DNA from: Tribonema minus
Taxonomy: Eukaryota; Sar; Xanthophyceae; Tribonematales; Tribonemataceae
DNA: 64,000 nucleotides
Direction: 5' to 3'
Assembly: GCA_017506865.1 (NCBI GenBank)
Contig: JAFCMP010000533.1
Span: forward strand, 612,999 to 676,998
Below the pieces are notes generated by a model, which did not search any database, was not told the DNA's origin, and saw nothing but the letters and a program-made list of their open reading frames with translations. The translations under genes were made by a program, and so were the position numbers. Below are positions 1 through 64,000 of this stretch, piece by piece. How positions within the stretch are numbered: position 1 is the stretch's first letter; each line of letters begins with the position of its first letter.

Positions 1-12
1 CATTCTCATGGG

Positions 13-3000
13 ATGTTGAATGAAGGCACAGGACCAGTTGAGGGTCTAACAGCAGCTACACGCACTGCAATGGAAGGTGCGTTTGCCAGCAATGAGTTAG
101 AAGCCCGTGCCATGGCCTCTGCAACATCAGCTGCACGTCGTCAGCAACGAGAACAAAGACGTGCGTCTGGGTCTAGGCATAATGATGCCAGGCATAGGGG
201 CGTTCGATCAAACGCAGGTGACAGCTCATCAGCAGAAGCATCATCACACTCCTCGCACAGCGAGCATGAAACACCTGGATCTGGAAATGATACTGGTAAT
301 GATAGTGACATTGGCGATGTTCAGGCAAATGCTGCCGCTGCTGAGGCCTCAGCTGCGTCACCACCACGACTGCGTTTACGCTGAATACGCCGGCTGCGGA
401 ATATTGATGAAGAGGAGTTGCAGAGACGTGTAGCAGCTGGCACAGCTGCAGAGCATCGCGCCTTATACTACCTAGACCACCTTGGAGTGTCCATGTACAA
501 TGAAGCGCCACCAGCACCTGGAACACGAAGCAATGAGAACAATCACCCTTGTGCACGTGATATGCGACATTTCCCATGGCATGATCACGAAGCTGTTGCA
601 CTACCATAACCTCGTCAATTCCTGTCAAAGGCATGCTCACGCAGGATACTGTTTGCGAACGCTTGATGCACGGCACCGGCGCATGGGTACTGTGGCAGTT
701 CCTGGTCACCTTGGGCAGTATTGCAGGTTTCAACACCCGCATGCCCCATGTGAGCAGTCACACATGGAATACAAAATAGACGCTCATGGTCGACCGTGTG
801 CATACTTCAAGCCCCGTGTCAATGCTGCCGATCCCATGGTCAACAAACACTTCCCTGTACAGCTAATGACTTGGATGGGCAATTGTGATTGGTCTCCTGT
901 GGTGCTGGTACGCTTTGCATTGGACTATGTGGTGAAGTACTGTGCCAAGGGCGAACGACCGACAACAGCGACGTTGCAACTGCTTGACAGCATACTGAAC
1001 ACCAACACGGCCGCAAGTGCTACACACAGGACCAACACGACCGACGGCGGTACTGCAACAGGACCTGGTCCCGCCAGTGAGCAAGAACCTGATGCTGCTC
1101 ATGCTTCAGTCAGCCATGACACCAACACAGAAAGTTCACGTGAGAATGCAGCAGATGGGAGCAATGAGTCTGAGTCAGTTTCACCTGCTGTGGGCGTGTT
1201 GCATCGAATTATGGTGAGTCAGTCACGCAGGCGAGACATGGGGGCGCAGGAGGTGTGTCATTTGCTGATGTCAGTGCCAATGTCAAACTCAATCGTCTCG
1301 TATACCAAAATATGCCTTCTTGATGAAGTTGACCGAACAGTGAATATCAATGCTGAAGGATCACAACGGGCAACACGCCCTGACATGCTTGAAGCTTACG
1401 CGAACAGACTTGATGCAGGCACATGGTTAAATGTCAGTGAAATGCCGTCACCAGATGTGTTGCAGAACATGGCCCTGCTCGAGTTTGCTCGCGAATTCTA
1501 TGTTGGGAAAACCAGAAATGATTTTCCAAATGGCCGCCATGGTCTGCGACGCCACCGGCAGCAACCAGTCGGTCGACGCAGAGCTGTCATTACGCGGCCA
1601 AGTTCGCCATCTAATCCATCAGGGCCGCGCTATGCGCAATACTGCAAAGAAAACCTACTGAAGTTTGCAAAATGGATTGGCCACCGCAGTGCTGCATGGA
1701 ACGGTCAAGAAGGTACTCCCCCAACAGATCAACACCTCATTCCACAATGGCAAGAGTTATTGGAGCATTACAGAAACCACCCAGACGAAGCTCCAAGGGG
1801 GTTTGAAAGTGACCAACTAGTGCATGATTACAATGATGTCAGCGGACAATATGACCAGTCACAAAGCATTGACAGCGACAACAACACCGACTGTGAGTTG
1901 GACACATTAGAGGAAGATCCAGCTAGTGCATTGCTGTGTCACATTACCGGTCATAGTAGACAGCGCCAGCCGCAGACCCGCCAAGCTGATGAAGCCGCGC
2001 AGTTCATGGAACAGCAGTGGAGCCATGACCACGACTTCTCAGTGCCGCACCTGCAGTACACAGAGCAGCAGCTGATTAGCTTGGCGCCAATGTTGTTAAT
2101 GGTGGTTGGGTCTGCGAACAACGAGCTAGTCGCCGTAATGAAGTCGCTGAGAGAGATCGGCCTCCATTACCAAACAGAGAAGCATACCCAGAACAACGCC
2201 TCATTCTCGATGTTGTTGAAGCTCATTATCGGCGCACACATGCATGCATAAGAGACAATGTTGCATTGCCACCAGCTTTGAACATGACCATCACGGGTGG
2301 GCCTGGCACCGGAAAAACGCATGTTTTGAACACGATGGTTGGGATGCTGCCAGAAGGTGCTGTGCGCGTATGTGCAACTACTGGTTGTGCAGCAAACAAT
2401 ATAGATGGAGATACAGCGCACAGCATGTTTCATATAGGTGTCAGAGGGCGAAACAATGACGGGCGTTTGACAGGGCGACACTTGGCAGCAATGCAAGCTG
2501 AAAGCACAAACACATACCTAATTGCAATGGACGAGGCAGGTATGGCATCCCTGGACTTCACTGGCCGTGCCTCCATTCATACTGAGCAAGCAAGGCAAGG
2601 TGATGAGTTGAGGGTGCGTGGGCCCATCAGCATATCAAGACACATGGATCAGCAACAGCTACCAGCCGTCGGCGGCAACTCATTGTGGTCGGTGTTGACA
2701 CCTGGCAGCACCATGCCGGCTAGGGTGGGGCAGTACTTTCATCAACGTCCCAATGCTTCATTTACTCTGTGTAGATCTGAGAGGTCAAGATGATCCTCTA
2801 CTTGGAGCAGCTGTTATGCGCTTGCAACGCTGTGAGCAGACAAGAGACGACTATTTCCTGTTTGCACGCCGATTCACAACCACAGTGCCAGCTGATGATG
2901 CTAGCCGATTTCATGATGCAGAACATTTTTTTGCAGAGAGAGCCCCTGCACTTAGGCATAATCTGCAACGTTTGAGTGCTTGCAACCAGCCTATTGCACG

Positions 3001-3654
3001 TATCAAGGCACACCATTCACACCCACGCCGCGACAGCGGCCGTGCTGCTGACGATTTCATGGGCATACCTCCAATTATACATTTGTGTCGAGGGGCCAAG
3101 GTGCGCTTGACCAGAAACATATGGGTGGGCGCACATTTGTCAAACGGAACAGTCGGTGAGGTCGTAGATATGTTATGGGCGCCGGGGACACAACCACCTG
3201 GCATGCCTTCAGCTATTCTGGTCCATATACCATCATATACTGGGCCGTCATTCTTTTCAGAGGAGCAAGTGGCTGGCAATCCCCTTTTACGTCGTGTTGT
3301 TCCCATTACACCAATGGAAGCAAAGCTGGAAAACAGTCCAACACGCACACAGGATTTCCCTTACGGTTGGCGTGGGCAAACACTATTCATGGGTCACAGG
3401 GCTCTACACAGGACATGTGTGTTGTGGACCTCGGTAACCGTGAATTTGCAGCAGGCCTCACACTTGTTGGGTTGAGCCGCGCCAGGCGATTGCAAGACAT
3501 GCTGCTGAAACCAACCACATATGAACGTTTCATGGCAACACGTACCATGATGAACAACAACAGGGCAGGACGTGGCGGTACCAGTGGCGCAAACCAGCGA
3601 CGCAGGCTCGCTGATGCTGACAGGCTGGCTACCAACAGTGCTTACTTGTCGTGA
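13..3654 (+). pseudogene. Decayed Helitron-like / PIF1-family helicase
   Basis: This is the helicase part of a Helitron-type rolling-circle transposon, now split between two frames. Frame 1 (about 385-600) has HPCARD; frame 2 (about 600-2080) has the H-x-H-x3-YCLR element, the KHFPVQLMTWMGNCDW block and VKYCAKGE, all typical of the Helitron helicase-like N-terminal region. Frame 1 resumes near 2090 with Walker A GGPGTGKT (2296-2319), the DEAGM box and QLPAVGG. Frame 2 from about 2770 holds GAKVRLTRNIW. Frame 1 from about 3350 holds FPLRLAWANTIHGSQG and LVGLSRARRL, the last helicase motifs. At least four frameshifts plus a TGA at 382 make it non-functional as read; assembly indels could explain some. 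No HUH Rep domain or element terminus is seen, so the element probably starts left of the window. The first 380 bases encode only low-complexity sequence. Confidence 0.85.
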
Positions 3655-3876
3655 AGAGTTACGCAAAGTGGCACACGGCCAGATATACATCCGGAAGCAG
3701 CACAAGTCATTGATGACCTGTTACGTGTCATTTGGGATGATCTTGTTGCTGTGCGTGCCAGAGATACACCTGGAGGCAGTGCCACAGACACAATTAGACA
3801 CGACCTCACACAACTACGGGATGCAGCCCGCACTGCAGCTCTGTCACGATAAGCCAGTGCCCAGTCATCAGCTTCT

Positions 3877-4845
3877 GTGACTCAAGCACCACAACGAAGG
3901 TCACGTACAAACAACACAGCCCGACATATTAACAACCTTCAAGAGGTTCAGAGTCTGGCTCAGAGAGTCCTACAGACACAAGCTCAGGCTCAGAGGGTCA
4001 TACAGGCACAGGCTGGGAGGGTCAGTCTGGCTGAGAGGATCATACACTTTGAAGAAGAGCTCAATGCCAAAACTGGTTTCAGTAACCTAGTAAACACGTT
4101 TCTCAGTGATGGTGAGGACTTACTTGAAACGTTTGAAGCCACGGAGACAGCCACACGCCTTGCACAAATCACTCCATCTTTGCTGCAGGCCTGTGATGCA
4201 GAAGAGATGACAGCATTTCATTGGTGGTTGCGTTGCAGAAACACATGCGTGGACTCTACAGCCACTTCAGACTCTGACGAGATGGATCATGACATGCGCA
4301 CTGCATGCACAGCATGTCGCTCTCCGATGAGCAGCAGAGATGTGGTGAACAGCAATACCATACATGCGCAATGCCCACATGTCCTCAACATGCACACAAC
4401 CTGTCTATACAACCATGCACAGGAGACAAACTCATTATCATGCCCTGTGTGCAATGCTACATACATGGGACGTTGTCAGACCCCTGGTTGTAGGACGTTG
4501 TTCAGCATTACAGGGCAACTGGAAGAACATATTGACCTGGAATGTCAACCATGTGTACAATGGCGTCAATACTGCAGCCGATGCGTACTGGTAGCAGAAT
4601 GCAAACGCCGATGTCCGCGTTGCAACGTGCTGGTGAGAAGACAGGGACCAGTACGATCAAACAATGACCTGTTGACACTGGAAGAAGAGCGACAAAACCA
4701 GCGTGCACAGACAGCTCTGAACACACGACGGTGGAGAGCACAATGCTTGACCTGGCATAGACAACAAATTCTTGTACCCACAGTGACTGCTGGTGCCACG
4801 TATAACGGAAATGCAGAGTTGCTGACCCAGGCCTGTGCCATATAA
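3877..4845 (+). CDS. RING-finger protein downstream of the Helitron helicase
   Basis: The frame encodes 322 residues. A Gln-rich helical N-terminus (RVLQTQAQAQRVIQAQ) leads to a RING-like zinc module at residues 144-192: CTAC, then C-x-H-x4-H-x2-C (CPHVLNMHTTC), then CPVC. A second Cys/His-rich block (CQTPGC...YCSRC...CPRC) follows. RING domains usually act as E3 ubiquitin ligases; that role is inferred here. It lies in the same frame as both the helicase C-terminus and the next RING protein, separated only by stops at 3652, 3850 and 4843. It may therefore be a broken piece of one longer protein, or a separate second gene of the transposon. Start choice is uncertain. Confidence 0.6.
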   Translation: MTQAPQRRSRTNNTARHINNLQEVQSLAQRVLQTQAQAQRVIQAQAGRVSLAERIIHFEEELNAKTGFSNLVNTFLSDGEDLLETFEATETATRLAQITPSLLQACDAEEMTAFHWWLRCRNTCVDSTATSDSDEMDHDMRTACTACRSPMSSRDVVNSNTIHAQCPHVLNMHTTCLYNHAQETNSLSCPVCNATYMGRCQTPGCRTLFSITGQLEEHIDLECQPCVQWRQYCSRCVLVAECKRRCPRCNVLVRRQGPVRSNNDLLTLEEERQNQRAQTALNTRRWRAQCLTWHRQQILVPTVTAGATYNGNAELLTQACAI

Positions 4846-4887
4846 CAGGAAATCATACATGATTGTGATAGAGCAACAGATCAGCAC

Positions 4888-7002
4888 ATGACTTGTAGCC
4901 ACACCTGCAGCCGCAAATACCTGGGGGCTGCACACAGAGCATGCGCCTTGAGAAGTTGGGCACAGCATGTACCTGTGAATTGCAGAGAGTGCAACAATAG
5001 CGTAACGTTAATATGCCAAGGAGATGGATGCGAAGTGGAATTTGCACGCACACACAGGATACATCACAACGGAGGGCCTGCTTCAAACTGCTCATTATGG
5101 ATCAATTTCTGTTGCAGATGCCTTCGTGTTGCTGATGATGCTCAGCAATGCCCAGCATGTACCAGAGGAATTATTCTCGATGCTGAACATATGTCAGATG
5201 CCCATCTGCAAACGACCATACAAGATGAAGAAAACAGACAAGATGATGCCCGCAGAGCACGTAACATAAATGCAGACCGGTCCATCGCTGTGCAGTCATT
5301 AGTACAGTCAGAAACTCCATGTGGTATCTGCTATGAACGCATCAATGAAACAGCAACAGTTCGTCAGGTCAGGCCGTGCAACCACCAAACACAGTACCGT
5401 GCATATTGCCTACAGACTTGGTTGCGCCGGCGCAGGAGCTGTCCAGTATGCAGGGCGCGTATGCATTTTGTTGGCAGGGTCATCAATGGCACTGAAGGGC
5501 AACGTTGTCACAACCAATCACAACATGGTCACAACCAATCACAACTGCAGAGGACGAGGACAAGACAGCGCTCACCACCATCGACCCCATCTCCTCCGCA
5601 TCAACGCTCACGCACTGCCGCTCATGGGTACACCTCAGTTGTTGACATGAGTATGGAAGTGAAGCTTGATGATCATGCACTGTCTGCAGACGCCCTGACT
5701 GATGTTAACCATGAAGGCATAGCTCAAGCTCGTTTAACGGCATTGCCGACATCGAGGTCGGCACCTCGGGAAACCAGTGACGAGAGCAGCGCAATGACAC
5801 AGGGCACGTCTGGCCTCTTGCCAGCACACCCCCATCCACCTGGAGAAGCCACACCAATAATCTGCTCCATATGTTTTGATGAGGTTGATGAGGTATTGCA
5901 AGTGCACGCATCATGTGACCACAACAGAGAGGCCCATGCGACATGTTTACGCACCTGGCTCTTGAGCAGTAATACATGCCCAACATGTCGTCAGCCTATG
6001 GCAATAGCTGGAGACCTGACACCTGAAGAGGTTCGTTCCAGGGAGATGCAAGAACTGGAAGCAATACAGCGACGTGGGGCCTGGATATGTCCGCTGTGCA
6101 TGTCACCGCTGTTGGATAGCGATGAGCGGTTGCAAGGTCGATCTGCTTGTGGGCACCACGAACATCTTCACGCCAGATGCCTGAAGGCGCGACTGGTTGA
6201 GGGTTACACGAGATGTCCTGTATGCGACGAAGAGATGCGTGTTGTCAGGAGCAGAAATGATGCCAACACAAGCGATGTTGAAACAATGTCAGATTACGAG
6301 TATAATGACCAAAGTTTCTATGATGACATCATACCATGTCCTGAATGCCACCGCCCTGTCAGCAGTTCTGACCGATGTGATGTGCCCACCCGATGTGGGC
6401 ACAACACAAACTTTCACGCGCAGTGCTTCAACGATAGACTGACGCAAGGACGAACTACCTGCCCACTGTGCGATGAGAACATGCTGCTACAGAGACCATC
6501 ACACAGGACAAGCAGTACTGCATCCCATGCAGAGGTGAACAACAGCAATGAATATTCCGGTACGACCAACATTGACCACCTTCAACATGTGTCGCCTGCA
6601 CCACCTGAACAACTTGCAGCACACAACGCTGGCCTAACACCACCACAACTCATCAGCCTGCACCAGTGGCTAAGACATGCTAGAGATGACACATTCACGT
6701 GGTTGTTCCAACCCTTGATTGAGGACGCATTCAATCAGCCACATTCATGGCGGTACGCGAGACCAGCAGGATGGGACTATGTAGTGGCCATGTACAGCGC
6801 GGAGTTTGCACGACGAAATCTGCAGTGGGGTGGGTTGGTTTTTGATCGTGCCAATCACATCGCCCCTGATGAGCAGAACAGACTGATAGACATGTTACCG
6901 CATGTAAGGATACATCTTGAGATATTCGGGACACTTGCCCAGCAATTTGCTTTTGGAAACAGACCACCACCAGAGCAAATAGAAATTGTGCTTCCCCAGT
7001 AA
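4888..7002 (+). CDS. Multi-RING protein (four RING fingers plus a degenerate one)
   Basis: The protein has 704 residues. Residues 1-95 repeat, in degenerate form, the Cys/His block of the upstream protein. Four RING modules follow at about 145-192 (CGIC...CPVC), 326-371 (CSIC...CPTC), 401-449 (CPLC...CPVC) and 484-535 (CPEC...CPLC), separated by Ser/His/Gln-rich linkers. The zinc core has the spacing C-x-H-x4-H-x2-C (CDHNREAHATC, CGHHEHLHARC, CGHNTNFHAQC), two residues longer than a usual RING. The first module has Arg where the second His should be (CNHQTQYRAYC), so one zinc site is probably lost. A C-terminal domain (about 595-704, WLRHARDDTFTWLF onward) is unrecognised. Likely cargo or second gene of the Helitron; ubiquitin-ligase activity is inference. 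The stop at 4843 is the only break from the preceding frame. Confidence 0.7.
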   Translation: MTCSHTCSRKYLGAAHRACALRSWAQHVPVNCRECNNSVTLICQGDGCEVEFARTHRIHHNGGPASNCSLWINFCCRCLRVADDAQQCPACTRGIILDAEHMSDAHLQTTIQDEENRQDDARRARNINADRSIAVQSLVQSETPCGICYERINETATVRQVRPCNHQTQYRAYCLQTWLRRRRSCPVCRARMHFVGRVINGTEGQRCHNQSQHGHNQSQLQRTRTRQRSPPSTPSPPHQRSRTAAHGYTSVVDMSMEVKLDDHALSADALTDVNHEGIAQARLTALPTSRSAPRETSDESSAMTQGTSGLLPAHPHPPGEATPIICSICFDEVDEVLQVHASCDHNREAHATCLRTWLLSSNTCPTCRQPMAIAGDLTPEEVRSREMQELEAIQRRGAWICPLCMSPLLDSDERLQGRSACGHHEHLHARCLKARLVEGYTRCPVCDEEMRVVRSRNDANTSDVETMSDYEYNDQSFYDDIIPCPECHRPVSSSDRCDVPTRCGHNTNFHAQCFNDRLTQGRTTCPLCDENMLLQRPSHRTSSTASHAEVNNSNEYSGTTNIDHLQHVSPAPPEQLAAHNAGLTPPQLISLHQWLRHARDDTFTWLFQPLIEDAFNQPHSWRYARPAGWDYVVAMYSAEFARRNLQWGGLVFDRANHIAPDEQNRLIDMLPHVRIHLEIFGTLAQQFAFGNRPPPEQIEIVLPQ

Positions 7003-7137
7003 CAATGGTGGGTACAAGAGATTGAACCCTGTAATCAGATTCACTGGTTTACTCACAATCCCAGCACATGGTGACCACATGCCACACAGTGTTGACACAT
7101 GTAGGGTGGACTGGAATGGGTTTGATTTTGGTCATAT

Positions 7138-7270
7138 GGTGTGGCACTGTTTGACTCGTGGCCAATGACTGCAGCAGCGGCGACCACGGTTATTGGTGAA
7201 AGGCACTTGCGGCTAACCATCCCTTGTCACCTAGAGCTCAACGATCTGTTTGATGCGTTTTTCATTACAT
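7138..7270 (+). repeat. Dispersed ~130-bp repeat, copy 1
   Basis: It starts GGCACTGTTTGACTCGTGGC and includes AGGCACTTGCGGCTAACCAT and TCACCTAGAGCTC. Near-identical copies lie at about 11940-12085 and 12205-12350 (tandem), and a partial one at 29005-29086. A short related piece in the same orientation is at about 23570, and one in opposite orientation at about 22447. Confidence 0.85.
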
Positions 7271-10235
7271 GTTACACCACGTGCCATTTATGTATATTCA
7301 TTGTACGCTATCCTACTCAAACAGATCTGCTCACCATTACCAAACAGCTTCAGCCTCAAATTCGTTCAACTTGGCCCCCTGCTTGTCACCATTTGTTGAA
7401 CTTGGTCACTGAGTAATGTCACCACTAATAGGGTACTGCAGGCCTTAGGAGCCTATGCAGGCGTCAGAAATCGAGCCAGAGGCGCCAATGCGAGCGTCCG
7501 ATAGCGACGCAGGAGCGCGTGCAGCACGGGCCTGCACCATGACCTACATAGGTGAGTGTTATGTTACACTTTCATCATGTCATGTTGTATCAAACCACGT
7601 GGCAGTATATTGAATAATGATGTGGTGGAATATTGGTACAATATAAATATGCGCTGACCAAATCTGCTCCAACTCTTGCTTGCATTGCATGCTGTCATGC
7701 AGGACAATAATCGGCCAACTAGCGATTATGGTGCCTGCTTCCTGCTTTTCATAGGCTGTGTCTTTGTAAATATACAATGACCAGTACCCTACATTGCCTC
7801 AACACCAGAATGCTCATGTTGTTTGCTATACATGTGCTGGTTTATTGGTGCATTCCATGTGCTCGTTTCTGGCTGTACGTTTCGGCACCTTCACCAGCAT
7901 GACACTGCAATGTTACATGCTCTTCATGTGAATAGTCATCCTATCAATCACATCCGTTTGTTTAAATCGAACAAACTGAGTGAGTTTGTACTTGTTCACT
8001 ACATTGCAGTCGGGCTGTGCTGTATTGAGTTGCTGCTGGCTCATACCTGCATGCCTTCATATGTTCAGTTTCTGTTGCTGCAACGAAAGCGCATCTTTCG
8101 TAAAATCCAACTGCCAAATTTGCTTCACGCTGGGAGTTGGAGGTACGAATGGCTATCGCGCTGCACATGCATTCAATCCAATCTGACCTGCACTGCAGTT
8201 CTGATATTTTAAACGTTGGTTTGCATTGCAGAGTCACATCGTTCCGTCACTTAAGCCGCTTCAGCGGCAGTCTCTATATTGCGGTCCTCCTTTCCACCAT
8301 GATCACCGACGTGGTTTCATTGCGGTCCTCGCTACCACCATGATGTACTGTTGCGGTTTGGTCCAGTCATCGTTCTGGTGTCATGACAAGAGCCACCGAA
8401 CCGTATGCTCTCCTGCCACAAGTGCGGTCTCTACACACTTCAACTGATGAAACGGTTAAACTTGAAGTACGGAAACAAACTGTTTGGCCTTACAACAGGC
8501 TATCAACCAGGACGCAGTTCAGGCTAGTACATGAATGAGGAGTGGTTGTCGTTGCGACACTTTCAGATTGTCATACGACATGTAGATTCCTTACAGCTAG
8601 ATGCCTATCATCTGGGCTTTTCGCGCCCTGAGCGAGAATTAATAAAAAGTACATGAATGAGATGCATTTACCAATATGGACATATCAAGCATCTTCACCA
8701 CAACCACATTGAATTTTCAATCCAAACTCAACACATTGCAATGAATTGACCATAGTAATACAGACCCCAGCAGCATCCGTAAGATACCGCAAAAACTGTT
8801 TCTGAAGAGAATCACAAAACACATCAAAGACAACATGCAGAAACAAGAATTTATTTACATCTAGATGTAACCCAATGGCATGGTTAAAACCGCTGGCAGC
8901 CATTGGAAGGACCCGCTCAAACAACCTCCAGACTTACACCTGCCCATTGACAACCTGCATACTCCGTGTCGTACCATACATACACCATGCGTTGTGCTTA
9001 TATACATCCCCATGTGCAGTGTAAGATTGTCATGAGATCTGTCCATGTGCACATACTACCACGCTTTGAGCGCAGCTTACACAGGCCCCGCCCCGGTAGG
9101 AGGGGGGCCTTTAACCAGTGGACCACTGAAGACCCCGAGCCACCCCACTTTCTTCAGGAATACCCAGAGTGGGACTTGCTTGTAGCGATTCTGACAACAA
9201 TCATAATAATGACCAGAATGGGGGATGCGCAGTATGCGTACCATGTGCGTAACGGGAAGATGATCCATATACGGAGAGCATGGTCAAACTACAGTAACAG
9301 AGGGCATGAGCCGTTCTGTAAGGCAAGCTGAAGCACCTGCCAGCTAGTTCAACATGGTGCTTCGCACTCCTTGGCCACTCAGCAGTCGACAGCACAATGA
9401 CAGACACAAGACACACATGAGCCAAAAACGTACACATCAATAAAGTTGTATGTATAAGGGTGGCACGGTGCCGTTACTGCAGTTGCTACTCCGCCCCCCA
9501 GCACAATCAACGCCACACAAATAATACGTGCTTGCCTACCTACACAGCCTTGTACACTGTGCGATGGCTGCATTCGCGCGCGTCGAACTGCCACTGGCGC
9601 ACACAGATTAGCAGTGCGTGCAGCACATCCACCCAAAAGCGACCAGCGAGCAACACAACAGGTGCTTTGGCAGCACCTCTCAGCAGCCTGCCTCAACAAC
9701 ATAGAAGTACCCCCTGCAAAGCGTGGAATAACTTGCAGCTCTTCTGCGCCAAGATGGCCGCCACTAGTGCGTGTTGCTCCACTGCAGCACATGCAGGTTT
9801 CATTCACTGTGAGTCTGACAGTGAACCGACTGCAAGCGGCGCCGAGTGCCGCATATCCGCTGGTGACCGCAGCCAGCGTTGCTGTGCTAGTCTGTGCACG
9901 ACTGATTCCATGCAGTGACCATGCATCCGCTCATCGCTTCGCTGCTGATATTTAACTCGGCAGCTGTGTGTGTGCTCGAGCTTGTTGGCTATCGTCGCAG
10001 TGAATGTGCCCATCAATTGAGCAATAGTACCAGCACATTGCCCACCCCACATTGCCGCCAGCACGTACATCGGCAATGTAGCGTGGCGCCAGCAGCAGCG
10101 GCAGCGGTGCAAATCATCGCCGCCGCCGCCTGCTCGCTGCCCTGCACGCAGCAGCAGTGACAGCGGCGGCGACGGCGTTCGCCGACGCAGCCGGCGACCG
10201 CCGCCATCACTAGAATCAGCACCACTGCACTGCCG
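7271..10235. other. No gene recognised
   Basis: Only short unrelated open frames occur here. A 121-codon plus-strand frame at 8966-9331 has no family resemblance I can name. A local duplication with the core ATTGCGGTCCTC lies at 8278-8345. Composition shifts from moderate GC at the left to GCC/GCG-rich repeats after 10,080. It probably holds the tail of the Helitron-related block and the 3' flank of the Doa10 gene. Confidence 0.5.
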
Positions 10236-10451
10236 TTGCATCACAGCGCCGGCGCCGCCGCAGCCGCACGTTCGCCCCGCAGCGTGTCTGCGGCGGCAGC
10301 GATGCCGCCATCACAAGAAGCCAGCAGCACTGTCGCCGTCACATCACAGCACCGCCGCCGCCGCCGCCGCACGCTCGCCCCGCAGCTCTGCAACAAAGAC
10401 AGCGGCGGCGGCGGCAGCATCACCAGAACCAGCAGCACTGCCGCCGTCACA
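10236..10451 (-). repeat. Echo copies of the Doa10 terminal exon beyond its stop
   Basis: Two diverged copies (about 10240-10300 and 10345-10410) of the sequence encoding the C-terminal AAELRGERAAAA stretch lie just past the stop at 10452. They are tandem duplicates of the last exon's 3' end, about 105-110 bp apart. Confidence 0.75.
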
Positions 10452-13400
10452 TCACAGCGCCGCCGCCGCCGCCGCCGCTGCCGCCGCGCGCTCGCCCCGC
10501 AGCTCTGCAGCAGAGACAGCGGCGGCGGCGGCGAAAGCGGGGTTGCTGGCGTGCGCGTCGCCGTTGACGGCAGAGTGTCGGTGCATGCGCGCGACCGCCG
10601 CGGGGTGGTTCTGCAGGCGCAGCCCGCGCAGGTAGCGGTCGTCGCGCACGCTGTCGTGCAGGCTGCGCAGCCAGCGGTGCACAGGGCCGCTCAGCGCCTG
10701 CGGGGGAACGAGGGGAAGGGGAGAGGCGCGGCGTTTGTTGCGGGGTGTTAGGTTTTAATTGTGGATGGGTGGGTTTGGCATGTTTTGCAGGCTGCGCAGC
10801 CAGCGGTGCACGGGGCCGCTCAGCGCCTGGGGGGGGGTGAGGGGGTGGGGGGGGGGGGGCAGGCATTTAGTTCGGGTGACGGGAGTGGGCTGTATGGGGG
10901 GGCGGGGGGAGGGGGGGGCGAGAGACGCGGCGTTTGTTGCGGGTTATTGGTGTGGGTCATGAGTACGTTTGACATGTTTTGCAGGTACTAGCGGTGCACA
11001 GGGCCGCTCAGCGCTTGCGGGGGGTGGGGGGACGGGGGGAGGGGGGGGGGCAAACGGCGAGGGCACGTGAGCGTTTGCGGGTAAGTGGTGTGGTGCATGA
11101 GTAGGTTTGGCATGCTTTTGCAGGTACTAACGGCGCAGCACAGGGCCGCTCAGCGCCTGCGGCACGCACGGCGGAGAAGGGGGCGTGATGGGATGTTTGT
11201 TGCGGGTTGTTGGTGTCGGCGATGAGTAGGTTTTGCATGTTTTGCAAGAGCTACAACTTTTGGAGGGGCTCACAAGGGGTGGCGGTCATCGCGTGCAGTT
11301 CTGCGGGCGGGCTGCGGAGGCGAGTGGCGCGCAGCAGTAGCGCTCAAGGGCTGTGACAGCGGCGGCGACGGAGTGCACGACAGCGACTCTGGCACAGAAA
11401 ACACCGCACGCTCACGCGCGCGTGTAGTGTGCCAGCATGAGAGTTGCACAAAAGCGAGGTTTTGAAGTTTGTTTCTGACTGCAAGTGCCCCTTTTGTGGC
11501 GGACTGCATGCTCGGAATCGAGCAGACTCACCACGTGCCCCACAAGTACGCCCTTTGCACAGCATGCTATCATGTCGAGGTTTGCTCAAGACGTATTCCT
11601 GGTCGCCAAATGCGCCCTAAATACGCCTCATAGAAGTACGTTTTTGTGCAACCCTAGCCGCGACGCATGGCTGCGCCGTGCTCCGGCACCTCGGCGCGTC
11701 TGAGCGCTATGTAGATCATTGCTCGGCAGAACGGATCTGCAACACGCACACATTTATAAATAAAAGCACACCACCTTCTACACTACGCGCATTCAAGAGC
11801 GCTGTCGATAGCTGCTGCACCTCCTGAGTTTGGGCTACCAGCTGGAGCTGGCCTACCAAACACGTGAGATCTTTCCATACTGAACACCCATTTGCCCTCG
11901 AACGCTACAGAGCTCGCACACAGAAGTCTTTTGACCTGTGGATATGATGGCACTGTTTGACTCGTGGCCAATGACTGCAACAGCGGCGACCACGGTTATT
12001 GGTGGAAGGCACTTGCGGCTAACCATCCTTTGTCACCTAGAGCTCTACGATCTTTTGATTCGTTTCCAATATATACATAGAACCTTTGTGTTGGGGGCTA
12101 TCGGCTGGAGCTGGCCTACCGAACACGTGAGACCATTCCATACTGAACGCCCATGCCTCAAACGCTAAAAAGCTTGCACACAGAAGTCTTGTTGCCTACT
12201 GTGCTTATGGTGGCACTGTTTGACTCGTGGCCAATGACTGCAGCAGCGGCGATGGGTCAACGGTTATTGGTGGAAGGCACTTGCGGCTAACCATCCCTCG
12301 TCACCTAGAGCTCTGCGATCTTTTGATTCGTTTTTCTTACATAAATCTAGTGCGTAAGAGTGCATACGTACCTGCCCCAGCAGGATCATGACGTACGCCA
12401 GCAGCGCGCTGCGGAAGACGAGCAGCTGGAACGCGTGTGCGGGCAGCTCCACGAGGCCGCGCGCCGTGCGCGCTACGAAGGCGCCGGCGGGCGTGCGCCC
12501 CAGCCCGCGCGCGCGCGCTAGCGCCGTCGCCACCGCCTCTGCGTGTACAGGAATGCGACCATCCGCAGAGGCGTGGTGGTGAGGCAACAAGGTAGCAGTG
12601 AGGTAGGCACATGGGCGTACGTTGCTGCTAGGAGGTGTGATGTGGCGCTGCGGGGGCCTTATGGGTGAGAGCGCGCGCGTGTTGCAACTGCACGCGGGGG
12701 TGGTTGCAAGTGGCAGTGCGCGGCTCAGCTCATGTTGAGGTTGGGTTAGTTAGGGTTAGGGGTAGGGCTAGGTTAGCGCTGTGCGCCTGGGTGATGTCGA
12801 TACAAGGCATCTTGGCACCTGCACGACACCAGGTGTTGTCAATACAACACATCTTGGTACCTGTACGACACGCTACGCCTGCCGGTGCCGCCGTGTGCGC
12901 ACGCGTATACGCACAAGTCACAGGTTACGGATGCACTGGTCTGCACAGCATCACGTGCCGACATGAAGAAAACCCCACGCGGCCCTAACCCTAGCCAACC
13001 TGAGCCCAACCATCACTCCGATCCTCACTCCAACCCTAGCTCCTACCGCAACTGTGACTGATACGCACGTGCTGCCATCCCACGCGCGCAAACGTCAGAA
13101 AATGAGTCGCATCAGCGCTCTGATGTGGCAGCAGCGCTCACCTGACAGCGAGTCCGTCGTGCACACGAACCGATGTCAAACAGATGCAGCTAGAATTCCT
13201 GATGTATCCTAATGTTCTCTCAAGGCTGAGGCAGACGTGTAGCCATCGTTACAGAGGCGCACGTGTTAACGCACGAGTTGCGTCAGCGCTCCGAAGCGGT
13301 AGCAGCGCTCACCTGGCGGCGAGTTCGTCGCGCACACGAAGCGCAGGCGCGGTCAGCGTCATCGGTCACCAATGCAATGGTCTGTGGCGTGTTACATGGC

Positions 13401-16400
13401 GGCACTGGGGCAGCCCCCAGCTACCCTAACCCTGGCTGATTCCAACCCCACACCCAAGCCTAATCCTCCGTACGGCTCACCGTGACCCTAGTGTTTTTAA
13501 CCCTGATCGTAGCCCTTGCGCCCTGCCGCGTGCGCGCGCATGTCAGAAAACAAGTTACATCCAATTCAAAAAACGGGTCGCATCAGCGCTCTGAAGTGGC
13601 AGCAGCGCTCACCTGGCGGCGAGTCCGTCGCGCACAGGAAGCACATGGCTGCGGTGACCGCCGCGGGCACCGCCGCCGCCGCGGCGACGCCGCCGAGCGC
13701 CGGCAGCGCGAGCCGCAGCAGCAGTCTGCGCGCTTTTTCCGCTGCCCTCGGCTCGCCCCCCCTGCCCTCCAGAAGCAGTGCCCTGATGCAAAATTAGGGT
13801 TAGGGTTAGGTTGAGGGTTCATGCGAAGTGCGACGATAGACAATTGAAGGTGGGTGGGTGAGTGCGTGGCGGTGGCTGTGCTGTTGCTGAGATGTCGCTG
13901 CTGCTGCACGTGACTGAGAGGCGGCGGCGGCGCCCTGATGCAAAATTAGGGTCAGGGTTAGGGTTAGGGTCAATGCGAAATGCGATGATGGACAACAGAG
14001 GGTGTGAGAGCGTTGCGGTGGCTGGAGCTGTTGCTGCCATTGCTGCTGCTGCTGCTCGTGATTGAGAGGCGGCGGCGGCGCACGCGCGCAGAGGAGCGCC
14101 GCCGATGCGCATCCGTGCGGGGTCACAGCGCAGCGGACGCTAAAGACAGGGGGGATGCTGCTCATTACTGACAAGGCGGCGACGCAACAGCGGCACACGC
14201 GCAGAGCGCTGCTGTGAATGCACGTTTGAGCAGGCTCACAATGCAGCGTGAGCTCAACCGGCAGGGGGATCGCGCACGCCACGACAGCTCCGCTGTAGCC
14301 TGCCGCCGCAGGCACACAGCTACCCAACACGAGGCCCCGGGTGCTGTCAGTCTACGGCGCGCCGCTCGCCACGCCCGCACGCACAAGGATACATACATAT
14401 CAACACGCGTATGAAGGGCTGGTAGGGTCACGACTTGCGGCGTTGCAATGACCGCATCACGGTCCTGCGCTGCCAGCCTGTTGTCGATGCCAGCGCTGTT
14501 CTGGTCGCAGCCAAATGTTGGTGCCACCGTACTTTTCGCCACAACGGCGTCAGGTGCGCTTTCTCGTGTGATTTCCCTCGCAAATCTGTGGGCGCCGAGC
14601 GCGCCGCGCACATAAAGCACATAACCATAATGCTGCTGCCGACGCGCAGCCACCCGCGCGCGAGGCGCGGCATGCGCGCTGTCAGACTACAGCACGCCGC
14701 TCGCCACACCCCGCACACACACAACCATACGTACATACATACATACATGTCTACATACCTGTGGGCGCCGAGCGCGCCGCGCACGCGCGCGCGCCACGGC
14801 GCGCCGCCGCCGTCGCACAGCCCCACCGCCGCCGCCGCGGCCCACGCCGCCTGCGCCGCTGCCGCCGCCGCAAACCAGCGCGCCGCCGCCGCCGCGGGCC
14901 GCTGCAGCGGCGACAGCGCCGCCCAGCCGCCGGCGCGCCAGTCCGCCGGCGACAGCGCGCACGCCGCGCGCAGCAGCGCCGCCACGAGCGCCGGCGTCGC
15001 GAGCCCCCAGAGCGCCCAGAAGAGCGCGAGCGCTGCGGCGCAGGCGGCGGGGAGGGGGGGGGGGCGCCACGCGGGGGCGCGCGCTGCGGCGGCGGCGGCG
15101 CGCGGCGCCGCCCAGACGAGGCACCTGCGGAGAGAGACGGCGGGGGGTGTGGGGGTGGGGGTGGGGGGGGAGGGGGGCGGTTGTGTTTGAGATTTTGGCG
15201 ATGTGTGTGCGTGAGCGGTCAGTCACCCAGCCAAGGGGGGGGGGGGGCGCACGAGGTACCTGCGGGGAGAGGCGGCAGGGGGGTAGGGGACATTTGTGTC
15301 GGGTGATGCATGTGCGTGTGAGCAGTCGGGGGGCAGGGGGAGCGGGGGGGGGAGGGGCATACGAGGCACGGCGGTGGCGGCGGCGCGACGCAGCTGAAGA
15401 GGGGTGTAAGGGGCAGTGCAGGCGGCGAATCATGGCACCTGTGTCGCCAATGGCTAAGCTGGCATGTGCCAGTCTTGGAGGCGGGGGCAGGCGCCGCGGT
15501 GGCAGCAGCAGACGCCCGTAGCCGCGCGGATAGCAGTGTGCCGCAGCAGTGCTCAGCAGCAACACGCCTGTCATGCCGCGCCAGCACATCAGCAACGCGC
15601 CATCTTGGCAGAAGGCGAACTGGGGGCGGCGTACGTTTTTTTGTTGGTCTAGGGTAGGTTTACTTCCAGTTGCCAGCCCTATACCCTGCGGCAGCAGCAG
15701 CGCGCACCCATGATGACAATGTAGGCCAGCCCAGCTGAATCAGGGAATTTGAGAGAAAGGAGGATTTGGGGTATGAATCTCTCTGCATTTCTCATATCCT
15801 ACACCCTACGGCGGCACCAGCGGCAGCAGCAGCGCTCACCTGATGATGACGATGCCGACTGCGAACGTGAACGGGTCGTGGGACCACGCCAGCGGCATGC
15901 GCAGCGCGCTTTGGGTATGTATCGCTCCACATTTCGCATACCCCATACCCGAGCAGCAGCGCTCACCTGATGATGACGATGCCGACTGCAAGGCAAATGG
16001 CATATGTATCGCTCCACGTTTTGCATACCCTATACCCTAGCAGCAGCGCTCACCTGATGATCACGATGCCCACTGCAAACGCGGGTCGTGCGACCACACC
16101 AGCGGCACGCAGCCACATTTCACATGCCCCTTTCTATATATACATATCCTACAGCGGCGACAGCAACAGCGCGCGCCCACCTGATGATGACGATGCCCAC
16201 CGCGAAGGCAAATGGGTGGTGCGACCACGCCAGCGGCACGCGCAGCGCGCCTGGGGTATGTATCGCTTCACGGTTCACTTACCCTACACCCTACGTATAC
16301 GCCACCAGCGACGGCAGCAGCGCTCACCTGATGATGATGATGCCGACCGCAAAGGCAAACGGGTCGTGCGACCACGCCAGCGGCACGCGCAGCGCGGCGA

Positions 16401-19400
16401 ACGCGGCGCGCCCGAGCGCGAACGGCACGCACACCGTCGTCGCGCAGCGCGCGAGCGTGTGGACCCAGGCCACCGCCAGCAGCGCCGCCATCTGCGCGCG
16501 CGCGCATGCGCAAGGGGGAAGGGGGGGGGGGGGGGATCAGCATGATATGTGACGGCGGCCGCGGCTCAGCGAGAGGGTGCCAACTGATATGCGCGCAAAA
16601 AAATTGAGGCGCGGCGTCACTACGACCGTCGACGAGATATGTGGCAGGGCCCCGCTGATACTGCCTGTGCCAGGGAGGCGGGCAACGAAGTACCACTTCT
16701 TGCTCAGGGTGCGCAAAGCCAGACTATTGATGTCAAGCGTGCTACCAGAGACCACTTCAACAAAGTGCTTTCATGCTCGCTGACGATCAGTCTTGGTGTT
16801 GGGCTTAGTCCGTGGTGAGGATTCGGCATAGGCTCGCAGCTGTGCAAGCGCAGAACCGCGTCTACCACCGCTATGTGACTTCTTTCTTGTCGATTCTCAG
16901 TTGGGGCACGAAAAGCTGAGATAATTAATGTCAAGCTTGGTACCTGTACTCTATGGAATCCAAACCCTAATCCTAAACCTGCAACATAGTGACTTGCGAC
17001 TCACCGGCTGCGCGACCTAACCCTAACCCTAACCCTAGCCCTAACCCTGAGCCTGTGCTTCTTCCACTTTGCCGTACCAGTGGACTCACCCTAACCCAAA
17101 GCCCGACCCTATTGACCCTGAACCCTAATCCTGACGCAAGCCCTTACCCTTACCCTAACCCTAACTCTAACCCTAATCCTACCACGTAGAGGACTCACCG
17201 GCAACGCGACCCCCAGCCTGCCCTGAATATAAAACCTAACCCTAACCCCAACCTAGCCCCAATCCTAGCCCTAATCCAAGAGTTAACCTTTACTTCAACC
17301 CTACTTCTATCACATAGGTGACTCACCGGCGGCGCGACCCCGAGCCTGCCCTGAGGGCTCCTGCGCGGTGCCAGGCTGCGCTCGACGGGCCCCTTGTACT
17401 CGCCACCCCACGCCCACCGTCCCTGACCAGATACAAAACGTAAATAGCATAAAAGTTCGTGTCGCATTTCAGCACACCGTCGAGCATTTACACACAGCGC
17501 AGTGGCGCAGATGAATGATTGCAGTTCGCAGTTCGTTCCAAGGGGTTCAGGCGGGGTGCCAGGCTGCGCTCGACGAACCTCCTTGTACTCGCCGCCCCAT
17601 GCCCACCGTCCCTGTTTACATGCAAAATATGTCAGTTAAGGTCGTGACGCATCCAAGCAGATGCGCTTGGGGATAGGTTTAGCATGAGGTTTCGTTGCGG
17701 AGCGTCACAACGCATTCAAGCAATTGAAGTTCGTTCCCCAACCGTCGCTGACCAGATGCAATGCGTCATCTGCGGAAGGTCATGGCGCATTTCAAGAATG
17801 TGAAATCTGCTGCTGCTTGAGGGGGTGAGGCAGACTGCGCTCTGCGGCCCCCGTGAGAACTCGCCGCCCGAGCCCGTGAACAGCGCACGCAACCAGCGCC
17901 GAGTAGCACTTTCCAGTAGGGAGTAGGGAGTGGCAAATTTGGAAGCGCTCGGAGCACACCACCCGCAGCCAACACTACAGCGTTGCACGCACACCTGCCT
18001 CTGGTGAGCGCACACACGAAACTCTCTCCTCAACTTCAACTTGAACTGTGTATGCGCACGCGGCACCGCTCGTCACCTGGTGCGCGGCCGCGGGGTCGTC
18101 CCAGCCGGCAGTACCGAAAATCGTGAAGCCGGCAGTACCGTATAGAAGTATCGTGAAGTCTAAGCCCTTCGGCACTTCGAATCTGCGGCGAACACACGAA
18201 CCTTGTCTCGGTAACCTCAAGTTGAAGTACATCCTGCGTGGCAGCGCTCGTCACCTGGTGCGCGCCCGAAGGGTCGTCCCAGCCGGGCGGCGTTCTATGG
18301 GGCCCCTTGCACTTACCTGCCCCCCGCCCCTGGACAAGTATAGAAATGTCAGTGCCAGGGTGCGTGTGCGTGCGTGCGCGGGCAGCTGCGACCGCAGGCG
18401 AGTAGCGCATTCGGATATTGTGTTCATCGCCTGATGCGCGCCCATGGGGTCATCTGCGCTCCAGCCCTCCGCCTGACCTCCCTTACTCACAGGGACTCAG
18501 AGCACACCGCCCAGAGCTGATACAACAGCGTTGCACCTGCTGCACGCGCAAGCGTAAAAAACCCGGTAACCTCAAGTTGAAGCACATGCGTACGCAGCAG
18601 CGCTCATCACCTGATGCGCGCCCGCGGGGTCGTCCCAGCCGGGCGGCGGCCGCACGAGCGGCGCGCCCACCACAATGCCGTCGTCCTCGTCGCTGCCGCG
18701 CAGGCCAGAGTCGAGAGCGATAGGCGCATCTGGGGGAGCGGGGGGGGATTTGAGGGGGGGGAAGCTGCGATCAGGCAGTGCCAGGGTGAGGGAGAGCTGA
18801 GCAGTGATCACGATAGGGCGCCAAGCTGGGGAGGAAGGGGGGGGGGGTCATGATCAGGCAGGGCCAGGAAGAAGGAGAGCTGAGCAGTGATCGTGAGCGC
18901 TGCTGTGTAGACCAAAGTCCAGAGCGATGGGCGCCACGTTTGAAGGGGTGTGTGAGGGGGGGGGGTATACATATACGCGTCGAAATTCACGCCGTCCAAA
19001 ATTTCTACTGTCTATGAAACGCATGTTGCACTTGCACTTTTGAAGTGTTTCTTGTTGAAGTGCTTCTTGCTGAGGAAACCAAGGAGTTTGTATTCACATT
19101 AGAGGTCAGCGGGGGGAGCGGCAATCAGGCAGTGCCAAAGAGAGGGAGAGCTGAGCACTGATCACGAACGGGCTCACGCACTGCGGCGGCCATGCGCAAC
19201 CGTGGAGCGACAGCGGTCAATGGAGGGTATGAAGTGAAAGCGATGGGCGGCGGCGCCGCACAGTGAGGCAAGCCAGCACGGAGGATGGGGGGCGAGCTAA
19301 CGGCCGACCACGCAACCCTAACCCTAACCCTAACTTGAAGCTGGTGCAAGGTGTTGGGCAATGTTGTTGCCCCCTCAAATCGATGTGTCAGGCAACGTTG

Positions 19401-22400
19401 CCTCTTACACAGTGTGTGGGTGGTGACAATGCGGACGTGTGGCCAGTCTAGAGCTAACCCTAGTTATTAGCCTGACCCTACTCCCCGACCGTTCCCCCCA
19501 AGGGCCTCCTGAAACGGTGCCGCGCGATGCACTGACTCCACCGGACTGCAGGCACGCAGTGGCCAAAGCGCACGACGAGATTACATAGATCACGTAGACT
19601 GAAAAGCGATGTCAAGCCCGTGAAGCCAGCGTATAGGCCGCGATCACCGAGCGCAAACGGACATGACAAGAGGGTGGTCGTGACTCGTGAGCAGGAACAC
19701 TGCGGATACAAGTACTTTGCAGATGAGTCCTTGCAGATGAGTCAGGACGCAACGCAGCTTTCTGCACTTTCTGGGCACCTGGCGCTCCGTCAGAGCTAGC
19801 GCGAAGGATGCTAACCCTAACCCTAACTCTAACCCTAAGGAAGGGGGACACGTGGTGGGGGGAGAGACAGAAGTGCGCCGCGCATCACACGTCACAGCTG
19901 GGGGTAGGTAGGCATTGATTATGGGCACGCGCGCGAGCAACGCCGTTGAACTTCAACAAGAAACTTCAACTGTAGTTTTTTTTTGGCAGTTTGACTGCGC
20001 CTTTTTGTGCCTTTGGGACAAACATCCCAGGTCGTGAAGCTTCAAATTCTCAACAAGTGCAAGAACAAGAACGGGAGCGCTGACGTCGGCGCTGGTGAGT
20101 GGACGCGCGCATCGTCAACTTCAACGACTTCATCACAACAAGTTCACATGGTGACGCTCACCTCCACCGGGGACCACATCGTAGGGCAGGTCAGGCCGCC
20201 CGCCCGCCACCGGCAGCCTCACGAGCGGATTTTCAGGGCCCGCTGCTCAGGCGTGAGAATTGGGCGGGGGGGGGGGGGAGGGGGAGGGGGAAGGGGGGGA
20301 GTTGGCTTAAGGTTAGGCATAGTGCGGCACTGCAGTCACCTGAGCCGCCGGCGCTAAGGGCTAGGGTTGCGCTTTGGGATGCACTTTACGACGAGAACAG
20401 GACCCAAGCGGCGAGCGCGTGCGCTCAGACCTCAAAGCTGAATTGGGGGGGGGGGGGGGCAGTTGGATTAGAGTTTTAAACCATAATGCGGCACCGCGGT
20501 CACCTAAGCTGCTGGCGCTGCCGGCGCTAACGGCTAGGGTTGCGGTTTGGGATGTGCTCAACGATGCGGAACAGTGATGCTCAGCGGCAGCCTCACCCCA
20601 GCCCCAACCCTAACCCTAACCCTAAGGGGGACAGCCGGCTGAGTTCTGTACAGCGGAATGGTGATGGGCGGGTGCTGCAAGCGCTGCTGCGGCTGCAACG
20701 ACAGCGCGCGCTCGTGTCCGCATGGCATGGGAAGTCTGGAAACCTAACCCTGAACCCCATTTCAGGCCCTGCGTGCGCAAGACGCTGTGCTAGTTGATTG
20801 GCAATCCCGTTGTGCAGGCTCATCGGTGGCGACAGTATAGACAGATATATGTACCTGTGTATATGCGTCCGCACGCACCCAAACATCGACCGCAACTTGT
20901 AACTTCAAGACAGCAAGACAACAGGCCCTCGAACGCTTCGACTAACAAAACATTGGTTGAGGTGCAAACCTCAGAGGCGGCACTGACATCTTATTGGATT
21001 GGTACATCCTAGTTTGAAAGCATTTTACCCCACAGCTGAACTTCAAACGCGGCCGACCCAACCCCCCACCAACGCCACAGACAACAGGCCTAACAAATAG
21101 GCACTTGCGCTTGCACGAGCCTTGCACCACCATCAGATTCATGAGCCTGCGACCCTGTGCATCGCGCCGCGGGCATATTCTGTACTGCTCCATGAACTGC
21201 TCGCTGTACTACTCACTGTATTCTCCATCACACTTTAACGCACGAGCCGCAAACCACGCCCAGATTATCAACCGACGCTTGCTACAAGAGGGGTAATATG
21301 ATGCCATGGACTGACGCAAAAATTCGGCCCGAAACACTTTTTTTTTTTGTCCGATAACTCTGTGCAGGACTGTAGTTACAAGGCTGCATTTGCATTAAAC
21401 ACTCCTTGCTGTACAACTGAGAGTGCACTGTACTTTGTGTACTCCGCTTGAGGGGCGGAAACCATGTCCAGATTGTATGCAGTATACATATAGCATGTAT
21501 ACATATAGCATGTCTGCTCATGTGCGCCGCGGCGACGCAGAGCTTGCGAATGAACTTCAACTCTGTGCCGGACCCTGTACGCGTGCTTGCACTGTACTAT
21601 GAGCGAGTACGCTGTACTGCTGGCTGTACTGGCGCGCGCACCTGGCTGCCCGTCGAGCGTGCATGCCAGAATCGGCAGCGGCAGCAGGTACTGCGAGTAC
21701 ACTGTATTACTTGCTTGCCTTACACTACAAGTACACTGTACTGCTTGCTTGCACTGTACTATAAGTACACTGTACTAAGAGTACACTGTACTGCTTGCCG
21801 TACTGGCGCACCTGGCCGCCCGTCGAGCGTGCGCGCCAGAATTGGCAGCGGCAGCAGGTAACGCGTGAGCCCCAGGCGCTGGCACCAGCGCACGAGCCAC
21901 TCGTGCTGCGTGCGCCCTATGGAGTCCTGCGATGGATCGATGATTGCGCGGGGGGGCAGCCAAGGGTTACGGGTAGGGTTAGGGTTAGGGTCAGGGTTGG
22001 CGGAGCAGTTAGGATTGAGGGCGCGGGAGCGCGTGTGAATACGGTGCGTGCATGTAGAACACAGAGGAGAGCGATGCATTCTTCAAGTATATACTTCTAC
22101 TTCTTTAGCCGCTCCTGCTGCGTGCGCTCTACCGCCAACAATCGAGCGGAGTGGGAGCAGGAGCATGTGTGAGTATGGTGTGGGTATGAAACTACTGGAA
22201 CAAATGTATGAATTGAAAAATACATACTTCTATCATTGAAGTGGCCCCTCGTGCTGCGTGCGCCCGATAGAGTCCTGCGATGGATCGATGATTGCACGGG
22301 GGTGGGGGCGAGGGTCAGGGTTAGGGTTCGAAAGCAGGTAGCTCGTGAGGCCCAGGCAAAATATATGCTATATAGTGGGATAACACCCAACATACTTCCA

Positions 22401-25400
22401 TGTTGTTACCTTTGAGTGCATGTGGCAAAAATAACACTTCTTCATACACATGGAAACGAATTAAAAGATTGTATATATATATATATAGAAGTACATATAT
22501 ATACTTCAAAGTATATATATTACTGCAAATAAAGTGCAATATACAAATACGTGTTGCTTGTCTGTGGGTGCCATGCGGCAAAGCGGACCTTGTAGCGCTC
22601 CACGAAGGCTAGCACGGCCAGGTGGGACACGACCAGCTCCATGCACATAGATTATACAAATACATGCTATGCATTCATGTGAACGTGCATCCATGTTAAA
22701 ACAACGTGCTTCCTGTATGGATGTCTCTCTCCATATTTACTGTTTACATTGTGGGACATACAAATTTATGTTGTTTATCTTGGCGTGCATGTCGTTACAG
22801 CTAACCTTGTAGCGCTCCAGGAAGGCCAGCATGGCCAGGTGGAACACGACAAGCTCCATGGGCACCTGTAGCTGCGGCACGAGGTACTGCAGCCGCAGCG
22901 CCACTGGCAGAACCCCCGGCAGCGCCGCCTGTTGCGAGGTTCGCATGCGAGAAGTTGTCAGGTGAAGATGAGCTGATGCAACACAGTAGGCCTTCAGCAT
23001 CGTGTGACAGCATTGCGCCAGTATTCACAAGTGGCTTTTTTGTTGTTGCTGGCGTGCATGCCACCGGCAGAACCCCCGGCAGCGCCGCCTGCGCGGGCAG
23101 CGCGAAAGGGGGCGAGGTGAAGATGAGACAATGCTACAGTAGGCCTTCAGCATCATGTAACGGGTACTGCAGCCGCAGCGCCACCGGCGGAACCCCCGGG
23201 AGCGCCGCCTGTGTAGGGGCAGCATAAAACAGTTGAAGATGAGCCGATGCCAGGCCTTCAGGACCGTATACCTACTTAAGGTAACAGCTTCTGGGTCAGT
23301 GTTGAGAAGTGGTTTGTTTGCCGTTGCTGATGTGCGTGCGAGCGGTGACGGCAGCAGCATACGCTGCCATTGCACAACTGGAGATGATTGAGTGTCGGCG
23401 ATGGCAGCAGCATACCGGCGCCGCGGCGCAATTGATATTGCTGATTTGTCAGCGCTGGCAGCAGCATACTGCGATGCGGCGCAATTGATCTTGCTGCCGT
23501 GCCAGCGTTGGCAGTAGCATATGCCGCCGCGGCGCAACCATGTTGCTGATGTGACTGCAGCTGCAGCATCATAGAGCTCTACGATCTTTTGTTTCTTTGT
23601 CCATGACACTGCGGCGCATTGTTTTTTGTGACGCGCCAGCGGTAGCAGCAGAAAACCACGCTGCGTTGCAATATTGCTGACATGCCTGCGCTGGCAACAG
23701 ATTACGACACGGCGGCGCAATGCAGATGGCGAAGCTCGTGGCTGTAAGTGTGTCACGCAGACGCAGGATACCGGCAGTGTGCACTTGCGAGTACTGAACG
23801 AGATTTGCGTGCTGCTGCATACTTGCGCCTGGTGGTGTCTTTCATGCACGGTTCACATCACAGTGCGTGCCGCCACACCACCACACACAGGGCAGCAGCG
23901 GCGCGATGCGTGGAAGAGCATTCTGGGCACGTGGTACTGATGCGCGCCGAGAGTGACTTGAAGTTGAAGTTGACCCTGCCTGCGGCCCCAAGATACTTCC
24001 AACAAAGGTCATACACTGCAACAAAAAACTTCACAGGAGGAGCGACGTCGGTCGCATCAGCGAGCTCATCGCAGCGATGCACGACGGCATAGAGATGAAG
24101 AGCAGCACTTGATATCAGATACTTAACATCACCACTGCAACACGACTCACCGCCGCGATGCGCGACGGCACCCAGACGAAGAGCAACAGCAGCGCCGCGT
24201 AGGTAGCTAGTGTACGTTAAACATTGTACCTAGGCTTGGCCCTGGCACTGACCTTAAAACCCCTCGCCTGTTCAAGCTACTTCAGCATCACCACTTCAAC
24301 TCACCGCGGCGATGCGCAACAGAACCCAGACAAAGAGCAGCAGCAGCGCGACGTAGATGGCCAGGCTCATGGCCATGCAGCGCGCGTGCGCATCGGGGCA
24401 TGCACTCACCGCGTTGCGTCAACCTCAATCCCTGACCGTGAGCCTCAACTACTTCAACATCACCACTTCGACTCACCGCGGCGATGCGCGACGGCACCCA
24501 CACGAAGAGCAGCAGCAGCGCGACGAGGATGGCCAGTGCACGCTAGACATTATCCGCAAAGAGGGTCGGCCCTACCCCTGACCTAAACCCTTGGCCTGTT
24601 CAAAGCTACTTCAGCATCACAAATTTCGACTCACTGCGGCGATGCGTGACGGCACCCACACGAAGAGCAGCAGCAGCGCGACATAGATGGCGAGGCCCAT
24701 GGCCATCCGGCGCGCGTGCGTGCGCATTGAGAGATGCACTCAGCGCATTGCGTCAACCTCAATTCCTGACGCGTGAGCCTCAACTACTACAACATCAACA
24801 CTTCAACTCACCTCGGCGATGCGCGACGGCACCCAGATGAAGAGCAGCAGCAGCGCGACGGACATGCCCAGGGCACGCTGTATCATTGTACCTACAAAGA
24901 TGGGCCTTACATCTGACCCTAACCCTTCGCCTCTTCGAAATTGTTCTATATCACCACTTCAAAGAACAACTCACCGCGGCGATGCGCGAGGGCACCCAGA
25001 CGAACAGCAGCAGCAGCGCGACATAGATGGCGAGGCTCATGGCCATGCGGCGCGCGTGCGTGCGCCCGCTCTCCTGCAGCAGCGACCCCAGCAGGTCGGG
25101 GTGTGGCTCCTGCGGCCGGATGACGCCCGCCAGAACCTGAGGGGGTGTGTTGGGGGGAGAAGGCATCAATTAAGCAAATTGTGGAATAAGGTCGTACAGG
25201 GGGGGGGGGGGGGGGGGGTATCAATCAAGCAAGTTGTGGAGTCAGGTGGGGGTGCAGTTCATGCGGCTGGACGCCTGCCAGAACCTGAGGTGAGGGGGTG
25301 GGGTGGGGGTGGGGGGGAGGCATCAATCAAGCAAGCTGTGAGAATCTGAGGGGAGGGGGTTGGGGGGGGGGGGGGAAGAAGGCATCAATGAAGCAAGTTG

Positions 25401-28400
25401 TGGAACCAGGTCATGGAATCAGGTGGGAAACGTGAGGGGAGGGGGGAAGGCATTAATTAAGCAAGTCGTAGAATCATGTTGAGCAAAGACAGGGCGAGGC
25501 CTGCCAAGCCAGCTTGCGCTGAGTGCAGTCGAGCGCTGACGCGAATCAATGGCAATGCGCCTCGCTGCGCTCCGCGGGCGCAGGGGCGCAGCCGAGCATT
25601 GTTGCATATCGAAGAAGATGCAAGAAGCGCCGAGCTGAGCAGTGTGGCTGAGTGCAGCTGAGCGCTGCTGCAGATCGATGGAGTTGTGACATGCAACGAA
25701 GGGGGCAAGCAACGGGCGCACAAAGACTCTTACATATGGCCCGTAACAGACGAGCGTTCGCTACTTAGGTGGCACCAGAGAGTTGAGATTGCGACTTGTC
25801 GTTAGACTAGCCAAGACAGAGCTCCGATGGACCGGTGCGCCACTGAAGTTGAGGTTCCTAACCCTAACCCTAACCCTAACCCTAACCCTAATCCTGAACA
25901 GCACTAGCGACAAACGAAGACAGCTCAGCTCTCCAATGGACCAGGGCCTTCCCCACGTGGCACCACAGAGCTGAAACTGCGGCTTCAACAGTTGACACTT
26001 CAGGGGGTGTGTATACTCAGAAGGCATGTATACTCACGTCCGGGTGCACCACCTCTCTGAGCTGGAGCACGCTGACCGTGACAGCGAGTTGAGGCCGTGA
26101 GTTCAACAGCTGACACTTTCAGGGGTATGTATACTCAGAAGGTATGTATACTCACATCGAGTGCACAACCTCCCTGAGCTGGAGCACGCTGACTGTGACA
26201 GACAGTTTAAATTGCGACTTCACACCGATGGTACAGTCAAGGGGTATGTATACTCAGAATGTATGTATACTCACCTCTAGTGCACCACCTCCCTCAGCTG
26301 AAGCACACTCACCGAAACAGAGACTTGACATAGCAACTTCGACATTTAATTCTAGGGGGGTATGTATACCCAGAAGGCACGTATACTCACGTCCGGGTGC
26401 ACCACCTCCCTCAGCTGGAGCACGCTGACCGTGACAAAGAGCATGAACGTGATGCCCATGACCCAGTGCAGCAGCAGCGAGCCGGCCTGCAGGGCGCGGA
26501 GAACAGTAGAAGGGACAGAGGAGGGGGGGGGGGGGGGGGCAGGGCGTATAAGGACGTGCATACACCTGGCGGCAGCCATGGTGGGTGAACAATCTTGTGG
26601 TTCTCGGTGAATCGCGATGTGGGCGCGGAACAGCCCTTCGCTGCACGTGCTGAACCTCCCCCAGGAATATCGTTTGTGAGTGCAAGCAACTTCGTAAAAT
26701 GGGGGGAGGATTGGGCCGCGAGGCGGTGCGGCACCTCCGACTTCAAACTTCAACACTTCGCACGGCCTTGAGCGGATGGCCGCATCTATCACAGACATCA
26801 GCGAACGGTCATGTCACAAGAAGTTGTGAAACAGATCGGCTGGTGGCGCAAGGCGCGTTCGCTCACCAGGTTGGTGCGCAGAAAGTGCAGACGGTCCGCC
26901 GGCGACGCGGCAAAGATGGGGAGCGCTGCCGCATCGAGGCACGCCCCCAGCAGCAGCGGCAGCAGCAGCATCTTGAGGCTGAGCAGCAGGCCGACCTTAA
27001 CGACCGCCGCCAGCACCTGCGCAGACAGACAGCAGGCAGCCGCGTCGCTGACTCAGATCGAGACTTATAGATCAAGAATTGTGGTTCAGAGTCGCAACAC
27101 GCAACAGGCCAACCGCCGCTGGGACCTGCGCGCAGCGATGATCGACATCCTTAGCGACCCGCGCTACTGGAGCGTCGCAGCTGAAGAACTTGACCGAACC
27201 CTTACCTCAAAACCTAACCCTAATTCTAACCCTAAACTGCGGTGCACACCGGCTGCCCGCCCCAGCGCTGAAGCAAATTGCGCGCTCTCACACCGTCCGC
27301 AGTGAACACCACTACTACATCAAATGAAGTGACCATCAACACAGCGCTGCTGGAGCCAGGCGGCCGCGCTGCTGGCTCGGATTGAGACTCGCGCTTCGGA
27401 CTTTGGATTCCTGCGGACACACGCGCTGCTGCATCTGCGGCGCTCTGGAGTTCACGCCAAGGTTGTCGTTTGCGCACCCAGATCATGCCGCAGAAAGGAT
27501 ATATGATTTGCAAGTGCTGATTCAACGATCGCCGACATCCCATCAAGCATTGATGCACTGCATCCACGGCAAGTACTTGTCGCGACAACAGCTGCGAGTA
27601 TCCGAAGCGTCACTCGCAGCATGAGCGTTGCAACTGCACTGGGTGCACCACCATCTACTGCAAACTGCCGGGCACGACGACCACTATCAACAGCCGCAAG
27701 CATTCGAAATGCCACTCAGCTGCCCGGCCGTCTTCGGCAAGTGCATTCCGGACACAGCGACAGCCATCGACATCCTGCGCCCGCAGCGCAGCGACTTCAA
27801 CTGCAAGTACTCAAGCAGCCATACTCATGGCAACGAATGCAGGCGTCAGCGGCGCCGCTCACCGTCATGGCCCGCCGCCGCCACTTCAACTGCAAGTGCT
27901 CAAGTACTCATACTCAAAGCAGAGTCGGCGGCGCTCACTCAACCTCATGGCGCGCCGCGCGCGCTGCAGCGTGAGCACCGCCACTTCACCTGCAAGTACT
28001 CATACTTGTACTCATAGTAGAGTTGGGAGCGTGAATTTACTCAAATACTCATACTCATACTCATAAAGAGTCGGGGGCGCCGCTCACCTTCATGGCGCGC
28101 CGCACCGCCACTTCAACTGCAAGTACTCACATACTCATACTCATAGCAGAGTCGGGGGCGTGCAAGTAATCAAGAACTTCTGAAGTACTCATACTCATAA
28201 TCATAGCAGATTTGGTCGATCACTCGCATGGCACCGCGCCGTCACTTCAACTGCAACTACTCAAATACTCAGACTCAGACTCAAAGCAGAGTCGGCGGCG
28301 CTGACTCACCCTCATGGCGCGCCGCGCGCGCTGCAGCGTGAGCACCGCCACTCTGCGACACACCGCGCAGATGATAGCGCGCCACATGAAGACCATTACT

Positions 28401-31400
28401 GACATCACTGGGGGCGAAGGAGGGGGGCACGGCGGGGGGCGAAGGAGGGGGGCACGGCGGGGGGGGGGGGGCACAGAGCGGGCGGGGGGGGGGGGAGGGG
28501 GGGTCAGTGGGTGCTGAGGAGGCGTGAGAGTCGCTGGTACTGAGCATGGCTGCCAAGGCGTGCCAATGAAGAAAAACCAAGTGAGTAAGTATGGTTCGGT
28601 GCAATGCACAGCTCGTCAGTCGCGTGCACGGACTGCGCACGCTCGCGGGGGAGAGCCTGCCCTAACCCTAACCCTAATCCCAACCCTAATGCCAATCCTA
28701 ACCCTAATCCTAACCCTAACCCTAATCCTGACCCTCACCCTGACCCTACCCTGACCGCGCCGTTGATCGCGGGCCCGACGGTGAAGAGTCCTGCTCAGGC
28801 GTTGCGTGCGCCAGCGCGCGTGAGGGGTGCCCGGGCGGCGGCGCGTAGGCGCAGCAACGCTCAGCACATGACGATGCCAGCCGCACAAGCGCTGCCAGTA
28901 CGTAACTCTAACGCTGAGCCGGGAGGGTTTGCGCACGCGGGCGGCGGCGCGCCGTGTGCGGACTTCCGGCAGCAAGGCCCGCAGCCGTGAACATGAAACA
29001 TACATTATTGGTGGAAGGCACTTGCGGCTAACCATCCCTTGTCACCTGGAGCTCTACAATCTTTTGATTCGTTTTCATACATACCTGCCCCTGTCGCGTT
29101 TGCACGCGCGCAACACGCGGGCGGCGGCGCGCGGCGTGCAGACCTCCGCTAGCGAGGCGAGGCTACGCCTGCATTCCCCCAGGCAGATGGTCAGCAGCTC
29201 CTTCTTTCTTCAGAAAAACACGAAGGAAAAAAAAACACACTTACCTGCATACATACCCCCTAGAAGGCAGATTGGTCAGCAGGTCCGCCAGCTGAAGCGT
29301 ACGGTCCTCGGCGGCGGCGATACAAGAAGAAAGAACAGCTTTATTGAGAAGAACAAAGTAGAAACGTACCTGCATACCCCAGGCAGATGGTCAACAGGTC
29401 CGCCAGCTGAAGCGTGTGGTCCTCGGCCGCGGACGCCGAGGCCTGCGGCGGGGTGCCGGCGGCAGCGGCGGTTTCACCGAGCGCCGCTACTGTGGCGCGC
29501 AGCATACCCTTGAGGGACTGAAACTGCTGCGGTTGGGGGGGGGGGGGGGGGGGAGGGCGAGGGGGGTGCGGTGGAGGTACAAGTGGTCTGAGCGGGCGAT
29601 TTCTGTTTCTTGCAGCGCAGACACGCATTGTGCCCGCGACAGGGACACACTTGCACTTCAAGTCAATGAAGTTCAAGGCGCCGACCGGCGCATCACTGTG
29701 CAAATGCGCGTGGCAGAACTCGCAGACTGGAGTTGCCCGAGAGGGGGCTCACACTGATATCGCAGAGAGCATGGCCGCCCGCATGCACGTCACCCTTGCA
29801 GTTTGCTGTTGGAAAAAAGTGTTGTACTTGTTGCAGTTGAGCGCTGCCCTGCAGTGCTCCACATCCCTCCCCCCCCTTTGTCCCCCTGCCCAGACCTGGG
29901 CACCTCTACAACAAGGGCTTGCTGGTAATGCCATAGTAGCACTCACAACCTGAGTCAACAGGCGACGCCGTCAAACACGGCACCGGGACGCATCGCCTGT
30001 TCAGGAGCGCGCAGCACCGCCACTGCTGCCTAGAAATGCTCGCTCACTCATCCCATGTCAAAACCATTGAGTTGCTGCTGAGGGTTTGACAAAAACAGTA
30101 AACAAAGACAAATACGATATAAATCTAGATGAATGCGGATGTTTTCTGCGCACCTGGTCCAGCTCGACTATCTATCCTAGGTCAGTGCTATCAACTCTTT
30201 GACGGCTGACCGTTGGACATCTGCGCACGTGGTCCGACTCAACCCCTCATCTACGTCGACACTATCAAGTTCTTGGCGATTGATCATCAGACGTCTGCAT
30301 CTCGATCACTCATCCCGTGTCAAAACCATTAAACTATTGTTGAGTATTGGACGTCTGCTGCGCACCTGGTCCGACGTGACCACAATACAATCCAATTGTT
30401 GGCGGGCGATCATTGCACGTCAGCGCACCTCGATCACTCGTCCTGTGTCTATGCTATCGATTTGCTGATGATTGCCATTGGGCCTACTATCCATTTGTCG
30501 CTGTTACATTCGACGTCTGCTGCGCACCTGGTCCGATACTATCATTGTCTTGGCGGTCGTCATCGCATGTTTGCGCACCTGGTCCGGCTCGATGACTCAC
30601 TGTACGTCTGAACTATCAAAGTGTTGGCAGTTGATGCGCACGTGGTCCGGCTCAATCACTCAGCCTGCGTCAATACTGCATGTCGAGTTATTTGTGTCAA
30701 GCACTGGATCATCGAACGTCTGCTGCGCACCTGGTCTGGCAGCGCCTGCGCGCCGTCGAGGGTACTTGACGAGCGCCGCATGTATTGTAGTAGGGCTCTA
30801 TAACTCATCCTGCCTCGATACTATGTATCGATATGTTGGCGGCCATCTTTTTACAATATATCATTGGACGTCTGCTGCGCACCTGGTCCGGCTCGATCCC
30901 TCGTCCTATGTCGATGCTACCAATTTGATCGTGGATTCATTGGACGTCCGCGCACTGTACCGGTGTAGTGGCGGTCGTCATTGCAAGTCAGAATTCATGC
31001 GCACCTGGTCCGGCAGCGCCTGCGCGCCGTCAAGGTATTTCGACATTGTCAAGTTCTTGGCGATTGATCGTCGGCATCTCGATCACTCATCCCGTGTCAA
31101 AACCACTGAACTGCTGTTGATAATTGGACAGAGTGCACGTGGTGCGGCCCAATCCCTCATTCTGTGTCGCTACCATTGATTTGTTGGCAAATGCTCAAAC
31201 ACTCATCTCGTATCAATACTATTGAGTTGCAGTTGATACTAAACGTATGCGCACCTGGTCCGGCAGCGCCTGCGCGCCGTCGAGGTACTTGGCGAGCGCC
31301 GCCGCGACGCTCGCGCCCACGCTGTACGGTATGAACGCAAACAGCCCCAGGTACGCCCCGTTGAACGCCAGCAGCCACAGCGCGTTGCGCAGCAGCACCG

Positions 31401-34400
31401 TCAGCGGCCCCCGCAGCCCCAGCAGCTCGTCAAAAGCGACGTGCGGCCCCGCGGCGTCCTCGGCGGCGGCGGCGGCGGGCGGCGCTGCTGCCGCCGCCGC
31501 TGCTGCTGCTGCTGCTGCTGCTGCCGCGCGCGCGTCCGCCTCTGCGGCGGCGCGGCGCGCCGCGTCCTCGCGCGCCTGTGCAGGCGCGGGGGAATTGCAA
31601 TTGCATACGGTTATGTGAGCGGTTGTGGCAGCAGCAGCAGCTGCTGCTCTGCTATTGCAACTGCTATTGCAAGTGCAGTCAGTGTGATTGGTTCAATAGC
31701 GCGTGCTGCTGCAGCAGCAGCAGCAGCAGCAGCTCCGCTGTTGCAAGTGCAGTCTGACTGATTCAGTAGGGTGCACTGCAGCAGCAGCAGCGACACCGTC
31801 GGCATCCAGCGTTGCAGCTGCCGCAACGGTGCAGTCGAGTGCCTGTTGTGTGTGCTCACGGTCGTCAAGACGCCGCCCTGTCCCTTTCTAGCCTGCCTCC
31901 AGTCACTGCGGCGGAGTGCAGCGAACATCAAAGGAGGATTCCGCCTCTGCGCCCCCCCCTGCCCCCCCCCCCCCCGCCCCACTCTCCTGCCCCGGCACAT
32001 CGAACATTCCCCTCTCCGGCTCCCTACCGCATGTATCATCGGGGTGCACCCACCACCGGCGCTCCGCGCTCGCGTGACGAACAGAGACGATTGCTGGGCA
32101 GCCCACGCGCAGGCAGTACGACGCTCGTACTGCCAACACAGCGCCGCCGCTGCACAGCATGTCGGGCCTCCTGACGCCTTTCTGCTCGTGCGTGCGCCGG
32201 CTCTGTCGCCTTCTGCCCGGCAGAATGTGCGTGCACACGCGCACCTGAGGCTCAAAAGCGCCGCAGCTACTGGCTGTACGCAGCCCTCACCCCTACCCTA
32301 ACCCTAACTCGCACCGTAACCCGAACCAATCCGCCAACAAAGAACAAAGGTCTAGGGTCAAGCCAATGCAATTCACCTCGTGCCCGCAGCGGCACAGCGG
32401 AGCTGCACGCCTGTCATTACATCGTCACGCCCCCCGCCTGCATGCAGTTGCGCCGAGCGCTGCTGCCGCCTCTGCGCGTGCGCACCCACCTGCGCCTCCG
32501 CGTGGACCGCGTGCAGGTTCATGTGCGAGTTGTGCATGCCCGCGCGCGCGCCGAGCCGCCCCCTCTGCTCCTCACCCCCCCCCTCCTCCTCCTCCCCGCC
32601 GCCGCCCCCCCTCCCCCCGCGCCCCCCCCCTGCCCCTCTGCGCCGGCCCCCCCCGCCCCCCTCATCGCTGCCTCCCCCCCCCTCCTCCTCCTCCTCCACC
32701 ATATTCATCTCGTCGAGCAGAGGCGAGCTGAGAAGGCGCGGCGAGCGCGGCCGCCACACGCTGCGCCGCCCCTGCTGCGACGGCGACGCGGAGCGCGCGC
32801 CGCCGCCGCTCGGCGGCAGCGGCGGCACTGCCGGCGGCAGCTGCGCGTCGTCCACCTGCAGCGGTGGCGGCGGCGCCCACTGCGGCACCGCGGTCTGCGC
32901 TGCAGCGGAGGCACCGGCTGCAGCTGCTACTGCTGCTGCGTCCAGCGCCACCTGCGCCTGCGCCTGCGCCTGCGCCGCCGCCCGCCAGCGCCCCCATCGT
33001 CAACCGCACCTGCGGCGACGCCGCTGGGCGCCGCAGCTGCCGCTGCTGCCGCCGCCGCGGCCGAGCCATCAGCGCCGCCGACATCCACTCCGCCCCCTTC
33101 CTGCGCGGGCCGGGCAGCAGCAGGCCGCGTGTTTGCAGCGGCGGGGGCGGCAGCAGCAGCGGCGGCGGCGGCGGCAGCGGCAGCGGCAGCGCCGTTGTTG
33201 TTGGCGGCGGCGGCGGCGGCGCCGTCGAGGTCCCACTCCTCGCGCAGCAGTATCTGGTCCGCGATGAAGTCGGCGAACGTCATGAGCGACAGGAAGGAGA
33301 GGATGATCGCTGCCGCGATGATGGCGCCGCTCACGCAGTCGCCCCACGCGCACGCTAGCGTCATGCGCTGCATCAGCTGGGCCTGCGCAGGGGGGGGGGG
33401 GGGGGGGGGGGGAAGGGGGGGGGGGGTAAACATGCCATATTTCATTGCAAAATTATTAGTATACATAGTGCAGCTCGAGTTGAGATAGTGCCTCAACACA
33501 TGCATAATTTACATCACAAAAAGCACTTGATAACGTGCCAAACATGGGGAAAAGAGGATGGTTACAGCTGTCAAAAAGAGGACAGCACGGAGGCTTCCCA
33601 CGTGGTCCCCCCTTCGTAGAACTAGCTCCGCTCAAGGGTGCATAACTTCAGCGAGGACGAAAGCTGGTGTTGTCACCATGATATGGCCGTACTCACAATG
33701 TAGTGTTGACAAAGCAACCTAGAGTGTCAAATGGCTGTCATTGTGGGGATTGTGTTTTGTTAATGCATGCTCAGATTGCATCCTTTTTCAATCGCAATTT
33801 GCGCAAATGAAAACAGAGCGGGAGGAATGCAAAGAACAGAGTGCAGCCGAGCATGCCGTCAGGCGCGCAGTCACTGTTGATACGCGCATGCGTCATATGA
33901 CACTGCACCTAACCCCAGCTGGGCCCTGCACATGGAACTGGAAGGGAAGAAGCGGACCACACGTCGAGCGGTGCAACATCGTGCAGTACTACAGTATTTG
34001 CGCTGGTGCTGCGCCGCTAATGCTTCTGCCTGATTGAAGCCGGCAGCTCGTAGAGATGCAGCGGCGTATCGCACTTGGACTGACGCCAGCTGAAGGGAGG
34101 CGAATGACGCCGCCAGTGACACGCCGTCTTGTCCTGACAGCGCAAGCGTATCATCGCCTTGCGACGCGTTCATTGCTAGGGCTAGGATTTAAGGTTAGGG
34201 TCAGCCAACAGTTCATCGCTAGGGTTAGCGTTTACGGTGAGGGTTAGCCAACGGCCTCAGAGGGTTCGTCGATTGCGCGCTCGATACACACGCCGCGCAG
34301 CGCGCCAGCAGCAGCATGCGGCTATGATGGATCCACACGCGGTACAGCCAGCTGGTGGCAAGCGGCACCACCACCAGCCACAGCGCCGTCGCCAGCGCCG

Positions 34401-35952
34401 CGCATCATAGCCTTGCGACGCGTTCATCGCTAGGGTTAGGGTGTAGGGTTAGGGTTAGCCAATGGCCTCAGAGGGCTCTTCAGGCGCGCGCTCGACTCGA
34501 CGCACACGCTTCGCGGCCGACTCACCGGCAGCAGCATGCGGCTGCGGTGGATCCACACGCGGTACAGCCAGCTCGTGGCGAGCGGCACCACCACGAGCCA
34601 CAGCGCCGCCGCCAGCGCCGCGCGCAGCGCCCGAGGTAGCCACAGCGTCAGCGCGCGGCGCAGGCACGACGCGGCGACCTGCCACGCCGGCAGCAGCGCC
34701 GGCGCGTCTGGAGCGTAGACGGGGGTGAAGGCAAAGGTGTGGCCGCAGAGCTCGCAGCTGGGGGGGGGGGTGCAGGAGGGGGAAGGGGGGGGGGGGGGGG
34801 GGAGGTGAGGAAGTTCGTGCGGGTCGTCGTTTGGAGGAGTCGCAGGCGCCGCGGTGGCCGCCGCTGCTGCTGTTCAAAAGTTAGGGTTACGCGTAGCCCT
34901 AACACTAGTGCTAAGGGGGGTCGCGTGCATGTCGCAGTTGGGCGCGCAGGCAGCGGCGCCGGCGCGCCGTGCACGTGACACCGGGAGATGAGTTGATGTT
35001 CAATGTGCTCGCACAGCGCGCAGATGCACGCACGGGGATAATGTGCATCAGCGTGGCGTGTCGCAAGCGCGGCAGTTGTGCCTGGTGAATTTGGGTTTGC
35101 GAAAGCGGCGCACGGCCCAGCGAATGACAACGGTCTGCCTGCACGTGCGCAGATGTCACACATGTACTGAGCACTGCTGGTGGCACGACAAGAAAAGAAC
35201 ATGACCTGATGTCTGCGTGTTGAAGTGCGACGCGAGTGTTGGACGAAATACATGCTCAAGCCTGCTCTGCGAGTCGATATTATGTCGTAGGTGCTGCCTT
35301 TGGTGCGTGGCAGAAGCCAGTGATGACCGGAAAGCTACGCACGAAGGAGTGAGTTCGGGAAGCAGCCCTGCAAACACGTGGGTGCGCCCCACGCACTGCT
35401 ACGTGCCTCACAGGGCTTGATCGACATCTGTGAGCACGCCATTTCCTGCTGAGGGCTTGCATGAAACATGTCACGAAACTCGAAACTGGTGTCCCCCTGA
35501 TGTAAGAATCACGCCCGCCTGTTTCCAGCCTCCGCAGAATAAGTCCTGGGCCGGAAAGGCTTGAGGCGGCAGCATCTAGCTAGTGCGCGTTGCGTACAAC
35601 GGCGCCTCTGCTAGCGCTGCGCCGTGATGACGGCCGCTCAACATCCGACACATCAGTAGCGAAATGGTCAGCAAGTGCACCTGTCCTTCTTGGAGTGCGC
35701 CAGCCACTGCTGCAGGCAGTCCTCGTGTATGTACATGATGCTGCCGCTGCAGAGGCAGGGAGCGTACAGCCTCCGGCCGAGCTCTGGCTCCCCCCGGCAC
35801 ACCCTGCATTCCAGGACCTCCGGTTCTTCCTCCTCGTCCGGCTCCGAGGCTCCTCGCACCCTGCTAAGCCGCAATTCGTCGGTGCTCGGCAGGCGCAGCA
35901 GCTTGCCGCTCACAGACCGCACCATGCCAAGGTTGCTGCCGTCAAACTCCAT
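10452..35952 (-). CDS. DOA10 (MARCHF6/SUD1): Doa10/MARCHF6/SUD1-type ER-membrane E3 ubiquitin ligase, 20 exons
   Basis: This is the ER/nuclear-membrane RING-CH ligase of ER-associated degradation. Exons in coding order: 35952-35681, 34757-34526, 33382-33010, 32935-32490, 31575-31255, 29526-29370, 28407-28310, 27016-26867, 26486-26391, 25136-24975, 22928-22806, 21926-21812, 20242-20162, 18729-18611, 17422-17327, 16491-16328, 15124-14759, 13725-13613, 12538-12372, 10697-10452, giving about 1,300 residues. Exons 1-2 encode a complete C4HC3 RING-CH (CRVCRG, CLCSGS, HEDC, CELC) and then HTFAFTPVYAPD. Hydrophobic exons follow in family order: GLFAFIPYSVG, a GACLD in place of the conserved GWWLD, LLLHWVMGI, QLREVVHPD, LFVWVPSRIA, VPFALGRAAF. 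The last exon has SVRDDRYLRGLRLQNH, the conserved C-terminal element. All junctions fit GT-AG and keep frame. The exon 3/4 boundary (poly-Ala, 74-nt intron) is the least certain. The frame is open to 36077 but 35952 is the first ATG. A purely acidic/Ala-rich cytosolic loop sits between membrane spans 2 and 3. Confidence 0.93.
10786..11161 (-). repeat. Three echoes of Doa10 exon 20 acceptor edge
   Basis: Copies at 10786-10830, 10981-11021 and 11119-11161 repeat the start of the last exon (AGGGCCGCTCAGCGCCTG on the + strand) with its flanking intron, including the shared word TGTTTGTTGCGGG. They lie upstream of the real acceptor at 10698. Confidence 0.85.
11825..12350. repeat. Tandem pair of ~265-bp units carrying the dispersed repeat
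   Basis: Two units run 11825-12085 and about 12090-12350. Each has GGAGCTGGCCTACC, a run ending CACACAGAAGTCTT, then the dispersed repeat also found at 7138 and 29005. The right unit ends about 25 bp from the exon 19 splice donor at 12371. Confidence 0.85.
13100..13345 (-). repeat. Two echoes of Doa10 exon 18 donor edge
   Basis: Copies near 13105-13165 and 13270-13345 repeat GCAGCGCTCACCTGGCGGCG with the neighbouring exon bases CGAGTCCGTCGCGCACA, matching the true donor region at 13595-13640. The intron also holds CCCTAA-type tracts and TTAGGG tracts at 12740-12775, 13792-13812 and 13945-13975. Confidence 0.8.
14340..14615 (-). repeat. Partial echoes near Doa10 exon 17 donor
   Basis: A copy at 14586-14610 repeats TGTGGGCGCCGAGCGCGCCG from the exon 17 end (14759 onward). 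A flanking intron stretch at 14675-14720 (CAGCACGCCGCTCGCCACAC) is also repeated at 14345-14385. Confidence 0.65.
15835..16258 (-). repeat. Four echoes of Doa10 exon 16 donor edge
   Basis: Truncated copies at about 15835-15910, 15962-16015, 16048-16115 and 16178-16258 repeat CACCTGATGATGACGATGCC and the next exon bases (GGGTCGTGCGACCACGCCAG), each with the splice donor. The real edge is at 16328. Each copy is followed by a variant of GGGTATGTATCGCTCCAC. Confidence 0.9.
16990..17885 (-). repeat. Echoes on both sides of Doa10 exon 15, with telomere-like tracts
   Basis: Around the real exon (17327-17422), donor-edge copies sit at about 16993-17012 and 17190-17222. Acceptor-side copies sit at about 17540-17612 (GGTGCCAGGCTGCGCTCGAC), 17740-17765 and 17815-17885. 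CCCTAA-type tracts fill 17013-17190 and 17226-17275. Confidence 0.8.
18050..18465 (-). repeat. Three echoes of Doa10 exon 14 donor edge
   Basis: Copies at about 18064-18110, 18245-18300 and 18427-18460 repeat CACCTGGTGCGCGCCCG and GGGGTCGTCCCAGCCGGGCG from the real edge at 18611-18650. Two are preceded by CCTCAAGTTGAAG. Confidence 0.85.
21625..22300 (-). repeat. Echoes on both sides of Doa10 exon 12
   Basis: A donor-edge copy lies at 21630-21690 (GCCCGTCGAGCGTGCATGCC, then GGCAGCGGCAGCAGG) with a repeated GTACACTGTACTGCTTGC spacer. An acceptor-edge copy lies at about 22243-22295 (AGAGTCCTGCGATGGATCGA). The real exon is 21812-21926. Confidence 0.85.
22563..22645 (-). repeat. Echo of Doa10 exon 11 donor half
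   Basis: It repeats CTTGTAGCGCTCCACGAAGG and CAGGTGGGACACGACCAGCT, matching the exon at 22806-22860 with its splice donor. Confidence 0.85.
23055..23215 (-). repeat. Two echoes of Doa10 exon 11 acceptor half
   Basis: Copies at about 23060-23095 and 23163-23212 repeat GGCAGAACCCCCGGCAGCGC from the exon start (22928). The second also carries the following exon bases TACTGCAGCCGCAGCGCCAC. Confidence 0.85.
24147..24875 (-). repeat. Five echoes of Doa10 exon 10 donor edge
   Basis: Donor copies begin at 24147, 24301, 24473, 24631 and 24808; the real one is at 24971. Each carries TCACCGCGGCGATGCGCGAC, CCCAGACGAAGAGCAGCAGC and up to 100 exon bases. The period is 154-177 bp. Spacers share CATCACCACTTCAACTCACC. 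Confidence 0.95.
25230..25470 (-). repeat. Acceptor-side echoes of Doa10 exon 10
   Basis: A copy at about 25258-25292 repeats CTGCCAGAACCTGAGG from the exon start. Five copies of GGCATCAATCAAGCAAG, separated by G-runs, span 25160-25470. Confidence 0.8.
25856..25899. repeat. Interstitial telomere-like tract (CCCTAA)n
   Basis: Six near-perfect CCCTAA units in a Doa10 intron. It is among the cleanest of about 25 such tracts in the window and lies far from any chromosome end visible here. Confidence 0.9.
26012..26330 (-). repeat. Three echoes of Doa10 exon 9 donor edge
   Basis: Copies with donors near 26032, 26151 and 26271 (real at 26386) repeat GTATGTATACTCAC and the exon bases GTGCACCACCTCCCTGAGCT. 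The period is about 118 bp. Confidence 0.92.
27850..28245 (-). repeat. Four echoes of Doa10 exon 7 donor edge
   Basis: Copies near 27850, 27930, 28078 and 28212 repeat CTCATGGCGCGCCGC and flanking ACCGCCACTTCAACTGCAAG. The real edge is 28310. CATACTCATACTCAT spacers recur between them. Confidence 0.88.
28658..28757. repeat. Degenerate interstitial telomere-like tract, ~100 bp
   Basis: About 16 units of CCCTAA and variants (CCCTAATC, CCCTGA, CCCTCA) in a Doa10 intron. The decay suggests an old insertion or expansion. Confidence 0.9.
29005..29086 (+). repeat. Dispersed repeat, partial copy beside a donor-like site
   Basis: It matches the 3' two-thirds of the repeat at 7138. On the minus strand it begins 8-10 bases after GGGGCAG|GTATGTATG, a donor-like site similar to the exon 19 donor that borders the copy at 12350. 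Confidence 0.85.
29150..29320 (-). repeat. Two echoes of Doa10 exon 6 donor edge
   Basis: Copies at about 29175-29205 and 29260-29320 repeat AGGCAGATGGTCAGCAG and TCCGCCAGCTGAAGCGT; the real edge is 29370-29420. Confidence 0.85.
30136..31045 (-). repeat. About nine echoes of Doa10 exon 5 donor edge
   Basis: GCGCACCTGGTCCGGC-type copies occur near 30149, 30222, 30360, 30518, 30574, 30638, 30724, 30877 and 30999; the real one is at 31249. Two longer copies (30724, 30999) include GGCAGCGCCTGCGCGCCGTC. Shared spacers read GACGTCTGC and CACTCATCC. Confidence 0.88.
34170..34405 (-). repeat. Tandem duplicate of Doa10 exon 2 end plus telomere-like tract
   Basis: 34309-34405 repeats about 95 bp of exon 2 (GCAGCAGCATGCGGCT, then TCCACACGCGGTACAGCCAG). 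The flanking TTCATCGCTAGGGTTAG and GGCCTCAGAGGG also recur beside the real exon end (34420-34526), so the duplicated unit is about 215 bp. Confidence 0.9.
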
Positions 35953-36429
35953 GATAAGGCCGCGCTGGCTGCTGGCTGAGGCGGCCTGCTCCCGGCTTTC
36001 CTTCAACCGAGGCTGCTGTAACCCTAAAAATGCTTGCAGCACGTCCTGCGTCGACTCAGCACCCTCGGTAGTCGCCTAATGCTTCACGCACTAGCGGGCA
36101 GCACCCGAATGCGGTGACTAGCAGCCGAGAGGTGGTCAGAGGTGCAGCTGGTCAGATGCAGCTGTTCGCGAAACAGCGATTTGCACGTCGTCTGAAGCCG
36201 CCAGCTGGCCTTCAGCAGCGCTCGCGTCCATCGAGCGTGCCGGTCAGCCGTATCGCACACCGCTTTCGCGCCATGCCCCACGCTACGCCAGGCACTTCGC
36301 ACACTTTTGACACCGAGGTCAATTTTGCTTGAAGTTCGATCGAGGAACAAATTGAAGTTTGTTTGGTGATTGAGAAAGAGAGAAAGTACTTTGATGCCTC
36401 GGCGGTAGCAGTGGTTGCGGCGTTCTAAC
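35953..36429. promoter_or_regulatory. Shared upstream region of Doa10 (-) and bromodomain gene (+)
   Basis: The two start codons face away from each other across about 480 bp, so this interval must hold both promoters and 5' UTRs unless upstream exons exist. I see no convincing TATA box. The minus-strand frame of exon 1 stays open to a TAG at about 36077, leaving a further 5' exon possible. Confidence 0.55.
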
Positions 36430-39400
36430 ATGAGTGCCATGGTCGCCTCGGCAGCTGCGTCGAAAACCAACATCGATGGTGAGTGCAATGGTCATTGCAC
36501 TCTGTTGCATCAACAGCAACTGCATCAACTGCATCAACACTGGAAGCCGATTTATCTAGGATTTCAAAGAAGCGTTTGACTGCACTTTGAAGCTGCTGCT
36601 GCTGCCGCCCGTGGATGCTGGTGCTGCTCTCTGCAGCAGCAGCTGCAGTCTGCAGTACGCTGCTGCTGCAATCGGACATTTTCGTACTTTTTTTACAAAA
36701 TTCCCTGTCCACTTTACCTAGGGTGCATGTATGATTTGTTGTCTATCCGCACAATAAAACAAACTGATACAACTCGTCTCGATACTTGATAGCAAAATTG
36801 TTTCTCAAGGCGCTGCTGACGTTGACCCCCCCCCCCCCCCCCCGCCCTGCGCAGAGGCCACAGTCCTGGACAGACGCAACTGCCTGAGCCAGCTGGACGA
36901 ATGCATCAGGGCGCTGGAAAAAGAGATAGAGGACATCAGAGCGGGCCGGCGCGATACCGACCTCCCCCTGCTAGCGGGCAGACCGCTGCCGGACTACGGG
37001 GGGACAGGGCTGGCGGCGCTGCTGTCAGGCTGCAAGCTCCCCCCTCCGCCGCAGCTGGACGCTGACCAGGATGAGGAACAGGAGGAGGGGGAGGGGGAGG
37101 AGGAGGGAGAGGGGGAGGGGGAGTCTGATGACGAAACTGCCAAGAAGACCGTTGCGGCGGCGGCTGCGGCAGGTGAGCGGAGCACTGCTTTTTGCGCTTC
37201 AACAGGCGCTTCAGCAAACCCCAGGGTGCATGGCTTGCAGTTCTTCGCTGGTCCGCTGCATCCGATTGGGGCGGACGCAATACTTGTCTGTGAGGCTAGC
37301 GCGAAATGATGCGGTCACAGGACTGGGGTCAGGGGTCATGTGTGTGTTTTTGCTGATGGCCGTGCCTGCCGTGGTTTGATGTACTCCGGACTTGAATAGC
37401 TGCAGACCACAGTGAAGCTACGAATGCCCGGATGTTGTGGGCTCGGAACATGTGCTGAAGCTTTGATGGCATTGCTCAGGCCAGTGTTGACCGTGTGCCC
37501 AGCGATCGCGCTGCCAGTGCCAGCACTCGCAGCTGCAGACTCCAACAAACAGCCGCACTCGACATGTGTTCGTAGGCTAGCCGATGCACCACATTTGCGA
37601 TGCCGGATCATTCACGCATCATGTTCCCCGTCCACCCAAGAGTTTGCGGCCCACTTATGTGAATGAATTCACGCTCCCGGTCCCTCCGCCGCTCGATCAG
37701 AGGCGCCAGCGAAGGAGGAGGAAGCTCCGGCAGCAAAGCCAGCGGCAAAGGCGGCGGCAGCGGCAGCAGCAGCGGCAGCAGCAGCGGCCGCAGCCGCTGC
37801 TGCAGCAGTAGCGGCGGCAGAGGAGGCGCGCAGAGCGGACGCTGCAAAAATGGAAGCGGCGAAAACGGAAGCTGCAAAAATGGAGGTGGCAGAGCCTTCA
37901 TCGGCAGAAGTGAGCTCTGCGGAGGAGCCGCCCTCGCCTGCGCGTGGACGCAAGCGCGCGCCCAGCCGGCGCGCCGCCGCCGCCGTCGCGTCCGAGGACG
38001 AGGACGACGAAGTGGGTGAGTTGCTGCTGCCGCCGCGCTGCTGCTGCGCTGCTGCTGTGCTTGCTGCTGCGCTGTGCTGCTGCTGCTGCTGTGGTGCTGC
38101 TGCTACATCGGCTGCTGCTGCGTTGGTGGTGTTGCAGCTGCTGCTGCTGCGCTGCTGCTGCTGCGGCGCTAAAAATGCGGTGCTGGCGGTGCCGTGCCGC
38201 TGTGCAGCTGATGCACGTCCGCGTGTGCTGACGGCGGTGCACACGTCATGCCGTCGTTGTCAGTGCGCGTTGTGGCCGCCGGTGCACGTCAGGCGCTTTC
38301 ATGAGGGCTTCCTTGATGCGCGGCGGTGCACAAACCCCTGTAGAAAATGTTGTCATCAAATCATTCACGGGGGGCTGGCTTGAGCTTAGCAGGACGCTGG
38401 CAGGTGTTGCCTGTCACAACTCAGTCGTCAAAGCATACATACATACATGCATGCAAGATGTGGTACACGGGCATGATATTCCGAGGCATGTCGTGGAACC
38501 GCTGCAGTTGCAACAGCTTCGCTGGCATCACAAACACCGCACACGCCTGACGCTTTGCGTCTGAGTGCACGCTACGCAGCACCACGAGTCGTGGGCCGCT
38601 GCGACGTCCGCGTTGCTCGCAGCGAAACCGCTGCGCACGCGCGCGTGCACGCGCACAAGTCTACTCAGCGACGAGCTCTCGCCACGCACACCGCGTCTGT
38701 GACCGCGCTTTGTGACATGCAGCATGCGCCGCCGCAACACTACATAGCTGTGCAGACCACCTGCGTCAATCGCTTTACTGCTCCTCCTCACACTCACGCT
38801 TCACCGCTGCCGCTGCCGCCGCCGCCGCTGCTGCCGCCGCCGTCCGCGCAGCGCACGAGGACGCCAAGGCAGCGCGCCGCAGGGCCGCGGCGCGCGGCCG
38901 CCGCGCCGCCGCCGCTGCCGCCGGCAGCAGCGGCAGCAGCGGCGGCGGCGGCGGCGGCGGCGGCGCCAAGAAGGAGCCCTCGGAGTCGCCGGAGCGCGAA
39001 AGGGAGCGCAGCGTGGGGCGGCGGCGCGTGAGTGACGGCGAGGGGGCGCGGCGCACGAGCAAGCGGCTGGGGCTGGGGGAGGGGCCGGGGGCGATAGACC
39101 CCCTGTTCAAGTCAAAGGCGCTGCTGCTGTGGGACAAGGTGAGGGGGCGCGGGGGGGGGGGGGGGGGGGGGGGGGGCGGGGGAGGGGGGGGGGGTTCTGC
39201 GCATAGGGCAGGGTCAGGGTTAGCAGGCTGTGCATAGGGCGGTGGGGGAGGCAAGGGGCGGGAGGGGAGGGGCGGGGGAGGAGCTGGGGGGGGGGGGGGG
39301 GGGGGAGTGGGGGGGAGGGGCTTTGGCGTAGCGGCAGGGTCAGCGTCACCACGCTGTGGATAGGGCAGTGGGGGGGGGAGCATTGTAGGGTGGAGGAGGG

Positions 39401-42400
39401 GGTTTTGAGCGTCAGAACTAGGGTTAGGATTAGGGCTAGGGGGACCTGCACCCGCAATCTGCATCCCGCGGTGCAAGCGATGAAGGCGCTGCAGACGCGG
39501 GATGGGGCCCTCGTGAAGGCGTTCACTTGGCAGTGTTCTCGTCTTGGCGGGGGGGAAGGGGGGGTAGTCTGAAGGTTAGGGCTTTGGGTCAGGCTTACAG
39601 TAAGGGTTAGACTCAGGGTCCGGCTTACACTGTACCGTCAGCTGCACGTGCATGCCGCTAGACCACCAACAGGTACAACACCCCGTTACATGCTGAGTTT
39701 GTGTGCAGGTGAACTGCCTCCACTCCGCGGGCATATTCCGCAAGCCCGTGCTGGAGAAGGACGCTCCCAGCACTTGAAGTTGGTTATATGCTTTTATTTT
39801 GATGTGAAGTGCTTTGATGGAGTGTCACCAACTTCACATTATCTGCAGCGCAACCGCCACGTCCCGCATTTGCACGCAGGTGAACTGGCACCACTTTGCG
39901 GGCATCTTCCGCAAGCCCGTGCTGACGCTCCTGGCACTACTGTTGTTCACTCTGATCGGCACTCCACAAAACTTCAACAACTTCTTCAGGAATTCTTTCC
40001 CCAACTTCAAGTGAGCCACGCGCCGCGTCCGCGCGCAGGTGAACTGGCACCACTATGCGGGAATTTTCCGCAAGCCCGTGCTGGAGAAAGACGCGCCGGG
40101 CTACAGCAAGATCGTCAAGGAGCCCATGGACCTGGGCACGATCCGCCAGCGCATCATGGACGGCTCGTGCAACACCGTGGAGGAAGTGAGTCACCGTTGA
40201 AGTTGCAGTTGAGGAATAGTTGGCGTTCTTGGATGAGGGTTAGGGTCAGGGTTAGGGTTAGCATTAGAAATTAGGTACATCAACCCTAGTTATAACCACA
40301 ATCCTGGCCTGCAGGTGTCGTGCTCGCGCCGCAGTGCCTGCATGCTCATTGGCAGCGGCAGGCGCCCTGCATATGCCACAGCACGCCTACGCCTTGGAGC
40401 AGGTGAGCTGAACAGTACATTTTTCGAGCTGCCACACTGATGCTGGTCACCTTTATGGTATAGTATGACATTGAAGTATACACTGATGCACCGCCGTTGA
40501 AGTTATGGGCCGCCGCTGCCCCTGCTGCTGCACGACAGTCGTGGCGCCACGGAAAGCAGTGGTCGTAATCCTGGATGCGTCAGTGATGCCTGCTGGCCAG
40601 CGTAGTGCACCCGATGTGTTGCATGCAGCGCTCACACCTGCACTCGGAGTGTCACAACTTGAAGTAGCACTCCCCTTATACCTTGCCCCCCCCCTGACTT
40701 CCCCGCCTCGCAGCTGAGCCGGCTCCTGTTCCTCATGTGCAACAACTGCATGATCTTCAACGGCAAGGGCGACCAGTACTACGAGTGCGCCAAAGACATG
40801 CGCGCGTTCGTCAAGGTACGTATACCCATACATACCCCCTGTGGGCCGCGCAGCGTCCTACAACAGGCGTCGCTGAGTTCCGCCAACTTCACGTAGTGAC
40901 GCGCGCACGCCGCGGCTGCTGCTGCCGCAGCGCGGTTGCTCTGCGTGCCGCCATTTGTGCGTGTGTGTTTGTGTTTTTGCGTATCGCAGTGTCCCTGCCA
41001 CACAGCACGGCAGAGTAATCGAGTGTCGCGACACTTGTACTAGGAGTGCGCCCAAGGACATGTGCGTGTTCGTCACGGTAACGTAAACACGGGGTGTCAA
41101 AAACACACGCATTACCCACAGTCTGACATTAGACACGTGCCATACCCACAGCCCGATATTCAGCGTATTGTGCTCGCCCTTGTCGCTTCTCGACAAAACT
41201 GATGGCGGCGCACCAAAGCGAGTTCCCTCAGCCAACGCGACGAGCACTGCCTCGCCGCGCAGTGGCGCGCTGCACGGTGTTACATCTCTCATTATTCAAG
41301 AACGCATGCATACCCATAGCCTGGCATTGGCGAATCGTGCTGGCCCTTGTCGCGCCTCGACAGGCCCTGATAGCGGCGCACCAAAACGAGTTCCCGCAGC
41401 CGACGAGCCCTGCGGCGAGCGCTGCCTCGCTGCGCAGAGGCGTGCTGCGCAGTTTCACAACTCTCATTCTTCAAGAACACATGACTATTCACAGTCCTAC
41501 AACCGGCTGGCCCTTATCCCTTCTCGACAGAACCTGATAGCGGCGCACCAGAGCGAGTTCCCGCAGCCGGCGAGCCCTGCTTCCAACGCCGCCGTGCTGT
41601 GTGGTGCCGCGCTGCACGGCGTCACGCTTCTCATTGTTCAAGAACACATGCATGACCACAGCCTGACATTGGCGAATCGTGCTGGCCCCTTATCGCTCCT
41701 TGACAGAACCTGATAGCGGCGCACCAAAACGAGTTCCCGCAGCCGACGAGCCCTGCGAGCGCTGCTTCACCGCGCGGAGGCATGCTGCGCACTTCTGGCG
41801 ACGAGTCGCACGGCAGCCACAGGGACGCAGGGGGCGGGGAAGAGAAGCGCGGCAGGGGGCGCCCGCGCAAGTGAGTCTTGAGTCTTGATGAGTCCCGAGT
41901 CTTTTACTTCTACTTCATCTGAACTTCGCGTTGAGTAGCACGGCAGCCACAGGGACGCGGGCGGGGGCGGGGAGGAGAAGCGCAGCAAGGGGTGCCCACG
42001 CAAGTGAGTCACGAGTCGTGACTCTTCTTGTTCGGAAACGTCGCAAGAAGGCCCTAAACCCTTGATGCAGCCCTTGTGCCTTTCAGCGCTTCTTAACAGT
42101 ATGTTCTCATTTCAGTTTTTGACCTTTGCGACGAGTCGCACGGCAGCCACAGGGACGCGGGGGGGGGCGGGGACGAGAAGCGCGGCAGGAGGCGCCCGCG
42201 CGAGTGAGTCATGAGTCACGAGTCTTGTCGTAATTCAACTTTGCGACGAGATGCACGCAGCAGCCAGAGGGATGCCGTGAGGGGGGGTGGGAGAGCGCGA
42301 CCGCCCGCGCAAGTGAGTAATGAGTCACGGCTTGTCCTCAGTTGAAGTTTCAGTGTACGCTTGAAGTGCGCCGCTCAGCGCGCGCCGGTGCTGGCGCACT

Positions 42401-44827
42401 GTTGTTGTTCGGATTGTCTACACATGAAAGCCCAGCCGCCAACCTTGACAAGGTACCGGCGGCACAGAGGTGTGCTCCCTCACAGGCACGTACACACGTG
42501 TACACGTTAGATATACCTGTATGCTATGCATATGCACTTGCAATGTGCGTCTGTATATGCACACATATGCACTAGATGTACCTGTATGCTTATGCATATG
42601 CACTGATAATGTGCATATGTATGCAAGGTCGTATGTATGCAAAATTATGAGCTCCTGCAAGCCTACCTACCTGCCTTGGCGGCACTATTTGAAGCTTGAC
42701 TAATCTGAGAGGAATGTTTCTCTTGTACCCCTCCCATACCCGCTGCAGGTCTGGAGCCGCCAGCGGTGGAGAGGAGGGGGGAGCCCGCGGGGGGCACAAG
42801 TCGCATGCCAAGGCGCACCGGTATTCTGATGGCGACAACAGGTGCGGCAAACTCGCAAGGTTTTTGTTACTGACTCTGCTGTACTATTATGCACGGGTCC
42901 AAGTCCGTGGGAGGCGCACATTGTATGTCATGACGTACTGGTATTCTGATGGCGAGATACTGATACTGGGGACTTGCAAGGGTTCACTCAACTGTGTTGT
43001 CGCTATGCGCAAGGATTCGAGGGACCACATGTACTGGTATGTTGTAGAGTTTGCCCTACTTTGATCGTTTTAAAGTCTTTCAAGGGTGCATTCCAATGGC
43101 GGCAGCAGGTGCGGCGCGCTCAAGTCGTTACGCCTCACTTGGCTCCACCGTAACTGCCGACGTAACTGCTGACATAACTGCCGCTACCGCTGTAACTGTG
43201 CACAAGGGTCCAGTGGACCCCGACGCACTAGTTCCGTGCACACCAAGCTGTTTGTTTATATACACATGCCCCCCCTTTTTTTATGCAGAGTCTTTACCAG
43301 GTGCAAGCTCGCTCTCTGATACATACCGCCACCGCGACACACCACGCAGCCATCTGACTCTACTCTGTTGCATTAAGTGTCACTCTGGAGTCTCCAGCTG
43401 TGAGTATGCCGCCCTCGTCCGCCACTCTGCTCTGTTGCACTGAATATGAATCTAGAGTCTTGAGTCATTAGTCACGCTGCCCTCCTCGGCCATCTGACTC
43501 TACTCTGTTGCACTGGGCATGACTCTAGAGTCTCAAGTCGAGAGTCACGCCGCCCTCCTCCGCCGTCTGACTCTACTCTGTTGCTCTCGGCATCACTCTA
43601 GAGTCTTGAGTCGCAAGTCACGCTGCCCTCCCGCGCCATCTGACTTTACTCTGTTGCATGACTCTACTCTAGAGTCTCAAGTTGCGAGTTTCGCCGCCCT
43701 CCTCCGCCATCTGACGCTACTTTGTTACACTGGGCATGACTCTGGAGTCTCAAGTCGCGAGTTACGCCCCCCTCCTCCACCATCTGACTCTACTCTGTTG
43801 CACTGAACATGACTCTAGAGTCTTGAGTCACAAGTCACGCTGCCATCTGCTGCGCCGCCGCTGCGCAGCTCGGACGGCGAGTACCACCCGTCGCGCGGCG
43901 GCACAGGGGGGGGCGCGCGCAAACGCAAGCGCGCTGCCGCCGCCGCCGCTGCTGCCGACGACGCGAGCGATGCAGACGAGGCGCCGCCGCGGCAGCAGCA
44001 CGCGCGCGGCGGCGGCGGCGGCGGCAGCGGCAAGCGCACCTCCTCCGCCAAGTCCAAGAAAAAAGGTGAGCGGGAATCTTGTGGTCGGGGTCAGGGGGTT
44101 GGGATGCGGACGCGGCCGTCTGGTAGCACGCGCGTCAGGCGCGTCGTGTGCGCTTTGAACACGTATTTGCATTGCCGTGTGGAGTGGTTGCTCGTATGCT
44201 GGTTAGCAGCCCGACGGACAAAGAGAAGCAGGAAGGGGGAGGGGCGAGGCTGTCTGCAGCGTGATGGCATTCCTGATATACTTCAAGTTGGAGTATATGA
44301 GGCATGCGGTTGTGGCCAGAGCGCTGTACGAGAATGCTGTGCATTGAGACAGCGCAGCGGTGACTGCGCCGCGCACGTGTGTGTGCGCCGCGGCCGCTCT
44401 TGCATGGCAGATTCTCACGCAAGCCCCAACCCTAACCCTAGCTCTACAGTAGGGCAGAAGAGGGCGGGGCGCCGCCGCACGCGCGAAAGAAGCGCATAAA
44501 GTGTACTGACGTGCTCACGCGACCCCTTCCGAACAGAAGCGCGCACGCCAAGATCATCGCATCTACGCGCGCAGCCTCACAGTACTGACACACATGCCCG
44601 CACGTGTGCTCCGCCACCGCCGCCGCCGCTGCCACCGTCGCTGCCGCCACCGCCGCTGCCGCCGCCGCGCAGCTGCCGCGCTGTCTTCCGATGAGAGCTC
44701 CTCAGATGAGGATCGGGGGCGGGGCAAGGGGGGGGGGCGGCGGCGCTCCAAAGCGGACGCGGACGACGCTCCTACCGCTAAGACGGGCCGGCCGCGCGGC
44801 CGCCCGCGCAAGGAGGACACGAGCTGA
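36430..44827 (+). CDS. Bromodomain and AT-hook chromatin protein, 10 exons
   Basis: A 608-codon model with exons 36430-36478, 36855-37172, 37701-38015, 38852-39138, 40039-40185, 40714-40815, 41707-41870, 42749-42841, 43869-44065, 44673-44827. Every junction is GT-AG and in phase. Exon 2 gives a predicted coiled coil (LDRRNCLSQLDECIRALEKE) and an acidic Glu-rich tract. Exons 3-4 are Ala/Glu-rich. The bromodomain spans roughly residues 310-406: helix Z (KSKALLLWDK), ZA loop (RKPVLEKDAPGY, PMDLGTI), and a BC loop with the acetyl-lysine-binding Asn (MIFNGKGDQYY). AT-hooks RGRGRPRK (exon 7) and GRPRGRPRKED (exon 10) should bind AT-rich minor groove. The rest is basic and Ser/Ala/Gly-rich. The APGY-x5-PMDL form recalls BRD8-type bromodomains of acetyltransferase complexes, but that assignment is inference. 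The first exon (16 codons) rests on phase and donor only. Confidence 0.88.
39709..39935 (+). repeat. Two echoes of the bromodomain exon 5 acceptor edge
   Basis: Copies at 39709-39778 and 39876-39935 repeat GCAGGTGAACTGGCACCACT and TTCCGCAAGCCCGTGCTG with an intact AG acceptor; the real edge is 40039. Confidence 0.92.
41035..41090 (+). repeat. Echo of bromodomain exon 6 donor edge
   Basis: It repeats GTACTA-GAGTGCGCC and AAGGACATG-GCG with a GGTAACGTA donor-like end; the real exon end is 40815. Confidence 0.85.
41198..41600 (+). repeat. Three echoes of exon 7 acceptor edge
   Basis: Copies start near 41199, 41366 and 41530; the real acceptor is at 41706. Each has a (T/G)CTCGACA-type acceptor, CTGATAGCGGCGCACCA and GAGTTCCCGCAGCC. 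The last keeps a perfect CGACAG|AACCTG. The period is about 165-175 bp. One frame stays open through all three for about 180 codons. Confidence 0.93.
41930..42316 (+). repeat. Three echoes of exon 7 donor edge (AT-hook part)
   Basis: Copies at about 41937-42006, 42128-42207 and 42240-42316 repeat ACGGCAGCCACAGGGACGC, GAGAAGCGC and CGCCCGCGCAA|GTGAGT. Two keep the donor exactly. Confidence 0.93.
42885..43120 (+). repeat. Echoes of exon 8 donor edge
   Basis: Copies near 42895-42957 (GTACTGGTATTCTGATGGCG), 43027-43043 and 43095-43115 (GGCAGCAGGTGCGG) repeat the end of the exon at 42841. Confidence 0.8.
43350..43850 (+). repeat. ~70-80-bp tandem array before exon 9
   Basis: About seven units, each with CATCTGACTCTACTCTGTTG, then CATGACTCTAGAGTCTTGAG, then a CACGCCGCCCTCC end that resembles the real acceptor approach at 43840-43868. 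The array touches the exon. Confidence 0.92.
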
Positions 44828-45959
44828 GCCGCGAGCCACATGTTTTTCGCAGCGCGTGCGTGCGCGTGCGCCGCCTGGCCCTCAGGCACGCCGCAGTTGA
44901 CGCAACGGCGCGTGCATCAGCACCACGTCGCACGGACGTCCGCGCTGCCGCCCGCGCAAGTGGACGCCGTGACTGGTGGCGAAGGGTGCGCTCGGATATC
45001 TCGAAGCTTTTCTTATCCTCTCGAGAGCGTCATACACGTGCTGGAGCGGCGGTCCGCACTGCCGCCACGCGCAAGCGGACGCCCTGATTGGCGGCGATCG
45101 GCGTGCTGAATGCTTGCGACTGCGCGCAGTCGTTCGCAGCGCGCCGGGAGGGTGCGCGTGCAACTCCGTCACGACGAGCATCTGTTGCATGTCTGAGTGG
45201 TCCACATGGTTGATGCCGCGTGAGATCGCATGACGGCACGGTGCCGCCCTCTCTGTACGTACGTATCTCTTGCAAACTGCCGCGCCGCCGCACCGCTCAG
45301 GCTCCGGCGATGTGCCGGCGGCTGCCGCGCTACTGCTGTGCCTTGCGCACCGTCGCCTGCTGCCGGTGGCGTGACATCAAACTCCTCATGTACATGACAG
45401 GCACCGCCTGGAGGCAGCAATTGCACGCCATCACAAAGAGGTTTTTGGTGTGTTTGGCATTTCTGGGAGACTTTTCTGCACTGCTTTGTTTCAACAGATG
45501 CATGTCATTGAACTTTTGCTGAAGTGCGGTGTGTGAGATTTCTTGTCAACTTGGCAATTCAGCCGCAGACTTCATGAAAGAAAAGGGGTCAATCTGCATC
45601 ATCAGGCTGACGCATTATAGACATCAAATTGTGCACGACCCGGCACAGGTTACGGAGTGCATCAACGCCTCGCTGAGTTCTCCCCCCCCCCCCCCCCCCC
45701 CCGCCCCGCGAAATAGCAAAGCCCTGGCTGTCACAATCTGTGTGCAAGATGCGGAAAAGACGCGTCGGGATCATCACGCATTTCTCGTCAGCACGCCGCT
45801 CGCGACATGCACGCACGCAGCAGAGGGCGGTCGCACATCAAGCAGCCCAACAGCAGCGAACAGCGATATGAAAGCGCCCCGGTACGACAGTTGTAGCGTA
45901 GGCAGTCAAAGGCATGTACACATCCGGAGGCCGGCAGCAGCACAGCGGTGCAAGCGAGA
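44828..45959. other. 3' flank, no gene recognised
   Basis: Two weak resemblances to the bromodomain terminal exon (CTGCCGCCCGCGCAAG near 44948; CGCACTGCCGCCACGCGCAAG near 45054) may be further terminal-exon echoes. A run of about 18 C lies at 45684-45702. No coding similarity is visible on either strand. Confidence 0.45.
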
Positions 45960-46405
45960 CACGGCGCACTGCTCACAGGGTAGGTATGCACATAATGTGG
46001 CACGCCTCAGCTGGCTGTGGTCTCGTTGCCTCCTACGCCGAACTTGGCCTTAACCTCCTCTATCTACGCACCCAGCCGCACATCAAGCAGCCCAACAGCA
46101 GCAGACAGCCCCGGCACATCACTCATACGGTGGGTATATGTACATTGACGCATGGCATGCCTCAGGTGGCAGCGGCCTTGCCCCCCACTGCAAACTTGGC
46201 CTTAATCTATTCGATCCACGCTCGCAGCAGAGCGCAGCCGCACATCAGGCAACCCAACAGCAGCAGACAGCAATGCGGAAGACAATACGAACGAGCCCCG
46301 GCATGCTGCTCATAGAGTTTGTATGTACATTGACGCGTGGCGCGGATCAGGTGGCCGCGGCCTCGCCCCCCACGCCAAACTTGGGCTTGATCCTGCGCGC
46401 AGCAG
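45960..46405 (-). repeat. Three echoes of the SF3B6 terminal exon beyond its stop
   Basis: Copies at about 46000-46065, 46158-46225 and 46348-46400 repeat the sequence of the last codons and stop (GCCGAACTTGGCCTTAA, versus GCCGAATTTAGCCTTGA in the exon). They share CAGCCCAACAGCAGCAGA and GGTAGGTATATGTACATTG spacers. They lie past the gene's 3' end. Confidence 0.9.
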
Positions 46406-46506
46406 AGGACAGACATCAACCAGCCCAACAGCAGCAGAAAGCAGTATGCAAGACAGCCCCGGCTCATAGGGTAGGTATATGTACATTGGTGTGTTTGTGG
46501 CACGCC

Positions 46507-48421
46507 TCAAATGGCGGCGGCCTCGCCGCCGACGCCGAATTTAGCCTTGATCTCCTCGATCTCCCGCCGCTTCTTCATCTCGTCCACGCGCTTGAGCGCC
46601 TTGGTGGACTGGTAGTAGAGGACGATGAGGTAGCGGCCGCACACGTTAAAGCCGGAGAGGTGGTCGACTGCCGCCTTGGCGTCGTAGATGTCTTCGTACA
46701 CGACAAAGGCTGCGTGCGGGGCGCGACGGTGGAAGTGAGATGCGTGCCTCGTAACAAGGAGTTGATGTACAGTCGCAATAGCGCGACGAAGCGGGATGCG
46801 GCATAGCACTTGTGCGCGACTGTGAAGGTCTGCACGAGATGGCTGACGCACTCGGCGGCGTGCAACACCTGCGTGCTGCTGCCGTGAGCAGCGCAGCAGC
46901 ACGAGAGCGAGACTGGAGTCTGAGTCGTGTCTGACACTACAACCATGCCGAGCACCGATACAATATAACTATGCTGACTACCACCTACGATACAACCATG
47001 CTGAGCACTGATGTGGCGGCAAACTTCAAACTTCAAACGTGACAACATGCGCCTGCATCAATAGAGTTCTGAGTGCATGGCTCAGGGAACTTCAAGAGGA
47101 GACGCACCTGTGCCCCTCGTGTCCGGCTTGTCGCCCAGGCGTATTTGCCGAATCGCGCCGTACTTCCCGAAGATGTCGTACATTTCATCCGCCGTGATCT
47201 TGAACGGCAGGTTCCTGCGAAGAGCGCAGCGGCGCAGTGCGGTGATTCGACATAACTTTTGATGACCGAGAAGACATGCTAGTGCGCTAGTGAGCAGCAT
47301 TGGGACCCAGCCCAGCACTTGGAGCGCTGTTCCAAACGCATCCTGTAATCCAAGATGAGTTCTGACGACCATGGAAAACACAAATACGCCCGGTGAACAT
47401 CGGGAGCACTGGGAGCGCGGTTCCAAGAGCATCCTGCATTGGTTTCAATAGTGACAGAGTGCTGGTGCACCTCGCGTAGGCTGTGATGAGGGGTCAATGA
47501 GCGCTCCGCATGAGGCACAAGCGCGTATAGGGCAACTGAGAAAGATGTGGAAGCAGCGAAGCACCACTGCCGAGCCGCAATAATTGCTTCTGCTCATGGG
47601 AAATGCGGTGTTCAGCTTGTCCAGAAGTCACCGACGGGTTTTGACAAGCCTCTCTGCCAAAAGCGCTGCTCACTATGTCTCTGCATCAGAATTCCAATGA
47701 CTGTGGATGCATTACAGCTGAACCTGGGTTGTGCTGGTAAAGTGCTGCGGTCGAGGGCGACTGCAGGCGGCCCTTCACTTGTGGCGATTGCAAGTCTGTG
47801 TCCAGCTGCTCTGGAAACAATGAACGACCCCACACACCCCAAAGCCTGGGCGCTCATGAAATATGATGGCTTGCTGTAGCAGCAGTGCTAACACACTCCT
47901 CTCCATGACAAGCCCCTGCGCAGGGTGCTTGCGCCAACGATAAGTTAATGCGCTGCACAAGGCTCAATAGACCATGAGCAGACCGCATATGCGACAGCAC
48001 ACTAGGAGCATGGAAGATTGCACATGCCCTATGCAGCAAATAAGGTTGCTGCTACAGTACTGCTGCTGCCATGGCTGTGTGTTGGCTGGCGATGCCGCCG
48101 CTAATGTGTTCGCTTGCGATGCCAGTGAGTGCGGCATGAAAAACAACAATCTGGGAGCTGATAGACGCAAACTACCCTAAAGCAAGCCAATGTAGCATAT
48201 TTCAGACCAGGTAATAGTTTTTCCAGAATTAACAGAGTAAGCTGAGCGAGAGGATCCACTATTGCCAAGATGGTGTTCGCACCCTCAAACTTTCACTATG
48301 GCCGCGCCGGCAACATAATAATCAGTTGGCCAGCCATGACCTTCATTACTCACCTGACGTAGAGTATTCGATTGACCTCCGGAGGCAGCCGCCCTGTCCG
48401 CCTTTTGTCCATGTCAGCCAT
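46507..48421 (-). CDS. SF3B6: Splicing factor 3B subunit 6 (p14), 3 exons
   Basis: This U2 snRNP protein sits at the branch-point adenosine. Exons 48421-48354, 47214-47108 and 46709-46507 join in phase to 125 residues, exactly the usual length. Exon 1 encodes [11 protein letters not shown], with the Tyr that stacks on the branch adenosine in the human protein. Exon 2 encodes [20 protein letters not shown], the first RRM strand and helix. Exon 3 encodes [20 protein letters not shown] and the RNP-type YLIVLYY, then a charged helix and a GVGGEAAAI tail. It is close to the animal and plant forms over its whole length. It is head-to-head with NOP16. Three diverged copies of the exon 3 end lie downstream of the stop. 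Function is well established for the family. Confidence 0.97.
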
Positions 48422-48649
48422 AGTTTTGGTCCGAGTGTTGCCCGCGGCCTAAGCTAGACTTTGTTCGCTTTCAATACAGAGTCAACAGCCTGCCCTTTCC
48501 TTTCAAAACCAGCAGCAGCTCCCTCCCCTAGCCTGAGCTCCTGAAGTGATGGAAATAAAAAAGTTTAGCCTAGACTTCAACTAGAAGTTGAAGGTTGCAG
48601 GTCGGTGGTGAAGAGTGAAGACGACAGACACACAACACACACAGAGCAG
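48422..48649. promoter_or_regulatory. Divergent promoter region of SF3B6 and NOP16
   Basis: Only 228 bp separate the two start codons, so both transcripts should start here. It is less GC-rich than its surroundings and has the near-palindrome CTTCAACTAGAAGTTGAAG at about 48575. No TATA box is clear. Confidence 0.7.
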
Positions 48650-50613
48650 ATGAGGCCTCGGAAACAAAAAGCGCGTCGCTGCATCCCGCCTAAGGCAGCC
48701 AAGCAAAAGCTGAACAGAAAACACCTCCAACCCATCTTTCACAACGAAGTCATCGCAAAATCGTGGGACCCGAAAGCAAGTGCCAGAGTTAACTTGGCTC
48801 AGCTTGGACTGGCAACATCGGCCAACCATGTCATTCAGGCTGGACTGCAGCCTAGCCATGAGGCGGCGGTATTGGGGGGAAGGCCGGACGTGACGCGGGA
48901 GCAGGTGGTGCAGGCGCTGGGGGTGACAATCGATAGCCACGACCTCCAGGAGCTTACGAGGAATCCCAGATTGAAACCCATGAGCGAACACTATCAGAGG
49001 TGAGCGAGCCACCTTGTCCAAAGGACCGACTTTGCTAAGACATTGGCGGTCTGCCATCACGGTAGGCTGAAAGCACTTGGTCCGCAAGCGACGCCATAGT
49101 GCTGTAAAGTTGACGCTTCAGAACCCGCAGGACTGCCTGCAATTTGGGTCGAAATGTGGGGAAACGAATTCGTGCTGGCGGTGACATCGGCAGTTTGCTC
49201 AGCAGCATCTGGCTGCAGCCGCAGCACCAGCATCAGCGGTGAGTCAACAATGACAGAGTCAGCTGCTCCATCAGCTGCTGCTGCGGTCAGTCGACGCTGA
49301 GAAGTGAGCATACAGCAGCTCCAGACTGCCTTTCAGCATCAACACGATAGTTGCTGTTGTCACTTTATGACCAGGTAAAGCCTTGCTTGTACGCGGGCAA
49401 TTGTAAGGTCAATGAGAGCTGATTGAAATGGTGGAAAGGCAGCCACACGCTCGCATGCTGCAACGTCCGCAGCTTCTGCAACTGTATTCCCCGGCGGCAA
49501 TGCCCTCAGGCGCGGCCTCATTTTAATCTCAACCTAACCCTTATCCGAAGACACCTGCATGCTCAGCTGACAACAGTTGAGCAAAGTCATCAGTGTTGGC
49601 TTTGACTGGTTGTCACCCGATTCTTGGTGTCCTTCAGCTGTATCGTGGCGTATGTTTGCATGATGACGTGACGTAACTGCTGGATGGTGACACCTTAAGT
49701 TTGGCTCGACACGTTGTGCTCATGCATGGATAGGCTGCGATGCTGACAACATTTAGGCAGCAGCAGCGCATCGCTGCCGTTGCACGGCAGTAGCGGTATA
49801 TAAACAACTGGATGACAAAGGTACTAAAGGGGCGTGCGCTGGTGTGCGGAGGAAACTGCTACCTGCAGCAAGCTGTGGGAGGGCGCATTTGCATTGGCTG
49901 GCCATCGACCAAGCATTGTGCAGCGGCGGCGTGCGCAGTGCCACGACAACAAAAGTGCGGGTCGTATCCTCCTGTGTAGGCTAGGCCACCCCTCTACAGG
50001 CCCGGCCTGCAACACTACTTTGCACCGCTGTAACATCTAACAACGTGACTGAAGCCCAGTATTGTCCTTCTGTATGCTTGCTACATGCACCACACACACA
50101 CACGCTGCCCCGCCTGCGGACTGCAAGGTTAGACTTAGGGTTAGGGTTAGGACAAGAGGCCCAGATCATACTTCTACATACTTGCTGCGCCAGCAGTCTT
50201 GTACAACTTCAAGTACATACTTCAACTTGGCTGGTACTGCACGCTGTGCGCCCCCATGAGGCACTGTCACTGCGCGCACGGCCTGATGACAGTTTCTCGA
50301 ATTTCTGATCGTCCCCGCTCCGCTTCTCGGCGGTACGTTGCAAAGCTCATCGAGAATCACAGACCTTGCTAATAACAATCGCAATGCTGCGACGCGTGAC
50401 ACCGCCCCGCGTCTCGACAGGTACATGGCGAAGCTCATAGAGAAGCACGGCGACGACTACGTGGCCATGCGGCGCGACATCGAGACGAACTGGCGCCAGT
50501 ACGCCGAGGAGAAGTGCGAGCGGCTGTGCATCAAGTTCAAGTGCCTGAGCGATGAGCACAGGCTCGTGCCCGTGCCGGAGTTCAAGGGGCGGCGGCGAGC
50601 GGCGCCGCTGTAG
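48650..50613 (+). CDS. NOP16: Nucleolar protein NOP16, 2 exons
   Basis: A pre-60S ribosome assembly factor of the nucleolus. Exon 1 (48650-48999) starts MRPRKQKARRC and carries LNRKHL and the family block KSWDPKASARVNLAQLGLA. Exon 2 (50421-50613) carries the second block YMAKLIEKHGDDYVAMRRDI and CIKFKCL, and ends in a basic GRRRAAPL. The donor CAGAG|GTGAGC joins the acceptor TCGACAG|G in phase to give 180 residues, matching the usual length of about 180. The 1.4-kb intron contains a TTAGGG-type tract (50130-50152) and an echo of the exon 2 start. The ATG at 48650 is preferred because it gives the basic N-terminus seen in the family. Confidence 0.93.
50325..50375 (+). repeat. Echo of NOP16 exon 2 acceptor edge
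   Basis: It has TTCTCGGCGGTACGTTGCAA and AGCTCATCGAGAATCAC, versus TCTCGACAGGTACATGGCGA and AGCTCATAGAGAAGCAC at the real edge about 85 bp downstream. The copy has lost the AG (GGCG|GT). Confidence 0.85.
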
Positions 50614-52367
50614 CTCAGATGTTAATAGCAGTGCTTTGTTGTCCTGAAGTTGCTGAGCGCTGATTCGCGCACTGCTGGTGCTCCTGAATCCTATTGCTAC
50701 GCAATATTGTCACGTTGCATGCCGATCGCGTATGATGGCACTACTGGCGTTTGTCGCGCGCTGGTGTGTTGAGCGCTGCTGTGGAGCCGTGTACTCGTGC
50801 GTTTTCACATTCGTTTTCTTTCAAAGTCTGCTGAGCACTGACAGCACAGCTGATCTGCTGCCTGTTGCCATTCAATCCTGTACATGATGAGCACATGCGC
50901 GCTGATTAGTGCTACTTGTTGCCTAGAGCGCCGCGGTATGCCTGCTGTGATAAGTAGCCACGTGACGGAAATGCACAAAAATCAGCTCTAAGAAGAGTCA
51001 GCACTGATGGGATACAAATGATTAGGTGGCAAACTGCCAGGATGGCCTACTCTTGCGCCATGGCAACTGGCAGTGGCGCACCTTGAGTTCTATCCCAAAA
51101 GTTTTACGGATGTTGAAAGGACAAACGTAGCACGCAAATACGTTTGTAAACGAGCACAAAAACCGTACGTGACATGAGCGAGCTGCGCCAGGCGTTGCCA
51201 CTTTCGCCATTTGCTTTCAGTAGGGAAAACCAATTGATGCTTGGCGATGCTGGCGCATTACGGCGGCGCGACTCGCCCCACCTCTCAAGTCGAAATCGTT
51301 CTTGCTTTGAGGACCACGCTGCACCGGTAAGCATGCAGGCGCCGCATGCATCCTCTGTGCTGACCCGGATGCTTGCCCTAACCCTAACCCTTCTCAGGCG
51401 CCCCCATCGCACGTTGAAGCTGCTGCACAGCGCTACAGCATTATCTTGCCACCAAACCGCGTGCTGCGCACTGTGGGCAATACATCAGCGGCTACCTCTG
51501 CTGAATGATGGTGTGTAATGGAGTCAACCTAGTATAGCATATGGCTACACCCTAAGGCAAAGCGTGTATTTCAGTTAGTATTTGGGTGAAATGCACAACG
51601 ATCAGCTTCAACAGTCAGCACTAATGGACATGAACGTCATATGTCATGGTAGACTGTCATGACTCTCTAGTTTTGTAAGCACATGGCAACTCCCACACCG
51701 TTTTCACAAGTGTTACCGACACTGCACAGACACTGCATGCAATACCTGCTCGAGCTTCCTGGTGCCTGTTGGACCGCATAACTTGCCTTTGGACATGAGC
51801 GTGTGTGCAATATAATATGCCAGCAACAGATCATGCAAGTGACGAAAACACACTAAAGACGCTTTGACTGACTACTCGACTGGGTGTGCGGATTGCACAC
51901 AGAGTTGAAACAATCACACACAAGCACTGTGCGGCAGTTTGCGCCACCTCTCTGCCCAGCCAAATGCGTTTTTGCGGCATCTACGTACATGCATATGGAC
52001 TGCGTTTTGAAGGCAAGAGGACAGCACAAAATGAACCGCAAAACGGCATGGTCTTGTGCGCTGAGCGTAATGCGTGTGTAGTCAGTGCTCAGTGTGATGC
52101 GTGTGCAGTCAGTGCTCAGCTGCACTCTGGGGACGCGAGTGACAGCGGGTTTGATGTGCGGTAGGGCTGCAGGCAGTCTGATAAGTTACGACATCTTGAG
52201 GCACTGCGAGGACGCCAAGTCTACCAGCTATGATGCATCTCGCCTTGTGTGTGCTCATTTCACACATAACACTTTCTTTTTTTGAGATAGTGCACATGCG
52301 CGCACAGCACGCGTCTCAGGGTATCCATCATGCAACAGCGCTGAGACCTGACATATCTTTTCACCGA
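50614..52367. other. Intergenic, no gene recognised
   Basis: Short unrelated frames only. A two-and-a-half-unit CCCTAA tract lies at about 51375-51395. AT content is higher than in the flanking genes. GTCAGTGCTCAG recurs at 52080-52125. Confidence 0.5.
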
Positions 52368-54560
52368 TTCCACATGCTACACGAGCTGCACGCTCAATGG
52401 ACAGCAGCACATAATGTACAGTATTAAGCAACGCTGCGATGTGCGGTGATCAAGTGTACACATGCGCCATCAAGCACCAGCAAGAAACGCGATGATGCGG
52501 GCAATGCGCGTGTTAGAGAGAGACCACCGGCGTGCAGAAAAGTCAAATCGTAATGGTATTTATAGCACAGCAGAGGAGCACCGGCGGCTTCATCACCTAC
52601 GCCAGCGCACCAAGCGCAGTTTTCGACAGGCATCTAGTGTCGTCAATAACCAAAAACCCGCAACCTATTGCAGATGTGAGGCTGCAGTCTCCAGTACAAT
52701 ACTGTACAAAGCAGTACAGGCAGAGTACAGCTGCTTATGCCATCGCGCAGAGCGCATGGTAGCAGCGGCTGTGCCGTCTTGGAGTCTTGATCAAAATGGG
52801 TGATGGTGCCCCCGAACATATTGCGGACTCAGAATGCCCCCCCCCCCCCATGTGTAGGTATGTAGGTAAGGGATGACGTCCGGCAGAAACTCTTATGCCA
52901 TCGCGCAGAGCGCATGGTAGCAGCGGCTGTGCCGTCTTGGAGTCTTGATCAAAATGGGTGATGGTGCCCCCGAACATATTGCGGACTCAGAATGCCCCCC
53001 CCCCCCATGTGTAGGTATGTAGGTAAGGGATGACGTCCAGTAGAAACTCCGGGGTATAGGCACTCCAGGGCGCTCGGTCATCCGCAGAGTACATGCGCGG
53101 CAAAGAGACAAATGCAGCAGTAAACAGCGCAGAAAGCGGGTCAGTTTGTAACGATGGGCGAGCTTTGATGAGTTGAGCACTGATGGCAGCAGTGTTGAGG
53201 TAGCACATGTGAAACGGAATGGAGTAATCCAACCCCGCATGTTTTTGTCACATTCGTTGGAACAAGCCGTTGCCAAGCACGAAGGACAGACTGTGCTGGA
53301 GCTGCATTTGCCTTCAATGTCTTACACAAAGCAACGGTGGTTTTCAACATGCTCAGTACATGCAGCGATGCAATCACAGCAATGAGTTCTGAAACCCTTA
53401 CCTGCCCCCCTGTGGGCAGAAGCAGTCCCCGTGGCGCGGGGACAGCTCCAGCGTGAAGGAGGGTAGGCAATGCACCTGTGAACAGCAAGCAGGGCAAATG
53501 CATGCTGAGGTGAGCACATGCGTGCAGCAGTTGGTGAGATTGCAGAGGGTTCATAGAATTGCAAGGCCAAAAGCGGGAGCAGAAGAGCAAGCAGCAGGGG
53601 GCAAGGAAATGCCACGCTACCGTGCACAATAGCAATGTGAAGTGACAACGACTGGTGCGAGCTCAGGGTACTCATGGCAAAGCCTGCGAAACAACATTTC
53701 TCAGAACTGCTCTCACCTCCCCTTCGTCAGCGCTGCGGCGGTCTCGTCGTCCGCTGGCTCGTCGCTATCAGGCCCCCTCTCCCACTCTTGTCCCCGCCCC
53801 GAGGCGCCCAATCCAAACCTCAAACCTTGGCCGCACGCCCAAGCCCAACTCCCAATGATGCTCAACTTCACTCTCTGTGCGGCTCCTTTCCGGCGCTGCC
53901 GCAGCGGCTGCAGCCTCGTCTCCCCCTCTTCTTTCCGCTCCGAGTCGCCCAAACCAAACCTCACAACTTGGTCCCACGCCCGAGCCCAGCTCCAATGACG
54001 CCCAATTCCACTCTCTGCGCGGCTCCTTCAGGTGCTGCGTCCAGCCTCGTCTGCAACTCTTCTTTCCGCTCCGAGTCGCCCAATCCAATCCTCACATCTT
54101 GGTCCCACACCCGAGCCCAGCTCCAATGACGCCCAATTCCACTCGCTGCACGGCTCCTTCAAGTCTTCATACCCAAGTTGCCCATTGGAAGCGGAAGTGG
54201 GCTGGGGCTGCAAAACCCTCTCTGGGGAAGTGCAGAGCATGATGCTTTACATACATGACGCTGTGCATACAGGCCGGTCAGCCGGTGGGGCAGAGCGCTC
54301 TTGCAGTATCCAAGGGCTGCCAGAGCGCTTTGCTCAAGTGGCGCAACAAGGCACCTCCCTGAGCAAAGCGGTCTCACAGTCCCTGAACACCAGGTTCGTT
54401 CAGAAGGCCACCGAAGCGAGTCTGCGCCTGTCCGACGCACGCTGCCGCTTCAGTGTAGCCAGCGTTATCCCTTCCTTTGTCCACCAGTCGCTGCCGCGTA
54501 CTACGACCCTAGAGCCTTCAGAAATGGCTACCACTTCCGCGCTACTACAGTAAGGTGGCA
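52368..54560 (-). repeat. Gene-like repeat element, copy A
   Basis: Read on the minus strand, this 2.2-kb block matches copy B (59310-60985) over most of its length. Its 5' end as drawn (52368-53706) also matches copy C in inverted orientation. It contains protein-like stretches: SDWWTKEGITLATLKRQR with a stop after SVAF (54400-54550), a three-unit repeat with EWNWASLELGSG (53800-54170), and an 80-bp segment at 53405-53480 with acceptor and donor. The family is unrecognised. It could be a duplicated multi-exon gene or an element that carries one. Confidence 0.8.
52739..53053. repeat. 158-bp near-perfect tandem duplication
   Basis: The two units start with GCCATCGCGCAGAGCGCATG at 52739 and 52897 and include the CCCCCCCCCC run and GTGTAGGTATGTAGGTAAGG. 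It sits inside repeat copy A and is absent from copies B and C, so it is recent. Confidence 0.95.
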
Positions 54561-55081
54561 GCTCGCGCATCACCCCTCCCGCAGCAGGCCTAACGAGGCT
54601 CTGGCCGCTCCTCCTCCTCTCCCGCCGCCGCGCTGCTACTGTGAGAGCCACCACCAACGCTGCACGGCGGGTAAGTAGCCGTTACAAAAAAAACGGCTGC
54701 AGATATATCAAGCACTGCAGACAACTTCAGACAAAACGCAGAAGCTCGCTGCTCTCTCGCTCTGCAGCGCCAGCCAAGCGTGGTGATGGGCTTGACAAGT
54801 TTGCAATTGGCAGCGGAAGATGAGGCCTTGTTAATATGTGTTCTGCTTCCAGAACACAGTGCTCACCAAATGTTGGGTGAATGAGATGAGATGAACGACA
54901 ACGGGGAAAGAAGGAAGTTCAACCAAACGCTAGTTCAACAACATGAAGTTGAAGTCTGAGATCCAAAAACCGAGAGGGAGAGAGGGGGGGGGAGAGAGAG
55001 GGACAGCGTGTGTGTGTGCAGCCTGGAGTCTTCATCATCGTTGCCGCTCAGAGGCGATGGGCGTCCGCCCCGAAAACGGCG

Positions 55082-55276
55082 GATGACAGCCAAAATGTCA
55101 GGGGGGGAAGTGCCCATGCCCAGCCTCGTGCCGCTGCACGAAGTGCGGCTGGACAATCCGCTTTCCATAAGCAACGTGCAGCAGCTGGAATTTGTGGCGG
55201 CTGAGGCTGCGACAGTGCCGCGGGAACCAGTGCCGCGCATACTGCTCGATGTCAGGAAGTTGGCCGAGGGGCAGGT
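55082..55276 (+). CDS. Candidate first exon of an unrecognised gene
   Basis: An open frame starts MTAKMSGGEVPMPSL, continues HEVRLDNPLSISNVQQLEFV and RILLDVRKLAEGQ, and ends at GGGGCAG|GTGAGC, a good donor in phase 0. The composition looks coding (no low complexity). The segment at 55703-55778 inside copy C could be the next exon: acceptor TTCACAG|GTGCAT, residues ending SPRHGDCFCPQGG, donor GGGCAG|GTGAGG. I cannot name a family. An ATG at 55082 or the one at 55094 would start it. Confidence 0.4.
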
Positions 55277-55474
55277 GAGCAAATCGAATCGGATCTTGCA
55301 CTGCATGGCGGAGCATGCCACATGATGGCGTCGGCTGCATGTGTGCTGGTGCAGTGCTTAAGATCTGATGATCATGTGTACATCGTGAATCCGCAGACCG
55401 CAAATGCCGCAGCCAGTCATCAACAGCAGCATGATTTGGACTTTGCGTGAGCACTCAAGCTGCATTTGGGCACT

Positions 55475-56690
55475 GAGAAATGTTGTTTCGCAGGCTTTGC
55501 CATGAGTACCCTGAGCTCGCACCAGTCGTTGTCACTTCACATTGCTATTGTGCACGGTAGCGTGGCCTTTCCTTGCCCCCTGCTGCTTGCTCTTCTGCTC
55601 CCGCTTTTGGCCTTGCAATTCTATGAACCCTCTGCAATCTCACCAACTGCTGCACGCATGTGCTCACCTCAGCATGCATTTGCCCTGCTTGCTGTTCACA
55701 GGTGCATTGCCTACCCTCCTTCACGCTGGAGCTGTCCCCGCGCCACGGAGACTGCTTCTGCCCACAGGGGGGCAGGTGAGGGTTTCAGAACTCATTGCTG
55801 TGATTGCATCGCTGCATGTACTGAGCATGTTGAAAACGACTGTTGCTTTGTGTAAGACATTGAAGGCAAATGCAGCTCCAGCACAGTCTGTCCTTCGTGC
55901 TTGGCAACGGCTTGTTCCAACGAATGTGACAAAAACATGCGGGGTTGGATTACTCCATTCCGTTTCACATGTGCTACCTCAACACTGCTGCCATCAGTGC
56001 TCAACCCGTCAAGGCTCGCCCATCATTCAAAAACTGACCCGCTTTCTGCGCTGTTTACTGCTGCGTTTGTCTCTTTGCCACGCATGTACTCTGCGGATGA
56101 CCGAGCGCACTTGAGTGCCTATATCCCGGAGTTTCTACTGGACGTCATCCCTTGCCTACATGCCTACACCTGAGGGGGGGGGGGGGGCATTCTGAGTCCG
56201 CAATATATTCGGGGGCACCATCATCCATTCTGACAGATACTGTTGTGAGCTCTAGGACGTCAGCTCCAAAGACGGCACAGCCGCTGCTACCACGCGCTCT
56301 GCGCGGTGGCATGCGCAGCTGTACTGTGCCTGTACTGCTTTGTACAGTATTGTACTGGAGGCCCCCGCCTCACATCTGCAATAGGTTGCAGGTTTTGTGG
56401 GTATTTACAACCACTAGGTGCCTGTCTGGAACTGCGCTTCGTGCGCTGGCGTAGGTGATGCAGCCGCCAGTACTCCCCTGCTGTGCTATAAATACTATTA
56501 CGATTTGACTTTTCTGCACGCCGGTGGTCTCTCTCTAACACGTGCATTGCCCGCCTCATTGTGTCTCTTGCTACCATGGTGCTTGATGGGGCATGTGTAC
56601 ACTTGATCACCGCACAAGAGCAGCGTTGCGTTTGAGAGCTGTACATGGCTGCTGTCCATTGAGCGTGCAACTTGTATAGCATGTGCAATC
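55475..56690 (+). repeat. Gene-like repeat element, copy C
   Basis: It is an inverted copy of 52368-53706, running from CTGAGAAATGTTGTTTCGCA and GGCTTTGCCATGAGTACC to GAGCGTGCAACTTG. It lacks the part of A and B beyond that junction; the unique exon at 55082 lies there instead. Copies A and C form a 1.2-kb inverted repeat around a 1.8-kb centre. Confidence 0.9.
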
Positions 56691-59309
56691 TCTTGCTGGT
56701 GCTTGCTGGTGCTGGCACACTCATTTGCCTCCCGATCGCAGCAGTGCTTGGAGCTTTACATTATGTGCTGCCGTCTATTGATAGTGCTACATGTGTAGAA
56801 TATGGAATCTGTAATGAGCCATGTCAGCCCTTGGTGCTGTTGCATGAAGGGTGTGTACCGTGAAGAGACACGCATACTGTGCATATGCGCATGTACACTT
56901 GTACGAACGTTGTTGCATGAACAGAGCTTTCATTTCTGCGCACATGGCTGCTTACACCAGGCATGAGTCCCTACAGTAGCACAAACAATGGGACATGACA
57001 TTTCGAAATGAGCACTGCATTGTGAAACTCGCAGGTGCAGACACACTTGCCTGGCAGTGCCCCTCAACATGCGTGATGCTTGTGATGATCTAGTCACACT
57101 GGCCTTGGCAAGACCCGCTGTCACTCGCGCGCCCCGACGCGCAGCAGCTACTGAGCGCTGACTGCACACGAGTCAGTGCTCAGCGCACTTCTGCATTCAC
57201 CGTGTGCGTGTGCTGCCCTCTTGACTTCAAGTCACACTTTTGGTGCATGCATACAGATGTCGTAGGAACGATATAAATTGGGCAGAGAGGCGACAGAAGT
57301 TGCCACAAAGTGCTGCTGCATGATTCCTTCTACCCTGTGTGCAATTCGCTTATCCAGCCGAGCTGTCGGTCAAAGCGTCCTTGTGTGCCTTTGTCACTTG
57401 TGCAAACGCAAATTTTCAAAAGCAAGTTATGCGGTCCAACAGGCAGCAGGAAGCTTAAGCAGAAATTGCATGCAGTGACTGTAAACAATAGGATGTACTT
57501 ACCAGTAGTTGTAGTACTTCAAAACATGCATTATCACGCCCTCTGCTTGCAGGAGAGCAACCTGCAACTGTGCACATGCAAAGTGCCCGCTCAACATCTA
57601 TTTCTAGATGGAAACAACAACTGCTGCATGCATACGCTGCCGTACGCCCACAATCAATCATGATAACCTGACCACAAAGTATCATTTCACGCGCACCACA
57701 TGACAGCAGGCTTGCAAAAGGGGTGGCCTGCTCTGAACATTCGCTGTTGACGCCACATAATGCCAGTAACTGATGCTCGATGCAGAAACGCACACCAGCT
57801 TGTCATCTTGACCTTCACGACCGCAGAACACAACCGCAGTTGAGCAATGCTGCTGGTGTATCAGTACTCATCGTTTTCACAAGACCAATCTAACCCTCTG
57901 CATATCATCATCATTCCGCTCACTCTCCGCGCGTTAATCCTAACCTTAACCCTAAATGCTAGCAGCAGCACCCCGCTGCGCTGCCACTATACCAACTGCA
58001 GTGCTGCCACATCCCCACCCAGCCCATCTCCTTTCCACGCTGCCGCTGCCGCCGCCGCCTCCGCCGCTGCTGCTGCCGCCCCCGATTACCACCAGCAGTG
58101 CTGTCACATCTGCCGTACCCATCGCCTCTCCACGTCGCTGCTGCCGCCGCTGCCGCCGCCGAGCCCGCCGCCGCCGCTGCCGCCGCCGAGCCCGCCGCCG
58201 CCGCTGCCGCCGCCGCCGCCGAGGCCTTTCCCGCAGCGGAGCGAGCGTATCGTGCGCTGCTGACGCTGCTGAGCACTGTGCATCCAGCTTGTCGCGGCGC
58301 TCCAGTGAGCGCTCCAGTAAATTGGACGGTCTCAGTGCGGGGTCGTAGAGGGCACGCGCCATACCGATGTCGGCGAACGCTGCTGCATGCGCGCGGCAGT
58401 CGAGCGCTGCAACGTGCCGCAACGCCGCCGGTTGTGGTGCGCGTGCGGTGTGCGCAGCTCATCCACCTGAAGGCATGCAGCGAGGGTTGCAAGAGACTGC
58501 GCATTGGGTACTTCGCGGCAGAACTAAACGTATGGTCCGTCACTCAAACAGCCTTTCTTAAAAGAAATTGCTGCTATGGCAGAAATTTAGGACCTGCCTT
58601 CTGGAAACAAAACACAAAATGGGTCAAATTGCGGCTGCCTTTTGTGTCTGTACTTGCGGCACATGCGCACAGCAAACTCAACACCACCACCAAACACACG
58701 AATTAGAAGTACGAAGCATGCGCGCTGTTCAAGCTTCACATCCGCAACCTCGTGCAACAGCCGCTGGTTTGCACCGTCCGCAACCGCGGCGCAACGCTCA
58801 CCTTTTCGTCCACGACATGGCCGCCTCCAATGCAAGTTGCACCGCCAGCGTCGCAGTTTCAGCCTCTTCCTCTACCTGCTTGGCAGCGCGCCACGCAGTA
58901 GAGCGGAGCGCTGGAGTGCGCGGCGCCGCGCGTCTCGTGCCGCGCCGCCGCCGCTCCTCTGCGCAGCGGCGTCGCCACACCGCCACCCCATGCTCCTGCC
59001 ACTGCGCGGTGGCCATTTCTGCAGCGCACCTCTGCATGAGTTGCGACAAAGGCCTGCCGCGTGCTACTACAGAAATTCTCAAGTGAACAAACTAAAGAAA
59101 TTGAATATTCCTTTTTGTGCCTCGCCTCCCCCTTTTTCCCCCGTTGTTTCTTTCCCCCGTTCCCCCAAAAGTAACGGCTCGAGGTTTTGTGTTGGCGATG
59201 GCTCAGCGGCTGTGTGTGTGTGTGGTGTGGTGGCTCGAAGGTTGTATTGGGCAGGCGATGGCTCAGTCTGTGTGTGTGGTGGTGTGGTACGCGGTGGGCG
59301 CCACGCCTG
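56691..59309. other. Mostly unrecognised; GC-rich coding-like stretches on minus strand
   Basis: 56,700-57,900 shows nothing. 58,025-58,225 is a GCC/GCT repeat. On the minus strand, 58425-58240 reads ALDCRAHAAAFADIGMARAL, then PSNLLERSLERRDKLDAQCS; 59060-58800 reads CAAEMATAQWQEHG, then AAKQVEEEAETATLAVQLAL. Both look like predicted coiled-coil exons of one unknown minus-strand gene, but I could not join them with confidence. Confidence 0.35.
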
Positions 59310-60985
59310 AACTAGCGCGTAAGTGGTGGCTATTCCTGAAGGCTCTACGGTCGTAGTAAGGCGGTGCAGCGACTGGTGGACAAAAAAAGGCATAACGCTG
59401 GCTACACTGGAGCGGCAGCGTGTGTCGGATAGGCACAGACCCGCTTCGGTGGCGTTCTGAAAGAACCTGGGCTTTCGGGACTGCCAGAGCGCTTTGCTCA
59501 GAGGCGCTGTTGCTGCATCTCTTGAGCAAAGCGCGCTGGTACTTCCCGGAAGACTGCAAGAGCGCTTTGCCCCACCGGCTGACCAGCCTAAATGTAGAGC
59601 TTCATGCTCTGCACTTCCCTAGAGAGGGTGTCGCAGCCCCAGGCCACTTCCGCTTGCTGATGGTGCCAACGTGGTGGGCGACGAGGCTGGGCAGCGGCTG
59701 AAGGAGCAGTGCAGCGAGTGGAGTTGGGCATCATTTGAGCTGACTTGGCTGTGAGCTCTGGATTGGACGCCTCGGAGCAGGAACAAGAGTGGGAGACGAG
59801 GCTGGTGCAGCATCTGCAGGAGCGGCGCAGCGAGTGGAGTTGAGCAATCACTGGAGCTGAGCTTGGCTATGGGATCGAGGTGGGATGTTTGGAATGGGCG
59901 ATCTGGAGCGGGAACGAGAGCGGAAGCGAGAGTGCTGATGACCTCAAGCCAGTGGACAACGAGCCAGGGCACAGCGCTGAGGAGGGAAGGTGAGAGTGTA
60001 GCTGAAAACGACAATGCTTTGCCGTTCTGACTGCGCAATGAGTCTAAACCTTTTGCTTGTGCCAGACGTTCGTCAATGAACTTTGAAATGTGTCGTGGTG
60101 CAATGTGTAGCGTGGCATTTGCTTGCACCTTGCTGCGAGCGCCGCTGCTCCGCTTTGCCTGCAGCAATTCCCCAAATTGACCCCTCTACAATCACCTGCC
60201 TACTGCTGCACACATGAGCTTACCTCAACATGCCCTGCTTGCTGTCCTCAGGTGTGCTGCCTACCTACCTACCCTCTTTGGCGCTGGCGCTGTCCCCGCG
60301 CCACGGGGACTGCTTCTGCCCACCGGGGGGCAGGTGAGGCTTTCAAAACCCTGCATCTTTGCGCATCGCTGCATGTGCTGATCCCATTGACCACAAATGT
60401 CACGTCATGCAAGACATCAATGGCGTCCGCAAATCAGTCAGCATCGATCGCTCATGCTGACTTGGGCTTGTCTCGCAGTGAACTAGCATGTCAGCCAGAT
60501 GGGGGAAAGAAATGTCAGTGCTCAGCACATCAATGATCGCCCATAGTTCGTGACTGACCCGCTTTCTGCGCTGTGCACTGCTGCATTTGTCTTTCTGCTG
60601 TGGCATGTACTCTGCGGCGGACCGAGCGCGCTCAACGTCCTTCTAGGGCGCATCCTATATGATCCCATGCACCTACGGCGGTGGAGCTCAAGCTGTGTCA
60701 TGGTCCGCAATACATTATGTGGCATCATCAGCCCTTCTGATCAAGACAGTTGTCAATACCAAGAGGGCACATGCTCTGCCAACGCGCGCTCCATGAACTG
60801 GCATGCGCAGTTGGTACTGTGCCTGTACTTAGCTGTACTGGAGGCCCCTCGCATCTGCAGTTGAATTGTAATGCGGAGCAGTCCGGAGTTCGCCATGTAC
60901 CTGCCCAGAGATGCGCTTTGTGCGCTGGAGTGAGCTTGATGCAGCCACCGGCGCTCGCAGCCGTGCCATAAATATCATTGTAATT
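59310..60985 (+). repeat. Gene-like repeat element, copy B
   Basis: Plus-strand copy of element A. The SDWWTKKGITLATLERQR frame ends at the same stop after SVAF (59370-59460). The middle tandem units are reduced to two. The 60252-60338 segment keeps acceptor and donor but has an 8-bp expansion (CTACCTACCTACC) that changes frame. It is the most diverged of the three copies. Confidence 0.8.
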
Positions 60986-62016
60986 CATTCATCTGTAAAC
61001 CTGCCACTGCTTTCTACAACATGTGTGCTGTTCGCTTCTTTGTCTCGTCTCCTGCGTGCAACTTGTGTGTGTGCTTGTACTGTGTGCGATATGTTGCTTG
61101 TTGAGAATTCGTGTGCATTGCGTTGTGTGCAAATGTGCATGTCAAGTTCAAAATTGTATGCAAGTATGCCTGTTGGGCAATGTCAATGTAACATCAATTG
61201 TTGCATTGTCATTATGCCTGCAGTGGCGCCTGCTTTGCCATCAGCAACAGCACTTCATCAGGTATACCACACGTGGTAACGTAGGCTCCTACCTGCTCTA
61301 CATGACCTCAAAAATTGCACTTCGGACTTGGTGTTGTCTCGGTGGCAGCGGTGTTGTCTCAGTGACAGCGAAGAAACTCATCTCAGTGCTATGGCAGCTC
61401 CTGCCCCAGCGCTCCCGGAAACTATCCTAATTGGTGCGTGGAGGGTCCCTCAAATCCGGTCAGCAGCTGTAAGCACCTGACTTGTCGCGAAACGCGCTCC
61501 ACAAAGCCACCACATTGACATCATTTCAAGCGCACAACATGGCAAGCATTTTGTGAAGCGACGGTGACGGTGCGCTGTGGTACACAACGCAGGCACTGTG
61601 GCACAGAAGGTGAAGAAGAGACAGCGCGCTCACACTAACTAACTGACAATAACCAATTAACTGTGGAGTCACGCGAGTATATTGCGGGGCAGCAGAGGCT
61701 CCCATGCAACCTCGAAGCAGTGCTCATCCTCAGCCACTTGCGCAGGCCATGCGGCAGGCACTGCAGTCCGTTCCAGCTTTAGCGTAGTCAAACAGCTTGC
61801 ATGTGGCATACGCAACAGGCACATAGCGTGCTGCCACAGCTCCAAGCTGTGCTCGCGTTCTGTGTTGACGTTTCAGCCCCCCGCTGCCCCCCCCCCTCGT
61901 CCCCTTTGCCCACCCCCCATTTCGCCAAAGCCACTCCGATCACATCTAGCCAGCTTCAAAGGAAACCATAGGAAACCAGCCGGCGGGGCCTTCTCAGGCC
62001 CTCTTAGCGATGGAAA
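60986..62016. other. Intergenic, no gene recognised
   Basis: A 135-codon Cys-rich plus-strand frame (61023-61430) has no family resemblance and biased TGT/GTG use; I treat it as chance. A C-rich stretch lies at 61880-61925. The region is the 3' flank of the gene starting at 62017 on the minus strand. Confidence 0.5.
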
Positions 62017-63962
62017 TTAAGGGGACAGGATGTGGGGGAAGAACGACTCCAGGACGCTGATGATGGCGCCCAGCAGACCCATGATGATGCCGATACCGAC
62101 AACACCGTAGTTGCCAATGGCCTCGAAGCGGCGCTTGCCCGCCAGCTTCACAACTCCGTCCCTCACCTGTCATGAGAACATACGCGGCGGTGTGAAGCAT
62201 GAGTCGATAGGTTGTGCGATGTCGATGTGCAGTACTTTTGAACAATTGCGCATGTATCATTGCGTGCAGATTGAGCGGCTACGTCAGGATGATTGTGGGA
62301 CATGCTTGTGATTACTCGCGAGGTGGAATGGCAGCGCCAGTGGGCGGCCATAACACGCCAGATGCCGATTACATATCTACGATAGCCTTAAAGCGCCGCT
62401 TGCCCGCCAGCTTCACGACGCCGTCCCTCGCCTGCCGTTGCGACACGCGCGGCGGTGTGATTGTGAGACGCTACGCCATGACGATTGTAGATACGCTTGT
62501 GAGTGAGTACTTGTGAGGTGAAATGGCAGCTACGGCGGCCACGATACGCCCGACGCCGATCACGCGTAGCCGCCGATAGCCTTGAAGCAGGCTTCACGAC
62601 GCCGTCCCGCACTTCATGGCCCACGTGACGGTGGTAATTGCGAGTGGCAAGCTGGCTCTCAGAGGCAGGCATGGTAAGACACACTGACTGCCCACAGACA
62701 GGCGCAGCGCCCACCACGCACTTCCAGATGGCCTGTGAGCTGCTTAGAGAGGTAGGTTTTGGGGTTGGGGTTAGGCCACAACCCTAACCCTAACCCCTAA
62801 GGCGGTATCGCACTGTACATGTATCTGGAGTGGACGCGCTTCTCACTTGAAGTTACGGTTTGGGTTGGTACTGCGAAAAAGCTGTTGCGTCATGATGGCG
62901 CGCAGGCCATTGCCATGATCGACCACCGCCCTCTACGCGTCATGCCCCCCCCCCCCCCCCCCCCCCCCCCTTTGCCTAGATTTGAGGTGCAACGAGGTAG
63001 GCTACTGAAGTCTTGCGCAGAGTGGAGCGCGCCGCTGCAGCTGCCGGAAATACTACCATAATCAATGCAGCCACGCTCTCAGCGTCGCTCCGTGAGCGAA
63101 GGCGCTGGTGCCAAGCTCAACAACAGGTGCCCCACAGCCTGGTCAGGACAACACTTCCACCTGTGCTGAAACGCAAAATGCGCGTTTGTCACGTTCTTGC
63201 GCAATAGCGACAGTAATATGATCGCGGGGAACACGTGGATGAAGCCGCTCGCGCTACAGATCAGCCATGATCTTTGACCCTAACCCTATCCCGAAGCGCT
63301 GAACTCGCGCCCATTTGCAGGCGCACTGCAGCCTTTAGTGTTTTTAAAATTTTCACCCTCACCGGGCCAGGAACGTGATGCAAGTGGGACGCGGCTACTT
63401 GTCGCATCAACTTTTCACCCAAAACTTCGACTTCAAAAAACTTCAATTGTGACAAAACTTCAACTTCATCAAAATTTCGACCTCAACCCCCACTCACCGC
63501 GCCGGGAACTGTGCACAATACGCATGCTGCACCTTCTTGCGCAGCGGCGACAGGAACATGATGGCAGGGAACACGTAGATGATGCCGCTCGCGTTACATA
63601 TACACCAAACCCTAACTTTAAGCGCCGTTACCACACCAGTTTGCAGGCCCACTGCAGCCATTCAAATTGGATTGCGGTCTGCACTTGCGGCCTCTGCGGC
63701 GAAACCCAACACACGCGGGTGCATCACTCCCCTTCTTGCGCAGCGGCGACAGGATCTCGGTAAACACGTAGATTTGCCGCTCGCGATGAGCCATGATCGG
63801 CAACCCTAACCCTAACCCTAACCGCCAAACCCATGCCCAATATTCAGGCGCACTGCAGCCTTTAGTTCAAGATGCGGCAAAATACGCGTGCGTCACCTTC
63901 TTGCGCAGCGGCGACAGGAATATGATCGCGGGGAACACGTAGATGATGCCGCTCGCACTACA
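62017..63962 (-). CDS. Last exons of a multi-span membrane protein, possibly amino-acid transporter
   Basis: The terminal exon (62166-62017, 49 codons and TAA) reads VRDGVVKLAGKRRFEAIGNY and then a hydrophobic segment GIGIIMGLLGAIISVLESFF. An upstream exon near 63950-63898 reads SGIIYVFPAIIFLSPLRKK and ends AAG|GTGACG in phase 0, which joins the terminal exon in phase. A membrane span with FPA, a short basic loop, then a final span is the C-terminal layout of AAAP/SLC38-type amino-acid transporters; this assignment is tentative. The rest of the gene lies beyond the right edge. The upstream exon has several tandem copies, so which one is used is not certain. The terminal exon acceptor (GACAG|GTGAGG) is clear. 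Confidence 0.5.
62365..62625 (-). repeat. Two echoes of the transporter terminal-exon acceptor edge
   Basis: Copies at about 62385-62438 (AGCGCCGCTTGCCCGCCAGC, then CTTCACGACGCCGTCCCTCG) and 62580-62615 repeat the start of the exon at 62166, with shared GCGATCACG-type spacers. Confidence 0.88.
63185..63800 (-). repeat. Tandem copies of the penultimate transporter exon
   Basis: Copies at about 63192-63255, 63525-63590 and 63735-63785 match the presumed real exon (63898-63950): CTTCTTGCGCAGCGGCGACA, GGGAACACGTAGATGATGCC. Copies are separated by CCCTAA tracts (63262, 63603, 63790). A more diverged relative may lie at 63005-63065. Confidence 0.9.
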
Positions 63963-64000
63963 GATCAATCATGATGTGTAACTCTAACACTACCCGGCGA

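Follow-up and report, generated by a model that had tools for sequence, protein, structure and literature searches.

Introner elements, known from protists, are dispersed families of repeated intron sequence that carry splice sites. PMC4974935 describes a tandem duplication across an intron–exon boundary in a potato RdRp gene, and PMC2718932 counts decaying exons in 0.4–1.0% of mammalian genes, with most copies holding at least half of the exon. Boundary-spanning duplication is known as an event; among the matches listed in open-licence PubMed Central, a density of the kind reported here was not found, which is weak evidence of its absence. In the Tribonema minus DNA studied here, many introns hold copies of the edge of the adjacent exon, which confirms the observation of an earlier note on this DNA. 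Light-harvesting proteins indicate a red-lineage alga of the chlorophyll-c type.

Results

We examined 264 kb on two contigs: a 64-kb window (the whole stretch of DNA that the coordinates below refer to), the adjoining 100 kb and 100 kb elsewhere. Exons were predicted from sequence alone with a purpose-built, conservative two-strand HMM, and the genes referred to below are predicted genes. Less strict first settings over-called tiny exons and were replaced by the conservative ones, under which neighbouring genes were fused in places and some copies were taken as exons. Frame-intact copies became extra exons in the SAICAR synthetase and JmjC gene models, and such copies put gene predictors at risk of false extra exons. 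The gene models contain the Pfam domains RINGv, RRM_1, SAICAR synthetase, bromodomain, Ank and JmjC; Pfam gave no domain in several other pieces of these models. Seventy well-scored exons supplied 136 edges, of which 119 were testable after removal of low-complexity probes and edges with insufficient flank, and for each we looked for a copy within the 1.5 kb of intron next to it.

A copy was present in the adjacent intron at 49 of the 119 edges (donor 29/61, acceptor 20/58), compared with 2/119 beyond the other side of the exon and 1/119 in reverse complement. Mismatched edge–intron pairs, the control that the earlier note had called for, scored in about 1% of cases, and mid-exon probes in 2/30. 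The assertion that donor copies always lie downstream and acceptor copies always upstream is nearly right: the two exceptions both lie outside the window. When the 19 exons similar to some other predicted exon were set aside, 34/89 edges had a copy on the adjacent side and 0/89 on the other; in the window alone the counts were 15/39 and 0/39. The pattern also extends beyond the window, as had been proposed, with copies at 15/39 edges in the adjoining 100 kb and 19/41 elsewhere, yet it is patchy: among four other 10-kb regions one was dense, one sparse and two empty. Echoes occur on several contigs and at least one was found in 11 of the 14 predicted genes with tested edges, in keeping with the claim that unrelated genes are affected.

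The copies are local and direct. Self-comparison of the window (repeats less than 3 kb apart, at least 60 bits) gave 82 direct and 2 inverted pairs. For pairs less than 1 kb apart and of at least 45 bits, the window has 1.73 direct and 0.00 inverted per kb, the 100 kb next to it 1.18 and 0.01, and contig C323 2.40 and 0.05. This same-strand arrangement near the source (1.2–2.4 direct versus 0.00–0.05 inverted per kb) is what local tandem duplication across an exon boundary would give. Individual arrays in the window are as follows.

Donor edges on the (-) strand, with the number of junction-bridging copies in brackets: exon 31255-31575 in a MARCH6/Doa10-like gene, array at 30034..31302 (8, downstream); exon 34526-34757, repeat at 34138..34623 (1); exon 26391-26486, array at 25974..26440 (1); exon 24975-25136, array at 24065..25065 (6), with a single acceptor-edge copy besides; exon 22806-22928, repeat at 22541..22860 (1); exon 18611-18729, array at 18008..18648 (3); exon 16328-16491, array at 15767..16396 (4); exon 13613-13782, array at 13095..13655 (2)
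Acceptor edges on the (-) strand: exon 22806-22928, repeat at 22883..23345 (2); exon 10456-10697, array at 10657..11246 (3, upstream); predicted exon 62027-62166, repeat at 62117..62460 (1)
Edges on the (+) strand, both in one bromodomain gene: exon 40039-40185, acceptor-edge array at 39705..40097 (2); exon 40714-40815, donor-edge repeat at 40776..41088 (1)
45807..46562 (-), stop-codon array in an SF3B6-like gene, from sequence, tblastn and RRM_1 (Pfam)

Edges with copies have 1 to 8 that bridge the junction. The donor edge of exon 31255-31575 matches 10 further places at a limit of 4 mismatches over 17 nt; simple base shuffling of this stretch gives 0.02 such places on average. Junction copies are spaced mostly about 100–310 bp apart (median 163). 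Their exon part spans 19–68 nt between the 10% and 90% points (median 44, against a median exon of 154 nt), a rough fit to the 20–100 exon bases suggested earlier, the upper end of which was exceeded by 1 of 60 copies from exons of at least 150 nt. At least 0.9 of the parent exon was reached by 1/102 copies. In the SF3B6-like gene, the end of the coding sequence including the stop codon (46562-46507) is followed downstream by three decayed copies, each with a stop, and by one additional spacer copy; no splice site is involved.

The copies are mostly disabled and lack coding constraint, as is characteristic of decaying exons. Of 71 indels, 68 are not multiples of three and so disrupt the reading frame; private changes, those seen in a single copy, are distributed about evenly among codon positions 1, 2 and 3 (73/72/93, p=0.17). 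States common to at least two copies but unlike the exon lie mainly at third positions (10/14/47); the exon itself has changed chiefly at silent sites. Without duplicate-like exons, the private changes number 44/48/54, the shared ones 5/3/25, and the exon-to-copy rates by codon position are 0.092/0.100/0.185. The copies were made repeatedly, at different times, as had been claimed. From their sequence, most appear to be non-coding, as if each were a neutral snapshot, with its own date, of an exon under constraint. Donor-spanning alignments (24 of 76 pairs) show substitution of 0.122 in the exon part and 0.170 in the intron part, near the expected 4:6 ratio. Between donor copies, exon-derived sequence has 0.011 indels per site and intron-derived sequence 0.052, a roughly fivefold deficit that we assume reflects composition. 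Splice dinucleotides changed slightly less than adjoining exon bases: GT is kept in 69/76 copies (p=0.045) and AG in 33/36 (p=0.22).

Windows at exon edges contain copies at frequencies of 0.44 (donor) and 0.34 (acceptor), compared with 0.11–0.36 for intron windows away from edges, or 0.05–0.25 for the latter in one direction only. We simulated short, untargeted tandem duplication and let selection on the mRNA act as a filter. With units of about 110–150 bp, the exon-depth profile resembles that observed and most of the edge excess is reproduced; first simulations with broader units, at five settings, did not fit and gave edges fewer copies than deep intron. The 110–150 bp simulations predict a flat intron profile, whereas the observed copy frequency, about 0.2 at first, drops to about 0.1 beyond 380 bp. 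One of five settings gave a coarse match, with 0.006 duplications starting per bp in the time of 0.3 substitutions per site; if that rate holds, introns would acquire about one duplication per kb per 5% neutral change.

Discussion

Introns at these loci probably grow and turn over through frequent short head-to-tail duplications that are blind to gene structure and hidden by splicing. Such duplications, whether by slippage or break repair, would arise often and anywhere relative to gene structure, and selection would purge most of those within exons. One that spans a donor would be harmless if the first donor were still used, leaving a spare copy downstream; one that spans an acceptor would be harmless if the last acceptor were still used, leaving a spare copy upstream. 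The outer splice sites would then be those in use, and the polarity would follow from the need to keep the mRNA unchanged. Spare copies would decay like any neutral intron sequence, and the true exon would change mostly at silent sites. Exon edges would stand out because exon-to-copy likeness outlasts intron-to-intron likeness. Conservation of the edge core, considered as a sign of function, is mostly explained by a one-lineage divergence of about 9% in exon-derived bases versus about 17% for intron pairs. The array across the SF3B6-like stop codon, of the same kind but without a splice site, counts in support of untargeted duplication, and under the simulated model a special edge-targeting process would not be needed. 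The earlier interpretation is partly supported: the copies do add intron sequence and enlarge introns, but its idea of exon edges as the target or unit of growth finds no support, given the copies in intron windows, the stop-codon array and the profile from untargeted simulation.

Several observations count against untargeted duplication: the short exon parts, the rarer indels in exon-derived sequence, the slightly better kept splice dinucleotides, the misfit of the first simulations, the fall along the intron that the 110–150 bp simulations miss, and the scarcity of whole young tandem units. Only 2 of 34 repeat pairs of at least 92% identity lie head to tail (2/5 at 97% or more, 0/29 at 92–97%), and most consist of short matches separated by diverged sequence, in part because short matches pass the score only if near-identical. 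This scarcity would suit a process centred on splice sites, such as breaks, R-loops, template switching or selection for spare sites, as would the richer edge windows, the drop in copy frequency deeper into the intron and the slight excess of kept GT and AG. We nevertheless think such a process unlikely, since most of the edge excess already arises when duplication is untargeted and unit sizes are as measured, the same type of array crosses the SF3B6-like stop codon, and anchoring on junctions itself selects copies with an intact dinucleotide. The fuller proposal is likewise unlikely: that edges are true hot spots, duplicated again and again through transcription- or splicing-linked events (e.g. 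breaks at donors or acceptors), and that the surplus sites are retained, act as a buffer or stepping stones in long-intron splicing and furnish new exons.

Tandemly duplicated alternative exons, retained by selection for protein use, are a very doubtful source. A few copies do keep the frame and some have both splice signals, as for SAICAR synthetase and JmjC, where the HMM took them as exons, but the frame-breaking indels, the nearly even spread of private changes and the partial exon in most copies speak against it, and for most copies we reject a coding role. Algal introns filled with repeats bearing splice sites could suggest introner-like mobile elements inserted beside exons. Searches of the 158-Mb assembly with two arrays, in which very common words were skipped so that privacy is not absolute, returned no dispersed relatives; outside their own neighbourhoods the arrays had one match, of about 70 bases, and some hits to a stretch of alanine-rich exon. 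With random edge–intron pairs scoring at about 1% as well, the copies tested are not dispersed over unrelated introns, and we reject this highly improbable reading. Least credible, to the point of being negligible, is an assembly artefact: the assembly does contain duplicated stretches, with two loci identical over 3411 bases, but the copies differ from the exon by about 9–19% depending on codon position, carry frame-breaking indels and lie on several contigs, and codon-position structure is foreign to misassembly.

As splicing hides the duplications, introns would preserve a fossil record of exon change. Should the estimated rate hold, short tandem duplication would build and rebuild much the greater part of these introns, which would store snapshots of the adjoining exon, and both where intron sequence originates and which silent changes an exon has undergone would become testable from one genome.

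Among known systems, introners share with these arrays repeated intron sequence carrying splice sites, but the tested arrays are private to one intron. As described in PMC4974935, the potato RdRp duplication likewise holds the 3′ end of an intron and the 5′ part of the next exon; it concerns one gene in which a new intron arose, whereas here 49/119 edges have copies, in series. The model of intron gain by tandem genomic duplication, as outlined in PMC3443670, also invokes a local head-to-tail duplication that splicing can conceal; there, AGGT duplicated inside an exon yields a new intron, while here existing introns lengthen. The decaying mammalian exons of PMC2718932 are, in that account, also disabled and decaying copies beside their parent, a sizeable part of them young. 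Most copies there hold at least half of the exon, unlike the median 44 nt against a median exon of 154 nt found here, where the copies hold a short exon edge together with intron, in 11 of 14 predicted genes.

Exon edges and their copies

We worked on 264 kb, a small sample of the 158-Mb, 554-contig assembly: the window, which is the last part of contig C530 (612999-676998 of 676998), the adjoining 100 kb (block A) and 100 kb of contig C323 (block B). Four 10-kb regions and ten light-harvesting loci were also examined, light-harvesting-protein exons having 92 matches in the genome. Those matches, together with their best relatives of solved structure, indicate a photosynthetic alga, probably of the chlorophyll-c type. 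Exon edges were chosen independently of their repeats by a purpose-written two-strand gene HMM, seeded with light-harvesting and SF3B6-like exons and then retrained on its own predictions. SAICAR synthetase (5e-57), bromodomain (4e-18), ankyrin, JmjC, RINGv and RRM_1 domains (Pfam) were recognised in the resulting models; a Pfam match was absent for one of six model pieces in one search and for three of seven sequences taken from window genes. Some loci on different contigs are identical or nearly so (L013 and L014; kinase matches on C144, C223 and C278, and on C179 and C90) and are perhaps haplotypes retained in the assembly. Two of the ten light-harvesting loci match exactly over 3411 bases.

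All three blocks are rich in local same-strand repeats and almost devoid of local inverted ones; in the window, pairs of at least 60 bits lying less than 3 kb apart number 82 direct versus 2 inverted. Among 119 testable edges of HMM exons, 49 have a copy in the adjacent intron (15/39, 15/39 and 19/41 in the concordant blocks), against about 1% of mismatched edge-intron pairs, which bears out the earlier note's claim that introns carry copies of the neighbouring exon edge. A reverse-complement copy occurs at 1/119 edges. The same note held that donor-edge copies always lie downstream and acceptor-edge copies always upstream; this is nearly right, with two of the 119 edges, neither of them in the window, having a copy across the exon. 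Once the 19 exons with similarity to other predicted exons are set aside, 34/89 edges have an adjacent copy and 0/89 an opposite one. A duplication across a donor would leave the mRNA unchanged only with the first donor in use, placing the spare copy downstream; across an acceptor, only use of the last acceptor would do so, placing it upstream. Taking the outer sites to be those in use, we infer from this anatomy that the rule requires no additional cause.

Decay of the copies and rival explanations

Junction-bridging copies number 112 from 48 edges. With a stricter anchor (102 copies, 46 edges), their spacing has a median of 163 bp (103-310 at the 10-90% points) and their exonic part a median of 44 nt, or 47 nt for exons of at least 150 nt, where it exceeds 100 nt in 1 of 60 copies. 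Of 71 indels in the copies, 68 are frame-breaking. Changes private to one copy are spread about evenly over codon positions 1/2/3 (73/72/93, p=0.17), and states common to at least two copies yet unlike the exon are concentrated at position 3 (10/14/47 sites). With duplicate-like exons removed, the counts are 44/48/54 and 5/3/25, and exon-to-copy change is 0.092/0.100/0.185. Together, the broken frames, nearly even private changes and third-position shared states match the expectation for neutral copies of a protein-coding master, where substitutions accumulate throughout the copy but mostly at silent sites in the master. The states shared at third positions also fit births at different times, in agreement with the proposal of repeated copying. 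The splice dinucleotide is kept in 69/76 donor and 33/36 acceptor copies, slightly above neighbouring exon bases (p=0.045 and p=0.22, respectively), to which we give little weight because anchoring favours copies that keep it.

Were the copies introners, they would belong to a dispersed element family; a genome-wide search with two arrays returned no dispersed relatives apart from a single hit some 70 bases long and hits in an alanine-rich part of an exon. Assembly error fits poorly with copies that are 9-19% diverged and structured by coding pattern. The frame and codon-position evidence contradicts a role as tandemly duplicated alternative exons for most copies, although a few preserve the reading frame along with the two splice signals, were modelled as exons and are, on sequence grounds, candidates for new or alternative exons:

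C530:556395-557648 (block A 43397-44650), echo copies in the SAICAR synthetase gene, some with frame intact and both splice signals
C323:934906-935827 (block B 34906-35827), echo copies in the JmjC gene, some with frame intact and both splice signals

Is the edge special?

Local copies are more frequent in exon-edge windows (0.44 for donors, 0.34 for acceptors) than in intron windows (0.11-0.36). The first simulations covered five settings with 120 loci apiece and used mostly broad units of 200 bp; in them, deep intron was richer in copies than the edge. The second set (five settings, 150 loci each, no formal fit) combined untargeted duplication with selection against mRNA change, took unit sizes close to the measured spacing and made indels rarer in sequence of exonic origin. 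Copy frequency then rose at the edge and dropped with depth in the exon (for example 0.29, 0.23, 0.18, 0.14, 0.09 over exon depths 0-80), much as observed (donor/acceptor 0.33/0.23, 0.24/0.10, 0.13/0.14, 0.09/0.12, 0.06/0.06). The set failed to reproduce the observed intron profile, which drops past 380 bp from about 0.2 to about 0.1; this drop could be due to missed exons or to a mild preference for DNA close to exons. An array also spans a stop codon:

46562-46507 (-), SF3B6-like stop-codon array, three decayed copies downstream, no splice site involved

From these simulations and this array, our conclusion is that filtering explains most of the edge effect: edge duplications are tolerated and stay recognisable for longer. 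Only 2/34 repeat pairs of at least 92% identity lie head to tail; most are brief matches (median about 55 bp) separated by roughly 250 bp of diverged sequence. Short matches pass the score threshold most easily when near-identical, which would account for part of this shortage, with later truncation explaining the remainder; a copy mode inserting at a distance is still conceivable. At 52734-53049, a 158-bp unit is present as two abutting head-to-tail copies that are 98% identical; the 264 kb holds two such adjacent pairs of at least 97% identity.

Breadth and other features

Echoes are not confined to the window, whereas confinement to it is what the earlier note had named as refuting: they are present in the other blocks and in light-harvesting loci, and the 10-kb region L041 is dense in local direct repeats. 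They are patchy, as the surveyed regions and loci show. Local direct repeats occupy 33% of bases in L041, 3% in L042 and none in L039 and L040, which have long open frames and zero predicted introns; the first 10 kb of the window has no local arrays. Arrays of at least 38 bits occur in 3/10 light-harvesting loci. L011 has two truncated acceptor-edge copies upstream of an exon and its relative L010 (90% identity over a 768-base aligned stretch) lacks this array, so arrays differ between close paralogues. At L017, comparing the left probe of a homology-defined exon with its flank yields a score of 75; at L018, the array is located away from the exon match.

Other features were seen in passing. 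L039 (contig C112) carries, from base 22 onward (+), a 2201-residue open frame. At window 476-3654 (+), overlapping open frames chained across different frames, with what we take to be a P-loop-like helicase motif, look like a broken mobile element; 476-2248 has no Pfam match. An open frame of 718 residues at 4846-7002 (+) has four RING-finger stretches. Long inverted repeats are grouped at 51726-60829 (best, 52895-53704 versus 55473-56312, 840 bp, 93% identity), and telomere-like CCCTAA/CCTAAC hexamer runs lie within or near introns (17016-17048, 25857-25895, 28660-28756).

Comparison with known systems

The type of event is already known. A tandem duplication that spans an intron-exon boundary has been documented in potato (PMC4974935), such duplication counts among the recognised ways for a gene to gain an intron (PMC3443670), and 0.4-1.0% of mammalian genes have been reported with decaying exons (PMC2718932). 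As far as the open-licence papers searched show, the novelty in Tribonema minus seems to lie in how dense the copies are, in the successive exon states that they record and in the neutral decay seen at codon level.
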